Positions 1-64,000 of a DNA stretch of 64,000 nt are shown piece after piece. This DNA comes from Alteromonas sp. CI.11.F.A3 (GTDB taxonomy: Bacteria > Pseudomonadota > Gammaproteobacteria > Enterobacterales > Alteromonadaceae), in assembly GCF_032925565.1 (NCBI RefSeq), contig NZ_CP136708.1, positions 992,001 to 1,056,000 on the forward strand, read 5' to 3'. The stretch's first letter is position 1, and each line of letters opens with the position of its first letter. The notes under the pieces are model-generated. The model saw only the letters and a program-made list of their open reading frames with translations. It ran no database searches and was not told the DNA's origin. The position numbers and the translations under genes are program-made.

Positions 1-1089
1 AAGGTGTTTGACTGGGTAGGCACACGCATAGGTTTTGTTCTTTCTATTGGTATTTGGTCTATTGCTACCGTGCTGCATGCTTTTGCACAAGGCATATTAA
101 CCTTCAGTGTGTTCCGTGCCATCTTAGGTGTTTCAGAAGCAGGAAACTGGCCAGGCGCAGCAAAAGCTAACGCCGAGTGGTTTCCCACTAAAGAGCGTGC
201 TTTAGCTCAAGGTATATTTAACTCTGGTGCAGCCATTGGCGGCATTATTTCTATTCCTCTCATTGCTTACCTTGCCTTATTTTTCAGTTGGAAAGCCATC
301 TTCGTAATAGTGGGTTGTACCGGTCTACTTTGGCTTATTCCTTGGATCATCGTGGTTAAATCGCCACCAGGCTCACACCCTTGGATCACCGATGAAGAAA
401 GAGAGTACATCCTTACCGGCCAAAGAAACGAAGCGACCAATGCCGATGGCAGCGCTATTGCTGAATACACGCCTACCACTGGGCAGTTGTTATCACACAA
501 ACAGAGTTGGGGCGTGATTATCGCCACTGCGGCAATCGACCCTATTTGGTGGCTATTTATTGTTTGGATCCCCACCTATTTGGTAGAAGTTTATGCCATG
601 GATGTGAAGGGCTTGGCTATTTATGGTTGGGTTCCTTATGTAGGTGCCATGTTAGGTGCTTGGTTCGGCGGACTGCTTGCGCAAAACAGACTGGGAGCAG
701 GTTGGTCAGTAAACAAAGCGCGTAAGTTAGTGATTACGCTGGGTTGCTTAATCATGTTGCCAGCATTGTTGATGTTATCTAACCCGAACAGTGAAGTTGC
801 TGCTGTATTAATTATGGCCACTATTCTATTTGGCTTTCAAACGGCAATTGGAAACGTACAAACCTTGCCTAGCGATTTATTCGGCGGTAAGTCGGTGGGG
901 ACATTGGCTGGCTTTGCGGGTATGGCGGCCAAACTAGCGGCAGGACTTTTGATATACGCAGTACCTTCGTTAACTGCTGACGGTAGTTACACAGTGGTCT
1001 TTGTTATTGGTGCGGCACTTGCCATCGTTGCTGTACTAAGTATTTGGGTTCTATGCCCTAAAATTGAACCGGTTGAAGCTAAGCGATAG
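1..1089 (+). CDS. MFS sugar-acid transporter (5' truncated by window)
   Basis: The reading frame is open from the first base, so the N-terminus lies outside the window. The visible 363 residues contain about ten hydrophobic segments. They begin at a loop reading FDWVGTRIG, which matches the conserved D-R-x-G loop between TM2 and TM3 of the major facilitator superfamily. A second conserved stretch, GVSEAGNWPGAAKANAEWFP, is characteristic of the anion:cation symporter (hexuronate/ExuT-like) branch. It lies 45 bp ahead of a PL7 alginate lyase on the same strand. The inferred job is inner-membrane uptake of the monomeric uronate (DEH) released from alginate. The substrate is inferred from context only. 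Confidence 0.85.
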   Translation, partial: KVFDWVGTRIGFVLSIGIWSIATVLHAFAQGILTFSVFRAILGVSEAGNWPGAAKANAEWFPTKERALAQGIFNSGAAIGGIISIPLIAYLALFFSWKAIFVIVGCTGLLWLIPWIIVVKSPPGSHPWITDEEREYILTGQRNEATNADGSAIAEYTPTTGQLLSHKQSWGVIIATAAIDPIWWLFIVWIPTYLVEVYAMDVKGLAIYGWVPYVGAMLGAWFGGLLAQNRLGAGWSVNKARKLVITLGCLIMLPALLMLSNPNSEVAAVLIMATILFGFQTAIGNVQTLPSDLFGGKSVGTLAGFAGMAAKLAAGLLIYAVPSLTADGSYTVVFVIGAALAIVAVLSIWVLCPKIEPVEAKR

Positions 1090-1098
1090 TAATCGCTT
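1081..1098 (+). terminator. Short hairpin over the MFS stop codon
   Basis: AAGCGAT and ATCGCTT pair across a four-base loop that contains the stop codon, and the stem is followed by a short T-rich stretch. It may be a weak terminator or a processing hairpin. The next gene starts only 37 bases later, so read-through is likely. Confidence 0.35.
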
Positions 1099-1134
1099 AG
1101 CTTTATGGCTGTGTAAATAGGGTAGGTAGCGTTT

Positions 1135-2136
1135 ATGGCGGCAACAGCAAAAGCGTTAATACGCAGTGTAGTTTTTACTACATTAACACTGGCGAACACC
1201 GTGGCTGCTAATACTTCACTAGCTGAAAGTTTAGCGGCTACCCATACACTTCCTGAATCACATCAAGCACTTCCTCAAGGGGAGTTGCTTGGTGATTTCA
1301 ATTCACTTGACCCTTCAAAATCTCCCAATGATAATTTTGATTTATTAAGTTGGACACTTAGTCTCCCAACCGATTTAAATAAAGATTTAAAAGCCGACAT
1401 CATTTATGAAAAAGCGTTAAGCGATAGTTTTTCATTGAAGCCGCTTTTTTACACAGCTACAGACGGAGGAATGGTATTTGCCTGCCCTAATGCTGGGGCA
1501 AAAACATCTAAAAATACCAAGTACGCACGAACTGAATTACGAGAAATGCTCAGACGAGGTAACACCCGCATTAAAACGAAGGGGGTCACCGAGAACAATT
1601 GGGTGCTTAATTCGGCGCACGGTTCAGTCAAGCGTAAAGCAGGGGCGGTGGAAGGCAGTCTAGAAGCAACTCTTGCGGTAAATCGCGTTTCTACTACCGG
1701 AGACAAGAACAAAGTTGGTCGAGTTATTATAGGGCAAATTCATGCGACTGATGACGAACCCATTAGACTCTATTTCCGCAAGTTACCTGGCAATGACAAC
1801 GGCTCAATCTACTTTGCCCATGAAATTAACGGTGGCGATGATGTATGGGTCAACATGGTGGGAAGTCGCTCTCATACGTTAGAAAATCCTGAAGAGGGGA
1901 TAGCCCTTAACGAAAAGTTTAGTTATAAGATTACGGTACAAAACGACATCTTATTTGTGACCTTAATCCGTGAGGGTAAATCAAACCTAACCAAAAGCTT
2001 TGATATGAGCAAAAGTGGTTATAACAAAAACAACCAGTATATGTATTTTAAAGCGGGTGTTTATAATCAAAACAACAGCGGCTCAGATAAAGATTACGTA
2101 CAAGCCACCTTTTATCATCTAGAGAATCAACATTAA
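1135..2136 (+). CDS. Alginate lyase, polysaccharide lyase family 7
   Basis: This 333-residue secreted enzyme should cleave alginate by beta-elimination in the periplasm or outside the cell. The three hallmark PL7 motifs are present in order: RTELREMLR at about 132-140, QIH at 201-203 and YFKAGVY at 304-310. In the family these carry the substrate-neutralising Arg/Gln, the catalytic His and the catalytic Tyr. The first 30 residues are hydrophobic and end in an Ala-rich stretch, as in a signal peptide. No carbohydrate-binding module is attached, unlike the second PL7 enzyme at 9668-11131, which shares the RKLP and YFAHE segments. Whether it is an endo- or exo-lyase, and whether it prefers M or G blocks, cannot be read from the sequence. 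Confidence 0.93.
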   Translation: MAATAKALIRSVVFTTLTLANTVAANTSLAESLAATHTLPESHQALPQGELLGDFNSLDPSKSPNDNFDLLSWTLSLPTDLNKDLKADIIYEKALSDSFSLKPLFYTATDGGMVFACPNAGAKTSKNTKYARTELREMLRRGNTRIKTKGVTENNWVLNSAHGSVKRKAGAVEGSLEATLAVNRVSTTGDKNKVGRVIIGQIHATDDEPIRLYFRKLPGNDNGSIYFAHEINGGDDVWVNMVGSRSHTLENPEEGIALNEKFSYKITVQNDILFVTLIREGKSNLTKSFDMSKSGYNKNNQYMYFKAGVYNQNNSGSDKDYVQATFYHLENQH

Positions 2137-2572
2137 AAAGGGGTAATCAAACTCGTATTATTAACCCTAATGATGTCCCTTTTTCACTTCGTTCTGCTCA
2201 ATTCAACTCTTCTTAACTCTACTCCACATGGCACCATGCCTTACTTTTAGCACTTCTTCGCGAGTGTATCTTGACGCTTTATACCCAACATTCACCGTAA
2301 AAATAAATTGGTAATAACAATGTGTTCACCATTGGTCAAAAGTTGCTAGCCCTGTCAGCAAGATCTAGAAACATCTTTGTGAATTAAATGTTATCGCAAT
2401 GGCATGATAATGGTGGTAAAAGTTATTTTATTGTGGTTATATGTGCCGACAGGTTAACAATGTTGTCTTAATGTAATTTCAATTGGTAACCTATAACTCT
2501 TTAATTTGGTAATAATATGGTGTGGTTCGCTACTTAATAACCAAAACCAATCACTCGGAGAATAGAGCCATT
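2137..2572 (+). promoter_or_regulatory. Intergenic region with repeated TTGGT-type half-sites before the PL6 gene
   Basis: This 436-base gap has no convincing gene. It holds TTGGTAATAACAA at 2308-2320, a nearby TTGGT at 2333, TTGGTAACC at 2483-2491 and TTGGTAATAATATGG at 2506-2520. Two copies share TTGGTAATAA. Sites of the form TTGGT...ACCAA are known for UxuR/ExuR-type GntR regulators, and a GntR/FCD gene lies at 11370-12104, so these are candidate operators. The assignment is inferred from similarity and context. Confidence 0.4.
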
Positions 2573-5290
2573 ATGAAGTTTAAAACATTCGCACTTTGTG
2601 CCATTGCTGCAGCAATTACAGGCTGTAACGTTAGTACAGATGTTAGTTCAGACAACAATCCCAATACATTGGGTTCAATTGTGCTTTCAGGGACGGCAAT
2701 AAGCGGTGAAACACTAAGTGCGACCGTAAGCGATCCTGATGGTATTTCTGACACCGTAACCTATTACTGGTACGCCGACGGTGTTGCTATTGAAGGCGCT
2801 AACTCTTCATCATTCACACTCACCGATGATCAGATTGGTTCACCAATTACAGTTCAAGGCCTTTATACCGATGATGGTGGCATTAATGAATCCCACATCA
2901 GTGACCCTACCGACGATGTAATGGCTATTGCATCAGATGCGACAATTACGCTGAGTGGCGACGCACTTGTAGGTTCAACGTTAACAGCCACCGTTGCTGA
3001 CGAAAATGGAATTGAAAATGCGGTTATCGTTTACGCATGGTTCGCGGACGATACGCAAATAGAAGATGAAGTTACTGCAGAATTAGAACTTACCGACGCT
3101 CAGTTCGGCACAGTCATAACTGCTAATGCCACATTCGAAGATGATCGTGGTTTTAGTGAATCTGTCACTTCAGCGGCAACGGATGTAGTGGCACGAGTTA
3201 ACTCTGAGGGTGCAGTTGTTATTACAGGTACGCCGACAGTAGGCAATACGCTTACCGCCGAAATTGCTGATGAAGACGGTGCAACAGGTGATATTTCTTA
3301 CCAGTGGTATGCTGATGATGCGGCCATTGATGGCGCAACCGACAGTACTTACGTGGTAGGTGCCTCATTGGTTGGCACAGTGATCACCGTGCAAGTCACC
3401 TATGTAGATGACAACGGTTTTGAAGAAGACATTACATCTGCACCCACTATTCCAGTTACCAGCGTTGCGGTAGACCAAGCGGGTAGTATCGAAATTATGG
3501 GTACTGCGCCTTACTTGGCCAGTGCCACACTAACGGCTGAAATCACTGATAATAACGGCATTGATGAAGCGAACGTTGTTTACACCTGGTCAGCTGATGG
3601 TGTTGAAATTGCCGATTCAAACGCTAAAACTTTTACGCCAACTGCTTATGCAGGCGCGATTATTTCAGTGAGTGCAGCTTATACCGATAACGATTCGTTT
3701 ACTGACACAGTAACGGATGCGTTAGATTCTGTGGTTTATACCCAAGTAGTAGGTGATGCTACAGCGCTTGAATCTGCATTAGTTAGCTTAGCTGATGGCG
3801 ATGTACTCGGCTTAAATACGAATACCTATACAGGTATGGCTGCGCTGGAATTAACCAGTGGTATTGAACTTCGTGCGGTTGAAGGTGAAACCCCTACCTT
3901 TACTGGTGATTTTTGTATTCACGTTGCAAGCTCGGCTGATGGCGCTGCGGTAACAGGCTTAACCTTCACCGATATCGATACCCTTTCAGGTTCTACTTGT
4001 GATAGCGGCGAAGAAGCCATGATTTATTCTGAAGGTGATAACTTCGTTTTCTCGCAAAACACCATGGGTAATGAACAAGCTTCATTGAACTACCCTGATG
4101 ACGCTTTCCATTGGATGGTAGTGAAAGGTAGCGGCGCACTTATTGAACGTAACAACTTCTCTGGCCGCTCAGTGGCTGCAGAAGGCTCTATTATTAAACT
4201 AGCTTCTTCTGGTGCTGACCACATTATTCAATACAACTTGTTTAGCGAAAGCCCGAATGAAAACTTCGGTAATTCTAGCCTTCTTCTGCTTAACCTAGGT
4301 AGTACTACTGGCGACGATTCAGCGGACATGGCTAACTTCACGGTTCAGTATAACTTGATTGACAATGTGACTACTGGCCGCCGCTTGATGCGAGTTCAAA
4401 CCTCAGGTGCCACTATTAAAGGCAACACTATCGTTGATGCTAGTGGTGGTATTTCACTAGAAGACGGTGGGTTTAATACGGTTAGCGATAACATCATTAT
4501 CCGTACAACCGATATTGCAAGCTCTAGCGAAAGACCAAGTGGTGTTCTTGTAACGCCATTAGGCCACACCATTACCAACAACTATATTGCGGGTATTCGC
4601 TCTGGCAACAAAGAGGCTGGCGGCATCGTATTCACGGTAAACCCATTCTCTCAAGCTGACGGCGGCGTTCCAAATTCTGGTAACCAAGCGGTATTAGACG
4701 GTTCTGGCGACCTATCGCTTACCGTGACTAACAACACGGTACTTAACTCGCTACAACCTATCGTCTTTAGTACTGAAATTGGTTCAAAAGCAGGTGTTGA
4801 TGATTGTGATGATTTAGCGGAAACCACAACACTATACGGCCTTAGTAACCAGTTTTTCGTTATCGACTTTGACGCGAACTTAATTGCCAATGGCTTAAAC
4901 AATGACGCTTCGACTGAAGGTTTATACCTTAATGCCGACGGTGGTTTCAGTGACCATTCCTTCGAATACGACTGCGACCTAATCAACCACACAGAATCAA
5001 CCCTCACCAACAACTTTGGTTTTAGCGACAGCTACATGTCGGGTGATACCTCTGATGACTGGGTAGATATTAGAAATATCGATGGAAATGGCGAGTTTGA
5101 TACCGATGGCGCCATTGACCAAGACCCTGCTGGAAATGGCAAAGAAGTGCCTGAATTTGTCGTTGCTGAGAGCACGCTTATCGAAACAGACGGAAGCGGT
5201 GCGCAGGCAATTGCTGGTGCGAAAGGCCTTTACTACATTCAAGCATCTGATGTGGGCGTAGGCTCTACATGGACAGCAGACGATGAATAA
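2573..5290 (+). CDS. PL6-like alginate lyase lipoprotein with tandem Ig-like domains
   Basis: The chosen start is the ATG at 2573, which gives 905 residues. It is preceded by CGGAGAA and yields a clean lipoprotein signal ending in ITGC at residue 18; an upstream in-frame start at 2522 would spoil it. Residues of about 30-400 form four similar Ig-like units of about 90 residues, each with a Y-x-W-x-A-D motif. The second half is a right-handed beta-helix with runs such as HIIQYNLF and FTVQYNLI, typical of the chondroitinase-B/PL6 family. The expected catalytic Lys sits in HWMVVKG. The following Arg of the family motif appears to be Lys (GSIIKL). It is followed after 51 bases by a TonB receptor, the usual surface depolymerase/importer pair. 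Confidence 0.82.
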   Translation: MKFKTFALCAIAAAITGCNVSTDVSSDNNPNTLGSIVLSGTAISGETLSATVSDPDGISDTVTYYWYADGVAIEGANSSSFTLTDDQIGSPITVQGLYTDDGGINESHISDPTDDVMAIASDATITLSGDALVGSTLTATVADENGIENAVIVYAWFADDTQIEDEVTAELELTDAQFGTVITANATFEDDRGFSESVTSAATDVVARVNSEGAVVITGTPTVGNTLTAEIADEDGATGDISYQWYADDAAIDGATDSTYVVGASLVGTVITVQVTYVDDNGFEEDITSAPTIPVTSVAVDQAGSIEIMGTAPYLASATLTAEITDNNGIDEANVVYTWSADGVEIADSNAKTFTPTAYAGAIISVSAAYTDNDSFTDTVTDALDSVVYTQVVGDATALESALVSLADGDVLGLNTNTYTGMAALELTSGIELRAVEGETPTFTGDFCIHVASSADGAAVTGLTFTDIDTLSGSTCDSGEEAMIYSEGDNFVFSQNTMGNEQASLNYPDDAFHWMVVKGSGALIERNNFSGRSVAAEGSIIKLASSGADHIIQYNLFSESPNENFGNSSLLLLNLGSTTGDDSADMANFTVQYNLIDNVTTGRRLMRVQTSGATIKGNTIVDASGGISLEDGGFNTVSDNIIIRTTDIASSSERPSGVLVTPLGHTITNNYIAGIRSGNKEAGGIVFTVNPFSQADGGVPNSGNQAVLDGSGDLSLTVTNNTVLNSLQPIVFSTEIGSKAGVDDCDDLAETTTLYGLSNQFFVIDFDANLIANGLNNDASTEGLYLNADGGFSDHSFEYDCDLINHTESTLTNNFGFSDSYMSGDTSDDWVDIRNIDGNGEFDTDGAIDQDPAGNGKEVPEFVVAESTLIETDGSGAQAIAGAKGLYYIQASDVGVGSTWTADDE

Positions 5291-5341
5291 CACAACACAC
5301 ACAGCCCTATACACATTAAAAGACACAACGGAGATCTCGTA

Positions 5342-8300
5342 ATGTCGTTGAAAATACAACAGAGTAAAACCTTGAGCGGTGATAACGTGGAGAATGCTGA
5401 ATTCACGCTTCGCCCTGTGGCCAAGTGGGTACGTACGGCAATTATTGCCAGTGTAGCCACTACCAGCGCATTTTCACTTCACGCTCAAGAAGCCAATGTA
5501 ACTGAAGAAGACCAGGCTGACGTCGAAGTTATCGACGTAGTTGGTACACGAAAGACAATTCAAGACCAAATTGCTATTAAGCGTGAATCAACAACGGTTG
5601 TTGATGGTTTATCATCAGAAGATATTGGTGAATTGCCTGCACTTTCAATTGGTGAAGCACTAGAGTCTATTACTGGTGCAGCTTCTCACCGTGAAAATGG
5701 TGGTGCTACTGAAATTACCATTCGTGGTCTTGGCCCGTTTTTGAGTGCTACACATATCAATGGTCGTGAAGCGACAAATGGTAGTGGTGACCGTTCGGTA
5801 AACTTCTCACAGTTCCCTTCAGAGCTTGTGAAGAAAGTGGCTATTTATAAGACCCAAGACGCCTCTATGATTGAAGGTGGTGTGGCCGGTGTTATTTCAC
5901 TAGAAACAGTACAGCCGCTAGATTACGGCAAGCAACGTATTCAAGGTGAAGTTAAAACTAACTACAACCCTGACGAAGGTAACGTAGACAACTCACTTCA
6001 AGGTGATCTAGGTTTTCGTGGAACCTTTAGTTACGTAGACCAGTTTGAATTTGATAACGGCCAAGCGTTAGGTATTTCTTTTGGTTTGCAACGTCAAGAT
6101 ATCAGTCAGCCAGAAGCAGAATACAGAAGTTCAAGCCCTACAGGTTCTTCACTGTGGGCGTGTTTGAACGACCCAACTAACACTAACGAAGGTTTCTACC
6201 GTAGTAGTGCAGGTGACTGTGAAGACCAAGTTAGCGGCAGCAGTAACCAAGGCTACGATACGGCCATTGACCCTGAAACAGGCAAAGCGGTTAGCGATGG
6301 TACGCCGTACGCATGGACTGGAAGCAGCCGTAGTTACCGTCAAAATGAAACGTCTGATGAACGTGATGCACTATTCTTAGCGCTTCAGTTCCAACCTTCT
6401 GAGTCTTGGGATATTAACTTTGATGCGCAGGTGTCGGATAGAACGCAACAAGAATCACGTCACGATTTAATCTTCTTACAAAAACGTGCTATTCCTGGGC
6501 TTACTGGTCCTACATTGGTGACCAACGATGTGGGTGGTATTCTGCATTGGGAAGGGCAAGATCGTATTGAATCTTCAGGCGAGCAATTTTCTCGTGAAGA
6601 GAACTACCGTGGTTACGGCTTGAATATCGAGCACTACGCGACTGATGCATTAACGGTTAAATTGGATTTGGCTTACTCAAAAACGTCACGTGAAGAGTTA
6701 CAAATATCTAACCGTGCGAGAACTGCTGACAGACAATCTTTTAGCTGGGACATGGGCGAATATATTCCTCATTTCACTGTAAGTGACTTCGATGTTACTG
6801 ATATTTCTAACTACACAGATAGCCTTCGTACTCGTATCGATAGAGAAAATACACGCGATAACGAAATTAAGTCTGCACGTTTAGATTTTGAATATGCACT
6901 AAGTGGCGATGTGTTCACCAGTGTTCAAGCAGGCTTGAGAACATCTGAACTGAGCTTCATTCAATATGGTGGTAGCCAAGGTAATGGTTCACGCAACGAG
7001 TTTACGCTAGATACTGCAAATGCAGATGCACTTGAGTTATTGCAGAGCTGTCAGAAAGACTTTCCTGAATCGGACTTCTTAGACGGTGTGTCAGATGGCG
7101 ACCTCATTACAAATGTCGATAGTGACGGCAATGTAATTGGTGGCGGCTCTTCTTGGGCTACTTACGATAACGTGTGTTTCTCACAAGCTGTAGTTGCATC
7201 TCAAAACGGAGAGTTTGGCTACCCAGATGTAGAGTATGAAAACAGTGGTACTATCGACGTAACTGAAAAAACTAACTCTGCATACGTGATGGCCAGTTAC
7301 GATACAGAAATGTTTAACAAGTACATTCGTGGTAACTTTGGTGTGCGTATTGTAGATACCGAAGTTACTTCAGTGGGCTTTAGAAACTCATTCGACGTTG
7401 TTACTGACGAGCTAGGTGTTATTAGCTTAGTGAGCGGCGACTCACTCGAAAGAATTGAAGGTGGCGGTGACTACACTGAAGTGCTTCCAAGCTTCAACTT
7501 AGTTGTGGACTATAGCGATGATATTCTTATTCGTGGTGGTATATACCGTGGTATGTCACGTGCCGATCCATCTGATTTAGGTTACAGCCGTACGTTCCAA
7601 ACCGATGATGACTTAGCGCCAACGTCACTTGCCGATTTATTAGTAGGTGTAAACGGTTCAGGTAACCCTGATACACAGCCGCTTATGTCGTGGAACTATG
7701 ATGTTGCTTTCGAATGGTATCCTAACGAAGATTCAATCTTTGCGTTTGGCTTGTACTACAAGCAATTCCAAGGTGGTTTCCAACAGCGTACAGTATTAGA
7801 AAACTTCGTTATTGATGGTCAAGAGTTTGCACTTCCAGTGACCAACTCTGTAACTACCGATGATGAGAGTGACATTTTTGGTTTAGAAGCGTCAATCGCT
7901 TACCGTTGGGACAACGGCATCGGTGTTAAAATAGGCTACAACTACGCAGACACAGACTTCGAGTTTGAAGACAGTTTGTATGGTGACACCTTTATCACTG
8001 ACGTAGACGGTAACACCACGCAGTTAACAGCAGGTATTGTTGACCCAGCTTCGGTACCAGGTTTCTCTGAGCATGTATTCAGTACTCAGGTTTACTACCA
8101 AATTGGCGATTTAGATACGGCTATTATCTACAAGTATCGTAGTGAGTACTTCCAACCTTACACTAGTAACGGTACCCGTTTACGTTATGTAGATGAAGTA
8201 GGTGTATGGGAAGCGCGTATGTCTTACAAAGTTAACGAGCATGTGCGCGTGAAACTTGAAGCCATTAACCTATTCAGTGCGCCTAAATCACAGGATTACT

Positions 8301-8374
8301 ATGTACAAGGTAACCTAGGTGAAGTGAACGATTACGGTCCTCGCTTATTCGCAGGCGTTAGCTTGAAATACTAA
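5342..8374 (+). CDS. TonB-dependent receptor of the alginate locus
   Basis: This 1010-residue outer-membrane receptor has an extended signal region ending near FSLHAQ. A TonB-box-like EVIDVVGTR follows, then a plug domain (about 60-185) with the IRGLGP and VAGVISLET motifs, then a 22-strand barrel finishing in an aromatic C-terminus (LFAGVSLKY). It belongs to the long proteobacterial class that imports oligosaccharides. It sits 51 bases after the PL6-like lyase on the same strand with AACGGAGAT as ribosome-binding region, so the two are probably co-transcribed. The inferred role is import of alginate oligosaccharides across the outer membrane. The ligand is assigned only from the neighbours. 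Confidence 0.9.
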   Translation: MSLKIQQSKTLSGDNVENAEFTLRPVAKWVRTAIIASVATTSAFSLHAQEANVTEEDQADVEVIDVVGTRKTIQDQIAIKRESTTVVDGLSSEDIGELPALSIGEALESITGAASHRENGGATEITIRGLGPFLSATHINGREATNGSGDRSVNFSQFPSELVKKVAIYKTQDASMIEGGVAGVISLETVQPLDYGKQRIQGEVKTNYNPDEGNVDNSLQGDLGFRGTFSYVDQFEFDNGQALGISFGLQRQDISQPEAEYRSSSPTGSSLWACLNDPTNTNEGFYRSSAGDCEDQVSGSSNQGYDTAIDPETGKAVSDGTPYAWTGSSRSYRQNETSDERDALFLALQFQPSESWDINFDAQVSDRTQQESRHDLIFLQKRAIPGLTGPTLVTNDVGGILHWEGQDRIESSGEQFSREENYRGYGLNIEHYATDALTVKLDLAYSKTSREELQISNRARTADRQSFSWDMGEYIPHFTVSDFDVTDISNYTDSLRTRIDRENTRDNEIKSARLDFEYALSGDVFTSVQAGLRTSELSFIQYGGSQGNGSRNEFTLDTANADALELLQSCQKDFPESDFLDGVSDGDLITNVDSDGNVIGGGSSWATYDNVCFSQAVVASQNGEFGYPDVEYENSGTIDVTEKTNSAYVMASYDTEMFNKYIRGNFGVRIVDTEVTSVGFRNSFDVVTDELGVISLVSGDSLERIEGGGDYTEVLPSFNLVVDYSDDILIRGGIYRGMSRADPSDLGYSRTFQTDDDLAPTSLADLLVGVNGSGNPDTQPLMSWNYDVAFEWYPNEDSIFAFGLYYKQFQGGFQQRTVLENFVIDGQEFALPVTNSVTTDDESDIFGLEASIAYRWDNGIGVKIGYNYADTDFEFEDSLYGDTFITDVDGNTTQLTAGIVDPASVPGFSEHVFSTQVYYQIGDLDTAIIYKYRSEYFQPYTSNGTRLRYVDEVGVWEARMSYKVNEHVRVKLEAINLFSAPKSQDYYVQGNLGEVNDYGPRLFAGVSLKY

Positions 8375-8421
8375 TAGATAGCGCGAGGATAGCCGCAATA
8401 CAGTGGGTTTATCTTAGCAAC

Positions 8422-8460
8422 AAAAAAGGCTGCGAGTCGAAAGACTGGTAGCCTTTTTTT
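8422..8460 (+). terminator. Rho-independent terminator after the TonB receptor
   Basis: AAAAAAGGCT and AGCCTTTTTTT flank an inner GAGTC/GACT stem with a GAAA-type loop. The result is a strong hairpin with a long T tail 48 bases after the stop codon. Confidence 0.9.
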
Positions 8461-8614
8461 TGTGTTCATCACTTATTGTTCCAAAGCGTAATTATCAAAG
8501 TAGGGGGATCTCCCTATGTCGTAGAAGTCTTCCCGCTGTCTATTATTTAAGCGTAAATGTGTCGTTTATCGATAATTTACTACATCGCCGAAATCAAAAA
8601 ATAAAGGAGTTCGT

Positions 8615-9562
8615 ATGCGATTAAATATGAATAATATGAGAAGCACGCTGCTCAGAGTATGCCTTACAGTGGGTATAGTGGCAGTATCAAGTTCTATAAA
8701 CACAGTGAATGCGAGTGTTATCAGTAGTAGTTACGGAAATGCCGTACACATTAATTTGACGATAGACTCTTTGGCAAGTGCGGTTGTGGATATTTCTCAC
8801 ACAAATGGCAGTGCCCCTGATGCTTATACGGATAGTAGTACCCTAGCAGCGGCAGATTTAACCGCAGGGATTTATTCACATACATTTATAGATAATTCGA
8901 GTTGGCAAGGAGATATTTCAGCTAGTGTCATAGATGGATTATCAACTTCCTCGTTAACCAGCGTTTTGCCTAGTTATTTTTCTACTTTAGGTGCCGCTAC
9001 TATAAATGAACTGTCACTTGATTTGATTTCAAGCATACTGGGGATCAACGGTTTCTTATCTATAACTGCAGATTTACTGAGTACAACGTCAAAAGTTGAT
9101 GCAAACGCCATTTCAGGAGAGTCATATTCGCTTGCTACTGCTGGTGGTTCAACTATCACGAACTTGGAGGTAGATTTGTTAGGTGTCAAAGCCACAGCGT
9201 CTGCGATGGAAAATCAATCTCTGTTTGCAGGGTTAAATATTGCTGATTTCGGGCTAGGTATATTCGTCAACGAAGTAAGTAGTGAATGCTCTAATACGCT
9301 ATGCGCTGAATCGCGAAATGCAGTGAGAGTAGCGTTCAGCGATTTTTCTGTAAGTAATTTATACAACTCAATTTTTTCGGTCTCGCCCCCAGGTATTGGA
9401 GGAGTGTTTGACGATTCCATTATTAATGGAGAAATTGTACTGGCTAGCTCGTTCGCTACAACGACAGCAGAGGTCAGCGAACCATCGGGATTAATACTGA
9501 TAATATTAGGGGGGATAATGATGATAATTGGACGTCCGAAGACGTTGATTAGGCATGGCTAA
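8615..9562 (+). CDS. Exported protein with PEP-CTERM-like sorting tail
   Basis: The 315 residues begin with a signal peptide (about 1-33, ending VNAS). They then form a Ser/Thr-rich, low-charge region with no recognised catalytic motif. They end in a short motif VSEPSG, a hydrophobic helix and a basic tail (GRPKTLIRHG). That tripartite end is the layout of PEP-CTERM proteins, sorted by exosortase in exopolysaccharide-producing bacteria, with SEP in place of PEP. The start is supported by AAGGAG seven bases upstream. It stands alone between two terminators inside the alginate locus. No exosortase gene is in the window. Function is unknown; a surface or matrix protein is inferred. Confidence 0.7.
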   Translation: MRLNMNNMRSTLLRVCLTVGIVAVSSSINTVNASVISSSYGNAVHINLTIDSLASAVVDISHTNGSAPDAYTDSSTLAAADLTAGIYSHTFIDNSSWQGDISASVIDGLSTSSLTSVLPSYFSTLGAATINELSLDLISSILGINGFLSITADLLSTTSKVDANAISGESYSLATAGGSTITNLEVDLLGVKATASAMENQSLFAGLNIADFGLGIFVNEVSSECSNTLCAESRNAVRVAFSDFSVSNLYNSIFSVSPPGIGGVFDDSIINGEIVLASSFATTTAEVSEPSGLILIILGGIMMIIGRPKTLIRHG

Positions 9563-9631
9563 GCACAAGGATGCGTTATAGAAGCTTAACTTATATATGG
9601 TGTGTAAGCGTCTTAAACGCTCTAAAAAACT

Positions 9632-9658
9632 AAGGTGCTAATGGGTCATTAGCACCTT
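9632..9658. terminator. Bidirectional terminator between convergent genes
   Basis: A perfect 12-base stem, AAGGTGCTAATG with CATTAGCACCTT around a GGT loop, separates the PEP-CTERM-like gene (+) from the PL7 gene (-). A-rich and T-rich flanks allow it to work in both directions. Confidence 0.85.
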
Positions 9659-9667
9659 ACTCTTTGT

Positions 9668-11131
9668 CTATTCGCTGCTTGTATACCCTGTATGGCTATT
9701 TTTAATTTCATAGAATGTAGCTTGCGCAAATTCGTCGGGATCACTCGAGTTATTTAAGTGGTATACACCCACTTTAAAATAGTGATATTGACCGTCTTCA
9801 TCGTACTTACTTTCACTCATATCATAGTGTGCAGTAACATCAGCTTTACCTTCACGGCTAATGGTCACGGTCAATAAGTTTACGTTCACGTTTATGTGGT
9901 AACTAAATTTCTCATCTAGAGCAATGCCATCAACAGGATTGCTGGTTGAATTGCTTCTTGAGCCAATGAGTTCGACATAGGTTTCAATATTATCGCCTTC
10001 ACTGTCTTCAACACGGCTTTCGTGCGCGAAGTACACTGAACCAAGTTCATTACTCGGTAACTTGCGATAATACAAGCGAATTGGCTCATCATCATTGGCA
10101 TGTATTTGACCTATTACTAGTCGGCCAATTTGATAGTTTTCACCGGTGGTAGTCACATTGTTTACTGCAAGGGTTACACGTAAATCACCATCTACGCCGC
10201 CAGCATCTGCTTGCCCTGCTGCGGATGCACTGCCAAATACCCAATTATTTTTATTCACTCCTTGTGTACTTATAGCACGGTTGCCTCTTCGTAACATTTC
10301 ACGCAATTCGACCCGTACATAGTTGGTGTTTGTTGAGGTTTTAAAGCCATAGCTTGGTGAGCGCATAACAATGCCGTCATCATCTGACGCATAAAAGTAC
10401 TCTGAGTTACTGTAACCGCCAGCAAGCTCAGTTTCCGAGATAGAATCAGACGTTCCAGTATTGTCATCGTCGGTAGGAACACTTAAATACCAATCCACAA
10501 GTTCAATACCTACCTCGCTCGGTAACACGTCGGTAAATAGCCCTGTGGCGTCTTCACAACGGTGAACTTGTACTTCAACAATGCCGTTGTTGGTGTTTTC
10601 ACTATTACCTAACCCAGTAATTTTGACATAGCGTGCTTGCGATGAGTCGACATTGACGAGTTCGAAGCCACTTTGGTTACCTTTCGATTCAGCTTGAGTG
10701 AGAACAGTAACCCATGTGTTCTGATCAACAGAGGTTTCAACCGAAAAGCTGGCAACCCGTTCAGCGCCTTCAAACCACTTTATGGTAAGCGCGCCAACGG
10801 TTTCAGTTGTTCCTAAGTCGAGCGTGAGGGCTTTATCTACCCCATCGCTAGACCATCTTGATATTGAAGCGGTGTTTCCATCGATGGCATTCGCAGGCGA
10901 AAACTCTGTTGCCGAACTGCCATCATCGGTTGCACTGACTATGGTATGTATTTTGTTAGAGCAAACTTCAGTTACAGGTGTTTCAACAGCAGGTGGAGCG
11001 GTTGTTGTAACCGGGGATGTACTGCCGGAGCTTCCACCGCCACCACAGCCGGTTAGCAGTAGTGGAACGAGTAATGAACTCGTAAAAAGGGAAAGGTAAG
11101 ATTGATTGGTCAGTACTTTTTGAGAAAACAC
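9668..11131 (-). CDS. Alginate lyase PL7 lipoprotein with F5/8C (CBM32-like) domain
   Basis: The 487-residue product starts with a lipoprotein signal (lipobox LTGC, Cys29) and a Gly/Ser-rich linker. Residues of about 55-190 form a discoidin/F5-8 type C domain (for example ALTLDLGTTETVGALTIKW and YVKITGLG), a common carbohydrate-binding module. The rest is a PL7 catalytic domain with RVELREMLRR, QIHANDDEP and YFKVGVY, holding the catalytic Arg, Gln/His and Tyr of the family. It should be a surface-anchored alginate lyase that binds polymer, complementing the module-free PL7 at 1135-2136. It is a single-gene unit facing the regulator gene, with its own promoter region at 11132-11369. Confidence 0.93.
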   Translation of the reverse strand: MFSQKVLTNQSYLSLFTSSLLVPLLLTGCGGGGSSGSTSPVTTTAPPAVETPVTEVCSNKIHTIVSATDDGSSATEFSPANAIDGNTASISRWSSDGVDKALTLDLGTTETVGALTIKWFEGAERVASFSVETSVDQNTWVTVLTQAESKGNQSGFELVNVDSSQARYVKITGLGNSENTNNGIVEVQVHRCEDATGLFTDVLPSEVGIELVDWYLSVPTDDDNTGTSDSISETELAGGYSNSEYFYASDDDGIVMRSPSYGFKTSTNTNYVRVELREMLRRGNRAISTQGVNKNNWVFGSASAAGQADAGGVDGDLRVTLAVNNVTTTGENYQIGRLVIGQIHANDDEPIRLYYRKLPSNELGSVYFAHESRVEDSEGDNIETYVELIGSRSNSTSNPVDGIALDEKFSYHINVNVNLLTVTISREGKADVTAHYDMSESKYDEDGQYHYFKVGVYHLNNSSDPDEFAQATFYEIKNSHTGYTSSE

Positions 11132-11209
11132 AGCGCACTCCTTAATGTAAACGCAATGTAATTAATAAGTTTCAAGTATAAGGGCGTGGATAGTTTTATC
11201 CAACACTTA

Positions 11210-11247
11210 TGTCATACCAAAATTCTTTATTGTTCTTACGCTTTGGT
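11210..11247 (-). promoter_or_regulatory. Candidate GntR half-sites upstream of the second PL7 gene
   Basis: Read on the minus strand, TTGGTATGACA (11220-11210) lies in the leader of the PL7 lipoprotein gene, with an ACCAA half-site about 25 bases further upstream. It resembles the TTGGT...ACA elements seen before the PL6 gene and before 12789. Binding by the adjacent GntR protein is inferred. Confidence 0.35.
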
Positions 11248-11306
11248 AAGTCTGCTGGTGTGAAGGTTTTTGTTACTGAATATCTTCTAGAAGGGGGGGG
11301 ACAGAC

Positions 11307-11340
11307 ATAAAAAAACCGCTTAAGGTGAATTAAGCGGCTT
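11307..11340 (-). terminator. Terminator of the GntR regulator gene
   Basis: Read on the minus strand, AAGCCGCTTAATTC pairs with the segment ending TTAAGCGG and is followed by a run of T. It sits 30 bases beyond the regulator stop codon. Confidence 0.88.
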
Positions 11341-11369
11341 AATATTAAGTGATAGGTCTAGCTGTCGGC

Positions 11370-12104
11370 TTAACCGACTAAATGAGTAATAGAGTATCTG
11401 TCTCGGGTCTCGCTTGATTTCTTTTTGATTTCTTCCAAAGCTTTGGCCTCTGAAGCTTCAAATAAAGCATTAATCAATCGATTAAAGTGTCCATGCATAG
11501 CGGTTCGCGCACTTTGTGAGTCACGTGATTTTAACGCCATAAATATACGCTTGTGCTCTTCTAGCCGGTCTTGACTACTGGAGCTGCAAACGCTTTTGTA
11601 CGACGATATGATTTGAGGCTGAGACTCTCTTAACTTCCAATAATGTTGAATAGACAATAACAGTGCGTTATTGCGAGTAGCCTTGGCGATAATAGAGTGG
11701 AATTCTCTATCGGCTTTTTCCGGCTCGTCGTCATTTTCCATTGCAATAAGGGTGTCGTTAAGACTATTAAGCTCTTCATCGGTTATTGAAAGCGCCGCCA
11801 GTGCCGCCGCTTCGCCCTCTACCAGCGCGCGGGCTTGTGTAAGCTCAAAAGCACTAATACGTTGCACTTCACTTTGTTGAGGCTGATTGTCTAGCACATA
11901 CACACCAGAACTTACTTTAACTTCCACGCGGCCTCGCACCTCAAGTGCAATAATGGCTTCTCTGATGGTTGGTCTGCTGACGTCGAAATTTTCGGCAAGT
12001 TCTCTTTCTGGCGGCAAGCGACTTCCAGGGGGATATCGGCCAGCGTCAATTTGCGCTTCTATTTTTTCAACGATATGCCAGAACATGCGACGATTTTTCA
12101 TCAA
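11370..12104 (-). CDS. GntR-family transcriptional regulator, FCD (FadR-like) subfamily
   Basis: The 244-residue protein has an N-terminal winged helix (about 10-75) with the diagnostic segments GSRLPPERELAENFDVSRPT and IREAIIALEVRG. A helical FCD ligand-binding domain follows (about 95-220), with the conserved D-x-x-FH pattern seen as DREFHSIIAKATRNN. Such proteins sense sugar acids or other carboxylates and usually repress catabolic genes. It is the only regulator in the alginate region. The TTGGT-type sites before the lyase genes are therefore its likely targets, and a uronate or DEH derivative is the likely inducer. Both are inferences. Confidence 0.9.
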   Translation of the reverse strand: MMKNRRMFWHIVEKIEAQIDAGRYPPGSRLPPERELAENFDVSRPTIREAIIALEVRGRVEVKVSSGVYVLDNQPQQSEVQRISAFELTQARALVEGEAAALAALSITDEELNSLNDTLIAMENDDEPEKADREFHSIIAKATRNNALLLSIQHYWKLRESQPQIISSYKSVCSSSSQDRLEEHKRIFMALKSRDSQSARTAMHGHFNRLINALFEASEAKALEEIKKKSSETRDRYSITHLVG

Positions 12105-12788
12105 CTAAACCTTATAACTGCAATAATTAGGTACAAACAGATACAACTTAATCGGTTAAATTGTACTTATTGTTCAACACAATTCAATTGCTTTAAAAGG
12201 TTCAAGCATACCGGTGCCTAGCTGCGTTTGTTCTGCTAAATCCGCTAACAAAACCTACCATTTAAAACAATCAATTCAGGATATTCTACGTCTTATTCTA
12301 CAAATACAGAAGTATTTGTTAAAAGAGGCTTATCAAATCATATATTTATGTGCACCAACGAGATTGAAATTATGCTATTTACAGCTGAAGGTGCTCAAAA
12401 ACTAAGGGTTTGAAGGATTTTATCTTCTATTAGTTATAGCATATAGAGTGTATTGGTCAACAATTTGGGGTGTTTTTTTGCGCTTTAAATTATCAATTGG
12501 TTAACATTTAATGTTCATTTTTCACTGGTTTCATCTGTTCAGTATTAACATAATTGATTATTCATAATAAAATTTCGAACCCGGTTTCCAAATACAACAT
12601 AAATACTTACTAATCAATTTCCCCCTAGACACTAAAAGTTTGTAAGCGTAGTTGCAGGTCGAAGAACCAATCACTTTTGATCTCTCGCTCATAGGCATTG
12701 GTACTAGTTATGTGAGCAAAACAAGATGAGAGACGCAAACTTGTCTTTTTTTGCAGATTAGCGATGGCAGACAAACTAGGAGGGTTTA
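12105..12788. promoter_or_regulatory. 684-base intergenic region with TTGGT-like palindromes
   Basis: No supported gene is seen in this AT-rich stretch; one short plus-strand reading frame at 12214-12405 has no ribosome-binding site or family resemblance. It contains TTGGTCAACAA at 12453-12463 and TTGGTTAACATT at 12497-12508, similar to elements at 2308 and 11210. Near the GntR start there is a GTACAA...TTGTAC arrangement at about 12131-12166 that could serve autoregulation. The 3' end carries a strong AGGAGGG before the hydrolase gene. Confidence 0.4.
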
Positions 12789-13613
12789 ATGAGTACTAAT
12801 ACGGTTGTTGAAACGCAATACGCTAAAATTGAAGGTCATAATATTGCCTATCAGGATGTTGGTGAAGGAGTGCCGGTGTTGCTTTTGCATGGCATACCGA
12901 CTAATAAATTTCTTTGGCGCAATGTAATTCCAACTCTTAGTCAGACACACAGGGTGATTGCCCCCGATCTTCTCAATTACGGTGAGTCTGACATGCCAAC
13001 CGATGTGGATGTATCCATTAACGCGCAATGTCGAATCATTTTAAAGTTGATGGATGCACTGGGTATAGCTAGCGCACACGTGGTGGCGCATGACATTGGC
13101 GGTGGTATAGCACAATTGATGGCTGTGAACGCTCCTGAAAAGGTAAACAAGCTAGTGTTAATTGACAGCGTTTGTTTCGACTCTTGGCCCATTCCCGAAT
13201 TTGAACCCATGCTAGAGCCTGGCTTCGAAGAAAGCACGAGTGTGGAAAAATTTAGCGGTATTCTTGAAGATTTCATTCCAAACGGCGTTTACGGAGACAA
13301 GGTGCCGGTTGATGAGATGATAGAGTTATACATTACGCCGTGGAGTAATGAGAAAGGGAAGTCTGCCTTTTTCCGAAATATGCGTAGGCTTAACAAAGAA
13401 TATACTGAAGCCATAGTGGGTGCATTGCATAACCTTCCCCATGAAACACTGATTCTGTGGGGTGATAAGGACGAGTTTCAGAAACCGAAATATGCACCAA
13501 TGCTAGCGGATACCATCCCTGATTCGTCAATCAAATGGATAGAAGGCGCGGCACACTGGGTTACTGATGAGCAACCTGAATCTGTGTCAGAGTCACTTGT
13601 AGCGTTCTTGTAA
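12789..13613 (+). CDS. Alpha/beta hydrolase, haloalkane-dehalogenase-like
   Basis: The 274-residue protein has the alpha/beta-hydrolase fold. It shows an oxyanion HGIPTNKFLW segment, a nucleophile elbow AHDIGGG with Asp102 in the nucleophile position, a likely acid in LILWGDKDE (about 226-228) and a catalytic His256 in GAAHWV. An Asp nucleophile is typical of haloalkane/haloacid dehalogenases and epoxide hydrolases, but many members with this elbow have unknown substrates. An AGGAGGG lies just upstream of the ATG. It precedes a two-component pair and the alcohol-oxidation genes on the same strand. A link to that pathway is only positional. Confidence 0.8.
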   Translation: MSTNTVVETQYAKIEGHNIAYQDVGEGVPVLLLHGIPTNKFLWRNVIPTLSQTHRVIAPDLLNYGESDMPTDVDVSINAQCRIILKLMDALGIASAHVVAHDIGGGIAQLMAVNAPEKVNKLVLIDSVCFDSWPIPEFEPMLEPGFEESTSVEKFSGILEDFIPNGVYGDKVPVDEMIELYITPWSNEKGKSAFFRNMRRLNKEYTEAIVGALHNLPHETLILWGDKDEFQKPKYAPMLADTIPDSSIKWIEGAAHWVTDEQPESVSESLVAFL

Positions 13614-13784
13614 CTTTACTAAAGTACTTCTGGCGGCTTAACATCGGTAATATGGGTAACTATCTTGTTAGCCGCCTCTATCTTCTCCTCCTTTTGAATG
13701 AATAAAACAGCGCTATTGCAGGATGTGTTTGTTAACGATGAATGGTTAGCATAAATACGTCTATTTTGTGTTTATGGTGTTGCC

Positions 13785-15026
13785 ATGTCGGGATTTAAGA
13801 AAATATCCAGTGCCATCGTGGCCGTCTTTATCGTGTGTTTTGTTGTCTTTTCTTGTTCGGTCTATTTCCAAATTCGTCAAAATATAAATGATGAAACATC
13901 AAGTGCGCTAAACCAAGTGCAAGAGATGCTCAAAGCGAATATGAATGCTAACGATATTAAAGCAGTGGCAGAGCAAAGCCCGCATTTATCGGTAACAGGC
14001 TTTACTGGTCGGTTATCCATGCCTACTAATTATCATTCTGACAATCAACCTATCTATATTCCCATCCATGAAAACCAATATTTGGTGGTAAGAGCCCACG
14101 ATACTGCCGAGTTGGTGCAAAATATGAACCTATTTTGGCTAGTGGCCGCGTTGTTTTTTACAACGCTAAGCGTGTTGCTATTTACGCTTAAGGTTGCCGT
14201 AACGCAGCGATTGAAGCCCTTAAATCAATTAGGTGACGCTTTGCAACAACTTGTAGATGGCGAAACAACGAATGATATTGAAGACAGTGATATCAAAGAA
14301 GTAAAGCGTGTTATTGGGCAATTCCAACGTCTACAAGACTCACTACAAAATAAAGAAAGGCAGTTAGTTAAAATAGATAAAAAACTCGCACTGTTACAGG
14401 AACAAGAAAGAAGCTATCTGGCGAGAGAGTTACACGATAATGTGGGGCAGCTACTTACCACCATTAAAGCCCACGCCTATATTTTAGTGAATTCACATGA
14501 GCCCAGTGTACTTGAGTTGTCGGCTCAAAAAGTGCAGACCATGAGCCAGCAAATTAGTGACGCCATTCGCCACTTAACTGCCCATCTTCACCCGTTAGTA
14601 TTAGATAGGGTATCGTTACAGCAATCTCTTGAAAAACTGGTATTCGAACAAGAGTTAGCCCACCCTCAAATCGAATGGCAAGTGTCTATCAATTTGAATA
14701 AATTTGCCCAAGAGCATGAGCGAGATATTCATATTTATCGCTTTGTTCAGGAAGCTATTAATAATGTGGTAAAACATGCTGATGCGTCAAAAGTATGGGT
14801 GCACATAGCCGGTGACAAGCAAGGGCTTACTATCAATATTCGAGATGACGGCAAAGGGTTTGACGGGAATGCCGTTGAAAGTATTGGTATGTCATCTATG
14901 CACAGTAGAGCCAGGTGTATTGGCGCTATCTGCGCGGTAAAATCACACAAAGAAGGCGGTGTAAAGGTTCAGTTGTCCTTGTGTTTATTGGGCACTGAAA
15001 GTTTGCGTCAGGTTAACGTGGCATGA
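13785..15026 (+). CDS. Membrane sensor histidine kinase (NarX/DegS type, HisKA_3)
   Basis: The 413-residue protein has two membrane helices (about 7-27 and 113-136) bracketing an 85-residue periplasmic sensor. A HAMP-like linker and a HisKA_3 phosphoacceptor site follow (ARELHDNVGQLL, His about 217). The C-terminal HATPase domain shows VQEAINNVVKHA and IRDDGKGFD. It overlaps the following LuxR-type response regulator by four bases (ATGA), so the two form a coupled pair. The architecture recalls the sensor kinases that sit beside quinoprotein dehydrogenase genes. The signal is unknown. Confidence 0.9.
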   Translation: MSGFKKISSAIVAVFIVCFVVFSCSVYFQIRQNINDETSSALNQVQEMLKANMNANDIKAVAEQSPHLSVTGFTGRLSMPTNYHSDNQPIYIPIHENQYLVVRAHDTAELVQNMNLFWLVAALFFTTLSVLLFTLKVAVTQRLKPLNQLGDALQQLVDGETTNDIEDSDIKEVKRVIGQFQRLQDSLQNKERQLVKIDKKLALLQEQERSYLARELHDNVGQLLTTIKAHAYILVNSHEPSVLELSAQKVQTMSQQISDAIRHLTAHLHPLVLDRVSLQQSLEKLVFEQELAHPQIEWQVSINLNKFAQEHERDIHIYRFVQEAINNVVKHADASKVWVHIAGDKQGLTINIRDDGKGFDGNAVESIGMSSMHSRARCIGAICAVKSHKEGGVKVQLSLCLLGTESLRQVNVA

Positions 15027-15652
15027 ATATCTTGCTTGTAGACGACCACGCAGTAGTAAGAGAAGGCTATAAAGCACTGCTAAACGCCATGTTGCCTGAA
15101 TATACGGTTTTAGAAGCCGCTGATGGCCAGCAAACTCATCATTTACTTAGAATGCATACTATCGACACCTTGGTTCTGGATATTAATCTTGCGAAAGAGA
15201 GTGGTTTATTATTAGCCGCTGACTTTTTAAATGAACAGCCTAGTTTGAAAATCATTTTTTTCAGTATGTTTGAAGATTGCGCCATTTTACAGCGCGCCAT
15301 GCAAACGGGGGCTATGGGGTATATCAGTAAAAGTAGCCCGCCAGATACACTTATATCAGCCATAAAAGTGGTTGCTAAAGGGCAAAAATACATAGAACGT
15401 TCATTGGCGGTAAATTTGGCTAATCAGCTGTTAAATGCCGAAGTTGATATTGCTGCAAAACTGACGAAGCGGGAGTTCGAAATCTTCATGGCAACCGCGA
15501 TGGGGAAAACCCGTTTTGACATTGCCAATGAATTAGCCTTATCTTCGAAAACAGTGTCAAACGCGCTAACAGTGATAAAGCGAAAGTTAAATACAACCCC
15601 TTCAGAATTTACTGAGCTTGCCACTAAGCATGGCTATATTGGCAAGACATAG
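15023..15652 (+). CDS. LuxR/NarL-family response regulator
   Basis: The 209-residue protein has a receiver domain (acidic pair DD at 7-8 and phosphoacceptor Asp in TLVLDINL near 53). A C-terminal LuxR helix-turn-helix is seen as LTKREFEIFMATAMGKTRFDIANELALSSKTVS. Translation is coupled to the upstream kinase by a four-base overlap, making it the evident partner. It could control the aldehyde dehydrogenase operon that begins 143 bases downstream, but the target is not shown by the sequence. Confidence 0.92.
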   Translation: MNILLVDDHAVVREGYKALLNAMLPEYTVLEAADGQQTHHLLRMHTIDTLVLDINLAKESGLLLAADFLNEQPSLKIIFFSMFEDCAILQRAMQTGAMGYISKSSPPDTLISAIKVVAKGQKYIERSLAVNLANQLLNAEVDIAAKLTKREFEIFMATAMGKTRFDIANELALSSKTVSNALTVIKRKLNTTPSEFTELATKHGYIGKT

Positions 15653-15664
15653 ACTTCCTTTCCC

Positions 15665-15679
15665 CTCCTAAAGTAGGAG
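15665..15679 (+). promoter_or_regulatory. Palindromic operator copy upstream of the aldehyde dehydrogenase operon
   Basis: CTCCTA AAG TAGGAG is a perfect six-base inverted repeat. It is one of six related sites in this window (others at 28827, 33947, 39703, 40748 and 42738). It lies 117 bases ahead of the aldehyde dehydrogenase start. It is too far from any start codon to be a ribosome-binding site. Confidence 0.65.
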
Positions 15680-15795
15680 CCAAATCGGCCTATCGCATTA
15701 TGGTAGATTGGCAGCAAAAGTACGATTATCAAATGACACAGTAAACGATAACTAGCCGCGTGTTGACGCGCTAAGCATTCAAAAAAGGTGTCATT

Positions 15796-17313
15796 ATGAT
15801 TTACGCAAATCCAGGAAGTGAAGGTTCAGTAGTCAGTTTTAAAGAAAGTTATGGTAATTTTATCGGCGGTGAGTGGGTTGCGCCGGTTAAGGGTGAATAC
15901 TTTATTACGACATCGCCTGTAGATGGCAGTGATATAGCACAAATTCCACGTTCTACCGCTGAAGATATTGAGCTGGCTATTGATGCTGCTCATGCGGCTA
16001 AAAAAGGATGGGCGGAGACGTCGGTAGCAGAGCGCTCAAACATTCTTTTGAAAATAGCCGATCGTATTGAAGCCAATCTTGAAATGCTTGCGGTAGCGGA
16101 AACATGGGATAACGGTAAGGCCGTGCGTGAAACCCTGAACGCCGATGTCCCATTGGCTGCTGACCATTTCCGCTATTATGCTGGTTGTATACGCAGCCAA
16201 GAAGGTACTATCGGCGAAATAGATAAGAACACAGTGGCTTATCACTTCCACGAACCCTATGGCGTAGTAGGCCAAATCATTCCATGGAATTTTCCACTAC
16301 TTATGGCGGCGTGGAAACTCGCACCGGCTATCGTAACGGGTAACGTAGTGGTATTGAAACCTGCAGAGCAAACGCCCGTGTCGATTTTGGTGTTTGCTGA
16401 ACTTATTCAAGACTTGCTACCGCCAGGCGTACTCAATATTGTAAATGGGTTTGGTGCAGAAGCAGGCCAAGCGCTTGCCACAAGTACCCGAATTGCCAAA
16501 ATCGCCTTCACGGGTTCCACCCCAGTGGGTGAACATATTCTACGTTGCGCCGCTGAAAACCTTATACCGTCTACGGTTGAACTTGGCGGTAAGTCACCGA
16601 ACCTGTTCTTCCCAGACATTATGGATCATGAGCCTGAGTTCATTGATAAATGTGCAGAAGGTTTAGTACTTGGTTACTTCAACCAAGGTGAAGTGTGTAC
16701 CTGCCCATCTCGAGCGGTTATTCATGAGGATATCTACGATGCGTTCATGGATAAGGTGATTGAAAAAATCCACAAGATTAAACGTGGAAACCCACTTGAT
16801 ACAGAAACTATGGTCGGCGCGCAAGCCTCTAGCGAACAGTTCGATAAAATTCTTAAGTACATTGATATTGGTAAATCAGAGGGGGCTGAAGTTGTTACGG
16901 GCGGAGAGAAAGAGCGCCTTCCTGGATTAGATAAAGGTTACTACATTCAGCCTACTATTTTGAAAGGTCACAACCAAATGCGTGTGTTCCAAGAAGAAAT
17001 CTTTGGGCCTGTTATTGCGGTACAAACCTTCAAAACCGAAGAAGAAGCTATTGAAATTGCTAACAATACCAGCTTTGGACTAGGCGCTGGGCTTTGGAGC
17101 CGCGACGCGAATATTGCTTTTAGAGTAGGTAGAGCTATTGAAGCGGGGCGCGTATGGACAAACTGTTATCACCTTTACCCTGCACATGCCGCTTTCGGTG
17201 GATATAAAAAGTCTGGGATCGGCCGTGAAACGCACAAGATGATGATGGATCATTATCAACAGACTAAAAACTTGTTGGTGAGCTACGACATTAATCCACT
17301 TGGTTTCTTTTAA
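15796..17313 (+). CDS. NAD-dependent aldehyde dehydrogenase, ExaC/AcoD-like
   Basis: The 505-residue enzyme should oxidise the aldehyde produced by the alcohol dehydrogenase to the carboxylic acid in the cytoplasm. It shows the family signatures: [18 protein letters not shown], the catalytic-base motif VELGGKSPN, and [11 protein letters not shown] with the catalytic Cys. The CTCPSR form is typical of the ExaC/AcoD acetaldehyde-type branch. The C-terminal [14 protein letters not shown] is also conserved. It heads a plus-strand run with the NosR-like, FIST and hybrid kinase genes. A copy of the island's palindrome lies in its upstream region, fitting co-regulation with the PQQ enzymes. Confidence 0.93.
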
Positions 17314-17352
17314 TTAAGGGGAGGGCAGCACATATGTGCTGCCTATGTCTTT

Positions 17353-19443
17353 ATGTTGAAGTCGCTCCTGTTTCTCTGTTTTACGATAACCTCTATCTCG
17401 CTAGCCTTTGCGCAATCTGACGCCACTGCGATCCCCGAAGAAGTACACCGCATTTTTCCTACCGCTACCCGTGTAGGCGCTGCGCACACCGACATTAATG
17501 TAATACCGGTTTATCAATTGCAGCAATTGCTAGGGTACGTATTTGAATCGAAAGATTTTGTCGACTTTATCGGTTTCTCGGGTAAGCCTGTTAATGTATT
17601 AATTGGTCTTGATCCCCAAGGTAACTTTGCTGATTTAGCCATTAAAAAACACAGTGAACCCATTTTTTTGCATGGATTAGGCGAGCAGTCGCTAAGAGAC
17701 TTTATCGCGCAGTATAAGAACCACAATGTGAAAGAGCGCTTTGTCGTTGGGGGCAAGAGTCATGTAGGCAAGAATGCGACTTACTTTGATGGTGTGACCA
17801 AAGCCACGGTATCGGTACTGGTAATAAACGATACTATTGTGACGTCGGCGTTGGCGGTAGCACGAGCCAAGCTAGATGGTTTTGTGGTACCGAGCACACG
17901 CATAATTAACCCTGACTATTTTGAAGCGCTAACCTTTGAGCAGCTTGTGAAAGCCGGTTATATCCGAAAACAAACCATTTATCGTAATGAACTAGATGGC
18001 CTTGCCACTGAAATCATCGATGCAGCCAACAGCGTTACCAATCCAGAGGAGCTATTATTTTCTGAGCACTACTTTGGCTTTCTTAGTTTACCTATCGTGG
18101 GTAAAAACCTGCTCAGTGAAGATGAATACCTCAGGCTTCAAGAAAGCTTAAAGCCTGGTGAAGTAGCCATGTTGGTAATCAATACCCAAGGCTTTAGTTT
18201 TGTGAGCGATGAATTTATCCCCCAAACCGCGCCAGAGTTTTTTCGCCTTTCCCAGTCGGCATTTACGATTGATGCCCGAGATATAGATTTCTACAGTTTT
18301 TATGACCCCAGCTTTGCTCAACCAATCCCTGCATTCAACGAACTGAAAATCCTGCGGATTAAATCACAAGGTGGGCTGTCACTTGACCAGGAAATGACAG
18401 CCTCCATTAGCTTGCCCTTTAGCCCTCGATTTATGGAGCAAGATGAGCACCTGTTTAACCACACGTTTTTATTACCTGACGTGCTATTTATGGAAAATCC
18501 CGATGCACAGCAAAGTGCTGCTGTGCCCCTTTGGCAGCAATTGTGGCAAAGCAGGTGGCTGGAGCTCAGTATTACAATTATTTACTTAATTGCGCTGTCA
18601 TTGTTCTTTGGTTTCCAGCGAAAGCTAATGAAATACACGCGCATGGTGCATGTAGTCAGAGGGGCATCACTGCTATTTGTCTTGTTCTTTATTGGCATCT
18701 ACGCACAAGGGCAATTGTCGGTCGTCAATATCTATACTTTGTTACTCGATTTAGCGGATGGTTTTTCTATTGAAGTCTATTTGCTCGACCCTGTCATCTT
18801 TGTGTTGTGGTGCTTTGTATTTGTGTCGTTATTTATTGTGGGGCGCGGGCTTTATTGCGGCTGGTTATGCCCCTTTGGCGCGCTACAGGAGATCATGGCA
18901 GTTGTTGCACAAAAGTTAAAAATAAGGCAGATTCGAATAAAGCCAAAACACCATAAATATGCACAAAAACTTAAGTATGTCGTGCTTGTTGGCTTGGTTG
19001 CAACGTCGTTTTACTCACTGACATTGGCCGAGAAGCTGGCCGAGGTTGAGCCGTTTAAAACCTCAATTACGCTCCATTTTGTACGCTACTGGCCGTTCGT
19101 ACTTTATGCACTTTTACTTTTAGGATTAAGCTTAAAAATTCACAAAGTCTATTGTCGCTACCTTTGCCCATTAGGTGCCGGTTTAGCGATTTTAGGGCGC
19201 TTTCCTATCGTGAAGCTTTTAGAGCGGCGTAAAGAATGTGGTAATCCTTGCCAACTGTGTAAACAGAAAAAGTGCGGCGTAGATGCCATCGAGCAAGACG
19301 GCAGTATTGATTACGCAGAATGCGTACAGTGCTTTGAATGTGTCGTAACGCTAGATAATCCCAATCTATGCAAAATTGATAAATATAAGAAAAATAAGGT
19401 GCCAACACGTGTCAAAAACTTCCATCCTGTCCGCGCTGAGTAA
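17353..19443 (+). CDS. NosR/NirI-like membrane flavo-iron-sulfur protein
   Basis: The 696-residue protein begins with a signal peptide ending SLAFAQ and a periplasmic FMN-binding domain whose flavinylation-type motif reads DGVTKATVS. The second half has about five membrane helices carrying two cytoplasm-facing C-x3-CP motifs (YCGWLCPFG and YCRYLCPLG). The C-terminus is a ferredoxin-like region with C-x3-C-x2-C-x4-C and CVQCFECV. This is the NosR/NirI/RnfD-type layout for moving electrons across the membrane. Homologues near quinoprotein genes are known but poorly characterised. It follows the aldehyde dehydrogenase by 39 bases and overlaps the FIST gene. An electron-transfer or redox-sensing role in alcohol oxidation is inferred. 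Confidence 0.87.
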   Translation: MLKSLLFLCFTITSISLAFAQSDATAIPEEVHRIFPTATRVGAAHTDINVIPVYQLQQLLGYVFESKDFVDFIGFSGKPVNVLIGLDPQGNFADLAIKKHSEPIFLHGLGEQSLRDFIAQYKNHNVKERFVVGGKSHVGKNATYFDGVTKATVSVLVINDTIVTSALAVARAKLDGFVVPSTRIINPDYFEALTFEQLVKAGYIRKQTIYRNELDGLATEIIDAANSVTNPEELLFSEHYFGFLSLPIVGKNLLSEDEYLRLQESLKPGEVAMLVINTQGFSFVSDEFIPQTAPEFFRLSQSAFTIDARDIDFYSFYDPSFAQPIPAFNELKILRIKSQGGLSLDQEMTASISLPFSPRFMEQDEHLFNHTFLLPDVLFMENPDAQQSAAVPLWQQLWQSRWLELSITIIYLIALSLFFGFQRKLMKYTRMVHVVRGASLLFVLFFIGIYAQGQLSVVNIYTLLLDLADGFSIEVYLLDPVIFVLWCFVFVSLFIVGRGLYCGWLCPFGALQEIMAVVAQKLKIRQIRIKPKHHKYAQKLKYVVLVGLVATSFYSLTLAEKLAEVEPFKTSITLHFVRYWPFVLYALLLLGLSLKIHKVYCRYLCPLGAGLAILGRFPIVKLLERRKECGNPCQLCKQKKCGVDAIEQDGSIDYAECVQCFECVVTLDNPNLCKIDKYKKNKVPTRVKNFHPVRAE

Positions 19444-20584
19444 ACCCGCAAGCCAGTCTGTGCATGCCGCCTACTTGGCGGCAGATGCGTGTCACGATGT
19501 GGCCAGTGAAATATTATCTAAAGCAGCACTAGATGAAATAGAACTCGTACTTTTTCACACATCCACATCCTTTGATTTAGATGACGTTGCGAAGCAAATG
19601 ACATCTCTGTTTGCCAATGTGCCCACAGTAGGTTGCACTAGCGCAGGAGAGTTTAATAAAAACGGGTACTGTACTGAAAGCCTAGTTGTTGTGGCTTTTT
19701 TAAAATGCGAATTTTCCATAGCTACCGCGCTAGTTTCAAACTTAGATGAAATTAATTTCGACGAAGCCCACGATACGGCAAGTGGGCTGCGTAATACTTT
19801 GCAGGCAAGAGACAAACGATACGATACCAATCAACATTTTGTAATCTCTGTTTTAGACGGGCTTACCCGCCACGAGGAGCATTTCCTTGAGACGTTCGCT
19901 ACCGCGTTTGGCAATATTCCTCATTTAGGAGGAAGTGCCGGCGATGATTTAAAACTTGAAGCGACCTATGTTTTTTATCAAGGTGAGTTTCACCAGAATG
20001 CCGCGGTATTGATGTTGGTGGGAACCGGTAAACCTTTCTCTGTTTTTTCAGTTGATCATATCGACTCGCCAGTATCTAAGCTGGTGGTCACCAAGGCAGA
20101 TCCTGAATCTCGTACGGTTTACGAGATTAACGGCGAACCAGCTGCGCAATACTATGCGAGTTTACTTGGGTTAAAGGCTGCTGATTTAACCCCTGATGTG
20201 TTTTCAGTATTTCCATTGGCGGTACTGGTAGGGGATAGGTATTTTATCCGATCGATACAAAAAGTCGATTTGGCCACCAACGCTATTACTTTTTACTGTG
20301 CGGTAGATATCGGCATCATTCTTACCTTTGTGCAGCTTGGTGACTGTATTGATGCTATGGAGCAAAAGTTAGAAACCCTTAGCAAGGAACTGGGGGAAGC
20401 CGAGTTTGTGTATACGTGTGATTGCTTTTTGCGGCGCTTAGAAATAGAGCAAAATAAAAAAACGGCTGAAATTCAGCGGCTACAAAATAAATATCAAGTA
20501 GCTGGGTTTAATGCTTATGGTGAACATATACATTCGGTGCATTTAAACCAGACCTTCACGGGGGTGTATTTTGCTAAAAACTGA
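19409..20584 (+). CDS. FIST-domain sensory protein
   Basis: The preferred start is GTG 19409, preceded by AAGGTG, giving about 391 residues; a TTG at 19376 is also possible. It overlaps the NosR-like gene by 35 bases. The protein has the FIST N-terminal part (HTSTSFDLDDVAKQM, VPTVGCTSAGEF, GGSAGDD) and a FIST_C part with the ending VAGFNAYGEHIHSVHLNQTFTG. FIST domains are thought to bind small ligands such as amino acids. It overlaps the hybrid kinase by 14 bases and probably supplies ligand sensing to it. To my recollection a similar FIST/kinase pair sits near the exa genes of Pseudomonas. Confidence 0.88.
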   Translation: MSKTSILSALSKPASQSVHAAYLAADACHDVASEILSKAALDEIELVLFHTSTSFDLDDVAKQMTSLFANVPTVGCTSAGEFNKNGYCTESLVVVAFLKCEFSIATALVSNLDEINFDEAHDTASGLRNTLQARDKRYDTNQHFVISVLDGLTRHEEHFLETFATAFGNIPHLGGSAGDDLKLEATYVFYQGEFHQNAAVLMLVGTGKPFSVFSVDHIDSPVSKLVVTKADPESRTVYEINGEPAAQYYASLLGLKAADLTPDVFSVFPLAVLVGDRYFIRSIQKVDLATNAITFYCAVDIGIILTFVQLGDCIDAMEQKLETLSKELGEAEFVYTCDCFLRRLEIEQNKKTAEIQRLQNKYQVAGFNAYGEHIHSVHLNQTFTGVYFAKN

Positions 20585-23114
20585 GTCGCACATCGAGACT
20601 GAAGTAAACAAGGCGCACGAGGAAACTGAACTAGAGAGGCTTCGTCGCGAACTCACACGCCAAGTTGATGAAAACGAAAAGCTTGAAAAAATTAACGCTG
20701 CACTCATGTATCGCATCGAAGAAGGTGGGTTCAATCACCATAGTTACCGTGCCTTTGAGCACGCAGTGCAGCTATCAGAAAAAGTAAATGAAAAAACCGA
20801 AGCCCTGCAAGTTGTACTGCAAAAGTTAGAAAAATCGAATGCCGAGATAGCTAGAGCCCATCAAGAAACGAACCAGTTAAAGCAGCGCTTAAATGATGCT
20901 ATTGAAAGTATCAACCAAGCCATGGTGTTACTCGATAGCAAGGGTGCAGTCATCTATTTTAATCGTCACTTCACCATAGTGTGGGATAACTTGACCATTA
21001 CGCCCCAAATTGGCGATAACTATTACGATATCACCCAGCATGCAAAGCATTTAGGGGTTATCCGTCGGGTGCTTCCTCCTGATTCAGAAGGTCGTATTAT
21101 CTACCAGCTGTCTAATAGCAGGTGGTATCAGCTTACTATTCGCCGCACCCAAGAAGGCGGCAAAGTTATCTTGTTCAACGATATTACCGAAGTGAAGCTC
21201 AATGAGTCGAACCGGTATGAGCAGGTCATCAAAGAGAAAAATAAACTGCTGCAAAGCCTCATTGATAGTGTTGATGTTGGTATATTACTTATTAACCAAG
21301 AGGGCGGCGTTGCCTTTTGGAACGATACGTTTTTAACCCAATCTAATTTGTCAAAGCAGACAATGTTCGATTGCAAGAACATCTATTCCCTGCAAATGCA
21401 TACTGACTGGAGCGGGTTAAACCTTGAAAAAACGGGGGATACCACCCAAATCATCAACGAAAACTTGGTAGTTGATAGACGTATTACCATGCTGCCCGAT
21501 GGTAACACCCTGTGCACCTTTACTAATGTAACGTCCCAGCATCAGTATGCGGAAACCTTAAAGCAGAACGAAAGCTGGATCCGTATGATTACCGATAATG
21601 TGCCCGCACTTATCGCCTATATCGGTACCGATAAACACTTTCTATATACCAATAAGGGTTATCGAGATTGGTATGGATTAGGCGCAGAACCTTTGTATGG
21701 CGTAGCGATGGAGCAAAGCCATCTTAAACATGTTTACCCTAACCTGATGCCTTATGTTGAACGAGTGAATAAAGGAGAAGTTGTCACGTTTCAAAGTGAA
21801 GAAACCAATGCTCAGGGCGAAACGGGTTTCTTACAAAAAGTCTATTTGCCGCATTTCAACGATAAGCACGAGATAGAGGGGCATTTTGTATTAGCGACTG
21901 ATGTGTCGGAACAGGTAAGAAGTAAGCAGCAACTGCAGGCCGCGAAAGATCAGCTGGAGTCAAATGTTGAAAAACGTACCCGCGAACTCCACCACGCGAA
22001 TATTGCGCTGCAAGAAGCGATGAATTCTAAGAGTAAGTTTTTAGCGGCGATCAGTCACGATTTAATGCAGCCCTTAAGTGCAGCAATTTTGTTCAATGAG
22101 TCGTTACGAGATCAAGTGCAAGCCTCGGCGGGCCCAATTGTGAGTGCATTAGATAACTCGCTGTCTGATTTGAACAGTCTAATACGTACATTGATTGAAA
22201 CCTCGAAGTTAGATGCGGGCGTAGTGCAGCCTGATAAACAGCGCGAGAATGCGCTTCCGTTGCTAACGCAGTTAGCCGAGGAGTTCAGCCACATTAGCCA
22301 CGACTACCAGGTAAATTTTCGCTACAAATTTCAAGACGCTATTGTTCATACAGACGTAAGCTTACTATCCCGAATTTTACGTAACTTACTGAGTAATGCG
22401 ATGAAGTACGGTGCCAAAGGGAAAGTGCTTTTTGCGGCTAGGACGATGGGTAGTCATCTTCGTATTAGTATATTTGACCAAGGCGTAGGAATAAGCCAAG
22501 CAGATCAAACGGTAATCTTCAAAGAATTTAGCCGTTTGGAAAATGACTTTAACTACTCTTATAGTTTAGGACTTGGGCTTTACATTGTAGATAAAATGAG
22601 CCGGTTACTTGAGCACGACATCAGCGTTTCATCTACGCAAGGGCTAGGGTCTTGTTTTACTTTATCGGTGCCCCTAGCATCTGTTCAGGAAGTTGAGCAC
22701 GAGGCTACGTTTGATGCTACACCCCAGTATAATTTGCCTGATAACCTTCTAGATAAGCAAATATGGCATATCGACAACGACACTAATATGCGTATAGCAA
22801 TGCAAACGCTATTTGAAAACTGGGGAATGGAAGTGGTTACATTTTCTGGTTTCGCGCAATGCATGGCGGTGATGGACAACTGCTTTGATGACTGTGATTT
22901 ACTTATCGTCGATTATCATTTGGATGACGGAGAGAACGGCTTGGAAATAGCGAAGCAAATTAAGCAAACATTGCCTTCTATGCCCATCATGTTGTGCACG
23001 GCTAATCACTCAAAAGCGCTAGAAAACGAGTTAGAAGGGACAAGCATACAGTTGTTACACAAACCCATTAATTCAGCACGCTTAAAACAAGCACTAAAAT
23101 CGTCTGTTTCATAA
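20571..23114 (+). CDS. PAS-containing hybrid sensor histidine kinase/response regulator
   Basis: The 847-residue soluble protein starts at a TTG inside the end of the FIST gene, so translation is coupled. It has an N-terminal coiled coil (about 10-110), then three PAS-like units (about 105-220, 225-320 and 335-450). HisKA follows with FLAAISHDLMQPLSAA (phosphoacceptor His near 496), then HATPase with LRNLLSNAMKYG and FDQGVGIS, and a C-terminal receiver (about 725-845) with LLIVDYHLDDGENGLE. No membrane helix is seen. It most resembles the ErcS-prime type cytoplasmic kinases of alcohol-oxidation regulons. The LuxR regulator convergently encoded at 23168-23827 is a likely phosphorelay partner, which is inferred. 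Confidence 0.9.
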   Translation: MLKTESHIETEVNKAHEETELERLRRELTRQVDENEKLEKINAALMYRIEEGGFNHHSYRAFEHAVQLSEKVNEKTEALQVVLQKLEKSNAEIARAHQETNQLKQRLNDAIESINQAMVLLDSKGAVIYFNRHFTIVWDNLTITPQIGDNYYDITQHAKHLGVIRRVLPPDSEGRIIYQLSNSRWYQLTIRRTQEGGKVILFNDITEVKLNESNRYEQVIKEKNKLLQSLIDSVDVGILLINQEGGVAFWNDTFLTQSNLSKQTMFDCKNIYSLQMHTDWSGLNLEKTGDTTQIINENLVVDRRITMLPDGNTLCTFTNVTSQHQYAETLKQNESWIRMITDNVPALIAYIGTDKHFLYTNKGYRDWYGLGAEPLYGVAMEQSHLKHVYPNLMPYVERVNKGEVVTFQSEETNAQGETGFLQKVYLPHFNDKHEIEGHFVLATDVSEQVRSKQQLQAAKDQLESNVEKRTRELHHANIALQEAMNSKSKFLAAISHDLMQPLSAAILFNESLRDQVQASAGPIVSALDNSLSDLNSLIRTLIETSKLDAGVVQPDKQRENALPLLTQLAEEFSHISHDYQVNFRYKFQDAIVHTDVSLLSRILRNLLSNAMKYGAKGKVLFAARTMGSHLRISIFDQGVGISQADQTVIFKEFSRLENDFNYSYSLGLGLYIVDKMSRLLEHDISVSSTQGLGSCFTLSVPLASVQEVEHEATFDATPQYNLPDNLLDKQIWHIDNDTNMRIAMQTLFENWGMEVVTFSGFAQCMAVMDNCFDDCDLLIVDYHLDDGENGLEIAKQIKQTLPSMPIMLCTANHSKALENELEGTSIQLLHKPINSARLKQALKSSVS

Positions 23115-23167
23115 TACGTGCTATTTACTTAAGCCAATAGACAAGCGGCATGCAGGCATAGTACGTA

Positions 23168-23827
23168 TTAATTGAATACGTACTGGTTAAAATCGATATT
23201 AGCAGCGCTGGCCACTACTTTGACTCGATTGCTTGCTCCTAATTTTTTCAAAATCGATGATACATGTGATTTCACGGTTGTTTCTGAAATATTGAGCTCA
23301 TAAGCAATAACTTTATTCGCTAGCCCTTGGGTTAAATACTTCAAAACCGCTAATTCTTTTCTGGTTAATGATCGAATTTGATCAAGCGAAATAGCATCTT
23401 CTTTTTTTACGCGATTTCGGACTGATGACGTACGCAAGATTTCAGATGGAAGGCACACGTTGCCTTCAAAGATAGATTCGACTGACGTTGCAATCTCTTC
23501 GATTTTACTACTCTTTGATATAAACCCGACTGCACCATAAGAGATGGTTTGAAGAATGTTATGTTTCTCGGTTTCCGCCGAGATGATAACAACAGGAAGG
23601 TTAGGATGTTGGTTCCTAATTTCAAGTAAACCATTAAGCCCGCAGGTTTCAGGCATGTTTAAATCAAGCATTACAAGATCGAAAGCAGAATCAGCTTCAA
23701 GTAACTCAAGTGCTTCAGATAGAGAGTTGGCTTCAAGGGTCTGAGACTCAGGAAATTTTTTACCCAATATCGTCACCATGGCGTGACGAAAAATGGGGTG
23801 ATCGTCAATAATAAGAATTCTTTGCAT
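23168..23827 (-). CDS. LuxR-family response regulator (ExaE/ErbR-AgmR-like)
   Basis: The 219-residue protein has a receiver domain (acidic DD at 7-8, phosphoacceptor in LVMLDLNMPETCGL) and a LuxR output domain reading LTRKELAVLKYLTQGLANKV then ISETTVKSHVSSILKKLG. It is convergent with the hybrid kinase and stands at the edge of the pqq/alcohol island. In pseudomonads, regulators of this type activate exa, ped and pqq genes. It is therefore the best candidate for binding the palindromes at 15665, 28827, 33947, 39703, 40748 and 42738, but that link is inferred. Confidence 0.9.
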   Translation of the reverse strand: MQRILIIDDHPIFRHAMVTILGKKFPESQTLEANSLSEALELLEADSAFDLVMLDLNMPETCGLNGLLEIRNQHPNLPVVIISAETEKHNILQTISYGAVGFISKSSKIEEIATSVESIFEGNVCLPSEILRTSSVRNRVKKEDAISLDQIRSLTRKELAVLKYLTQGLANKVIAYELNISETTVKSHVSSILKKLGASNRVKVVASAANIDFNQYVFN

Positions 23828-23978
23828 ACTATTACTACCCTCGGCTTAGCAAGTACCCAAATGCACTCACACAATACGTAACTCGACGCATGTTTGTTAA
23901 ATTTATTTTAACAAAATAGTTACAATGTGAGCAAGCGAATACGACCGAAGTCTTATAATAAAAAAGCCTTAAAAATTA

Positions 23979-24779
23979 TCATAAATTCCCTAAAAGTACT
24001 TTACGCTTTTGTTGATATTCTTCTTGGGTAATTAGCCCCTCTTTTCTAAGCTTTTCAAGGGTTTTAAATCTTTTTATAAGTGTATCTTCATTAGGTTTTA
24101 AAACTTCCTTAAGGGCCTGTGATGAGGATGTCGTTTTCTTCAACTCTTCTAGGTTTACCGTCACCCAATCAGTTCTATCAGGCTTCATGGCTACACCCGA
24201 AAAAGTGAATTGTAATTTTTCGCTAAATGGAAATTTAGACGCAGCTCGGTCACCGTAATTAAAGTCGTATTCAACCAGACCTTGGTTGGTGGGATCGTAA
24301 GCCATTTCATAGGCACTGTTAGCTAAACGGTTGTACTCACCAATAATAATGTTGAGTAGCGCATTGTTGTAAAATGCTCTACCCGCAATATAGTAAGTTT
24401 GTTTTTTTAACCCTCCTAGGGTTCTGCTTTCTTTTGCCATAGAAAATACAATATCTTGGTGAGGGCCTGCCTTTTGTAAGCCTATCGATAAATATTTTGC
24501 AAGTTGACTTTGTTGTTCTTTCGTAAAAAGGGGCTCAGTAGTATTCTTATTTTTTACCACTCTTATACTTGATAAAAAGCTTAATACATTTTTTTCATTT
24601 AATACTACGGGTTGGCTATTGTTTCCACCGTTTAAATATTTTTCTTCAACATTATTATCTTGTATTTTTATTTCTGTGTTTTTATCACCACGCCACAAAA
24701 TCGTACTTGATGAAAATGATGGCGTGGCGAAAATCATAAAAATAATAGCTAACAGGATTTTTGGCATTAATTTAGTCAT
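23979..24779 (-). CDS. Exported protein with C-terminal SHOCT domain
   Basis: The 266-residue product has a signal peptide (about 1-24, ending PSFSS). Its central region is unrecognised and predicted alpha/beta. It closes with a short SHOCT-type segment, LEKLRKEGLITQEEYQQKRK, a motif found at the ends of many unrelated proteins and thought to mediate oligomerisation. The gene is AT-richer than its neighbours. It follows the porin gene on the same strand, but a strong terminator-like hairpin lies between them. No function can be assigned. Confidence 0.7.
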   Translation of the reverse strand: MTKLMPKILLAIIFMIFATPSFSSSTILWRGDKNTEIKIQDNNVEEKYLNGGNNSQPVVLNEKNVLSFLSSIRVVKNKNTTEPLFTKEQQSQLAKYLSIGLQKAGPHQDIVFSMAKESRTLGGLKKQTYYIAGRAFYNNALLNIIIGEYNRLANSAYEMAYDPTNQGLVEYDFNYGDRAASKFPFSEKLQFTFSGVAMKPDRTDWVTVNLEELKKTTSSSQALKEVLKPNEDTLIKRFKTLEKLRKEGLITQEEYQQKRKVLLGNL

Positions 24780-24833
24780 TGTTTATTACCCTGCAAATTT
24801 GAGTGCTATAAAAATCACCTATTTTAAAAATTG

Positions 24834-24870
24834 CCAGCTTTAGTGACGCAATTTTGCGTCCTAAAGCTGG
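24834..24870 (-). terminator. Long hairpin after the porin gene
   Basis: CCAGCTTTAG pairs with CTAAAGCTGG, and inside it GACGCA pairs with TGCGTC. On the minus strand the stem is followed by CAATTTTTAAAA. It lies directly after the porin stop codon and probably terminates most porin transcripts. Confidence 0.82.
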
Positions 24871-24877
24871 TTAACAA

Positions 24878-26107
24878 TTAAAAGAAAATAGTGCCACCTA
24901 GTTGAATAAGTGTAAGATCCTCTGCGCTGTTATATATTGACTGAGCGGTATCAGAACCTGTGACATCTAAACTCAAATTTTCATATTTAGCGTAAATGAG
25001 AAAGCGAGAGCCAAAGTATTGTTCCGCTGCTATGCCCCATTGGCTTAACTCAGAACCTACTACGCCATCTAAATGCGCCATACCATATTGGTCGTTATAG
25101 CTTGCATATTCTGCGTAAAAAGCGGAATCACCAAAGTTGTTGTATTGCTTTCGGATACCCGCTTTAAAATAGTATGCGTCTGTATCATCACCAGAACCGA
25201 CAATAGCGTCATCAGTCTCTTCCATTTGATAGGTGGCCACCCCAAACACGCCAGATTCTAAATGCATTACACCGGCCTGAAATTGCAGGGTCGAAGAGCC
25301 GTCGCCACCCACGTTGGAGCCGCCATCTTTATTCACCGAATACCCGCCATGTAGGTTTGTTTTAAACCCATTGTGTTCAGCCGAGTATTTAACCGCGATG
25401 TCATAGATTTCATCATTGGCATAGCCTACCGCCACACTAAAATTACCCATTTTAGGTAAATCATAACGTACGCCATTGCGGTAAATCCCATTGCAGTCTA
25501 GGCCTATGCCCAGCCCAGGGGTGGCCAAGCACTGTGCAAATTGCCCCCACGCCACATTGGTTGAGCCTTCATCAATCCCCCGAATAAAGAACCCGTTGGC
25601 TCTAAATAATGGCGAAATGCCTGACCAAATAGTGCCGGAGGGATCGGCAAGTACCGCAATATTATCAGTGGGTAAGCTTTGTAGGCCGATGGTGACTTTT
25701 CCCCAATCGCCGCCAATATGAAGGCTACTGCCTAGAAGCCCAATATCGCCGCCATTGAAGGTGTCTAAGTTATCTTGATTGGCAAATAACAATGGTGTTT
25801 GATGGCCGCCGCCACCATAGTTCGGTGTACCGGAAAGCGGTTCAATAATAACTTCAAACCCTACGTCTAAACCATGCTCTTCAAGTTTGTAATCTCCCGA
25901 TAGGGTAATACGACTGCCAAGTGTGGTACCGTTATCTGAAAGCTGGGCAACATCACTGCCTATGCCGTCATCGTAATAGGTTAACCCTTCATTAATCCAG
26001 CCTGAAATATTCCAAGAATATTTTTCATCTTCGGCATAACTGTTTAAACTTAATGTACTTAATATGGCAATTGATAAATACGACTTAACAAGTAATTTAT
26101 TTTTCAT
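24878..26107 (-). CDS. Outer-membrane general porin
   Basis: The 409-residue protein has a signal peptide (about 1-25, ending NSYAED). A beta-barrel with alternating hydrophobic strands follows, many Gly/Asp-rich loops, and a terminal aromatic strand (LIQLGGTIFF), as in Gram-negative trimeric porins. Sections such as GGDWGKVTIGLQSLP resemble the conserved porin loop/strand that contributes to the pore. It lies downstream of the TonB receptor on the same strand but has its own leader with a palindrome at 26142-26164 and a terminator on each side. It may provide passive entry for small alcohols or acids. That role is inferred from location. Confidence 0.85.
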   Translation of the reverse strand: MKNKLLVKSYLSIAILSTLSLNSYAEDEKYSWNISGWINEGLTYYDDGIGSDVAQLSDNGTTLGSRITLSGDYKLEEHGLDVGFEVIIEPLSGTPNYGGGGHQTPLLFANQDNLDTFNGGDIGLLGSSLHIGGDWGKVTIGLQSLPTDNIAVLADPSGTIWSGISPLFRANGFFIRGIDEGSTNVAWGQFAQCLATPGLGIGLDCNGIYRNGVRYDLPKMGNFSVAVGYANDEIYDIAVKYSAEHNGFKTNLHGGYSVNKDGGSNVGGDGSSTLQFQAGVMHLESGVFGVATYQMEETDDAIVGSGDDTDAYYFKAGIRKQYNNFGDSAFYAEYASYNDQYGMAHLDGVVGSELSQWGIAAEQYFGSRFLIYAKYENLSLDVTGSDTAQSIYNSAEDLTLIQLGGTIFF

Positions 26108-26141
26108 TTTACTGTCCCAGTGTGAGTGGTGTTTTTTAATA

Positions 26142-26164
26142 ATGAGAATTTATTCTTTTCTCAT
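26142..26164 (-). promoter_or_regulatory. Palindrome in the porin leader
   Basis: ATGAGAA and TTCTCAT form a perfect seven-base inverted repeat with a nine-base spacer, about 35 bases before the porin start. It is a candidate operator or transcript hairpin. No binding protein can be named. Confidence 0.4.
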
Positions 26165-26270
26165 ATGCCCTAATGTAAATTTCGGGTGTCAGTAAAATTG
26201 ATAATAGATTTATATAGTTTTTGAACCATTGGACGTAAGGCTTGTTAGCCTCGTTCTTTAGGACTAAGAA

Positions 26271-26295
26271 AAATTAGGCGCATAGCGCCTAATTT
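26271..26295 (-). terminator. Terminator of the TonB receptor gene
   Basis: AAATTAGGCGC pairs perfectly with GCGCCTAATTT across three bases and, on the minus strand, is followed by TTTTTC. It begins 28 bases after the stop codon. Confidence 0.9.
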
Positions 26296-26322
26296 ATATT
26301 TTTAGTTTAAAAGCTCGCTAAA

Positions 26323-28764
26323 TTAAAATTTAGCTTTCACATTTAAACTCACCATGCGAGGTTGGGCTGGGCCAACAAATAAGGGGCTTTCTACATCAGG
26401 GTAAATGTCTTCTAATACTTCATCTGCTTCGCCATAAGTGCCGAAGGTTTCATAGTCTTTATCAAACACATTGTTTACCCGCAATTGCGCACTAAAGGTG
26501 TGATTAAACTGATGGTTCAAGTAAAGGTTAGTCACCACATAGCTATCTAAAGTGTTATTTTCGTTGGCCTCATCACCACGGAAGTATTGGCTAGAGGCTG
26601 AAATAACTTCTGCACCTAATGTGGTTTCTTGGCTAAACGCGTAGTCTAGGTAAAATTTGATATTGTGCTTTGGTTGTCCAGGAATGGTGTCACCTGCCTC
26701 AACTTGTCTATTTGCCCCTAACGGATTGAAAGGGCTAAAGGAGGTGAAGGAAGATTCGAAGGTCGCGTCTAGATAGTTATAATTAAATCGATAATTAAGC
26801 TTTTCCCAAACAGAACTAATGCTAAATTCAACGCCCTGTCTACGAGTAGCGTCAATATTAATAAAGTAGCCTCTAGACGCAACCGAGCCTGCCTGCTGAA
26901 ATATGATGTCATCTTCACTTTCGCTGCGATAAACATTCAACATCATATCGATATTGTTAAAGGTCGCGGCATAATTTGCTTCAATGGTTTGGGTTACGAC
27001 TTGATCTAACGGTGGATCGGCAACAAAACCATTAGGTAGGCGACATGGGTCGTCTTCGTCTGCACAGCTTAATTCTGCAGGGCTTGGTGTTCTTGATGAC
27101 TGACTAAACGCAAGGTTCAGCTGGGAGGTATCACTCAGCGTAATATCTAACCCTATGGCGGGGTTGAACTGCGTGAATCTATGGTCGCCATCAAGTGAAT
27201 CATCACCATCTTCGCTTAAGTCTTCCATTAGCACATGGTCGCGATTGAAGCGGCCACCAATGTTTAGCGATACCTTATCGGTAAGTTGGGTGGTATTAAC
27301 AAAAAGCAACGACCAGGCAGTGGTGTCTACATCAAGCCTTACTCTCGCTTCAGCTGATTGTAGCCCTTGAAGTGGGATGACCGTGCGTGAATCGCTTGCG
27401 GTATCGTTTTCTAATATCCCAAAGGTTGTATCGGCAGAATAATTGATATCACCTTTATTGTAAGTCGCGCCAATCACCAGCACAGATGGTTTGCCTAATA
27501 ATTCATAATTGCTGGCAAGCTGAGAAGAAACACCGAAAGCTTCTGAGCTTGATAACCCCGTATTGTAGGTGCCGTCTATCACATCGGGTGATACATCTGA
27601 AATATCTGATAGGGCAGTATCTTCATCGTAGCCAATGAAAGCAACGGCTTCTACATCATCGCCAACCGTGGCTAGTTCGTCATCATCGTCGTCGTCACCG
27701 TTATCAAAATCATCATCGTCATCATCATCATCGTCTTCCAATTCACACAAGGTGATGCGACCATCGCTAAATTGGCATGCGCCAAAGTCGCTGTCATCAC
27801 CATTTATACTGGTGGTTTCATTGTCGCGGTAAAAGGCGTTGAACGAGAGTAGATGGTTGTCGCTTAACTGTAGATCGCCAGAAAGACTAAAGTGATGTAG
27901 CTCGTTGTTCGTTTGATCGGGGTGAGTATACACCGCTTCGCGGCCTTCTATTTCTAGTAGTTCAATTGGTGAGGCACCATTGCCTAATAGCTCGCTATCG
28001 GCATATAGATAGTTGAAATCGATTCGTCGCTTACTGTCTTGGTAAGACACGGCGCTGAATACTTGATTTACCTCTGAAGGTGAGTAATCCCGCCACCCAT
28101 CTTCTTCATAATGATTAGCGTTAATGTAATAGCCCCAATTACCATTATTCCCGCCAGATTCTATCGACAGCGCTGACTGACCATATTGCCCTACAGTGGC
28201 ATCTACTTCGTTGGCATCGAAGGAAAAGCCGGTTTTGGTATTTAGTGCTAGTGCGCCACCCAATGTATTTTGCCCGAACAGGGGATTAGAGCCTGAATAC
28301 AGCGACACCGTATCGATAGCATCAAGGGGCATAAGATCCCAATTCACGGTATCGCCAAACGCCTCGTTAATTCTGCCACCATTCATGTACACCGAAATAC
28401 CTTGGGGTAAGCCTAGCAGTGGCGACGCGGTGAAACCTCGGTATTGTAAATCGGGTTGAAACGGGTTGTTTTGCGCATCATTCAAATTCACGCTAGCAAG
28501 TTGGGATTTTAAGAGTTCTGGCAAAGAGCGGCTTACGCTGGCCTCAATTTCCTCTTGAGACAAAGACTGTACGCTGCCGAAAATTGGCGCTGCATCACTC
28601 CCGGTTTGCAACGATGTGGCACCATGAACTTCTATTACTTCTACATCATTGTTTGGCTGTTGGCTTTCTGTTTTAGAATTTGCATAGGCTGGGCTACAAA
28701 GTGCTAAAGAGACGCTTGAAGCGATGAGTGCGTAAGATAAAGGCGTTGTGGTTTTTATTATCAT
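26323..28764 (-). CDS. TonB-dependent receptor with Asp-rich extracellular insertion, PQQ/alcohol island
   Basis: The 813-residue outer-membrane receptor has a signal peptide ending SPAYANS, a TonB-box-like VEVIEVHGA and a plug domain (about 55-180, with YRGFTASPLLGLP and NTLGGALALNTKTG). Its barrel ends in MVSLNVKAKF. An insertion at residues 344-362 (27679-27735) is almost entirely Asp, with one F, N and G; two Cys (330 and 340) lie just before it and Glu residues flank it. A copy of the island palindrome lies 63 bases upstream of the start. Placement next to pqq and a DxD-type quinoprotein suggests uptake of a metal complex, perhaps lanthanide, or of PQQ. The ligand is not proven by sequence. 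Confidence 0.9.
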   Translation of the reverse strand: MIIKTTTPLSYALIASSVSLALCSPAYANSKTESQQPNNDVEVIEVHGATSLQTGSDAAPIFGSVQSLSQEEIEASVSRSLPELLKSQLASVNLNDAQNNPFQPDLQYRGFTASPLLGLPQGISVYMNGGRINEAFGDTVNWDLMPLDAIDTVSLYSGSNPLFGQNTLGGALALNTKTGFSFDANEVDATVGQYGQSALSIESGGNNGNWGYYINANHYEEDGWRDYSPSEVNQVFSAVSYQDSKRRIDFNYLYADSELLGNGASPIELLEIEGREAVYTHPDQTNNELHHFSLSGDLQLSDNHLLSFNAFYRDNETTSINGDDSDFGACQFSDGRITLCELEDDDDDDDDDFDNGDDDDDDELATVGDDVEAVAFIGYDEDTALSDISDVSPDVIDGTYNTGLSSSEAFGVSSQLASNYELLGKPSVLVIGATYNKGDINYSADTTFGILENDTASDSRTVIPLQGLQSAEARVRLDVDTTAWSLLFVNTTQLTDKVSLNIGGRFNRDHVLMEDLSEDGDDSLDGDHRFTQFNPAIGLDITLSDTSQLNLAFSQSSRTPSPAELSCADEDDPCRLPNGFVADPPLDQVVTQTIEANYAATFNNIDMMLNVYRSESEDDIIFQQAGSVASRGYFINIDATRRQGVEFSISSVWEKLNYRFNYNYLDATFESSFTSFSPFNPLGANRQVEAGDTIPGQPKHNIKFYLDYAFSQETTLGAEVISASSQYFRGDEANENNTLDSYVVTNLYLNHQFNHTFSAQLRVNNVFDKDYETFGTYGEADEVLEDIYPDVESPLFVGPAQPRMVSLNVKAKF

Positions 28765-28826
28765 GATTCTGATTCTTCAATGTACGAGCATGCAATCAGT
28801 ATCGTGTAGCTAGGTCCCGAAAAATA

Positions 28827-28845
28827 TCCTCCTAAAGGGGGAGGA
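28827..28845 (-). promoter_or_regulatory. Palindromic operator copy upstream of the TonB receptor
   Basis: TCCTCC and GGAGGA frame TAAAGGG, giving an imperfect copy of TCCTCCTAAAGGAGGA. It sits 63 bases upstream of the receptor start on the minus strand and after the end of pqqF, so the receptor has its own regulated promoter. Confidence 0.65.
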
Positions 28846-28893
28846 AGAGTCGTAAATTGGTAGTATATAAAAGTCCTAAGTGGGCGGTTTTTA

Positions 28894-30630
28894 TTATGCA
28901 GGGCTATGACTTACACCAGCATTGATGTCAATTTGGGCGAGCCTGTTTTCAAACCAGAGGTCACGACTCGACGCTTGTCTATCTTGCGCTCCATAAATGA
29001 CAATCTCACCATTAAACTGTGCTACCCCTAGTGCGTAACACTCTCCGTTTGTACGAGGTTGCCAAAACGAAGCGCCAGTCACGATATCTATCAAGTAATG
29101 ATGGAATTGGGTATCTACTCGATACACCCAGTGATTACCAATACATTGGAACCTGTTCTCCGGGTTTTGTATCGTTTGTGTCGACAGTACCGACTGTGCG
29201 GATCGAGCCGTTTGTGCGGATTGTATAGTCTGTGTAGTTTGTACCGAAAGCGCGGCGAGCTTATGCAGTAATCTAGGTAATACAGGTAGATTATCTAATG
29301 ACAATAACGAGGCAAAGCTGGTAGCAAGTAGCGCGGTTGTATTGGGTTTTACCTTGTCCTCACCCCCATTTTCATCCCCATCCCCATCCCCATAGTCAAT
29401 TTCAACCTCAGCAGTAGGAAACCAACTACTGTTTATCTGCGTGTCTGGGTTCTTATTTTTAACATCAACTTCATGCATAGCTGCTTGGCAAACATGCACA
29501 CTACAAAGATAGTCGGCGAACGGTGATAATTTTAACGGCGAGTGCGGTTCCCTATACCGAGAATGCGTTTGTTGTTGAAAATCTCTAATAAGTTGCTGCA
29601 CTGCGTTGGGTAATTTAGCGTCGGTAAATAAACGAGGTTTGGCTTCAATGTTAAGGTCAGTTAATAGGGACACCACATTTTCGAGTGCATCTCTACGAGC
29701 TTGAGCATTGGCCTTGGTATTGTGCACAAACCGAAGAGCAATCATGCCCGCATGGTTTACTTCACCATCGATAAAAAAATGGCCTAAAGCGTCAGAGCTG
29801 CTTTTAAGCTTTTCTTGAACCAAACTTTCAATCTTACTTTTAATCAGGCTTTCGACCTCAAGCAAGTCGTGAGTAAATTCTTGTGGCACCCACCACGTAG
29901 ACACATAATTTTCTGTTGGCTTCAAAGTGCTTGCGGGCGCTTCAGCAGCGTTACCACGAGGCATAGCATCGCCTGACTTAGTATTAAAACCTCCAGCACC
30001 AACCTCTGCGATAGCCTGGCTACATAACGAAATTATTTCATTGCCGTCAGTATCTTCGCCACTGACTAAAAGGGTGATGTGATCACCGTCATACCATGTT
30101 TTCTTATAGTCAATTAAGTCGTCAAAACTAATCTCTAATACTGAATCTGAAAAGCCGCCGGCATGTTGATAGGCCATGGGGCTGGTATCATTTCGCCGTA
30201 TTGCAATGTTATTGGCATAATCGATATTACCTTCAAGCAGCGTGAGTTCATTGAAAAGTACGCCGCTTCGTTCTGCTTCAAAAGCGCACTGGGAGTAGTG
30301 GGTATTCACAAGGCCGCTATACAGGAATTGGATAGCATTAGTGAAAAGCGCTTTATTATAAGATTGCACATAAAAATACGTACAGCCTGCGTAGGTCGTC
30401 GCGTTTATCGATAAGGGTAGCAGGGCATTTGCTACAAAAAGCTCATGGTCGGCGGGGTAGTACGGCGACCCACGAAAGCACATGTGTTCTGCCAGGTGAG
30501 ATACGCCAGAATGATCACGCGCTGGGGTATTAACAACAAATACCCCCGTGAATGTTGATGCGCTGCCTTCAGGACTTTGAGCATTGTGTGGTACATACCG
30601 AATATTAATCATTGCTGAGCGTTTAAGCAT
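28894..30630 (-). CDS. pqqF: PqqF-like M16 zinc protease
   Basis: The 578-residue protein carries the inverse zinc motif HLAEH (45-49), with the third ligand probably Glu121 in ERSGVLFNE, as in M16 (insulinase/pitrilysin) proteases. PqqF-type enzymes process the PqqA peptide after PqqE crosslinks it. The start codon directly abuts the pqqE stop codon, so it is the last gene of the pqq operon. It is shorter than the roughly 750-residue Pseudomonas PqqF. Beyond the first M16 unit it contains an acidic Gly/Asp patch (DYGDGDGDENGG) and a Gln/Ser/Thr repeat tract near residues 470-500, which look like linkers. The C-terminal 80 residues are unrecognised. Confidence 0.8.
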   Translation of the reverse strand: MLKRSAMINIRYVPHNAQSPEGSASTFTGVFVVNTPARDHSGVSHLAEHMCFRGSPYYPADHELFVANALLPLSINATTYAGCTYFYVQSYNKALFTNAIQFLYSGLVNTHYSQCAFEAERSGVLFNELTLLEGNIDYANNIAIRRNDTSPMAYQHAGGFSDSVLEISFDDLIDYKKTWYDGDHITLLVSGEDTDGNEIISLCSQAIAEVGAGGFNTKSGDAMPRGNAAEAPASTLKPTENYVSTWWVPQEFTHDLLEVESLIKSKIESLVQEKLKSSSDALGHFFIDGEVNHAGMIALRFVHNTKANAQARRDALENVVSLLTDLNIEAKPRLFTDAKLPNAVQQLIRDFQQQTHSRYREPHSPLKLSPFADYLCSVHVCQAAMHEVDVKNKNPDTQINSSWFPTAEVEIDYGDGDGDENGGEDKVKPNTTALLATSFASLLSLDNLPVLPRLLHKLAALSVQTTQTIQSAQTARSAQSVLSTQTIQNPENRFQCIGNHWVYRVDTQFHHYLIDIVTGASFWQPRTNGECYALGVAQFNGEIVIYGAQDRQASSRDLWFENRLAQIDINAGVSHSPA

Positions 30631-31794
30631 TTAAACGGTAAGGTCTTGTATCATCTTCACAGGAATATTGTTTTTCACTGTGCGAAATTTCAGAGTAGAG
30701 CTGGCTTGCTGCCCAGCTTTGTCGGTAATGGTTTTCATTAAATGATGGTCGGGCGACTTATCGCACACGGGGTCAGTTTTGTGCATATCACCAGTCAGTA
30801 AGAAGGCTTGGCAACGGCACCCGCCAAAATCTTTGTCTTTTTCATCACAGGTCTTACACGGCGAAGGCATCCAGTCATCACCTCTAAAGTGATTAAAGCT
30901 AAAGTCGTGTTCCCAAATATTCTGCACCGAAGATTTTTTCACGTTAGGAAAGGTAAGAGGAAGAATTTTGGCGCTGTGACAAGGAAGCGCACTGCCATCT
31001 GGCGTTACCGTTAAAAAAGTAGTTCCCCATCCATTCATACATGCCTTGGGGCGGTTCTCGTAATAGTCGGGGGTGACAAACATAAACTTGGGGCCACCAC
31101 TTTGCTGGTCTCTATAGCGGTTGATGGCCTGCTCAGCTTCTACTAGCTGGCTTTGTGTAGGTAGTAAGTGCTCACGGTTTTCGTACGCCCAACCATAATA
31201 TTGCACTGTGGCAAGCTCTACAAAGTCTGCCTTAAGTTCAGTGCTAAGAGCCATCACTTCTTCAATTTCATGAATGTTTTGTGCAGTAATACAGAAGTTC
31301 AGCACCATAGGGTAGTTGTAGGCTTTAACCAATTTAGCAATATTCAGTTTTTGTTTGAACGAATGGCGTTTATTGCCAATAAGGTCGTTAACGTCGGCAT
31401 TCGCTGACTGAAAACTAAGCTGAATGTGATCAAGCCCAGCGTCTTTTAATTTGGCTATGCGCTTTTCTGTCATGCCTATGCCTGAGGTGATCAAGTTAGT
31501 GTAAAACCCAAGTTCGCGTGCGTACGCTACCAACTCTTCTAAATCTTTTCGTAGCAAGGGTTCACCGCCAGAAAAACCTAACTGAACCGCACCCATTTCT
31601 CTGGCTTCCCTAAACACCTTTTTCCACTGAGAAGTGTTGAGTTCGTTAAAAGTTTCTTCCATGTTCACGGGGTTAGAACAATAGGGGCAATGCAGCGGGC
31701 ATTGGTAGGTTAACTCGGCGAGTAGCCATAAAGGTGGTGTAGTCGCTTTTGTAGGTTGTGAAGCCTTGGTAGCTTGAGATGCCTGGTTAGTCAT
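30631..31794 (-). CDS. pqqE: PQQ biosynthesis radical SAM enzyme PqqE
   Basis: The 387-residue protein catalyses formation of the Glu-Tyr carbon-carbon bond in PqqA, using S-adenosylmethionine with PqqD as chaperone. The radical SAM CxxxCxxC motif is seen as CPLHCPYC (Cys32, 36, 39). GGEPLLR follows, and a SPASM-type C-terminal region has Cys residues (ACMNGW, LPCHSAK, SPCKTC, GGCRC, PVCDK) for auxiliary clusters. It overlaps pqqD by eight bases and abuts pqqF. The N-terminal Thr/Ala/Gln tail (about 1-18) is longer than usual and low in complexity. Confidence 0.97.
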   Translation of the reverse strand: MTNQASQATKASQPTKATTPPLWLLAELTYQCPLHCPYCSNPVNMEETFNELNTSQWKKVFREAREMGAVQLGFSGGEPLLRKDLEELVAYARELGFYTNLITSGIGMTEKRIAKLKDAGLDHIQLSFQSANADVNDLIGNKRHSFKQKLNIAKLVKAYNYPMVLNFCITAQNIHEIEEVMALSTELKADFVELATVQYYGWAYENREHLLPTQSQLVEAEQAINRYRDQQSGGPKFMFVTPDYYENRPKACMNGWGTTFLTVTPDGSALPCHSAKILPLTFPNVKKSSVQNIWEHDFSFNHFRGDDWMPSPCKTCDEKDKDFGGCRCQAFLLTGDMHKTDPVCDKSPDHHLMKTITDKAGQQASSTLKFRTVKNNIPVKMIQDLTV

Positions 31795-32062
31795 AAACCA
31801 CCCACTTTTTCTCTTCAGCGTGTTGCAGAAAAGTGGTTACGTCATCTTCTAAATCTTCAGGGGCATCTGGGAATGCTTTTCTAAGCGCTACGGCAATGTC
31901 ATCAGTGGTACGCACACCATTAACAAGGGTTAAAATTTCTGACGCCGATGGGTTTAATTTAATCATGCCTTCGGGAAAGAGAAGCACATAACCATCTTGC
32001 ACTTTTTCGTATTGTAAGCGAAACAAAGGGTTCATTAACGGGGTTTTTGGTGTGCTTGTCAT
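31787..32062 (-). CDS. pqqD: PQQ peptide chaperone PqqD
   Basis: The start is the ATG at 32062, whose A is also the last base of the pqqC stop codon. This gives 91 residues, the normal PqqD length; an upstream in-frame start would add 33 non-homologous residues inside pqqC. The protein shows the PqqD core: NPLFRLQYEKVQDGYVLLFP, GMIKLNPSASEIL and a C-terminal helix ending KKWVVYD. It binds PqqA and delivers it to PqqE. The overlaps with pqqC and pqqE imply coupled translation. Confidence 0.96.
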   Translation of the reverse strand: MTSTPKTPLMNPLFRLQYEKVQDGYVLLFPEGMIKLNPSASEILTLVNGVRTTDDIAVALRKAFPDAPEDLEDDVTTFLQHAEEKKWVVYD

Positions 32063-32817
32063 TAGAATCTCCCTGTATGGCAAACTTGTTGGTCTGCAAT
32101 GCCATCGAAAGGTTTTCTGCCATATTCGTAGGCAAAACAGATGGCATCGGCAATGCTCCACAGAATATCTATTTTAAACTGAAGAATGTTTAAAGCACGC
32201 TCTTGCTGCTCTCGGGTAACAAAGTGGTCGAGGGTTATTTGAAGCCCGTGTTCTACATCGCGTCTTGCTTGCCCTAAACGCATTTGAAAATAGGTAAACC
32301 CTTCTTGGTTTATCCATGTGTAATGGGTAGGCCAGGTATCAAGTCGGCTTTGATGTATTTCAGGGGCGAACATTTCGGTGAGCGACGAACAAGCAGCTTC
32401 TTGCCACGATGCGCGGCGGGCAAAATTCACATAGGCATTTACCGCAAATTTAACACCGGGCAATATGTGAGATTCATCAAGTAATTCACCGCGGTTAAGC
32501 CTTACCGCTTCTCCTAAGCGAAGCCAAGCTTCAATACCACCTAAACTGGTATCACCTTCGCGACCATCATGGTCGATAAGGCGCTGGATCCATGTACGTC
32601 TTACTTCTTGGTCTTCACAGTTGGCTAATATGGCGGCGTCTTTAACCGGAATGGCCATTTGATAATACAGCCTGTTTGCCACCCAGCCTTGTATTTCTTC
32701 TTTGCTGCAAAGCCCTGAATTCATACGTTTATGAAAGGGGTGATGAATATGGTAGTAAGCGCCTTTAGCGCGTAGTTGTTGTTCGAATTCTTCTTTAGTC
32801 CATGCAGGTTTCGACAT
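32062..32817 (-). CDS. pqqC: Pyrroloquinoline-quinone synthase PqqC
   Basis: The 251-residue protein performs the last step of PQQ formation, the ring closure and eight-electron oxidation of AHQQ. It has the usual length and the recognisable helical core: [37 protein letters not shown] and [17 protein letters not shown]. It begins one base after the pqqB stop codon and shares one base with pqqD. No defects are visible. Confidence 0.97.
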
Positions 32818-32818
32818 C

Positions 32819-33739
32819 TTACACCTCTATTTGCATGCCATCGTAGGCCAATTCTATATTCTGCTCTTGTAAGGCATGGAAGGCTGATGAATCTTCATTC
32901 AGCACGGGGTTAGTGTTGTTAATATGAATCAGCACTTTGCGCTTAACGTTGAAGCGGTTAAGCAGCGCAATGGCACCATTTTCGCCATTTACTGGCATGT
33001 GCCCCATTTGCGTACCTAGCTTTTGGCTAAAGCCGTGTTCAATCATTTCTTCATTCACCCATAAGGTGCCATCGAAAAGCACGCACTCAGCGTCGGCCAT
33101 AACCTGTTTCACTGTGTCATTGGCCTGCATGCATCCTGGTGCGTAAAACAGCACGTGACCTGTTTGGGTATCGGTAATTTTAAGGCCAATGTTATTGCCC
33201 GGAACAATGTTATCGCGGTAAGTAGAATAGGGCGGCGCATTCGACTCTAGCACTACAGGTTGGAATAAAAGCCCGTCTGCGCCTTCAGGCACAAAGGTAT
33301 GGGTAAAGTCAGTACTAATTGAGCGTTGCTGAAGGCCACCGTGCCAGTGTTTCAGCACAGTAAATAAGGGAAAGCTGGTGGTTAAGTCTTCGTTTACCAC
33401 ATCGGTGCAATAAACAGGGAGTGGCAGGCCTTCTCTTAGGGTAAGCAAGCCGGTGGTATGGTCTATTTGGCTGTCGGTTAGCACGATAGATGAAATACGT
33501 GTACCTCGGGCGACGTGCTCTTCAGGCCAAAGTTGTGGGTGGCTATTTATTTGCTCCCGTAAATCGGGCGAGGCATTAATGAGTACCCATTTATTACCAT
33601 CGACACTAACCGCAATACTCGATTGGGTACGAGGGGTTGTCTTAATAGTGTGCTGACGTGCGCCTTTGCAATTCTCGCAATGACAATTCCACTGAGGAAA
33701 ACCGCCGCCTGCGCCTGCGCCAAGAATCAATACCTGCAT
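32819..33739 (-). CDS. pqqB: PQQ biosynthesis protein PqqB
   Basis: The ATG at 33739, preceded by AAGGAG, gives 306 residues starting [19 protein letters not shown], the canonical PqqB N-terminus. The protein has a metallo-beta-lactamase fold with a CHCENC cysteine cluster near residues 17-22 and [12 protein letters not shown] as the degenerate metal-site region. PqqB is a non-heme iron hydroxylase acting on the Glu-Tyr intermediate in current models. A 10-base-pair hairpin separates it from pqqA, which may lower its expression relative to pqqA. Confidence 0.96.
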
Positions 33740-33760
33740 AACTACTCCTTGGGTATTTGA

Positions 33761-33784
33761 AAAAGGCTGCAATAGCAGCCTTTT
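33761..33784 (-). terminator. Attenuator-type hairpin between pqqA and pqqB
   Basis: AAAAGGCTGC and GCAGCCTTTT form a perfect ten-base stem around AATA. On the minus strand it ends in T residues. It would terminate part of the transcription after pqqA, a common way to make more PqqA substrate than enzymes. Confidence 0.8.
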
Positions 33785-33809
33785 GATTACTTATCACAAT
33801 GGCTTAGGT

Positions 33810-33888
33810 TTAGCGGTTGCTGATATATAGCGTTACTTCAAAACCTAGGCGCATTTCAGTGTATTGAGGTTTAGTCCACATTGTCATT
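33810..33888 (-). CDS. pqqA: pqqA, PQQ precursor peptide, interrupted by a one-base frameshift
   Basis: Read on the minus strand from the ATG at 33888 (after GAGGAA), the peptide begins [16 protein letters not shown], matching PqqA N-termini. It then meets TGA at 33840-33838. In the next frame the sequence continues EVTLYISNR and stops at 33812-33810. This contains the conserved E-x3-Y that becomes PQQ. The break lies at a run of five T where four would keep the frame. The downstream frame has a TAG just before, so no alternative start explains it. The site reads GGT TTT TGA A, where a +1 slip on TTT-T would restore the peptide, as in prfB. A sequencing or assembly error, or a real lesion, is equally possible. 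Confidence 0.85.
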
Positions 33889-33946
33889 TCCTCTGTCTTT
33901 TGGATGAGTTCAATATGAGTATATGTTGATTACCTGTTAACAGATA

Positions 33947-33962
33947 TCCTTCTAAAGGAGGA
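33947..33962 (-). promoter_or_regulatory. Palindromic operator copy upstream of pqqA
   Basis: TCCTTCTAAAGGAGGA differs at one base from the common form TCCTCCTAAAGGAGGA. It lies 59 bases upstream of the pqqA start on the minus strand, with a TATACT-like -10 element between them, as expected for an activator site. Confidence 0.7.
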
Positions 33963-33975
33963 GAATTACCATGAA

Positions 33976-35796
33976 TCATGATGATTTTCGGGTAGTGGCT
34001 AAGCGTTGTAAATAGGCCACCAGTAAAGGGATAGGGCGGCCGGTGGCCGAGTTAGCAGTGCCATATTTAAATGCGGTACCAGCCACGTCCATATGAGCCC
34101 AAGGAAAACTCTGAGCAAAGCGAGATAAAAAACAACCTGCGGTAATCATACCTGGGGAGTTTTTCCCTGCGTTAGTCATATCAGCATGGGAAGAGGCGAT
34201 GGCGTCATGATATTCAGGCCACAGCGGAAAGGGCCATGCTGGGTCGTGGCTTTGCTCTCCGGCATTAACTAGCGCTTGTTCTAGCGAACGGGAGTTGCTC
34301 ATTACGCTGCTGCACGTGTGCCCTAATGCGGTGATTGCAGCACCGGTTAGGGTGGCGATATCTATGACAGAGTGAGGGGAAAACCGTTCGCTGTAACTTA
34401 GTGCATCACACATTAGCATTCGCCCTTCGGCGTCAGTGCTTTTAACTTCAACAGTTTGTTTGGAATGGGTAGTAATAATATCGCCGGGTCGGTAGGCATT
34501 GCCGCCAATACTGTTTTCAGCGGTAGCCAATATTCCAATAATATTAATATTCAAGCCTAGTTCGGCAGCGGTTTTAATTACTCCGAGGACGCAAGCGGCA
34601 CCTGCCATGTCGTAAATCATGTGATGCATGTCACCACCGCGTTTTAAGGTGATGCCGCCTGAATCAAACGTCACACCTTTACCTATCAAGACCACTGGCT
34701 TGGTGTTTTGACTGTTGCCGTTATCGGTAATGCTATCGTTGTTTTCACCGCTGTGGGCACTATTACCGCTGTGGGCACTATTACCGCTATGGGCATTATC
34801 ACCGCTAAAGGCACTGTCACCGCTAAAGGCACTGTCACCACTTTCGGCATTTGCAAAGTGATTACCTGAATAATGAATTACCGGCATAGAGGCAGGGAAT
34901 GCTGATGCGCGATTAACCGCTAAATACGCATTCATGCCTAGTGCTTCTAACGAATATTGGTCGATAATCTCTGTGGTAATTTTAGAATACGTATTCGCGA
35001 GTATTGTCGCTTGTTCTGCCAAACACACGGGGGTACATAAATTCGCTGGCATGTGTGATAAATCTCGCGCTAAGCCCATACCCTTTGCTAGGGCTGCCTC
35101 ATAGTTTACGCAAGCTAGTAATACATTTGCGGTATTGTCCGAGGCTAGCTCTGGACTTTCATATGATTGCTCGCCTGATGCTGCATCTAATTCCTTATCT
35201 AACGCTAGGTTATTTATCTCGGCTGTTGAAGATACTTGTATGCTTAAGCTTTGCGCTCTTTTTACCGCTAGGCTTGGCGCTCTCGTCACCGCTAAGCAGG
35301 GAGCCGATTTATACCCTTCAAACTGGTAACAACAAAAATGAAATGCGCGCAATAACTGGCTAACAAGTGTTATTTCTTGCTTACTCTGTTTACTTGCGTC
35401 TTTCAAACTGCGAGAAACAGCACGGCAAGGTAGCACCAAAGTGATCGTTGCCGCTTTTAACGAAAGGGCGTACTTAAACACATCTACAAATAGCTTACGC
35501 GTGCCATGAGAAGCCGAGGGATGGTCAAAACTAAAATTGAGGCTTTCTGCTAAATCACCCACTCCCCAAATAAGCCATCGTTTTGCAGCCGCCCCTACAG
35601 GTCGATGCAATAAAATGCTTTGCCCCTTAGCCCCTATAAACGCTTCATCAACAAATACCTGCTGGATAAAAGCTTGCGTGTTCTTGGGGAGGTTGTTAAC
35701 GGTGGGATTTATATCTGCAAGCGAGCAAAGCCAAATCACGCAATCGGCGTCTACTTTGTGTAAGTTGCACTCGGGTACTAACATCACGTTTGTCAT
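33976..35796 (-). CDS. Leucyl aminopeptidase family (M17) metallopeptidase
   Basis: The 606-residue protein has an M17 catalytic domain. It shows VVLIGKGVTFDSGGITLK, the signature STDAEGRMLMCDAL and HMDVAGTAFKYG, which hold the two-metal ligands and the catalytic Lys and Arg. Its N-terminal half is divergent. An 18-base repeat in six copies (34747-34854) encodes a Ser/Gly/Asp/Asn/Ala/His-rich stretch just before the catalytic core, lengthening the protein beyond the usual 500 residues. It is the last gene of the ABC-transporter operon and ends 87 bases before pqqA. Trimming of processed PqqA is a tempting but unproven role. Confidence 0.88.
   Translation of the reverse strand: MTNVMLVPECNLHKVDADCVIWLCSLADINPTVNNLPKNTQAFIQQVFVDEAFIGAKGQSILLHRPVGAAAKRWLIWGVGDLAESLNFSFDHPSASHGTRKLFVDVFKYALSLKAATITLVLPCRAVSRSLKDASKQSKQEITLVSQLLRAFHFCCYQFEGYKSAPCLAVTRAPSLAVKRAQSLSIQVSSTAEINNLALDKELDAASGEQSYESPELASDNTANVLLACVNYEAALAKGMGLARDLSHMPANLCTPVCLAEQATILANTYSKITTEIIDQYSLEALGMNAYLAVNRASAFPASMPVIHYSGNHFANAESGDSAFSGDSAFSGDNAHSGNSAHSGNSAHSGENNDSITDNGNSQNTKPVVLIGKGVTFDSGGITLKRGGDMHHMIYDMAGAACVLGVIKTAAELGLNINIIGILATAENSIGGNAYRPGDIITTHSKQTVEVKSTDAEGRMLMCDALSYSERFSPHSVIDIATLTGAAITALGHTCSSVMSNSRSLEQALVNAGEQSHDPAWPFPLWPEYHDAIASSHADMTNAGKNSPGMITAGCFLSRFAQSFPWAHMDVAGTAFKYGTANSATGRPIPLLVAYLQRLATTRKSS
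34747..34854 (-). repeat. Six tandem 18-base repeats inside the M17 gene
   Basis: Plus-strand units read like ACCGCTGTGGGCACTATT and ACCGCTAAAGGCACTGTC, with the last unit degenerate. Being a multiple of three, copy-number changes keep the reading frame. The encoded hexapeptides are of the S/G-D/N-S/N-A-F/H-S-G type. Confidence 0.9.
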
Positions 35797-35821
35797 GGGC
35801 GGCCTTGTTGGTCAGGACTTT

Positions 35822-36634
35822 TTATGCGCTGTTTTTTCCGAGGCTTCTGTTTCCAAAGCCAACGGCAGCCGGTTTTGGTCTAAAGCTTCTCACTGCTAGG
35901 GTAAAGGTAATAAAGGTAAGTACGGATACAATCATAAGCTCTTTTGTCGCAAGCTTTTCATACAGCCCAAAGCGTAGCAGTTCAACGCCGCTGGTAAACG
36001 GATTAAACGCGCATACTTGATACAGCCACTCACTTGCTTCTTGCATTTTCCACAAAGGGTAAAGTGCGCTCGAAAGGAAAAACATAGGAAAGATAACGAA
36101 GTTCATCACCCCAGCAAAGTTCTCTAATTGTTTAATGGAATTTGCCAACAATAAGCCTAGCGCGCCAAGAAAAATCGACAATAATGCAATGATGGGTAGC
36201 GCGTAGACATAACCCATTAAGGGCAATTGCACGTCAACAAATAACGCCAAGCAAAAGAATAAATAAACCTGTATTGCTGAAACCAGTGTATTGGCTACTA
36301 ACTTACTGCATAACAAAAATGAGCGGGGCACTGGGCTCATTAGCAGTACCTTCATGCTACCCATTTCACGGTCGTAAACCATAGATAACGAACTTTGCAT
36401 GCTATTGAAAAGGATAATCATCGCCGCTAAACCCGGCACAATATATTCCTCATACAAAATGTAAGTTTCATAAGGCGGGAGCATCGAAAGCCCTAGTGCC
36501 GAACGAAACCCCGCGGCAAATACAAATAACCATAACAAGGGGCGCACTAAGGCACTAAGCAGTCTAGACCGCTGCTGCCAAAACTTCAGCATTTCTCGAT
36601 TTAAAACACCCACAAAACAGCGCCAATACATCAT
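35822..36634 (-). CDS. ABC-2 type permease of the PQQ-associated ABC transporter
   Basis: The 270-residue membrane protein has about six helices. The ABC-2 permease signature region reads PGLAAMIILFNSMQSSLSMVYDREMGSMKVLLMSPVPRS, seen in pieces of the family pattern. It lies 42 bases after the ATPase gene and 25 bases before the M17 gene. ABC-2 systems are usually exporters. A permease of this type is repeatedly found with an ATPase, a YVTN beta-propeller and a binding protein in genomes with PQQ alcohol dehydrogenases. The transported compound is unknown. Confidence 0.88.
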   Translation of the reverse strand: MMYWRCFVGVLNREMLKFWQQRSRLLSALVRPLLWLFVFAAGFRSALGLSMLPPYETYILYEEYIVPGLAAMIILFNSMQSSLSMVYDREMGSMKVLLMSPVPRSFLLCSKLVANTLVSAIQVYLFFCLALFVDVQLPLMGYVYALPIIALLSIFLGALGLLLANSIKQLENFAGVMNFVIFPMFFLSSALYPLWKMQEASEWLYQVCAFNPFTSGVELLRFGLYEKLATKELMIVSVLTFITFTLAVRSFRPKPAAVGFGNRSLGKNSA

Positions 36635-36676
36635 GCCCGATCCCTAGCCTGTTCGCACTTACAGTAGGTATTGATA

Positions 36677-37396
36677 TTAGTTTGCATGAGTTAATACCTC
36701 CCAAAGCCGATGAATATCCGAGACGTGATGTTTAGCAAGCAATGCCGAGCAAATATCTCGTTCTACTAGTCGGCCATTTAACAATATGGCGAGGGGATCA
36801 GTTAGCGATACCTCTTCAAATAGATGGGTAGCCCACAACACAGTCACGCCTTGTTTCACTGCTAAGTCATGAACCACCGAATGAATTAGCTGTCGAGAGG
36901 CAATATCTAACCCTACCGTGGGTTCATCGAGTAACAAGGTGCTGGGTTGGTGAATAAGGCATCTTGCCAGCTCAACACGGCGGCGGTGGCCTCCGTTTAA
37001 ATGGCGGATTTTAGTATTCAGACGGTCGCTAAGATCAAGTTCGTTTAATAAGTCACTGATGCGTGAAATTGACTTCTCTGGGGCCAGCCCATGGAGGGAT
37101 GCAAAATAGGCGAGGTTCTGCTTTACGGTAAGGTCAATATCCAAAGTACTTTGCTGAAATACCACGCCAAGCTGTTTCATTATTGGCGCACGTTTATGCG
37201 CTATCGTGCTGCCATTAAATAAGATATTGCCATGGCCAATTCGTTGTAACCCTGTGAGTAACGCAAACAGGCTGCTTTTCCCTGCACCATTAGGGCCAAG
37301 TAAAATATTAAAACCAGGCTTTAAGGTAAGTGAAATGTCATCAAGGGCTGTCACTTTACCGTAAGTATGGCTAACCCCTTGGATATCTATTTCCAT
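36677..37396 (-). CDS. ABC transporter ATP-binding protein of the PQQ-associated system
   Basis: The 239-residue ATPase has Walker A (LLGPNGAGKSS), a Q-loop in GVVFQQST, an unusual signature LNGGHRRRVELAR in place of LSGGQ, Walker B (TLLLDEPTVGLD) and the switch His in ATHLFEE. It overlaps the 3' end of the beta-propeller gene by ten bases. It energises the ABC-2 permease encoded next. The G-G-H-R signature is typical of the ABC-2 exporter class. Confidence 0.92.
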   Translation of the reverse strand: MEIDIQGVSHTYGKVTALDDISLTLKPGFNILLGPNGAGKSSLFALLTGLQRIGHGNILFNGSTIAHKRAPIMKQLGVVFQQSTLDIDLTVKQNLAYFASLHGLAPEKSISRISDLLNELDLSDRLNTKIRHLNGGHRRRVELARCLIHQPSTLLLDEPTVGLDIASRQLIHSVVHDLAVKQGVTVLWATHLFEEVSLTDPLAILLNGRLVERDICSALLAKHHVSDIHRLWEVLTHAN

Positions 37397-38367
37397 TTAA
37401 CGGCAATTCCCCATGGGTAACGTCCCACCTTAATCGTCTTTTCAACATCGAATGTTTCAGTATTGATAACCGATACGTCGCCGCTTACCCCGTTTGTGGT
37501 GAGCAATAATGACTGGTCTTGGTTAAACGCTAATTGCCACACGCGTCTACCTACCACTATGTATTTTTCTATTTCAAATGTGTTGGTATTCACCACAGCA
37601 ATGCGGTTTGCAGGGCCAAGGGCCACAAACGCGTAGGGGGAGTCTCGCATCAACAATATCCCTACGGGTTGTATTTTGTCGCGGTATACGCCCTTAACTG
37701 CAAAAGACAAGGTATGCGCTTTTTGTTTGGTTTGAGTATCAAATATGGCGACTGTGCCGCCGATTTCGGAGCTTACCCAAAGATACTTATCGTCGGCGGT
37801 GAAGTGGGCGTCACGTGGGCGAGCATCCACTAAGCTATTGGCAATGTTCTCGTGGGTGTTGGTGTCTATCCAGTGCACCATGTTGGTGGTTTCTGAGGTA
37901 ACCACCATCATGTGGCCGTCATGGCTTACCGCTAACCCTTCTGGTTCAACCCCTACATCTATTTGTGCAATTACTTGGCTGGTGGGAATATCAATAACGG
38001 TGAGCAGGGCATCATCTTCATTAGCGGTGTAAATGGTAGTGCCATTGGGATGAAGGGCAATGGTTTCAGGATCTTCACCTGACGGTAAGTCGCCCACAAT
38101 AGTATGGGTGTCTAAATCAATAATTTGAATGCGATCTGAATCCGAGGCGCAAATATAAGCACGAGATTGATCAGCACTTAATATAAATCCCCTTGGCCGC
38201 TCGCCAATGTCTAATGTATCAGTCACTTCAAATGTATTCATATCAATGACTGATAGGGTATTGTCCTTTTCATTGGTCACATAGGCCTGTGGCATAGCGT
38301 TTACACTCAGGCTAGAGGCCAACAAGCCTAATAACAAAATGCGAGTGCCTGAAAAGCGAATTTTCAT
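37387..38367 (-). CDS. PQQ-associated YVTN beta-propeller protein
   Basis: The 326-residue exported protein has a signal peptide ending SVNAMPQ. It contains about seven repeats of roughly 42 residues with the YVTN pattern, for example AYVTNEKDNTLSVIDMNTFEV and its echo GDVSVINTETFDVEKTIKVG. It should fold as a seven-bladed propeller in the periplasm. It overlaps the binding-protein gene by four bases and the ATPase gene by ten, so it is part of the transporter operon. Such propellers accompany quinoprotein dehydrogenase systems, but their partner and ligand are unknown. Confidence 0.9.
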   Translation of the reverse strand: MKIRFSGTRILLLGLLASSLSVNAMPQAYVTNEKDNTLSVIDMNTFEVTDTLDIGERPRGFILSADQSRAYICASDSDRIQIIDLDTHTIVGDLPSGEDPETIALHPNGTTIYTANEDDALLTVIDIPTSQVIAQIDVGVEPEGLAVSHDGHMMVVTSETTNMVHWIDTNTHENIANSLVDARPRDAHFTADDKYLWVSSEIGGTVAIFDTQTKQKAHTLSFAVKGVYRDKIQPVGILLMRDSPYAFVALGPANRIAVVNTNTFEIEKYIVVGRRVWQLAFNQDQSLLLTTNGVSGDVSVINTETFDVEKTIKVGRYPWGIAVKWK

Positions 38368-39629
38368 AAGGTGTCCTTACAAGTGTTAGTGGTGTCACCT
38401 AAGGTGTCTAGTTCATCGCGCTGGTGTAAAAAACCTGGGAGAGGGGCGTGTATTACCAGGGCGTCTTCATGTGCTAACGCAATAGGTTGACGAAGTTGGC
38501 GCGTGCTTTCACGAAAGGTGAGCTGTCTTCCTTTATAGGCGGCAACACTTAGTTGTTCACCAATGAGTGCGTTAAATAATTGAGTTCCTGTAACAGAGCC
38601 GTTGTTTTCAGAATCACTACTTTCACTTCGCTGCAAAGCAGTCGATATAGCAATAATGGCGGCATAAGCAGCAAAGTCTACTTCATTCATGGTGCGTGAG
38701 AACTTGTCTTTAAAGCGATTTTGAAGCTGCCTTGCTCCCCACTGCTCATGGGTAAAATGCCACCCTAAAGGTTTAAGACCTGCTGAGCCCATAATGGGCA
38801 CAATAAGGTGGGTATTAAACGGCAAACTGTAGGCATATTGGCGCTGGGTATCGGCAGCAAAAATAGCGTCGTAAGGTTTCTTAGTTCGAGTGAAAAGGGG
38901 AATTTCAGAAAAAGCAGAGCGCCGTAAGTCGAAGCTTGCCTGCCAAGTTTTCGCTTCAACAATGTTTAACTTAAATTTCTTCGCGGTACGTAAAAACGCG
39001 TCTAAGTAAGCCTTGTCACTTTCATGAGCGCCGCGCAAGGTAAGCACAGAGCCCAAACGCTTAACTCTAAGCCACTGACCAAGCGCATCGGCTTTCATTT
39101 GGTAGCTAGGGTAGGTGTGTAATACGTTAAGCTCGCAGTGCATGTGGCGAAATGCATCCTTACCACTGGCTACATTCATAACCAATGCGCTGGGGTTAAT
39201 CGATGCCACTGAACGGACGGCTTCTTGATATTGCGCATCTGGGCTATCGATAAGCACCACGGGGGCATGGGTAATAGCGTCGATAGCAGCTGAATCTAAA
39301 GCGTTTATGTAGGCAAGCGTCAACGCGTAGCCTAAAAACTTTCCCGTAATATTGGCATCTTCAATACCAATTTCGGCACCTGCAATTCCTTCGTCAGTAG
39401 GGCTAATTAAATACGAGGGCGTGCCCGCGGGCGGAGTGCGTCTCAGATTAAGGTAAACCATGTTCGTAGTGTTAGGTTGAGCTTCAGCTTGCCCTTTAAA
39501 TTTGGTTCCAGACTTGTTTGGGGATTGGGCATGCAAGGCTGATACGCTTAGCAGTAGGGTTGATATCCCTATCCATACTTTTGCTTTTTTCATAAACCAG
39601 CGAAGGGCTCTATTCACACTTCTATTCAC
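38364..39629 (-). CDS. Periplasmic binding protein of the PQQ-associated ABC system
   Basis: The 421-residue product has a signal peptide (about 10-35, ending SALHAQ). It has a type I periplasmic-binding fold resembling branched-chain amino-acid receptors, with segments such as GAEIGIEDANITGKFLG and GSVLTLRGAHESDKAYL. It is the first gene of the minus-strand operon with the propeller, ATPase, permease and M17 peptidase. One island palindrome lies 74 bases upstream, in the shared region with the divergent MoxJ-like gene. The ligand is unknown; pairing a binding protein with an ABC-2 exporter is unusual and characteristic of this gene set. Confidence 0.87.
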   Translation of the reverse strand: MNRSVNRALRWFMKKAKVWIGISTLLLSVSALHAQSPNKSGTKFKGQAEAQPNTTNMVYLNLRRTPPAGTPSYLISPTDEGIAGAEIGIEDANITGKFLGYALTLAYINALDSAAIDAITHAPVVLIDSPDAQYQEAVRSVASINPSALVMNVASGKDAFRHMHCELNVLHTYPSYQMKADALGQWLRVKRLGSVLTLRGAHESDKAYLDAFLRTAKKFKLNIVEAKTWQASFDLRRSAFSEIPLFTRTKKPYDAIFAADTQRQYAYSLPFNTHLIVPIMGSAGLKPLGWHFTHEQWGARQLQNRFKDKFSRTMNEVDFAAYAAIIAISTALQRSESSDSENNGSVTGTQLFNALIGEQLSVAAYKGRQLTFRESTRQLRQPIALAHEDALVIHAPLPGFLHQRDELDTLGDTTNTCKDTL

Positions 39630-39702
39630 ACTTCTTTTTTGAAAGTGCGCCTTTTGTCAGTCGCGATACAAAAAGGGTATATGGCATTATTCCCGAATAA
39701 CA

Positions 39703-39718
39703 TCCTCCTAAAGGATGA
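39703..39718. promoter_or_regulatory. Palindromic operator copy in the divergent promoter region
   Basis: TCCTCCTAAAGGATGA, also readable as CATCCT...AGGATG, lies between the divergent ABC operon (start 39629) and the MoxJ-like gene (start 39802). It is 74 and 84 bases from the two start codons. One site could activate both directions. Confidence 0.68.
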
Positions 39719-39801
39719 ATGCTATGGCGCTAAAGTAGCATTCGGGAATACCCGCCTGCGCATTAGTATAAAAAGCACCTAGCGTAAACAGAGTTCTTCA
39801 A

Positions 39802-40686
39802 GTGGCAGGTTTTCGAATTACCTTATTTTTTCCTTTAGTTTTACTTTGCTGGTGGAGTGCGAACGTCTCTGCTCGGTCTTTTGATGACATTGTCGAAAGT
39901 AAGTACATCAATATCGCGGTTTATAACGATTACCCTCCTTATTCATATTTAGACGCTGACACCGCTAGGGGAATAGATGTCGATATTGCTAAAGAAATTG
40001 CAGCAAAGCTTAGTGTGAAGCTTATCTTGACGTGGATGACGCCAGGGGAGACGACTGAAGATGATTTTCGCAATTACCTGTGGAAGGGCCATATCATTCA
40101 CAAAGTAAAAGCTGACTTGATGATGCGTGCTCCTTACGATCGTTCATTTTCCCAAAAGCGAGACGATATAGGCTTGTTGGCCAATGAGTTAGTTCATATG
40201 TTTGCGCCCTACCATCAAGAAAGCTGGCAGATAATTCACAACACTGAGCAATTGCCAGAGGTAGAGACCATGGCGATGTTTCAATATCACAAGATTGGCG
40301 CTGAAATTGACAGTATTCCTCATTTTTACCTCACCTCTGCCTTTGGCGGAAGGTTAAGAAAGAACACTACGCAGTATGCCAGTAACGAACTCGCCATTGA
40401 TGCCATGAAAAAAGGGGATGTTGATGCGGTAATGGGGCTTCGAACGCAAATCAGTTATTTGTCTCAATTTCTTGATAACGCAAAATTTCAGCTTGCTAGT
40501 AATGCGTTTCCTCTTATAGGAAAGCAGAAGTGGGACCTAGGTATAGCCGCGAAAAACGACTACCGAACGCTGGCTTACGAGGTCGGTGATGTGATCACCG
40601 AGATGGTTCAAACCGGCAAGATGGCAGATATATTTAGTCAGTATCATGCCACCTACGAAGTGCCCGATTATTATGCGGGTGAGTAA
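39802..40686 (+). CDS. MoxJ/XoxJ-like quinoprotein-associated periplasmic binding protein
   Basis: The GTG start gives 294 residues with a signal peptide ending SARSF and a type II (SBP_bac_3) solute-binding fold. This begins INIAVYNDYPPYSYLDADTARG and VDIAKEIAAKL. Proteins of this type are encoded beside methanol and ethanol quinoprotein dehydrogenases (MoxJ/XoxJ), where they are thought to help assemble or activate the dehydrogenase rather than feed a transporter. It sits immediately upstream of the dehydrogenase gene, consistent with that role. Specific partner binding cannot be read from the sequence. Confidence 0.88.
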   Translation: MAGFRITLFFPLVLLCWWSANVSARSFDDIVESKYINIAVYNDYPPYSYLDADTARGIDVDIAKEIAAKLSVKLILTWMTPGETTEDDFRNYLWKGHIIHKVKADLMMRAPYDRSFSQKRDDIGLLANELVHMFAPYHQESWQIIHNTEQLPEVETMAMFQYHKIGAEIDSIPHFYLTSAFGGRLRKNTTQYASNELAIDAMKKGDVDAVMGLRTQISYLSQFLDNAKFQLASNAFPLIGKQKWDLGIAAKNDYRTLAYEVGDVITEMVQTGKMADIFSQYHATYEVPDYYAGE

Positions 40687-40747
40687 TGTCGTTGAGCAAT
40701 GCGATTGAACTAAAAACCCGCCCTTGCTAGGCACTCTTCCTGTTAAT

Positions 40748-40767
40748 TCCTCCTACTAAAGGAGGGG
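40748..40767 (+). promoter_or_regulatory. Palindromic operator copy upstream of the alcohol dehydrogenase
   Basis: CCTCCT and AGGAGG flank ACTAA, so the arms are perfect but the spacer is five bases instead of two. It lies 111 bases before the quinoprotein dehydrogenase start. The altered spacing may change affinity or mark a second regulator. Confidence 0.65.
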
Positions 40768-40878
40768 ACAAATCACTCAGCCGTTCCATAGGCACGGCCG
40801 TTATGCACCGCTATTCTAATTCTATCGAATAGTCCGCACGTCAGACTCATTCATGGCCAATACGCATTAGGAAACGTT

Positions 40879-42666
40879 ATGAATAAACAACTACCACTAA
40901 AAAGAATTGCCTTAGCTTTATTGGTTTGTGCCGGTGCCGTTTTACCTGCCCAAGCTAACGTGACCGATAACGACATACAAAACGATCAAGCCACTACTGA
41001 CGATATCGTATCCTATGGCATGGGGCTACGGGCACAGCGATACAGCCCATTGTCTGCGATTAATAAAGACACCATTGAAGAAATTCGACCAGTCTGGGCA
41101 TTTTCACTAGGCGGCGAAAAGCAGCGGGGCCAAGAGTCTCAGCCTATGGTGAAAGACGGTGTTATGTATGTCACAGGTTCTTACTCTCGTGTCTGGGCTA
41201 TTGATGCTATGACTGGCGAAGAGCTATGGCAGTACGAAGCCCGTTTACCCGATGGCATAATGCCTTGTTGTGATGTTATTAATCGTGGCGTTGCCTTGTA
41301 CGACAACTTAGTTATATTCGGCACACTAGATGCCAAACTGGTAGCCCTTGATAAAGACACAGGCAAAACCGTTTGGAAGAAAAAAGTAGAAGACTATAAG
41401 GCTGGTTATTCTATTACTGCTGCGCCTATTATTATTGATGGCATGGTGATCACGGGGAACTCAGGTGGTGAGTTCGGTGTGGTAGGAAAGGTATACGCCT
41501 TTGACGCTAAAACCGGCAAACAAATTTGGGTTAGACCTACCGTTGAAGGCCACATGGGATATATGTGGAAAGACGGTAAAAAAACCGAGAATGGTATTTC
41601 TGGCGGCGGAGCGGGTAAAACCTGGCCTGCAGATTTATGGAAAACCGGCGGCGCTGCAACCTGGCTCGGCGGCACATATGATGCTGATACCGGGCTGTTA
41701 TTTTTTGGTACAGGTAACCCATCACCTTGGAACTCTCACCTTCGCCCAGGTGATAACTACTTCTCATCATCTCGTTTAGCAATTAACCCTAAAACGGGAA
41801 AAATTGTGTGGCACTTTCAAACTACGCCTCACGATGGCTGGGATTTTGATGGTGTAAACGAGCTTATATCCTTTGATTACGAAGATGCTGGTAAAACAGT
41901 GAAAGCTGCTGCAACAGCGGATAGAAATGGTTTCTTTTATGTATTGAACCGTGAGGATGGAGATTTCATCCGAGGCTTCCCGTTTGTAGATAAATTAACA
42001 TGGGCTAAAGGTTTAGATGAAAATGGACGTCCTCTTTACATTGACGATGTTCGCCCAGGTAACCCTTCATTATCTGACGACGGAAAGAAAGGCGCACAGG
42101 TTGTTGCTCGCCCTGCTTTCTTAGGTGGTAAGAATTGGATGCCGATGGCGTATTCACCTGATACAGGTTTGTTTTACGTACCTTCCAATGAATGGGAAAT
42201 GGATATCTGGAACGAGACTACTTCATATAAGAAAGGGGCGGCTTACCTAGGCGCTGGCTTTACCATCAAATCGGTTAATGAAGATTATATTGGTGTGCTT
42301 CGCGCCATTGACCCGAAAACTGGGAAAGAAGTGTGGCGTTATAACAACTTCGCGCCACTATGGGGTGGGGTAATGACCACGGGCGGCGGGTTAGTCTGGA
42401 CCGGTAACCCAGAAGGCTACTTAATGGCCTTTGACGATAAAACTGGCGAGATGGTTTATAAGTTCCAAACAGGTTCAGGCATTGTAGGCTCACCTGTAAC
42501 GTGGGAGATGGAAGGCGAGCAATATGTGTCTGTCTTATCCGGCTGGGGCGGCGCAGTACCTTTATGGGGCGGTGAAGTCGCTAAGCGGGTTAAACACCTG
42601 AACCAAGGTGGAACGGTATGGACATTCAAATTACCTAAACGTTATGAGCAGGTCGCCAAAAACTAA
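40879..42666 (+). CDS. PQQ-dependent alcohol dehydrogenase, lanthanide-type active site
   Basis: The 595-residue periplasmic quinoprotein oxidises alcohols to aldehydes with PQQ. It has a signal peptide ending PAQAN and the vicinal disulfide Cys130-Cys131. Eight propeller blades carry W motifs such as [13 protein letters not shown]. It lacks a fused cytochrome domain, so it is a type I enzyme. Metal ligands by family position are Glu198 (GGEFG), Asn280 (GTGNPSPW) and the catalytic Asp322 in GWDFDGVNE. Asp324, two residues on, is the signature of lanthanide-dependent XoxF/ExaF/PedH enzymes; calcium enzymes have Ala or Ser there. Substrate range (methanol, ethanol or larger) is open. The neighbours supply aldehyde oxidation and cytochrome c. 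Confidence 0.93.
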
Positions 42667-42687
42667 TAGTTCATAAATACAATTGAG

Positions 42688-42718
42688 GCCGGTACTGTCA
42701 AAGGTATCGGCTTTTTTT
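42688..42718 (+). terminator. Terminator after the alcohol dehydrogenase
   Basis: GCCGGTAC pairs with GGTATCGGC, allowing a G-T pair, and is followed by seven T. The cytochrome gene downstream has its own palindrome and -10 element, so the two are separate units. Confidence 0.85.
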
Positions 42719-42737
42719 ATATCCGAAATAGCCTTTA

Positions 42738-42753
42738 TCCTCCCAAAGGAGGA
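42738..42753 (+). promoter_or_regulatory. Palindromic operator copy upstream of the cytochrome c gene
   Basis: TCCTCCCAAAGGAGGA differs from the common form at one base. It is followed 44 bases later by a perfect TATAAT at 42798-42803, and the cytochrome gene starts at 42833. This copy shows the clearest activator-to-promoter geometry. Confidence 0.7.
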
Positions 42754-42832
42754 GCCTTTCAAAACCAAAGTAGAGTTACCCAAATTATCACATTAAGTAT
42801 AATTTTTTCATCAGCTTTTTGAGGATGTACGA

Positions 42833-43333
42833 ATGATGAAAGTAAAAGTATCTCTTTTAATTACAACGCTTTTTCTAGCCTTAACGGCGCACAAGTTAGC
42901 AGCACATGGCAACGTGACGCCACAAGGCGCCGACAGCTCTGAAATGCAAAAAATTACCAACGGTGATGAGTCTGAAGACGGCTGGGTGTTTGAAAATCCA
43001 TATCGTAATTTAGATGCAGAGACACACAAAAAAGTGTACGAATTTGGTGAGTCAGCCTATTCCAATAACTGCGCTGTTTGTCATGGTCTGCATGCGCAGT
43101 CAGGTGGCATAAACCCCGATTTGCGTTTGCTCGACCCAGAAAGTATGGAAGACGATGAATGGTACGTGGAGCGCCTTCGTTTTGGTTCATCAAAAGGCAT
43201 GCCTGCTTTAGGGGGGATACCTGAAGGTCAATCAGAGCCTATTTTAGATCAAGAGACATTATGGGCCATTAAAACCTATGTAGAAGCACGCAGAATAGTA
43301 GCAATTGAAGAAGGCGAGATTGAAGTAGATTAA
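42833..43333 (+). CDS. Periplasmic cytochrome c, partner of the quinoprotein dehydrogenase
   Basis: The 166-residue protein has a signal peptide (about 1-24, ending KLAAH). It has one heme c site CAVCH (Cys80, Cys83, His84) and a likely axial Met123 in KGMPALGG. It is acidic, particularly at the ends (IEEGEIEVD), as seen in cytochromes that accept electrons from quinoprotein dehydrogenases (the XoxG/ExaB role). It lies downstream of the dehydrogenase with its own palindrome and terminator, so it can be expressed independently. Confidence 0.92.
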   Translation: MMKVKVSLLITTLFLALTAHKLAAHGNVTPQGADSSEMQKITNGDESEDGWVFENPYRNLDAETHKKVYEFGESAYSNNCAVCHGLHAQSGGINPDLRLLDPESMEDDEWYVERLRFGSSKGMPALGGIPEGQSEPILDQETLWAIKTYVEARRIVAIEEGEIEVD

Positions 43334-43352
43334 ATGCATTCCCGTTTTGTCG

Positions 43353-43383
43353 GCCGGGTCGAGAAATCGCCCGGCTTTTTTTG
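43353..43383 (+). terminator. Terminator after the cytochrome c gene
   Basis: GCCGGG and CCCGGC form a GC-rich stem followed by eight T. It closes the alcohol-oxidation island. Confidence 0.92.
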
Positions 43384-43992
43384 TTTTTAAGATGGCTTCA
43401 CCACAACGCTTACTCTCCTAAAAGCATAAATTTGCAGCATTAAATGACACCAGCTTATTTTAAAATCCAAGCTTATGCCCAGCTCTCTTATCTCTAGGGC
43501 TATCTCTACTAACTATCTTTACTAACTATCACAGCGCTTATTGCTAACCCTTCAAAATTATCCTCACAGTATTTGCTATATGGCTGCCACTAAAACATGT
43601 CGATTAATTGGTTTATTGCTACAGGTGTTAACTTTTGCTCTCAGTATTTTGAGTGGAATTGTTAATATTAAGTTTTGGCGAACCTAGTTTTTCTCATAGT
43701 TTAACCAGTGGTATTTACATGCCACATCAATTTAGCAAAACTTAACTAATGGTTAAGTTTATGAAAATAAAGGTTTTGTAATAAATTAAAGAGTAAATGA
43801 AAATTAATTGTTAAAAAAGTTGTTGACGTTAAAAAATAAAAATGGTCATATGCTCTCAAGTTGAGCATCTGACCGATTTGGTTTTTATCGAAGGTTTTTT
43901 GCTCAAAGCGAACAGAGAATATGGGTGGACAAAGGTTTGCCTAAAATTCCAATAACTTTATAAAACCAAACATAGAAACTTGAGGGTTCACC
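43384..43992 (+). promoter_or_regulatory. Upstream region of the polyol porin with promoter and palindrome
   Basis: No gene is supported in these 609 bases. A sigma-70-like promoter is visible: TTGACG (43823-43828), a 17-base spacer and TCATAT (43846-43851). Overlapping the likely transcription start is ATGCTC-N7-GAGCAT (43850-43868), a candidate repressor site. Upstream there is a 12-base tandem duplication TACTAACTATCT around 43505-43529 and AT-rich sequence with TTAACTAATGGTTAA near 43742. Regulation by a polyol-responsive factor is inferred; no regulator gene lies nearby. Confidence 0.5.
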
Positions 43993-45408
43993 ATGTTAGA
44001 AAATAACCAGCATCAAATAGCAACTTCTCGACCTAATTCTAAAATTGCCGTAGTGAGTGCATTAGCTTCTGCAGTTATGCTTGCAATGGCGCCGTCCGTA
44101 GTGACAGCGCAAGAGTTAAGTGAAGAAAAGCCTATGTATGTTCCGCCAAATGAACCTAATGAGTTTTTAGATGGCCGGGTTCAAGTTAATTTTCTAGCGA
44201 TGCAGAACTACCAAGCTATACAAGCCTCAGAGGGTGCATTTCGCCCTGAAGACGAAACCCAATCAGATGGTTTTGGGCGTTTGCGCGTAAACTTGATGTT
44301 CAAGTTTAAAATTACTGACAACATCACAGCCGATATTGATATTGCTGAAGAGCCGAACGACTTTGGTAATAATGGCGACAGAGACTTCTCGTTCCACCAA
44401 GACTTCGCCGGCATAGAGTTTGATATGTTTGGCCTTACTGGTTATGAAAAAGAGAATTCAAGCCTTATCTTGCGAGTAGGTAACATTGGCGCATCTCCTT
44501 TCCAATTCAAAGGATTCCAAGATGGCGCTGACAACCAAGGTAATGCGTTAATTGGTAATGGTATCAACGACTACGCTACAGCTGAAAACGGCATTCAATT
44601 AAGCTACACCGAAACCTTCGATAGCGGCATTCTTCGTTCATACAACGTGGCGGGCCACATGACCACATCAAGCTTTGGTGAGGCGTTTCAAGATGATCGT
44701 GGGTATAACTACCGCCTACAAGGCACATTAGAATTTAAAGGTGGTTTCAAAGCCGGTTTGAACGTTTTCAAAGCTAATCAAGGCGACCAGCTTGTATTTG
44801 CCGATGGTGTAGCAAGCCTTGATGGCGTTACGACCACCAACTATCGTTTCGGCGATGGTGAAAACTATAACTTTTCTGCTTCTGCATCTAGTGAGCGTGA
44901 TACCCATGTTGGCGCACTGCCAGGCTTGAACCAATCAATCATGCAATTGAACTTAGCTTACCAGCCTTCTGATCAAACGAGTGTTGTTGTCATGTTAGGT
45001 AAGTCTTCTGACGACTACACTTTCGCAGATGCCAACGGTAACGCGGTTGCTGGTATCACCTATTTCGGCACTGATGGCGTGGCAGACCCTACTGGCACTA
45101 CCTTTGATTCAAACCAAGTAATTGAAGGTGACTCGTCGGTGGAGTACTGGGCGCTAGAAGCTCAACAATATATTCTTCCAGAAAAGCTTTACGTGGCAGC
45201 ACGTTACGCAGAATCTGAAAATACCTCTGACCTAATTGAACAAACCGACAATGAAGTCACACGTTTACAAGTATCTGCAGGTTACTGGATAAACAATAGA
45301 ACATTGTGGAAAGTAGAATATGTCAATCAAGACGAAGGCGTTAACTCAGGTGGCCAAATAGGCACAGGGTTTGACGGCATCACCTCTGAGATTTCAGTTA
45401 AGTTCTAA
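43993..45408 (+). CDS. Outer-membrane porin-like protein of the polyol locus
   Basis: The 471-residue protein has a long signal region (Ala-rich helix about 20-38, ending VVTAQE). A beta-barrel follows with alternating strands such as GRLRVNLMFKFKITDN and ending GITSEISVKF, an aromatic terminal strand. It is larger than classical trimeric porins and has no plug domain. It is followed by a terminator hairpin and then an ABC polyol importer, so it likely lets the same substrate through the outer membrane. The substrate is inferred from the neighbours. Confidence 0.78.
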   Translation: MLENNQHQIATSRPNSKIAVVSALASAVMLAMAPSVVTAQELSEEKPMYVPPNEPNEFLDGRVQVNFLAMQNYQAIQASEGAFRPEDETQSDGFGRLRVNLMFKFKITDNITADIDIAEEPNDFGNNGDRDFSFHQDFAGIEFDMFGLTGYEKENSSLILRVGNIGASPFQFKGFQDGADNQGNALIGNGINDYATAENGIQLSYTETFDSGILRSYNVAGHMTTSSFGEAFQDDRGYNYRLQGTLEFKGGFKAGLNVFKANQGDQLVFADGVASLDGVTTTNYRFGDGENYNFSASASSERDTHVGALPGLNQSIMQLNLAYQPSDQTSVVVMLGKSSDDYTFADANGNAVAGITYFGTDGVADPTGTTFDSNQVIEGDSSVEYWALEAQQYILPEKLYVAARYAESENTSDLIEQTDNEVTRLQVSAGYWINNRTLWKVEYVNQDEGVNSGGQIGTGFDGITSEISVKF

Positions 45409-45424
45409 TCAGTTTACGAACCAC

Positions 45425-45460
45425 AGAGCGAGTGGCAGGTCCTTAGCGACTCGCTCTTTT
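45425..45460 (+). terminator. Hairpin terminator between porin and binding-protein genes
   Basis: AGAGCGAGT pairs with ACTCGCTCT, followed by TTTT, 17 bases after the porin stop codon. Confidence 0.82.
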
Positions 45461-45491
45461 AAACCAACCAAAACATTAAGTAGTGAAAGCA

Positions 45492-45538
45492 GTATGACTT
45501 TCGTCCCCAGCTGAATATAGGGGAGGGGAAAGTCATAC
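45492..45538 (+). promoter_or_regulatory. Leader hairpin before the binding-protein gene
   Basis: GTATGACTTTC and GAAAGTCATAC form a perfect 11-base stem. The loop contains CCCC and GGGG segments that may also pair. It lies 28 bases before the start codon. It probably stabilises the 5' end of the abundant binding-protein transcript, or controls access to the ribosome-binding site. Confidence 0.5.
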
Positions 45539-45566
45539 CCTTCAAAACCTAAAGGGGAAGAACCCG

Positions 45567-46874
45567 ATGTTGAAAAAACTATCTTTAATGCTTGCTGGTG
45601 CAATGACGATGAGTGCAGCAGTGAATGCAGAAACTATTACTATTGCAACGGTAAATAATGGCGACATGATTGCCATGAAAGAACTTAGTAGCGACTTTGA
45701 AAAGAAGAACCCAGGTATCGACCTTAAGTGGGTAACACTAGAAGAAAACATTCTACGTCAACGTGTAACGACTGATGTAGCCACCGGTGGTGGTCAGTAC
45801 GACGTGATGACAATTGGTACTTATGAAGTGCCAATTTGGGGTAACCAAGGATGGCTAGAAGAGCTTGATGGCCTTGGCGCTGATTACGATGTTGAAGATT
45901 TATTACCTGCGATTCGAAGCGGTCTGTCAGTAGATGACAAGCTGTACGCTGCCCCGTTTTATGGTGAAAGCTCGATGGTAATGTATCGCACTGACTTAAT
46001 GGCGAAAGCTGGCCTTGAAATGCCTAAAGCGCCTACGTGGAAGTTTATTCGCGAAGCTGCTGCTGCAATGACAGACAAAGATGCAGGTGTTTACGGCATT
46101 TGCCTTCGTGGTAAAGCGGGGTGGGGTGAAAACATTGCGTTGTTAACGTCTATGTCTAACTCGTTTGGCGCACGTTGGTTTGATGAAAATTGGAAACCTC
46201 AGTTCGACTCAAAAGCATGGAAAGACACCCTAGAATACTATGTTGATGTAATGGACAAGTATGGCCCTCCAGGTTCATCAGCGAACGGATTTAATGAAAA
46301 CCTAGCGCTGTTTCAAACCGGTAAGTGCGGTATTTGGATTGATGCAACGGTTGCAGGCGGTTTTGTGACTAACGAGAAAGACTCTGAAGTTGCCGACAAA
46401 GTAGGTTTTGCACTAGCGCCGGATAACGGCTTAGGTAAGCGTGGTAACTGGTTATGGGCATGGACATTGGCTATTCCTTCTAGCAGCAAAAAGAGTGATG
46501 CGGCGATGAAGTTCATTAGCTGGGCTACCTCAAAAGAATACTCTGCATTAGTAGCTGAAAAGAAAGGATGGGCAAATGTACCTCCAGGTACCCGCGCTTC
46601 ACTTTATGAAAATCCTGAGTACATGAGTGCGGCGCCTTTTGCACAAATTACCCTTGATTCAATTAACTCAGCAGATCCTAAAAACCCAACGGTAGAGCCT
46701 GTGCCTTATGTGGGTGTCCAGTTTGTGGCTATACCCGAGTTTCAAGGAATAGGAACGGCGGTAGGACAACAGTTTAGTGCAGCATTAACCGGCCGCATGA
46801 CGGTAGACCAAGCACTACAGAGCTCACAGCGATTAGTTGAGAGAGCCATGCGCAAAGCGCGTTACCCAAAATAA
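45567..46874 (+). CDS. Polyol/sugar ABC transporter substrate-binding protein (SmoE/MtlE-like)
   Basis: The 435-residue periplasmic protein has a signal peptide ending AAVNAE. It has a type I extracellular solute-binding fold (SBP_bac_1), with recognisable parts TIATVNNGDMIAMKELSSDF, YDVMTIGTYEVPIWG and YAAPFYGESSMVMYRTDL. These are typical of the sorbitol/mannitol receptor branch. The ribosome-binding region AAAGGGGAAG is strong, fitting high expression. It is followed by two permeases and an ATPase. Mannitol is the most likely ligand given the neighbouring alginate genes and the chemistry of brown algae, but arabitol or sorbitol remain possible. Confidence 0.9.
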   Translation: MLKKLSLMLAGAMTMSAAVNAETITIATVNNGDMIAMKELSSDFEKKNPGIDLKWVTLEENILRQRVTTDVATGGGQYDVMTIGTYEVPIWGNQGWLEELDGLGADYDVEDLLPAIRSGLSVDDKLYAAPFYGESSMVMYRTDLMAKAGLEMPKAPTWKFIREAAAAMTDKDAGVYGICLRGKAGWGENIALLTSMSNSFGARWFDENWKPQFDSKAWKDTLEYYVDVMDKYGPPGSSANGFNENLALFQTGKCGIWIDATVAGGFVTNEKDSEVADKVGFALAPDNGLGKRGNWLWAWTLAIPSSSKKSDAAMKFISWATSKEYSALVAEKKGWANVPPGTRASLYENPEYMSAAPFAQITLDSINSADPKNPTVEPVPYVGVQFVAIPEFQGIGTAVGQQFSAALTGRMTVDQALQSSQRLVERAMRKARYPK

Positions 46875-46939
46875 TAAATATTAACTACGGGTAGGTGCAA
46901 GGTGCACTTACCCTTCATTTACTTGTAAGGGGCTTAGTA

Positions 46940-47812
46940 ATGGCGACAACCCAATCTCGTACCTTAGCCAAAATGATGCTGTTTCCTTCGGTCACCTTGC
47001 TGTTAGCTTGGATGATTGTTCCACTTTGCATGACGTTATATTTCTCATTTTTAGATTATAACCTGCTCATGCCTGGCGATAATGAATACATAGGCTTTTT
47101 AAACTACGAGTTTTTTCTTACTGACCCTGCCTTCATAGAGTCATTCTTTAATACCTTATTGCTAGTAGGAGGTGTGCTGTTTATCACAATCTGCGGCGGT
47201 ATAGGTTTAGCCATATTGCTCGACCAAGCCATATGGGGCAGAAACTATGTCCGCATAATGGTATTAGCACCGTTTTTCGTCATGCCAACGGTTTCAGCGC
47301 TGGTATGGAAAAATATGTTCATGAACCCAGTAAATGGGCTGTTTGCTCACCTTGCCAAGTTCTTTGGTGCAACACCAATCGATTTCTTTGCAGAAATTCC
47401 GTTGCTGTCCATCATCATTATTGTGTCGTGGCAGTGGCTACCTTTTGCAGCGCTAATTCTGCTTACCGCAATTCAATCGCTAGATAGAGAGCAACTAGAA
47501 GCCGCAGACTTAGATGGTGCAGGTCCGTTCAGTAAGTTTATTTATATTGTATTACCTCATTTATCACGGGCGGTTACCGCAGTGATTTTAATTGAGACCA
47601 TTTTCTTACTGTCTATTTTTGCAGAAATTTTGGTCACAACCAGCGGCGGGCCTGGCTATTCGTCCACCAATATTACGTATCTCATTTATACCCAATCGCT
47701 ACTTCAGTTTGATGTGGGCGGCGGTTCAGCAGGTGGAATAGTGGCTGTTATAATTGCCAACATTGTTGCCATCTTCTTAATGCGCCTTATCGGCAAAAAT
47801 TTGGAGGGTTAA
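46940..47812 (+). CDS. Polyol ABC transporter permease 1
   Basis: The ATG at 46940 is preferred because AAGGGG precedes it and the protein then starts at MATTQSRTLA, giving 290 residues. Six membrane helices are evident. The binding-protein-dependent permease EAA motif appears as EAADLDGAGPFSKFIYIVLP, which docks on the ATPase. It belongs to the MalF/UgpA-type CUT1 family and pairs with the next permease. Its stop codon is three bases before the preferred start of permease 2. Confidence 0.93.
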   Translation: MATTQSRTLAKMMLFPSVTLLLAWMIVPLCMTLYFSFLDYNLLMPGDNEYIGFLNYEFFLTDPAFIESFFNTLLLVGGVLFITICGGIGLAILLDQAIWGRNYVRIMVLAPFFVMPTVSALVWKNMFMNPVNGLFAHLAKFFGATPIDFFAEIPLLSIIIIVSWQWLPFAALILLTAIQSLDREQLEAADLDGAGPFSKFIYIVLPHLSRAVTAVILIETIFLLSIFAEILVTTSGGPGYSSTNITYLIYTQSLLQFDVGGGSAGGIVAVIIANIVAIFLMRLIGKNLEG

Positions 47813-47815
47813 GTG

Positions 47816-48646
47816 ATGGCAATGAACAACAGCAATAAATCAAAAGCCATATACACCATATTGGCATGGACCATAAGTGGAATGATTTTCTTCCCTATTC
47901 TTTGGACCATGATCACCAGCTTTAAAACGGAATCTGAAGCTATCTCGGCAACACCAAGTTTATTCATGTTTGAGTGGACGCTAGAGAACTACAAAGATGT
48001 GTTAGCACGTTCACCTTATTTCGATCACTTTATGAACTCTGTGATCATTTCATTAGGGGCAAGTTTACTTGGACTGCTTATTGCTATTCCGGCCGCATGG
48101 TCGATGGCATTTGTGCAAACCAAACGTACGAAAAACTTATTAATGTGGATGCTATCAACCAAAATGCTGCCACCAGTTGGGGTGCTTATTCCTATTTATC
48201 TATTGTTTCGAGACTTCGGATTGCTAGATACCCGCTTAGGTTTGGTGATTGTAATGACACTCATTAACTTACCTATCATGGTGTGGATGCTTTATACCTA
48301 TTTCAGAGAAATTCCTCATGAAATTCTTGAAGCTGCACGTATGGATGGTGCTGGAATAAAAGAAGAAATTTTTCATGTGTTACTGCCAATCGCCTTGCCC
48401 GGCATAGCATCAACCCTGCTATTAAACGTTATTTTGGCGTGGAATGAAGCCTTTTGGACACTCATTCTTACTGCCGCGAATGCAGCGCCGTTAACTGCGT
48501 TTATTGCCAGTTATTCAAGCCCAGAAGGCTTATTTTACGCGAAATTATCAGCCGCCTCTGTGATGGCTGTGGTGCCAATCCTTATTCTTGGTTGGTTCAG
48601 TCAAAAACAATTAGTGCGCGGATTAAGTTTCGGCGCGGTTAAGTAG
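47816..48646 (+). CDS. Polyol ABC transporter permease 2
   Basis: The ATG at 47816 follows GGAGGG with good spacing; a GTG at 47813 is possible. The roughly 276-residue protein has six helices. The EAA loop reads [20 protein letters not shown] and the MalG/UgpE-like C-terminus ends [14 protein letters not shown]. It forms the heterodimeric channel with permease 1. It is directly downstream of permease 1 and ten bases before the ATPase gene. Confidence 0.93.
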
Positions 48647-48656
48647 GAGTATTCCA

Positions 48657-49688
48657 ATGGGAAGCATTACTTTAAAACAAGTGACAAAAAGCTTTGGCGA
48701 TGTAAATGTTATTAAGCCGCTAGATTTGCATATCCGCGACGGTGAATTCATTGTATTCGTTGGGCCATCGGGCTGCGGAAAATCCACCTTGCTTCGCATG
48801 ATTGCGGGGCTTGAAGACACCACAAGTGGTAACATTGATATTGACGGTGAAGATGCCACGAATATGCCGCCAGCGAAACGTGGCTTGGCGATGGTATTTC
48901 AGTCTTACGCGTTGTACCCGCATATGTCTGTGCGCAGCAATATTGCGTTTCCGCTTAAGCGCGCAAAAGTAGCCCCTGCAGTGATTGATGAAAAAATTGA
49001 AAAAGCGGCTAAAATGCTGAACCTTACTGATTATCTTGACCGCAAGCCTGGACAGTTATCTGGCGGGCAGCGTCAGCGTGTGGCGATTGGGCGTGCCATT
49101 GTTCGCCAGCCTTCGGCTTTCTTGTTCGATGAGCCCTTATCTAACCTTGATGCCTCGCTACGGGTTAATATGCGCCTTGAAATATCAGAACTTCATAAAA
49201 GTTTAGACACCACCATGATTTACGTAACCCACGATCAGGTAGAAGCCATGACCATGGCCGATCGTATTGCGGTATTTAATGGCGGTATTATCGAGCAAGT
49301 CGGCACGCCGCTTGAGCTCTACCAAAAACCAGTTAACCGCTTTGTAGCTGGTTTTATTGGCTCGCCAAAAATGAATTTCATTGATGTGATGCCTAAAGCA
49401 GGTGACGACACTCATACTATTGGGGTGCGGCCAGAACATCTTAAAATTACGCAAGAACAAGGGCTGTGGACAGGTAAAGTGGGTGTGGTAGAGCACCTAG
49501 GTTCTGAAACCTTTTTACATGTTCATGTAGAAGGTGCTGGTACACTTACGGTTAAAGCGGATGGTGACTGTCCTGTGAGTTATGGCGATGTGATTAACTT
49601 GACGGCAGCGCAAAGCAAAATTATGCATTTTAATAAAGCAGGCGTGACGATTGCTTCACTTTCTTGGGGCGAAGCGCACTTAGCATAA
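48657..49688 (+). CDS. Polyol ABC transporter ATP-binding protein (UgpC/MalK family)
   Basis: The 343-residue ATPase has Walker A ([10 protein letters not shown]), the Q-loop in [13 protein letters not shown], the signature [17 protein letters not shown], Walker B ([13 protein letters not shown]) and the switch [10 protein letters not shown]-terminal TOBE/MRP-type regulatory domain of about 110 residues contains [10 protein letters not shown]. These are features of the CUT1 family. It energises the two permeases encoded just before it. Confidence 0.95.
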
Positions 49689-49767
49689 ATGATTGTGGAT
49701 GACAGCGGGCTATTGTAAACAGCAGTAGCTCGCTTGCGTCTAAGATATAAGATACAAGGAACTTTAC

Positions 49768-50469
49768 ATGGGCAGCAGTAAATCTTGCCAACAAGGGATT
49801 GATATTCAGCTTGTTATTTTCGACTGTGATGGCGTATTAGTTGACAGTGAAGTGCTGTGTAAACGGGTCATCATCGCCATGCTGGCTGATTTAAAAGTTG
49901 TGGTTTCAAGCGCTTACTTTGACGAGCACTTCCTAGGTAAAAGTTATGAATCTGCACATAAGCAGATTTTAACCGACTTCAACATTTCGCTTCCTGCTGA
50001 GTTTAGAGATAACTACCTAACCGCGCTATTAAAGGTGTTTGCTGAAGAGTTACAAACTACGCCCGAGCTCAACAGTGTGCTTTCCGGCTTGAATGTTAGA
50101 AACTGCATTGCAACCAGCAGTAGCCCAAAGCGGGTTGCGTTTGCGCTAGAAAAAACAGGTCTTCTTTCTTTTTTTGAAGGGCGCATTACCACAAGTACAG
50201 AAGTTGAAAATGGGAAACCAGCCCCTGATATCTTTTTACTTGCCGCATCAAAGATGGGAATTAAGCCTAAAAATTGTTTAGTTATCGAAGACTCAGAAGC
50301 GGGTATTCAAGGCGCACTAGCTGCTGATATGCAGGTGGTGAAATATACCGGCGCAAGCCATTTTAAAGGTGCACTGCCAACTAGCGCAGATAAGAACGAC
50401 AAGGTACCGTCGATTTCTCATTGGTGTGAGTTTTTCAATCTGTACCCAAATTTAAAAACAACTGACTAG
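49768..50469 (+). CDS. HAD-superfamily sugar phosphatase/phosphoglucomutase-like protein
   Basis: The 233-residue protein has all four HAD motifs: DCDGVLVDSE near residue 15-24 with nucleophile and acid Asp, SSSPKR, GKPAPDIF with Lys, and VIEDSEAGIQGA. The layout is subfamily IA with a helical cap, as in beta-phosphoglucomutase and sugar-phosphate phosphatases. It closes the polyol operon, 79 bases after the ATPase gene. Dephosphorylation of a polyol or sugar phosphate is plausible but unproven. Confidence 0.9.
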   Translation: MGSSKSCQQGIDIQLVIFDCDGVLVDSEVLCKRVIIAMLADLKVVVSSAYFDEHFLGKSYESAHKQILTDFNISLPAEFRDNYLTALLKVFAEELQTTPELNSVLSGLNVRNCIATSSSPKRVAFALEKTGLLSFFEGRITTSTEVENGKPAPDIFLLAASKMGIKPKNCLVIEDSEAGIQGALAADMQVVKYTGASHFKGALPTSADKNDKVPSISHWCEFFNLYPNLKTTD

Positions 50470-50540
50470 GCAAAGCGTTAAGTTAAAGCCTAAACCTCGG
50501 TTATTAAACAGCCGCTAAAAATTGCGAAATGTGGTTAACA

Positions 50541-50765
50541 CTACACCTTTTGCTGATGTGCTGAAAGGTGCCTAAGTAAGGCATAAATTTGCTTTGGGGG
50601 AAGTTTAGTGGGTTCAAACTCGGTTTGTGATAATCGAGCAAGTAACTCAGTAAAAATTGGTGTACTGCCAGCGTAACCCATATTCCACTCGGTGAAGGTG
50701 GGCTTATCGATATATTCGTAACTGGTGATAATGATATCTGAGTGTCGATCATCATCTGATTCATG
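50541..50765 (-). pseudogene. Orphan C-terminal gene fragment
   Basis: On the minus strand an open frame reads HESDDDRHSDIIITSYEYID, then FTEWNMGYAGSTPIFTELLA, and ends HLSAHQQKV. It has the balanced composition of a real protein end. There is no credible start; upstream it collides with the histidine kinase fragment on the plus strand. It looks like the 3' remnant of a gene whose 5' part was lost at a junction near 50760-50800. I do not recognise the family. Confidence 0.4.
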
Positions 50766-51590
50766 CAGAAAAAATGGCTTCTGTTGGTCATTATGGCAGC
50801 TGGAATTGCCCATGAAATAAATAATCCGTTGGCGTTTGTTATCAGCAACTTCGACCCCCTTGATCATTACGTAGAAATGCTAATCAGCATGGTGGATTTG
50901 CATGAACAGCTTATTCAATCTATTAACGAGATTGAGCAGCCAGTAAATCAGAAACTCACCCAATCAATACAAAGCTTCAAACAAACTCGTGATATTGATT
51001 TTGTGACCGAAGATATAAAAGCGCTAGTGCACGATTCAAAAGAAGGTTTACTGAGAGTAAGGGATATCATTAATGATTTAGGGAGCTATTCTCGTAAAGA
51101 GTCACTAGAGAATCAGCCAATAAACCTCAGTGAAGTAACCAAAGAAACCGTTCGAATGCTCAAATACGAATTGAGTGATGACGTTGAAGTTCAACTAGCT
51201 ATTGATAGTGATATTCAGATAACGTCACATAAAGGATTCATCCAACAGATAATCGCCAATTTGGTTAAAAATGCGATTCAAGCCCACGCCACCTCAGAGA
51301 AGCAAACTCAGCAGAAAATCATCAAAGTCAGTGTTGAAGAAAAAGCGGAGTTTGTGCTAATGAATGTTTCAGACAACGCGGGCGGTATAGCAGAAAAAAG
51401 TCGTAAGCATGTTTTTGACCCTTTCTTCACTACAAAAGACGTTGGTAAGGGAACAGGCATGGGGTTGTCTGTCTGTTCTAATTTAGCGAAGAAAATACAT
51501 GGAACGTTAGCACTTTCCCCTGTGGATGAATCGAGCGAATTAGACACTACATTTACGCTTACCTTACCCAAGCAGGTAGGGGTGGAATGA
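50763..51590 (+). pseudogene. 5'-truncated sensor histidine kinase
   Basis: From about 50790 the frame reads MAAGIAHEINNPLAFVISNF, the phosphoacceptor block of a HisKA kinase (usually preceded by a membrane or PAS sensor and the words LGEMA). It continues through LRVRDIINDLGSYSR and a complete HATPase with NLVKNAIQAHA, VSDNAGGIAEK and GTGMGLSVC. Everything upstream of the HisKA block is missing. The ten residues before it (MQKKWLLLVI) come from sequence shared with an unrelated antisense frame. It is probably a remnant; a functional soluble kinase core is possible but there is no clear ribosome-binding site. Confidence 0.7.
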
Positions 51591-51675
51591 CCCTTTGACT
51601 GGCATTCTCGACTTTTTATTTCAGTGTTGTACAGTGCACCTGCTTCATCGACGAATAAAATTATAAGGGCAGGTT

Positions 51676-52883
51676 ATGACGACACTTATTGGCGGGAAAA
51701 CAAAGGAAGAAGCACTGGGCAGTCTTTCAAATATGACTAGCGATCTAGCGCCTATTCAAAAAATGAATACTTATCTCGAATAGATAAAGCTCAGCACTAT
51801 ATGCAGCAAAATAGTATTGCTGCGCTGTACCTTAATGCCGGCACTAACTTAACTTATTTTACGGGTATGCAGTGGTATGCCAGCGAGCGTTTAGTGGGCG
51901 CTATTCTTCCTGCCTTTGGCGATATTATCTACGTAGCACCTTATTTTGAAATTGACTCCCTTGAAGAGCGTAAAGTGATAAACGGCGACATTATTGGATG
52001 GCAAGAGCACGAAAGCCCTTATGCACTGGTTGCTCATTTACTGGGTGAAATTGATACTGCTGGTGGCAAGAAATTCGCGGTAGATGAATCGACCCAATTC
52101 TTCGTTGTTGACGGGTTTAATAAAGCCCTCCCTGAAGGCGTCAGCATTATTAATGGCGCAGAGATTACTGCCCACTGCCGAATGCACAAATCGGTAAATG
52201 AGCTTGCACTTATACAGCGTGCTATGGATATGACCCTTGCAGTGCATAAAGCTACAGCCAGCATGCTCTATAAAGGAATTACTACCACAGAAGTGGAAGC
52301 CTTTATCAATGATGCCCACAAAAAAGTGGGCGCTAATGGCAATTATTTTTGCATTGTACTTTTTGGTAAAGCAACGTCATTTCCACATGGAGTGAAAGAC
52401 CCGCAAGTGTTGAAAGATAACGACTTGGTGCTTATTGATACCGGCTGTAAGGTGCATGGTTATTTATCTGATATCACGAGAACCTACTGTTTTGGTAAGC
52501 CAACGGAGAAGCAAAAGGCGATGTGGGAAAGTGAAAGACGCGCGCAGTACGCTGCATTTAATGCAGTAAAGCTAGGCGTACCCTGTGGAGATGTTGATAA
52601 GGCCGCGCGAGACAGTTTAGCGCCCGATGGCTTAGGTCCAGATTATAATCTCCCTGGTTTGCCCCATAGAACAGGGCATGGTATTGGTATGGACATTCAC
52701 GAGTGGCCATACTTGGTGAAGAATAATCCACACCCTCTGGCACTAGGTATGTGCTTTAGCAATGAGCCCATGATAGTGGTTCCTAATGAGTTCGGTATTC
52801 GTTTAGAAGATCACTTCTATGTATCTGACACTGGCGCAGTGTGGTTCACTGAACCTAGCAAAGCTATAGATGAGCCTTTTTAA
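51676..52883 (+). CDS. M24-family (Xaa-Pro-type) metallopeptidase with an N-terminal frameshift
   Basis: The complete catalytic domain is readable from the ATG at 51801 (360 residues). It has LVLIDTGCKVHGYLSDITR (metal Asp pair), HRTGHGIGMDIHEWP (His), SNEPMI (Glu) and RLEDHFYVSD (Glu). The usual N-terminus of this family lies upstream: an ATG at 51676, after AGG, opens MTTLIGGKTKEEALGSLSNM. This runs into a stop after KMNTYLE. One extra A in the six-A run at 51758-51763 would join it to NEYLSRIDKAQHYMQQ and give about 402 residues. A deletion, an assembly error, or real use of the internal ATG are all possible. Confidence 0.8.
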
Positions 52884-53035
52884 AGACAGGGTAGACGCAT
52901 TTTACGTTCTGCCAGTTTTGTTAGAAAAAGGAAAAGCCAACGCTGAGTGTTAAAGCCTGCTGATATAAGGCGACTTGAGTGTTTAAATAAATTAGTGTAT
53001 TTTTTGAACAATACTTTGGTGGCGTAAATGCATGT

Positions 53036-56000
53036 ATGGAAACTCTAAGCGTCTCTTTTCTCAAAAGATCAGTAGCTTTGCTATGTGGTTTCCCTTTCTT
53101 TATTTCTATGCTTTTTGTGTTTTCTTTCTCTGGATGGGCGGAAGAAAATACATTGATTCCCACCGTGACAGTATCGGACGCTACCACGGCGGATTTTCAA
53201 TTAAGCCTTAATGAAAAAGCAACGTTTAGAGTTATCCCTACAACGGGGGTGACAGTGCTTATTAAAGCGACGCAATCAGTAGCAAATGTTCGCTTAGCAC
53301 TTTATGGCACTGAAAATAAAACTAGCAAGCCCTTACTCACCCTTGATATTCCAGCCGCCTATAGACAACCTGAATACCTACTCTTCGATGCGAACGACTG
53401 TGTCACTTGTTACGTTGAAATAGATACTTCGGCATCATCGCCAACGCAAGGTCGCAGCGATATCCTTTTTAGTGCAATTGGTACCGGATTGGATGCTCAC
53501 AGGAATTTCTACAATGCCATTCAACTCGCTTCGTTAACGTGGTCTGTGGCAGAAAATCAGCTTGCAGAGATGGAGTATAAAGAAGCCTTGCATGATGTGC
53601 GTTCGCACTATGAAAAAGCAGAGAATATTGCAACATCGTTAGAAGATCACTCTCTCATTATTTTCAGTGCCTATATGCAATCCATAGTGAGCCACTACCT
53701 TGGAGAATACGACAATCAAGCTGATTTACTGAAACGTATTTTACATCAGACATCTATTCCCCAATCCTACCTTATTAAAATTAACATGGATTTAGCGAGT
53801 TACTATATTTATGAAAAAGGTGAATTTGATACCGCGGTGGCGTATTTAAGCATTGTGTTCGGTCATCTAAATTCTGGGCACTATCCCTTGTTGTATGCAG
53901 AGGCGAAAGAGTTAGAAGCGTCAATAGAAATTGAAAAAGGAAGCTATTTGAATGCTGTAGCGGCGTTTGAAGAAACCAGCAAAATTTTCTTGGAACAAGG
54001 TGATGTGTCAAATGCTATTAAAAGCATGACCTCTTTAGGGTGGCTTTTTTATCACACGGGCGATTTTAACAACGCCATGCAGCAATACGTTCTCGCCAAG
54101 AAATTAGCAACTCAAGTTTCAGATAACTACGCAATCACGAACTTGCATATCAAACTCTCGGGCGTGTATCGACAACTAGGCAATATCGAGCAAGCCAATC
54201 ATCATGTTACACAGGCGCTAACGCTAAGCGGTAGGTTTAAGCATGCATATTTAGATGCATGGGCTAATGTAGAAAAAGCGAAGCTTCTGCAAGCAACGGG
54301 GCAGTATATTTATTCGAAGGATACGTTTGATATAGCAAAGCGCAGATTTTTTAAATTGAATGCCTCAAAGGGGGCGAGTGAAATAGACTTTTTTGTTGGT
54401 TTACTCAACATGCAACTTGGAGAGCATCAACAGGCGAAAGAGCGGATAGAGAGTTACTTGTTTAACACTGACGGAATTGCCACGGATTACGAGCATGCTA
54501 TTGCTGCTTCAAATCTAGCGCATGCCCTTACGTTACTTGGTAGCAAAGATGAGGCAATGAAATATCAGCAAAATGCGTTAAATGTTCTAATGCAAACGCA
54601 AGATATTCGGTCAATCGGCTTAGCACAAATACAAATGGCCACGCTGCATGCATCCATGGGTAACGTTAAAACTGCTGAGACCTATTTTAACAAAGGAACG
54701 AGCAAACTTATTCAAACGCGTTCTACGTTGACTCAATTAGACAGTACATATGCCTATGCCAATGAAGTAGCCCACCTCGACCCAGTGCTTGCACTACAAA
54801 TAGGCCGTGATATTAGCGAGCAAATCAATGCTATTTTTTCAGAAATAAAGCGAACCGATTTACGCAGGGGGTATTTCTCCACCTATCAGAAGGTGGTCAG
54901 TTTGCTGGTTCGTGTTGATAACTCACTTTCTGCAGAGCAGAGCTTATTACTTGCTGAGGCTGCGCGATCACGCACCATAGGGTATGGGCTTTACCGCGAC
55001 AACAATACTAATAATGACATTCAACGTGAACAAAAAAAGCTCAATCAAAAGCAGCAGGTGAAATTGATTGAGCTTAGTACACAAATTGAAACACAGCAGA
55101 GAAAACAGACCATTAGAGAGATACGGGTATTGTCAGAAGCCTTATATCAGCTTGAGAGTGACAATTATGTTGCTCCGCAGTCTACCGCTAAATTTTCGGC
55201 CAAATCATTGGCCCAACTTCAGCAGTCTTTAACAGAGCATGACGTGGTGTTATTTATTGATACCGCAGAAGTGGAGTCTAGGTTGTGGTTTATTGATCAG
55301 CAGCAGATTGTAAGCTTTAAGAGTGAACATGAGCGTTTTTTTAGTGAACGTGTGGGCGCTGTACTGAATGTGATATCGCAAAAACTGCCTTTGCGTAAAA
55401 TGCGTAAAGAGGTGGCAGAGCTACGCAATACACTTTTTCCTAGTAATGCAGAGTATCTATTCAAAGGCAAAACGAACTTAATTGTAATACCGGATGGCGC
55501 GTTAACCCGTTTACCATTTTCGTTACTGTCAGCATCTTCCCCCGCGCAGAATGGGTGGTCAGTAAGCTATCAACATTCTTTGCAAAACATAGTAGATTCG
55601 AGAAAAGACAATTTCGCTACGGCTGTGGATGAAGGCAGTATTCTTGTTGTGGCAAACCCTTTAATGAAGACCATGCCAAAAGGCCAAAACAGCCCGCTAA
55701 CCTATGGTTTTCAGTCTTCTTCATTGCCTTATACAGCAAAAGAGGCAAGTTACATAAACGCGTTCTCTGCTCAACCGATAACCCTTCTAAACAAAGGTAA
55801 CGCCAGTAAACAAGCGTTAGTAGAATTAGATTTATCTACCTTTAATATTGTGCATATGGCGACACATGGGCTAGCAAATAATCACGTGCCTGAATTGGGC
55901 GGACTCGTTTTATCAAATGCTTCAAGTGCCGACAATTTGCTGTTTGCCTCAGAAATTAGGCGGCTTAGGCTCAAGGCTCAACTTGTTGTGTTAAGCGGTT

Positions 56001-56296
56001 GCGAAACTACCCAAGGACACTTAATAGAGGGCGAAGGCATGCTTGGCTTAACCCGTGCTTTCATCGAAGCTGGAGCTCATAGCGTTATAGGCAGTTTGTG
56101 GCAAGTACAAGACGATGCAACCGCGATGCTGATGAAGGAGTTTTATCGTTATTTACTACAACACGAATTACCCATCTCTGAAGCATTAGAAAAAGCGAAA
56201 GTGGCGGTGAAAAATCACAAAAGAAAAAACGGAACTCACCCGTGGCGATCGCCCTATTACTGGGCGGGATTTGTTTTACATGGTAACGCGGCATGA
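53036..56296 (+). CDS. Exported TPR-CHAT (caspase-like) protein
   Basis: The 1086-residue protein has a signal peptide (about 1-36, ending SGWAEEN), so it probably acts in the periplasm. An N-terminal beta domain (about 40-150) is followed by many TPR-like helical repeats (about 165-620), for example NAIKSMTSLGWLFYHTGDF. A coiled coil follows (about 660-710) and then a C-terminal CHAT domain (about 760-1085). The CHAT peptidase dyad is intact: His944 in HMATHG and Cys989 in LSGCET, with the family motifs GSLWQVQD and SPYYWAGF. CHAT domains are caspase/separase-like cysteine proteases. The last four bases overlap the sigma-factor gene. Confidence 0.92.
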   Translation: METLSVSFLKRSVALLCGFPFFISMLFVFSFSGWAEENTLIPTVTVSDATTADFQLSLNEKATFRVIPTTGVTVLIKATQSVANVRLALYGTENKTSKPLLTLDIPAAYRQPEYLLFDANDCVTCYVEIDTSASSPTQGRSDILFSAIGTGLDAHRNFYNAIQLASLTWSVAENQLAEMEYKEALHDVRSHYEKAENIATSLEDHSLIIFSAYMQSIVSHYLGEYDNQADLLKRILHQTSIPQSYLIKINMDLASYYIYEKGEFDTAVAYLSIVFGHLNSGHYPLLYAEAKELEASIEIEKGSYLNAVAAFEETSKIFLEQGDVSNAIKSMTSLGWLFYHTGDFNNAMQQYVLAKKLATQVSDNYAITNLHIKLSGVYRQLGNIEQANHHVTQALTLSGRFKHAYLDAWANVEKAKLLQATGQYIYSKDTFDIAKRRFFKLNASKGASEIDFFVGLLNMQLGEHQQAKERIESYLFNTDGIATDYEHAIAASNLAHALTLLGSKDEAMKYQQNALNVLMQTQDIRSIGLAQIQMATLHASMGNVKTAETYFNKGTSKLIQTRSTLTQLDSTYAYANEVAHLDPVLALQIGRDISEQINAIFSEIKRTDLRRGYFSTYQKVVSLLVRVDNSLSAEQSLLLAEAARSRTIGYGLYRDNNTNNDIQREQKKLNQKQQVKLIELSTQIETQQRKQTIREIRVLSEALYQLESDNYVAPQSTAKFSAKSLAQLQQSLTEHDVVLFIDTAEVESRLWFIDQQQIVSFKSEHERFFSERVGAVLNVISQKLPLRKMRKEVAELRNTLFPSNAEYLFKGKTNLIVIPDGALTRLPFSLLSASSPAQNGWSVSYQHSLQNIVDSRKDNFATAVDEGSILVVANPLMKTMPKGQNSPLTYGFQSSSLPYTAKEASYINAFSAQPITLLNKGNASKQALVELDLSTFNIVHMATHGLANNHVPELGGLVLSNASSADNLLFASEIRRLRLKAQLVVLSGCETTQGHLIEGEGMLGLTRAFIEAGAHSVIGSLWQVQDDATAMLMKEFYRYLLQHELPISEALEKAKVAVKNHKRKNGTHPWRSPYYWAGFVLHGNAA

Positions 56297-56877
56297 CTGA
56301 ATCTGAGAGCGCTATTGCAACCGCTTTAGTGAAAGGGATTTTAGCGGGTGATGCTGCCGCAGAATTACAAATGATAGAGCGATATAAAAGGGGGTTACGT
56401 TTTGTGCTTCGGCGAAAGTGTCACGACCTTGATTTGACCGCAGATATTAGTCAAGAAACGTGGCGTATCGTTATTGAACGTATTCGAAATAATGAGCTAC
56501 GTGAACCAGCAAAGTTGTCAGCGTTTATTCTTCAGACGGCCAAAAATCAGCTACTGATGCATTTTAGAAAAAGTGACGTTAAGCGCCAACAAACGGGTAT
56601 GGGGGAAGCGTTGGAGTCTGAGTATTCCGCTCCGTTGACACAATCGCCCGAGGATGCGCTAGAACGACATAATTTAGGTTTGCTTGTTCAAACGGTTATC
56701 AAAGAACTGAATACCTCGAGAGATAGAGAATTACTCCATCGTTACTATATACATGAACAAGATAAGCAGATGATTTGTAATGAGCTAAATGTAAACGCTA
56801 AAAATTTCGACAATGTGCTTTATCGCTGTAAACAGCGTTTTAAAACGCTGTGGTTAGCGGTAATGGAAGATAACTGA
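56293..56877 (+). CDS. ECF-type RNA polymerase sigma factor
   Basis: The 194-residue protein shows sigma region 2 (about 25-95), seen as ADISQETWRIVIERI and AFILQTAKNQLLMHFRK. Region 4 (about 130-190) has the helix-turn-helix IHEQDKQMICNELNVNAKNFDNVLYRCKQRF in pieces. It overlaps the CHAT gene by ATGA, so the two are translated together. A membrane anti-sigma-like protein follows. It should direct transcription in response to an envelope signal. Its target promoters are unknown; autoregulation of this operon is the first guess. Confidence 0.9.
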   Translation: MTESESAIATALVKGILAGDAAAELQMIERYKRGLRFVLRRKCHDLDLTADISQETWRIVIERIRNNELREPAKLSAFILQTAKNQLLMHFRKSDVKRQQTGMGEALESEYSAPLTQSPEDALERHNLGLLVQTVIKELNTSRDRELLHRYYIHEQDKQMICNELNVNAKNFDNVLYRCKQRFKTLWLAVMEDN

Positions 56878-56990
56878 TATGAATTTCACTGAGAGGTTTA
56901 GCCTAGTTAGTGCACAAGAAGTTAGTACACAAGAGCATAGGCATTTCACAAACAATAGAACCAGAGTACTTATGGTTAGGAGTTTGCGTA

Positions 56991-57617
56991 GTGAAGCAAG
57001 ATGAAAGAATAGAACGGTATGTGCTAGGTAGAATGACACCGAGTGAAGAAGCGGAGTTTGAAGCTTACTTTTTGTCTAACCAAGCGTGTTTAGATCAACT
57101 AGAGCTTACAGAGCGCTTGTACAAAGGAATGCAAGCAAACAGTGTTGAGAAAATAACGCCTATGCAAAAAAAATCTCGAATGTGGAAGCAGCCTATACCA
57201 CTTTGGGCCGCGGCAGCTGCAATGATTCTCGTTTTGTTAATGCCTACGCCGTTCAATACCTCTCAGCGCTTAGCACCCAACCCCGATTTAAATGTTTATC
57301 GCTTAGAAATGGCTAATGTTCGAGCTTCAGAATTTGATGCGGTTAAGGTGACTCAATCGGACAGCCAGCTCGTGTTTGCAATCTACGTTGATACTGAAAT
57401 ACCTGAATTTGATTATCCCAGTTATGGGTTCACGTTAACTAATCAAAAAGGAGAGCAAATGTTCACGACAAGCGCTTTACATTTAACCTCTACAAGCGAA
57501 ATTTTCATCAACATGGGATTACAGCACGTCGAATCAGGAGTATACGATTTTGAAGTGTTGGGCTACAACGATATGACAAAAACACCACTGCATAGTGGAT
57601 TAATACAATTTAATTAG
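56991..57617 (+). CDS. Single-pass membrane anti-sigma-like protein
   Basis: The GTG at 56991, preceded by AGGAG at good spacing, gives 208 residues starting at the Lys-Gln-Asp-Glu-Arg-Ile segment; an upstream ATG at 56910 adds an unlikely tail. The N-terminal cytoplasmic part (IERYVLGRMTPSEEAEFEAY) resembles the helical sigma-binding segment of zinc-less anti-sigma factors. A membrane helix (about 69-85, PLWAAAAAMILVLLMP) and a periplasmic beta-rich domain of about 110 residues follow. It lies downstream of the sigma factor and probably restrains it. Release by proteolysis is an inference. Confidence 0.75.
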   Translation: MKQDERIERYVLGRMTPSEEAEFEAYFLSNQACLDQLELTERLYKGMQANSVEKITPMQKKSRMWKQPIPLWAAAAAMILVLLMPTPFNTSQRLAPNPDLNVYRLEMANVRASEFDAVKVTQSDSQLVFAIYVDTEIPEFDYPSYGFTLTNQKGEQMFTTSALHLTSTSEIFINMGLQHVESGVYDFEVLGYNDMTKTPLHSGLIQFN

Positions 57618-57640
57618 TCAATGACTAGGAGCGGACCCTA

Positions 57641-58333
57641 ATGACTTTATTCAAAAAAATGGTATCAAGTGTAGGACTGACATTATTACTTTTAACATTA
57701 CTTGGCTGTTCGCATGACAGTGAAAAGTGCGACGACAAAGACGCTGAGTGCATGCTATCGAAAGTTACAGCTAGCTATACAATTAAATTTTTAGGTACTA
57801 ACGATGTTTCACCTTCTGAAAACTTCGCTTTTCAGAGTCAAGATGGAAAGGCGTTAGGTGCTATGATCTTGGATAAAAAGAACGAAGCTGAAAAAATCGA
57901 AGAGGATTGTAGTTTAAAAGAAGCACTTAATAACAAACCTCAGCCATACATAAATGTAGAACTTGATTCCCCAAAATTACTGGAGCATTTTGAGGCCGAC
58001 TACATAAGTTACGATGGTAATTGCTATGAAATTTTAGAAAATGACGGAAACATTACGGCTCTTCATATACCAGTATTAGATAACCCTAGCCATGAAACAG
58101 AAAGCAGTAATATAACGGGAGGCCTTCCCCATTCCATGCATATGTATATCTATCGCACAAAAAGTGAAAACGTGATGACGTATCGTGTTTTTCACAAAGG
58201 AGAGCAATTTAGTAACAACGGAGCTCATAATCACGATGGTGATGGTTCCCACTCGCACGATAAAGGGACATTTGAAGTTCAGAATCACAATACTACTCAT
58301 GGCGGAGGCATAGGTACCGCAACCGCGAACTAG
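57641..58333 (+). CDS. Lipoprotein with His-rich C-terminus
   Basis: The 230-residue protein has a lipoprotein signal with lipobox LLGC (Cys about 23). The mature part starts with a Cys-containing acidic segment (KCDDKDAECM). The last 45 residues hold about ten His with Asp, Ser and Gly, for example NNGAHNHDGDGSHSHDKG. That suggests binding of divalent metal. No family is recognised. It is the last gene of the CHAT/sigma/anti-sigma unit, 23 bases after the anti-sigma-like gene and before a terminator. Confidence 0.75.
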   Translation: MTLFKKMVSSVGLTLLLLTLLGCSHDSEKCDDKDAECMLSKVTASYTIKFLGTNDVSPSENFAFQSQDGKALGAMILDKKNEAEKIEEDCSLKEALNNKPQPYINVELDSPKLLEHFEADYISYDGNCYEILENDGNITALHIPVLDNPSHETESSNITGGLPHSMHMYIYRTKSENVMTYRVFHKGEQFSNNGAHNHDGDGSHSHDKGTFEVQNHNTTHGGGIGTATAN

Positions 58334-58360
58334 TTAGCTGTATTCTTACTTTGTAGTTGC

Positions 58361-58405
58361 GCTGGGCTAGAAGTTAAGCCTAGCTCAGCTTAATCCTCTT
58401 TTTAT
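58361..58405 (+). terminator. Terminator after the His-rich lipoprotein
   Basis: GCTGGGCTAG pairs with CTAGCTCAGC across nine bases and is followed by TTAATCCTCTTTTTATT. It separates the CHAT unit from the following three-gene unit. Confidence 0.8.
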
Positions 58406-58522
58406 TATCCCGCCATTTGTATTGTCTCTCCCCTAAAAAATAAAAGTATTATTTAGGTGAGAGAATTATCAACGTGCATGCACTGCTCCTATATACCAAT
58501 AAAAATGGATTGTGAGGGCAAC

Positions 58523-60694
58523 ATGAACGTGATTAATTCCGATTGCTATGCCAAATTTGGCAAGTCATTGAACCGATATAAAACCGCAAGTCGATTATCC
58601 TCAGTGTGTATTTTGGCAAGCTCTCTGTTTGGCTGTACTACTTTTCCTTATGTTGAAGATCCTCGCCCCGAATTCATAAGAGCGTGCACGATGTGTGAGT
58701 CAAGCGAAGTAGAGCTTCAGCGGGCAATGGCTTACGTCGATTACACTTACGACGGCTACCGCAGAAAGCTTTTAGAAGATGCAAAGCAAAGCCAAGATCT
58801 AAGCCAAGGCCTGATTGCTCTTGGCACAGTAACATTGGGTTTAGCAGCATTCGAGGCCAATATTGATACGTTCAAAGCGGCGGGGTTGCTCGGAGGAGGC
58901 GCCTATCATCTAGGTACGGCAAATGAAAATGTTGGCAGGCGTTCACAGTATATTGCTGGTATGCGAGCAATGGTGTGCATAAAAGATATTGTTAGCCCTA
59001 TGGCGGGAATTACTAGTAATTATGAGCATATTCAAAAAAATGCCGAACGGCTTCGTAGCGCAATGGACGAGTACGCCATAGCGGCTGGAGACTTGACCAA
59101 TAACATGAACCAACTCTTTCTTTATGATGACACCACCAAAAGTTTAAAAGCGGCAGCCCAAGCACAGCTAAAGGTGGTAGACAGCGACAGAGAACGGGCC
59201 GCACAGTTACTTCAAAGCACCAACACCTTGCTTGCAAAGTCTTCCACGATTGGGCCTAGGGTATTTGCGCAAGTGGATAACATTCGTGTCGCCGTTGACG
59301 AAGCCTTAACGTCAACATTGGCGAGTACAGATAATATCAGTTCTCATATCGCGTTATTGAGTGATTACGCACAGTATTTTACGCCTGGGCTAGACTTTGC
59401 TCAAATACTACAAACCACACTCGCTAGTGCGGGCAGCCCTGCTACCGATAAGCAGATGACTGATATTATTCAGCAGTCATTGAATAATCTTGATAAAGAC
59501 TCAAAAGGAAACGCTGAGAACGTTAAAAATGCGATTATAGGCGTTTACGAAAAAGTTATTTCTAACATCAGTGCTGCCATGGGAGAGATACAAGCGAAGC
59601 GTCAAATTATGTTGGCAAGAGCCAGCGAATTAAATGGTTTATTGGCGATGCCCCTCAACTTAAATGAAACTACTTTTAAATCTTGTGGCGCCCTTACTGA
59701 TAATATTACTACTCAGCTAAAACTCGATCATTCCTCATTAGAATTCACACAGGGCACTATTCAAACGGCCACTGTTGAAGTATCTGGTGGAACGAAGCCT
59801 TATACCGCACAGTTGACTAGAACACCTAACTCCTCGGTAAATGTTGCGACGGTGGCAAGAGGCTCAGGCATTATCGTTACGCTTACTAGCGAGGCAAAAG
59901 CGGGTGAAGTCTTTACGATTAAAGTGAAAGATAGCAGTACTCAGCACGCCATTATTAATGTATCGATTAAAGAGCCGGTTAAAAATAAGACAGCGAATAA
60001 TAAAGGGGCGGCGAACGATGTAGAGATAACACAAGCCGCGTTGAAAAACTGCGAAAACAGCAAAACTAATATGTGGAATGAAACCTTCGGTGTTATTGGC
60101 TACCCGGTAATGGGAACACATGCGAATGGTATTGTTTTGGAAAACCCAGCGTTATTAGGAAGCACTATATCAGGAGAAATAGCGCTTGCCGGTCAGTTTT
60201 CTCTCCCCCCTGAAGCGAGGAATATAGAGGCGGTAAAAAGCGCATTGCTCGCGAAGCTCGCCACCGACCCTCTACTAAAAAGTCTACATTGTAAAAACAT
60301 TACCAGTAACGAGAAGCTAACGCCTCATGCAAGCTTAGCAAATGCCTTGAGCTCAACACCAGATGTTTGCAAAGCCGATGACGATGTAGGAAGGCTAAAA
60401 TGTGCATTACGCACGCCAATGGAAGCTGGAGATTGCGGTGATGATTTTACGTTAGCCTACTCGAATTTTAGTCAGGGCATACTGACCGTAACACTGCGTG
60501 ACCTAGATTCAATTTGCCCAACACTTTATGTAGATAAAGTAGATGATTTAGTGGCTCAAGCAAAAGTGACGATTAACAAATCACTTAAGCGGTTTACAGG
60601 GGGGAATACATTAAAATACAGCGATTTGAAGTTCAGTAATTATGAGGAAATAAAAGCCAAAATTGACGGTTTACAAGAGGGGAAAGTGCAATGA
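58523..60694 (+). CDS. Large lipoprotein of unknown function
   Basis: The ATG at 58523, preceded by GAGGG, is preferred over an upstream frame start at 58457. It gives 723 residues with a lipobox LFGC near residue 38. The N-terminal 400 residues are mostly helical, with long Ala/Gln/Asn/Ser-rich segments that could form an elongated bundle. Residues of about 430-500 look like an Ig-like or cadherin-like beta domain (TATVEVSGGTKPYTAQLTR). The C-terminal part is alpha/beta with several Cys. I do not recognise the family. Its stop overlaps the start of the trypsin-like protease gene (ATGA), so the two are coupled. Confidence 0.75.
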   Translation: MNVINSDCYAKFGKSLNRYKTASRLSSVCILASSLFGCTTFPYVEDPRPEFIRACTMCESSEVELQRAMAYVDYTYDGYRRKLLEDAKQSQDLSQGLIALGTVTLGLAAFEANIDTFKAAGLLGGGAYHLGTANENVGRRSQYIAGMRAMVCIKDIVSPMAGITSNYEHIQKNAERLRSAMDEYAIAAGDLTNNMNQLFLYDDTTKSLKAAAQAQLKVVDSDRERAAQLLQSTNTLLAKSSTIGPRVFAQVDNIRVAVDEALTSTLASTDNISSHIALLSDYAQYFTPGLDFAQILQTTLASAGSPATDKQMTDIIQQSLNNLDKDSKGNAENVKNAIIGVYEKVISNISAAMGEIQAKRQIMLARASELNGLLAMPLNLNETTFKSCGALTDNITTQLKLDHSSLEFTQGTIQTATVEVSGGTKPYTAQLTRTPNSSVNVATVARGSGIIVTLTSEAKAGEVFTIKVKDSSTQHAIINVSIKEPVKNKTANNKGAANDVEITQAALKNCENSKTNMWNETFGVIGYPVMGTHANGIVLENPALLGSTISGEIALAGQFSLPPEARNIEAVKSALLAKLATDPLLKSLHCKNITSNEKLTPHASLANALSSTPDVCKADDDVGRLKCALRTPMEAGDCGDDFTLAYSNFSQGILTVTLRDLDSICPTLYVDKVDDLVAQAKVTINKSLKRFTGGNTLKYSDLKFSNYEEIKAKIDGLQEGKVQ

Positions 60695-61377
60695 GTTATA
60701 TAAAAGTCATTGATACTAAAAAGTCAAAATACGACCAAGGCAGTGCGGTTGCATTAATACGCCGTACCCGAAAAAACCTATCCGTTGAGCACTATCTTGT
60801 AAGTTGTTTTCATCTATTTGGATTATTAGCGAAAAACGCAAAGCAGCCTTGTCAACAGGCCGTCATTGAGCATGACGGAAAAGTTATTGCGCATTATAAC
60901 GATATTTGCGGAAGTATCGCCCCGCTAGGTACTGATACATGGAGCTTCGATGTGGCGTTTGCCAAAGTAGAGCCAAAGAACCTCAAACTTGTACGTAACG
61001 CTATTCCCGGTCCAGTACCAACAAAAATTTTGTATTACATGGATGAATTACCAAAGACCGCCATCATGCATAGTCCGCGCGCCAAAATCACTCTATCCAA
61101 TGTATGTGCTAAAAGGGGTAACCAACAAATTGTTACCTATGGGCCCGAACTTAGCCGTCTTCAAGCGGTACATCGCCTTATTGCAAGCTACGATGGAGAG
61201 ACAATGGCTGGAGATAGTGGTTCGCCTGTTCTCAGTGAAGATGGAGAAACACTATTGGGCATGCATATCGCTGGGAATGGGAGTAAGGGCTATATGCTTC
61301 CTGCTGTCGATTTTATTCAAAATGCCAACCGGTTTATTCCTAAATTTAATAACGATATTTTATCTTTAGATTTGTGA
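60691..61377 (+). CDS. Trypsin-like (S1-type) serine protease without signal peptide
   Basis: The 228-residue protein has the chymotrypsin-fold triad in order and spacing: His41 in VSCFHLFG, Asp87 in WSFDVAFAKV and Ser176 in GDSGSPV. AGNGSKGYMLPAV forms the late strand. No signal peptide or membrane helix is visible, which is unusual for S1 enzymes and implies cytoplasmic action or activity at the inner face of the membrane. It overlaps the lipoprotein gene by four bases and lies eight bases before a membrane-protein gene. Its substrate is unknown; the membrane protein or the anti-sigma-like protein nearby are possible targets. Confidence 0.85.
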   Translation: MSYIKVIDTKKSKYDQGSAVALIRRTRKNLSVEHYLVSCFHLFGLLAKNAKQPCQQAVIEHDGKVIAHYNDICGSIAPLGTDTWSFDVAFAKVEPKNLKLVRNAIPGPVPTKILYYMDELPKTAIMHSPRAKITLSNVCAKRGNQQIVTYGPELSRLQAVHRLIASYDGETMAGDSGSPVLSEDGETLLGMHIAGNGSKGYMLPAVDFIQNANRFIPKFNNDILSLDL

Positions 61378-61385
61378 GGTGAATT

Positions 61386-62522
61386 ATGGATTATCTTGAT
61401 ACCGCTATAGTGTTGACCTTAGTGATCATTACCGTTGCTGAGTTTTCAGCACTGACTACCGATAAGCTCATGTCTATGATGGGTTCTCGAACCCGTGGCT
61501 ATGACTATTGGTGTGAATGTGTAGTTGAAGAAGTCCGGTTGTCTTTAATACATGATGTCGATTTTACTGCAGCACAAAGCGCACATGTGCTAGAAAAGCT
61601 TAATATCTTAATGGCATATGAGCGTGAAAAGACAAAGCCATATTTAAATAGGTCAGTATTGTTGAATAATATTTTATCGTCAGCCAGTAAAGTATCAGCA
61701 CCAAAAATGGCTGATAAATTAGCGCAAGTATTGCCCGATAGAATAGCAAAATGCGATCACAGTGCCACAAGTCGATTTCGTTTGAGGACTGGCATTAAAG
61801 TGGCTTGTGTTGCCACCATTGTTGCCTTGGCATTAAATATCAGCAGCTTGTCATTGATAAATGAGCTTGAAAATACTGATGCCGAAGATATGACCCGTCT
61901 TCAAAGTCAAATTGAGAGTTTAAACACTAGGCTTGAGGCAGAGGACGACCCGACTAACGCAGGGGCGATAATGATTGAGTTAAGAAGTAGGTTAAATCAA
62001 CGCTCCGATTTAGAGAGTAAAACATTTTCAGTTGGACCCATAGCGCCAAGTATAAATCGAATGTCTATTGAATGGATTTTTGGCTGTGTGTTGACGGGAT
62101 TGCTCGCTGGATTAGGTGCGCCATTTTGGCGTCAACAATTAAGTAGGCTAATGACGCTGAAAGACCTTAAAGAGCAAGTTTCAGTAGATAAATCGGCGGA
62201 GGGTAATGATGGCGAGGCGCCAGAGAATCAATGGGGGGACGCCTCAGTTAATGAATCTGCAACCAAAGACTCCGCAATAAATGTACCTTCCGGTGTCACC
62301 GGAAAATTTATTCCAACAAATATAAGTTGGGATCCTTTAAGCAATCAAATTGACTTGGACGTCATTGCACAAGGGAAGCCAGAGCGCGTATACACGCCGG
62401 AAGAATTAATGCATACATTACGTTTAAGATTGGCCCCTCAATATAAAACAAATCTTGCTGCGGTAAATATAAGACCAGAATCACTGAAGAAATTGGCGAA
62501 CAGTTTTTTTTCCAGTAACTAA
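61386..62522 (+). CDS. Three-helix membrane protein with coiled coil
   Basis: The 378-residue protein has membrane helices at about 6-24, 135-156 and 228-247. A coiled-coil segment lies between the last two (about 158-205, rich in Leu/Glu/Asn), and a soluble C-terminal region of about 125 residues ends EELMHTLRLRLAPQYKTNL and LANSFFSSN. No family is recognised. It begins eight bases after the serine protease gene, so a membrane platform for that protease is a reasonable inference. Confidence 0.75.
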   Translation: MDYLDTAIVLTLVIITVAEFSALTTDKLMSMMGSRTRGYDYWCECVVEEVRLSLIHDVDFTAAQSAHVLEKLNILMAYEREKTKPYLNRSVLLNNILSSASKVSAPKMADKLAQVLPDRIAKCDHSATSRFRLRTGIKVACVATIVALALNISSLSLINELENTDAEDMTRLQSQIESLNTRLEAEDDPTNAGAIMIELRSRLNQRSDLESKTFSVGPIAPSINRMSIEWIFGCVLTGLLAGLGAPFWRQQLSRLMTLKDLKEQVSVDKSAEGNDGEAPENQWGDASVNESATKDSAINVPSGVTGKFIPTNISWDPLSNQIDLDVIAQGKPERVYTPEELMHTLRLRLAPQYKTNLAAVNIRPESLKKLANSFFSSN

Positions 62523-62562
62523 AGTGGGGTTACTGCATAGACTGCTTCATTTAAACATGAAG

Positions 62563-62631
62563 GTTGCGCACCTTTGAAGTTCGCCACTAATGTGTCTTGA
62601 TGGCGAGTGGTGATTAATTCAAAGGTGCAAC
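62563..62631. repeat. Long imperfect inverted repeat between convergent genes
   Basis: GCACCTTTGAA (62568-62578) and TTCAAAGGTGC (62618-62628) form a perfect 11-base outer stem. An inner CGCCA (62582-62586) pairs with TGGCG (62601-62605). The element lies between the convergent membrane-protein and RidA genes and may end both transcripts, though there is no long T tail. Confidence 0.6.
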
Positions 62632-62655
62632 GCAGCCTTGAATAAGCGCTATGGC

Positions 62656-63012
62656 CTATTCACACTTCTCAGCCGCGACTACCGTTATTTCAACCAACAA
62701 AGCTTCACGAGCCATGTTAGCGGTAACGCAAGCGCGAGCTGGGGCATGTCCTTCTGGTACCCAGTTATCCCAAACGGCGTTCATCTCGGCAAAGTATTCC
62801 ATGCTTTTGATGTAAATAGTGGCTGATAGGATATGCGCTTTATCGCTACCCGCTTGTGCTAGCAAGGTATCTACTTTATCTAACATAGTTTGGGTTTGTT
62901 CAGTAATACCTTGGGTTGCATCTGCGCACACTTGGCCGCATAAATAAATAGTGCCGTTATGTTTTACTATACGGCTCATACGCTGTTTTGTTTCTATTCG
63001 CTCTATGGTCAT
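62656..63012 (-). CDS. RidA/YjgF-family enamine/imine deaminase-like protein
   Basis: The 118-residue protein matches the RidA family in length and motifs. It shows [58 protein letters not shown] and [22 protein letters not shown], with the conserved Arg in PARACV. RidA proteins hydrolyse reactive enamines or imines made by PLP enzymes and form trimers in the cytoplasm. It is 41 bases downstream of the ADP-ribosylglycohydrolase gene on the same strand and probably co-transcribed. Confidence 0.92.
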
Positions 63013-63053
63013 TGCTAAGGTGTCCGTGCTTTAAATCTAAAAGTTTAAATGGT

Positions 63054-64000
63054 TTAATTCTCATTTCTACAAGCTTGCTGAATTTCATGCTCTATTTCTT
63101 TTGCATCAGCAAGTTGTTCAAACATGTCGCGAATTGGTGCGCCTTCAATCAAACCCATGAGTGTACCTAATACAAAACCACGGTGCACGTTATCCCCTCC
63201 TACATTGGCGTTAGCGGTGAGTGCTTTTTTTCCATCGGCTATGTAGCGGTAGGCAAAATACAGCACACTGGGCCATGCATCAGAAATGTAGCAGGCGGGA
63301 GAGAATTGACGGCCCACTATTTCGATATCACTTTTATTCTTGGCGATCAGCTTTGCCAAAGACAGGTGGCTCCCTCGCAAGGCAATATCTTCAAGTATGT
63401 CTTGAGGAGATTCATTCGTGCGATAGAGCAATCGATACAGCAGCTCGACATAATAGTCACACACTACACCAAGCTCGTCACTGGGGTGAGTTAAAAACAA
63501 ATGGTTTCTGCATAGGTTTTGAATATCATTCAGGTCATCACCTTTTAACGCGCAACTTAGGGCTAAAGGCCCAATGGTAACAAGGCCACCTATAGATGCC
63601 GTATCGTGGGTAACTGCGGCGCATTTGTCGGCAGGTTTACCGTCCACTAGATTTGCAAAAAAGCCCCTATGATACGATTCCGCGTAGGTATCTGGGTGGG
63701 CGGGCTTGTCTGCACACACCAGCTTGATGTACCCATCTAAAAAAGCAGCTTGTTGATAGTGCGGTACTGAAGCGTTAAGTACCACTCTTGCACAATGAGC
63801 ATTCAGGGTATTTTCACCCGCTTTCATACCCTGATGATAATGCTGGTTAGCACCAGTCCAATATTGTCGTTTACCTTTTAAGATAACATCGCCCACAATG
63901 TCTTTCTTTTCCTGCTTAGATACTTTGGACCTCCCACCTTCGCTGGTGGAATGCAGTGACATTATAGAGGAGGGGTGAAATGACGGTGCGTCTTCGAACT
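63054..64000 (-). CDS. ADP-ribosylglycohydrolase-family protein (5' truncated by window)
   Basis: The frame is open to the right edge of the window. The sequence before the first visible ATG (63962) continues sensibly (FEDAPSFHPSSI), so the true start may lie outside. The visible 302 residues from that ATG carry family features: HQGMKAGENTLNAHCARVVL, THDTASIGGLVTIGPLAL, and the C-terminal GGDNVHRGFVLGTLMGLIEG with the acidic metal-binding Asp. These enzymes remove ADP-ribose from proteins or small molecules using divalent metal. The N-terminal region is unlike DraG, so the substrate is unclear. Confidence 0.82.
   Translation of the reverse strand, partial: FEDAPSFHPSSIMSLHSTSEGGRSKVSKQEKKDIVGDVILKGKRQYWTGANQHYHQGMKAGENTLNAHCARVVLNASVPHYQQAAFLDGYIKLVCADKPAHPDTYAESYHRGFFANLVDGKPADKCAAVTHDTASIGGLVTIGPLALSCALKGDDLNDIQNLCRNHLFLTHPSDELGVVCDYYVELLYRLLYRTNESPQDILEDIALRGSHLSLAKLIAKNKSDIEIVGRQFSPACYISDAWPSVLYFAYRYIADGKKALTANANVGGDNVHRGFVLGTLMGLIEGAPIRDMFEQLADAKEIEHEIQQACRNEN

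Follow-up and report, generated by a model that had tools for sequence, protein, structure and literature searches.

Palindromic sites resembling TCCTCCTAAAGGAGGA precede the genes for an aldehyde dehydrogenase, a TonB receptor, pqqA, sbp1/moxJ, a quinoprotein and a cytochrome c in the window, the whole 64,000-nucleotide stretch of Alteromonas sp. CI.11.F.A3 analysed here, and, as judged from sequence, they are very probably the operators of response regulator 23168, a relative of AgmR/ErbR/PedR1. AgmR is an activator of the ped and pqq genes in P. putida, and mutants have shown AgmR/ErbR to be a switch for PQQ-dependent alcohol oxidation (PMC12997753). In the literature searched, no described AgmR operator was found. 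The genes of the cluster, with positions in the window, are the following.

13785..15026, plus strand: histidine kinase of a second two-component pair (HisKA_3 and HATPase_c)
15023..15652, plus strand: second LuxR-type response regulator, the rival binder
15796..17313, plus strand: acetaldehyde dehydrogenase ExaC (932.9 bits, cut-off 900)
19376..20584, plus strand: NosP (FIST) NO-sensing protein (475.6 bits, cut-off 450), containing the match 19918-19933
20571..23114, plus strand: hybrid histidine kinase nearest NahK/ErcS', in the PedS1 position (598.3 bits, under the 1500-bit cut-off)
23168..23827, minus strand: AgmR/ErbR/PedR1-type LuxR response regulator, the proposed binder
26323..28764, minus strand: TonB-dependent receptor, below every family cut-off listed
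33810..33881, minus strand: pqqA, 23 aa precursor peptide, named from its sequence by reading
33976..39629, all minus strand: sbp1, beta-propeller, ABC ATPase, permease and M17 peptidase
40879..42666, plus strand: PQQ-dependent alcohol dehydrogenase (772.2 bits, cut-off 480; WDFDG motif, Cys-Cys pair)
42833..43333, plus strand: cytochrome c-550 PedF (126.9 bits, cut-off 122)

By order, the gene group from sbp1 to the M17 peptidase is PedA1A2BC-like against the table in PMC12997753. Kinase 13785, judged by eye, is probably membrane-bound.

The predicted operator is a 7-2-7 inverted repeat, TCCTCCT-AA-AGGAGGA, composed of two inverted heptamers with a 2-base gap, and the six promoter sites depart from the palindrome consensus by 1-2 mismatches each. 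Among 64 sites from 11 genomes, C2, C3, C6, A9, G11 and G15 are invariant. The predicted sites, together with two promoter hexamers that are consensus matches only, are located as follows.

13686..13701, minus strand: weak candidate operator before kinase 13785 (TCATTCAAAAGGAGGA, 3 mismatches)
15663..15678, plus strand: predicted operator before aldehyde dehydrogenase exaC (CCCTCCTAAAGTAGGA)
26251..26266, minus strand: weak candidate operator before putative porin 24878 (TAGTCCTAAAGAACGA)
28827..28842, minus strand: predicted operator before TonB receptor 26323-28764
33918..33923, minus strand: -10-like hexamer of pqqA, TATACT, 23 bp beyond the operator
33947..33962, minus strand: predicted operator before pqqA (11/11 genomes)
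39703..39718, no strand assigned: predicted operator of the divergent sbp1 (PedA1-like)/moxJ promoter (11/11 genomes, perfect consensus in 9)
40751..40766, plus strand: predicted operator before the PQQ quinoprotein alcohol dehydrogenase (11/11 genomes)
42738..42753, plus strand: predicted operator before cytochrome c-550 (pedF) (11/11 genomes)
42798..42803, plus strand: -10-like hexamer of cytochrome c, TATAAT, 44 bp beyond the operator

The sites are restricted to this gene set. The initial annotation had described one palindrome at six promoters of an alcohol-oxidation cluster, and counts in both window and genome confirm it: at up to 3 mismatches the window holds 13 strand-wise matches against 0.28 expected, a number that none of 100 shuffles gave, and at up to 2 mismatches the 4.66-Mb genome holds 8 places, 7 of them in the PQQ cluster, with no match for the reversed pattern. 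Those seven comprise the six promoter sites and 19918 within nosP, while the sole strong match outside, at 4346236, lies inside a 1005-codon open frame. A genome scan had been set beforehand as a refutation test, and with the motif confined to the PQQ cluster the regulon reading held. At up to 3 mismatches the genome gives 29 strand-wise matches against 10 for the reversed pattern. A sequence-profile scan at E<=10, with a profile whose training sites included the six promoter sites themselves, returned exactly these six among the 150 of 1780 first-look candidates that were scored. As to other regulon members in the genome, 14 of 17 further loci (L008-L024) fall inside stop-to-stop frames of at least 132 codons; L011 is the kinase site, and the frames around L015 and L024 have 32 and 86 codons. 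Upstream of regulator 23168, the hybrid kinase, nosP, the NosR-like gene and 23979, the best matches have 4-8 mismatches, and none was accepted as a site. The nosP match at 19918-19933 is more likely fortuitous than regulatory, since its sequence varies among relatives, with 1-3 mismatches in the first clade, and six of the seven second-clade genomes have no match at up to 3 mismatches.

Conservation in orthologous promoters points the same way. The PQQ cluster with its sites occurs in 11 of 36 same-genus genomes (own included), five of the promoters keeping their site in 11/11 and that of the TonB receptor in 9/11 at up to 3 mismatches (G014 and G035 being the exceptions), and the regulon reading held here as well. 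The exaC site is identical in all 11 genomes and also in Glaciecola L086. The quinoprotein site stays 111-114 bp ahead of the start in the 11 genomes, though the upstream distance varies 34-252, as does the cytochrome c site at 78-80 bp, though the upstream distance varies 74-221. Of the two weaker candidates, the one before kinase 13785 has its best match exactly 99 nt ahead of the start in 10/10 genomes having that region and reads TCCTACCTTGGTAGGA in 4/6 second-clade genomes, and the one before putative porin 24878 shows 3-5 mismatches at 150-180 nt ahead of the start in 11/11 genomes. These two had been missed in the earlier list, and the regulon is probably slightly larger than first stated. 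Some of the coordinates given there for the six were off by up to three bases; the five-base spacer reported at 40748 was an error, as TCCTACT-AA-AGGAGGG at 40751 has a two-base spacer and its orthologues likewise.

It is scarcely credible that the repeats are Shine-Dalgarno-like or structural elements with no role in regulation, or what is left of a repeat family. GGAGGA does resemble a ribosome-binding site, but the six strong sites in the window stand 63-118 bp ahead of start codons; moreover, they are symmetric about a centre of two bases, too few to form a loop, and are limited to one gene set and kept in place in relatives.

Regulator 23168 contains a receiver domain (PF00072, 86.5 bits) and a GerE (LuxR) DNA-binding domain (PF00196, 73.9 bits). 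In a tree with long branches, in which some joins outside the clade are unsure, it falls in a 45-row gammaproteobacterial clade with Pseudomonas AgmR-type proteins (support 91/100), apart from the paralogues of its own genome. Its neighbours are nosP, the hybrid kinase and ped/pqq genes, as in the P. putida table of PMC12997753, where the order nosP-kinase-regulator is the same. It misses the NCBIfam ErdR cut-off (163.9 vs 390 bits), and the 25 families listed in the profile search include no AgmR model. The class-wide search (threshold 1e-52), which scored no more than 8 candidates in each genome, found such regulators in at least 3 of 369 genomes (own included). The 11 genomes with the site cluster are exactly those, among the 36 of the genus, that carry a 23168-type regulator at >=88% identity, the next best relative among 60 genomes being 55% identical. 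Plain co-occurrence cannot single out the binder, because regulator, operators and targets all occur together in a single cluster.

Two other regulators come into question as binders. The second LuxR-type regulator, 15023, acting with kinase 13785, is an unlikely one: it shares the cluster in 11/11 genomes, a weak site precedes its operon, and in 4/7 cases at Pseudomonas-type loci cytochrome c and a second quinoprotein, which often has a 15023-like regulator nearby, have the palindrome region in common, yet G050 and G003 have no 15023 relative at E<=1e-40 while the sites or their A-type form are present. In L170-L173, of the same genus, where 15023 relatives lie beside a second quinoprotein, the promoter separating the two genes lacks such a site: the best matches depart from the S-type consensus by 5-7 mismatches and from the A-type pattern by 4-5. 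Each of these promoters bears instead one or two exact GGGAAnnnTTCCC repeats; in the window this repeat has no exact copy, with two one-mismatch matches vs 1.1 expected. Binding by a paralogous ErdR/CrbR-type regulator from elsewhere in the genome is more improbable still. The published ACTU motif (e.g. TACTACCATCGTCGAAT) has a comparable layout, and CrbR, likewise a LuxR-type response regulator, depends for its activation of the P. fluorescens acs promoter on an imperfect inverted repeat between -52 and -36 (PMC5715377), placed directly upstream of the core promoter like the sites described here. The genome also encodes three further relatives (37-45% identity). Nevertheless, at least one such paralogue occurs in 36/36 same-genus genomes, including 25 without the site cluster, while the sites are restricted to the PQQ cluster; the ACTU system also differs in regulator, genes (acs, actP) and half-site sequence, of which Table 4 of PMC5715377 gives examples. 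The choice of 23168 made in the initial annotation, still a prediction, is supported, having held after the genome scan and the comparison of orthologous promoters.

NarL is the best relative of regulator 23168 with a solved structure, and NarL/NarP 7-2-7 sites likewise consist of two 7-base inverted elements 2 bp apart, bound by the same regulator family at comparable promoter positions, although heptamer and regulon differ and NarL responds to nitrate. By analogy, a dimer of regulator 23168 would occupy TCCTCCT-AA-AGGAGGA in NarL fashion and recruit RNA polymerase to the alcohol-oxidation promoters, activating ped and pqq genes as an AgmR/ErbR/PedR1 member would. Its targets would be the dehydrogenase, cytochrome c, PQQ synthesis, the aldehyde dehydrogenase, the PedA-type ABC genes and the outer-membrane receptor, with the second kinase pair and the putative porin as weaker ones. 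Two promoter geometries seem to recur, the -10 offsets having been noticed post hoc. Before pqqA, tonB and sbp1, the site ends ~21-23 bp ahead of a -10-like hexamer, placing its centre near -43; before cytochrome c, quinoprotein, moxJ and exaC, this spacing is extended by ~22 bp, equal to two helical turns, and the centre lies near -65, and moxJ, cytochrome c and exaC have an alternative -10-like match at 17 bp of similar or somewhat lower score. NarL promoter derivatives with a single site at -44.5, -67.5 or -77.5 are active, as reported in PMC7419079.

The Pseudomonas AgmR/ErbR/PedR1 regulon resembles this one in having a related regulator next to NosP and a NahK/PedS1-like kinase, and in its targets (quinoprotein, cytochrome c-550, PedA-type genes, PQQ synthesis, aldehyde dehydrogenase, putative porin). 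It differs in half-site (TCCTCCT here, TACTACC there) and recognition helix (SETTVKSHV here, AETTVKAHV there), and here all strong sites lie in one cluster and also precede pqqA, tonB and exaC.

Operator type matches regulator type across genomes. Where the regulator has the AETTVKAHV helix (Pseudomonas, Marinobacter and some same-genus genomes), orthologous promoters bear TACTACCAAGGGAGTA-type sites. Unguided motif search in these A-type genomes returned TACTACCAAGGGAGTA in 28/28 cytochrome c regions used, the same motif before the quinoprotein, where a shifted register scored best (TACTACCAAGGGACTA, 17/17), and CaGTACCaAGGTAGTA in 27/29 sbp1 regions; aldehyde dehydrogenase and pqqB+tonB regions returned other motifs, and the second quinoprotein a different one, ACCATGACAATAAGAT (7/7). 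At up to 2 mismatches the motif precedes 16/28 cytochrome c and 10/29 sbp1 genes, only 3/17 quinoproteins and 2/11 aldehyde dehydrogenases, and 0/15 moxJ and 0/3 pqqB. A looser pattern gave 22 one-strand matches vs 9 for its reversal over the best 80 of 550 loci, the set kept from the named-genome regulator scan. When positions 2, 5, 12 and 15 were masked in locating sites, S-type promoters had C at both position-2 letters in 22/22 found (24 examined), and A-type promoters had A in at least one half in 27/28 found (45 examined; reversed control 1/45).

On the regulator tree the SETTVKSHV type forms one clade (99/90), and the helix/operator change is one event; the AETTVKAHV helix is seen also in one alphaproteobacterial row outside the 45-row clade. 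In the Alteromonadales/Vibrionales AgmR branch, AETTVKAHV would have become SETTVKSHV and, along with it, TACTACC-type half-sites TCCTCCT-type, the helix positions presumably setting operator specificity. A plausible if tentative account is that the activator changed DNA specificity once, via Ala-to-Ser at DNA-facing helix places (187, also 181, and 191 in most), with operators rewritten in step and pqqA, the TonB receptor and exaC gained by the regulon. The two operator forms allow the direct AgmR regulon to be tested in Pseudomonas, Marinobacter, Vibrio and Alteromonas, and they offer a small, self-contained example of a response regulator co-evolving with its sites, in which some living species may preserve intermediates. 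The 11 genomes have no site before the gene of regulator 23168 itself (best 6-8 mismatches); one is present before the regulator gene in G050, with candidates in Glaciecola, Vibrio and Enterovibrio. G050 has an S-type regulator and keeps most of the regulon, with sites before tonB, sbp1/cytochrome c, aldehyde dehydrogenase, quinoprotein and the regulator, and its operators and those of Vibrio (TCATCCTAAAGGATGA, TCATCCCAAAGGATGA) may record an intermediate.

Six palindromes close to TCCTCCTAAAGGAGGA, two inverted heptamers of the TCCTCCT-AA-AGGAGGA type, stand before alcohol-oxidation genes of the PQQ cluster and are predicted to mark a local regulon controlled by a response regulator of the NarL type, an arrangement ordinary in kind. 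The initial annotation had listed these six copies, and a pattern search recovers all of them in the window with 1–2 mismatches each, among 13 strand-wise matches at ≤3 mismatches against 0.28 expected. The five-base spacer ascribed there to the quinoprotein copy is not borne out, as this copy (TCCTACT-AA-AGGAGGG) has the usual two-base centre. The sites and regulator genes are as follows.

15663, site before the aldehyde dehydrogenase gene exaC
28827, site before the TonB receptor gene
33947, site before pqqA
39703, site between the divergent sbp1 (PedA1-like) and moxJ
40751, site before the quinoprotein gene (40879-42666)
42738, site before the cytochrome c-550 gene pedF
23168-23827, AgmR/ErbR/PedR1-type LuxR response regulator
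15023-15652, second LuxR-type regulator, with kinase 13785

The restriction of the sites to this regulon is clean genome-wide. At ≤2 mismatches, a pattern scan, a form of the genome scan that the initial annotation asked for, yields eight places in the genome, seven in the PQQ cluster and one elsewhere within a long open frame, while the reversed pattern yields none; at ≤3 mismatches, strand-wise matches number 29 for the site pattern and 10 for the reversed one. A profile trained on 17 distinct sites, the six promoter sites among them, returned these six only at E≤10, with 150 of 1780 first-look candidates scored.

Conservation in orthologous promoters likewise agrees with the initial annotation. 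Among 60 genomes including our own (36 of the same genus, 24 of the same order), the site cluster occurs in 11 of the 36; strand-wise matches number 0–2 in each of the remaining 25, and each of the 24 genomes from elsewhere in the order has 0–3, scattered. The 11 genomes hold 64 sites in total. Five promoters, those of aldehyde dehydrogenase, pqqA, sbp1/moxJ, quinoprotein and cytochrome c, have the site in every one of the 11, and the TonB receptor promoter has it in 9. The site-to-start distance is near constant for quinoprotein (111–114), cytochrome c (78–80) and aldehyde dehydrogenase (115–118), while the spacing to the gene upstream ranges over 34–252 for quinoprotein and 74–221 for cytochrome c; the site-to-start distance is less constant for moxJ, sbp1 and tonB, where alignments supplied the start positions. 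Weaker sites lie 99 nt before the start of kinase 13785 (10/10 genomes, 2–5 mismatches to consensus) and 150–180 nt before that of the putative porin, gene 24878 (11/11, 3–5 mismatches). A match inside nosP drifts and is lost in most second-clade genomes, a subgroup of the 11.

Positions C2, C3, C6, A9, G11 and G15 are invariant in 64/64 sites. The six strong sites all carry an asymmetric AAA centre on the plus strand, irrespective of gene direction. At offsets chosen after the fact, -10-like hexamers lie 23 bp beyond the site at pqqA (TATACT), tonB (GATACT/AATACT) and sbp1 (TACCCT, alternatively TATACC at 21), and 44–45 bp beyond it at cytochrome c (TATAAT/TATACT), quinoprotein (TATTCT/TATGCT) and moxJ (TAGTAT); at exaC the distance is 42 or 45 bp. 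Competing matches of similar or somewhat lower score occur at 17 bp in moxJ, cytochrome c and exaC. If the hexamers are true -10 elements, the site centres would fall near -43 and -65. NarL promoter derivatives carrying a single site, at -44.5, -67.5 or -77.5, are described as active (PMC7419079), and the CrbR motif is placed at -52 to -36 (PMC5715377). A conserved CT/CC-AA-AGTAG element, common to moxJ (39725-39740) and cytochrome c (42760-42775) and centred 22 bp beyond the main operator's centre, is perhaps a second, weaker half-site.

The cluster contains two LuxR-type regulators. Next to the regulator 23168 are NosP and a kinase most similar to NahK/ErcS'; according to a table in PMC12997753, P. 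putida has the corresponding gene order, PP_2663-PP_2664-PP_2665 (AgmR). In a tree of 61 chosen rows, 23168 groups with gammaproteobacterial AgmR-type proteins in a clade of 45 rows (support 91/100). The 11 genomes that have site clusters, and no others, carry this regulator at ≥88% identity, but because the cluster moves as one whole, co-occurrence alone cannot set it apart from its neighbours. Three results do so, and 23168 is the predicted binder. The first is genome G050, which has a 23168-type regulator at 55%, lacks any 15023 relative at E≤1e-40, and yet keeps sites upstream of tonB, sbp1/cytochrome c, quinoprotein and aldehyde dehydrogenase as well as of the regulator gene, as judged partly with a pattern drawn in part from G050; the best match has 3 mismatches before its pqqB and 6 before each of moxJ, the NosR-like gene and the kinase. 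The second is the promoter beside 15023 relatives and a second quinoprotein, where the palindrome is absent in four loci and GGGAAnnnTTCCC repeats are present. Binding of the palindromes by 15023 is very improbable, even though in Pseudomonas-type loci the second quinoprotein, which often shares the cytochrome c region, has the palindrome in 4/7.

The third is that operator form changes along with the recognition helix of the 23168 relatives. S-type loci (helix SETTVKSHV, as in 23168) have TCCTCCT-type sites in the 11 genomes and Glaciecola L086, TCATCC-type sites in G050 and Vibrio L087, and weaker candidates only in Enterovibrio L094. With discriminating positions masked, C stands at both position-2 letters in 22/22 S-type sites found (24 promoters examined, the two others being G050 regions), and A stands in at least one half in 27/28 found at A-type promoters (helix AETTVKAHV; 45 examined, reversed control 1/45). 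Since the SETTVKSHV type is a single clade (support 99/90, 61 chosen rows), the change counts as one event. In a NarL alignment, KSHVSS of 23168 (186-191) lies opposite KVHVKH, which we take to be NarL residues 188-193.

The A-type set comprised 40 loci from the best 80 of 550 named loci around 23168 relatives, plus five further genomes, and was searched unguided per gene. Cytochrome c gave TACTACCAAGGGAGTA in 28/28 regions used; quinoprotein (17/17) gave the same motif, shifted, as top window and TACTACCAAGGGACTA third; sbp1 gave CaGTACCaAGGTAGTA in 27/29 and then TACTACCTaGGTACaA in 26/29, counts that overlap those of cytochrome c because the two promoters often form one divergent region. 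Other motifs were returned for aldehyde dehydrogenase, second-quinoprotein and pqqB+tonB regions. At ≤2 mismatches, TACTMCCNNGGKAGTA occurs at cytochrome c (16/28), sbp1 (10/29), quinoprotein (3/17), aldehyde dehydrogenase (2/11), tonB (1/2) and second quinoprotein (4/7), and at neither moxJ (0/15) nor pqqB (0/3); controls gave 1/112 reversed (a quinoprotein region) and 0/112 in shuffled regions.

The GGGAAnnnTTCCC inverted repeats between 15023 relatives and the second quinoprotein (L170-L173) lie at G028:C1:511939 and 512058, G014:C1:1435521, G035:C2:388488 and G011:C4:39274, and are a candidate operator of an EraR/PedR2-like regulator; the exact pattern is not above control genome-wide (36 vs 44 per strand, 10 genomes). 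The palindrome-regulon quinoprotein has WDFDG (WDYDG in G050 and G034) and the second has WDFSG, which, by what we take to be the rule, suggests lanthanide-type and calcium-type enzymes, respectively.

AgmR is described as activator of the ped cluster and pqqFABCDE in P. putida in section 19 of PMC12997753, and neither that section nor the motif and operator passages give a binding site. AIDmut-Seq mapped ErdR, and PMC9927353 passages on it give agmR only the status of a presumed target. The P. aeruginosa HT-SELEX atlas names EraR, not PA1978, in its main text, and its supplementary motif tables may record the A-type operator (PMC8041468). Apparently new here is the operator itself, none being found for AgmR, ErbR or PedR1 in the literature among the matches listed, together with a link between regulator helix and operator change in testable form.

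As to neighbouring genes, an M17 aminopeptidase gene (33976-35796) comes after the ABC genes of PedA type and stops just short of the pqqA operator. A NosR-like protein (17353-19443; 560.9 bits against a cut-off of 1000) follows exaC, and its gene adjoins PQQ genes in many relatives.
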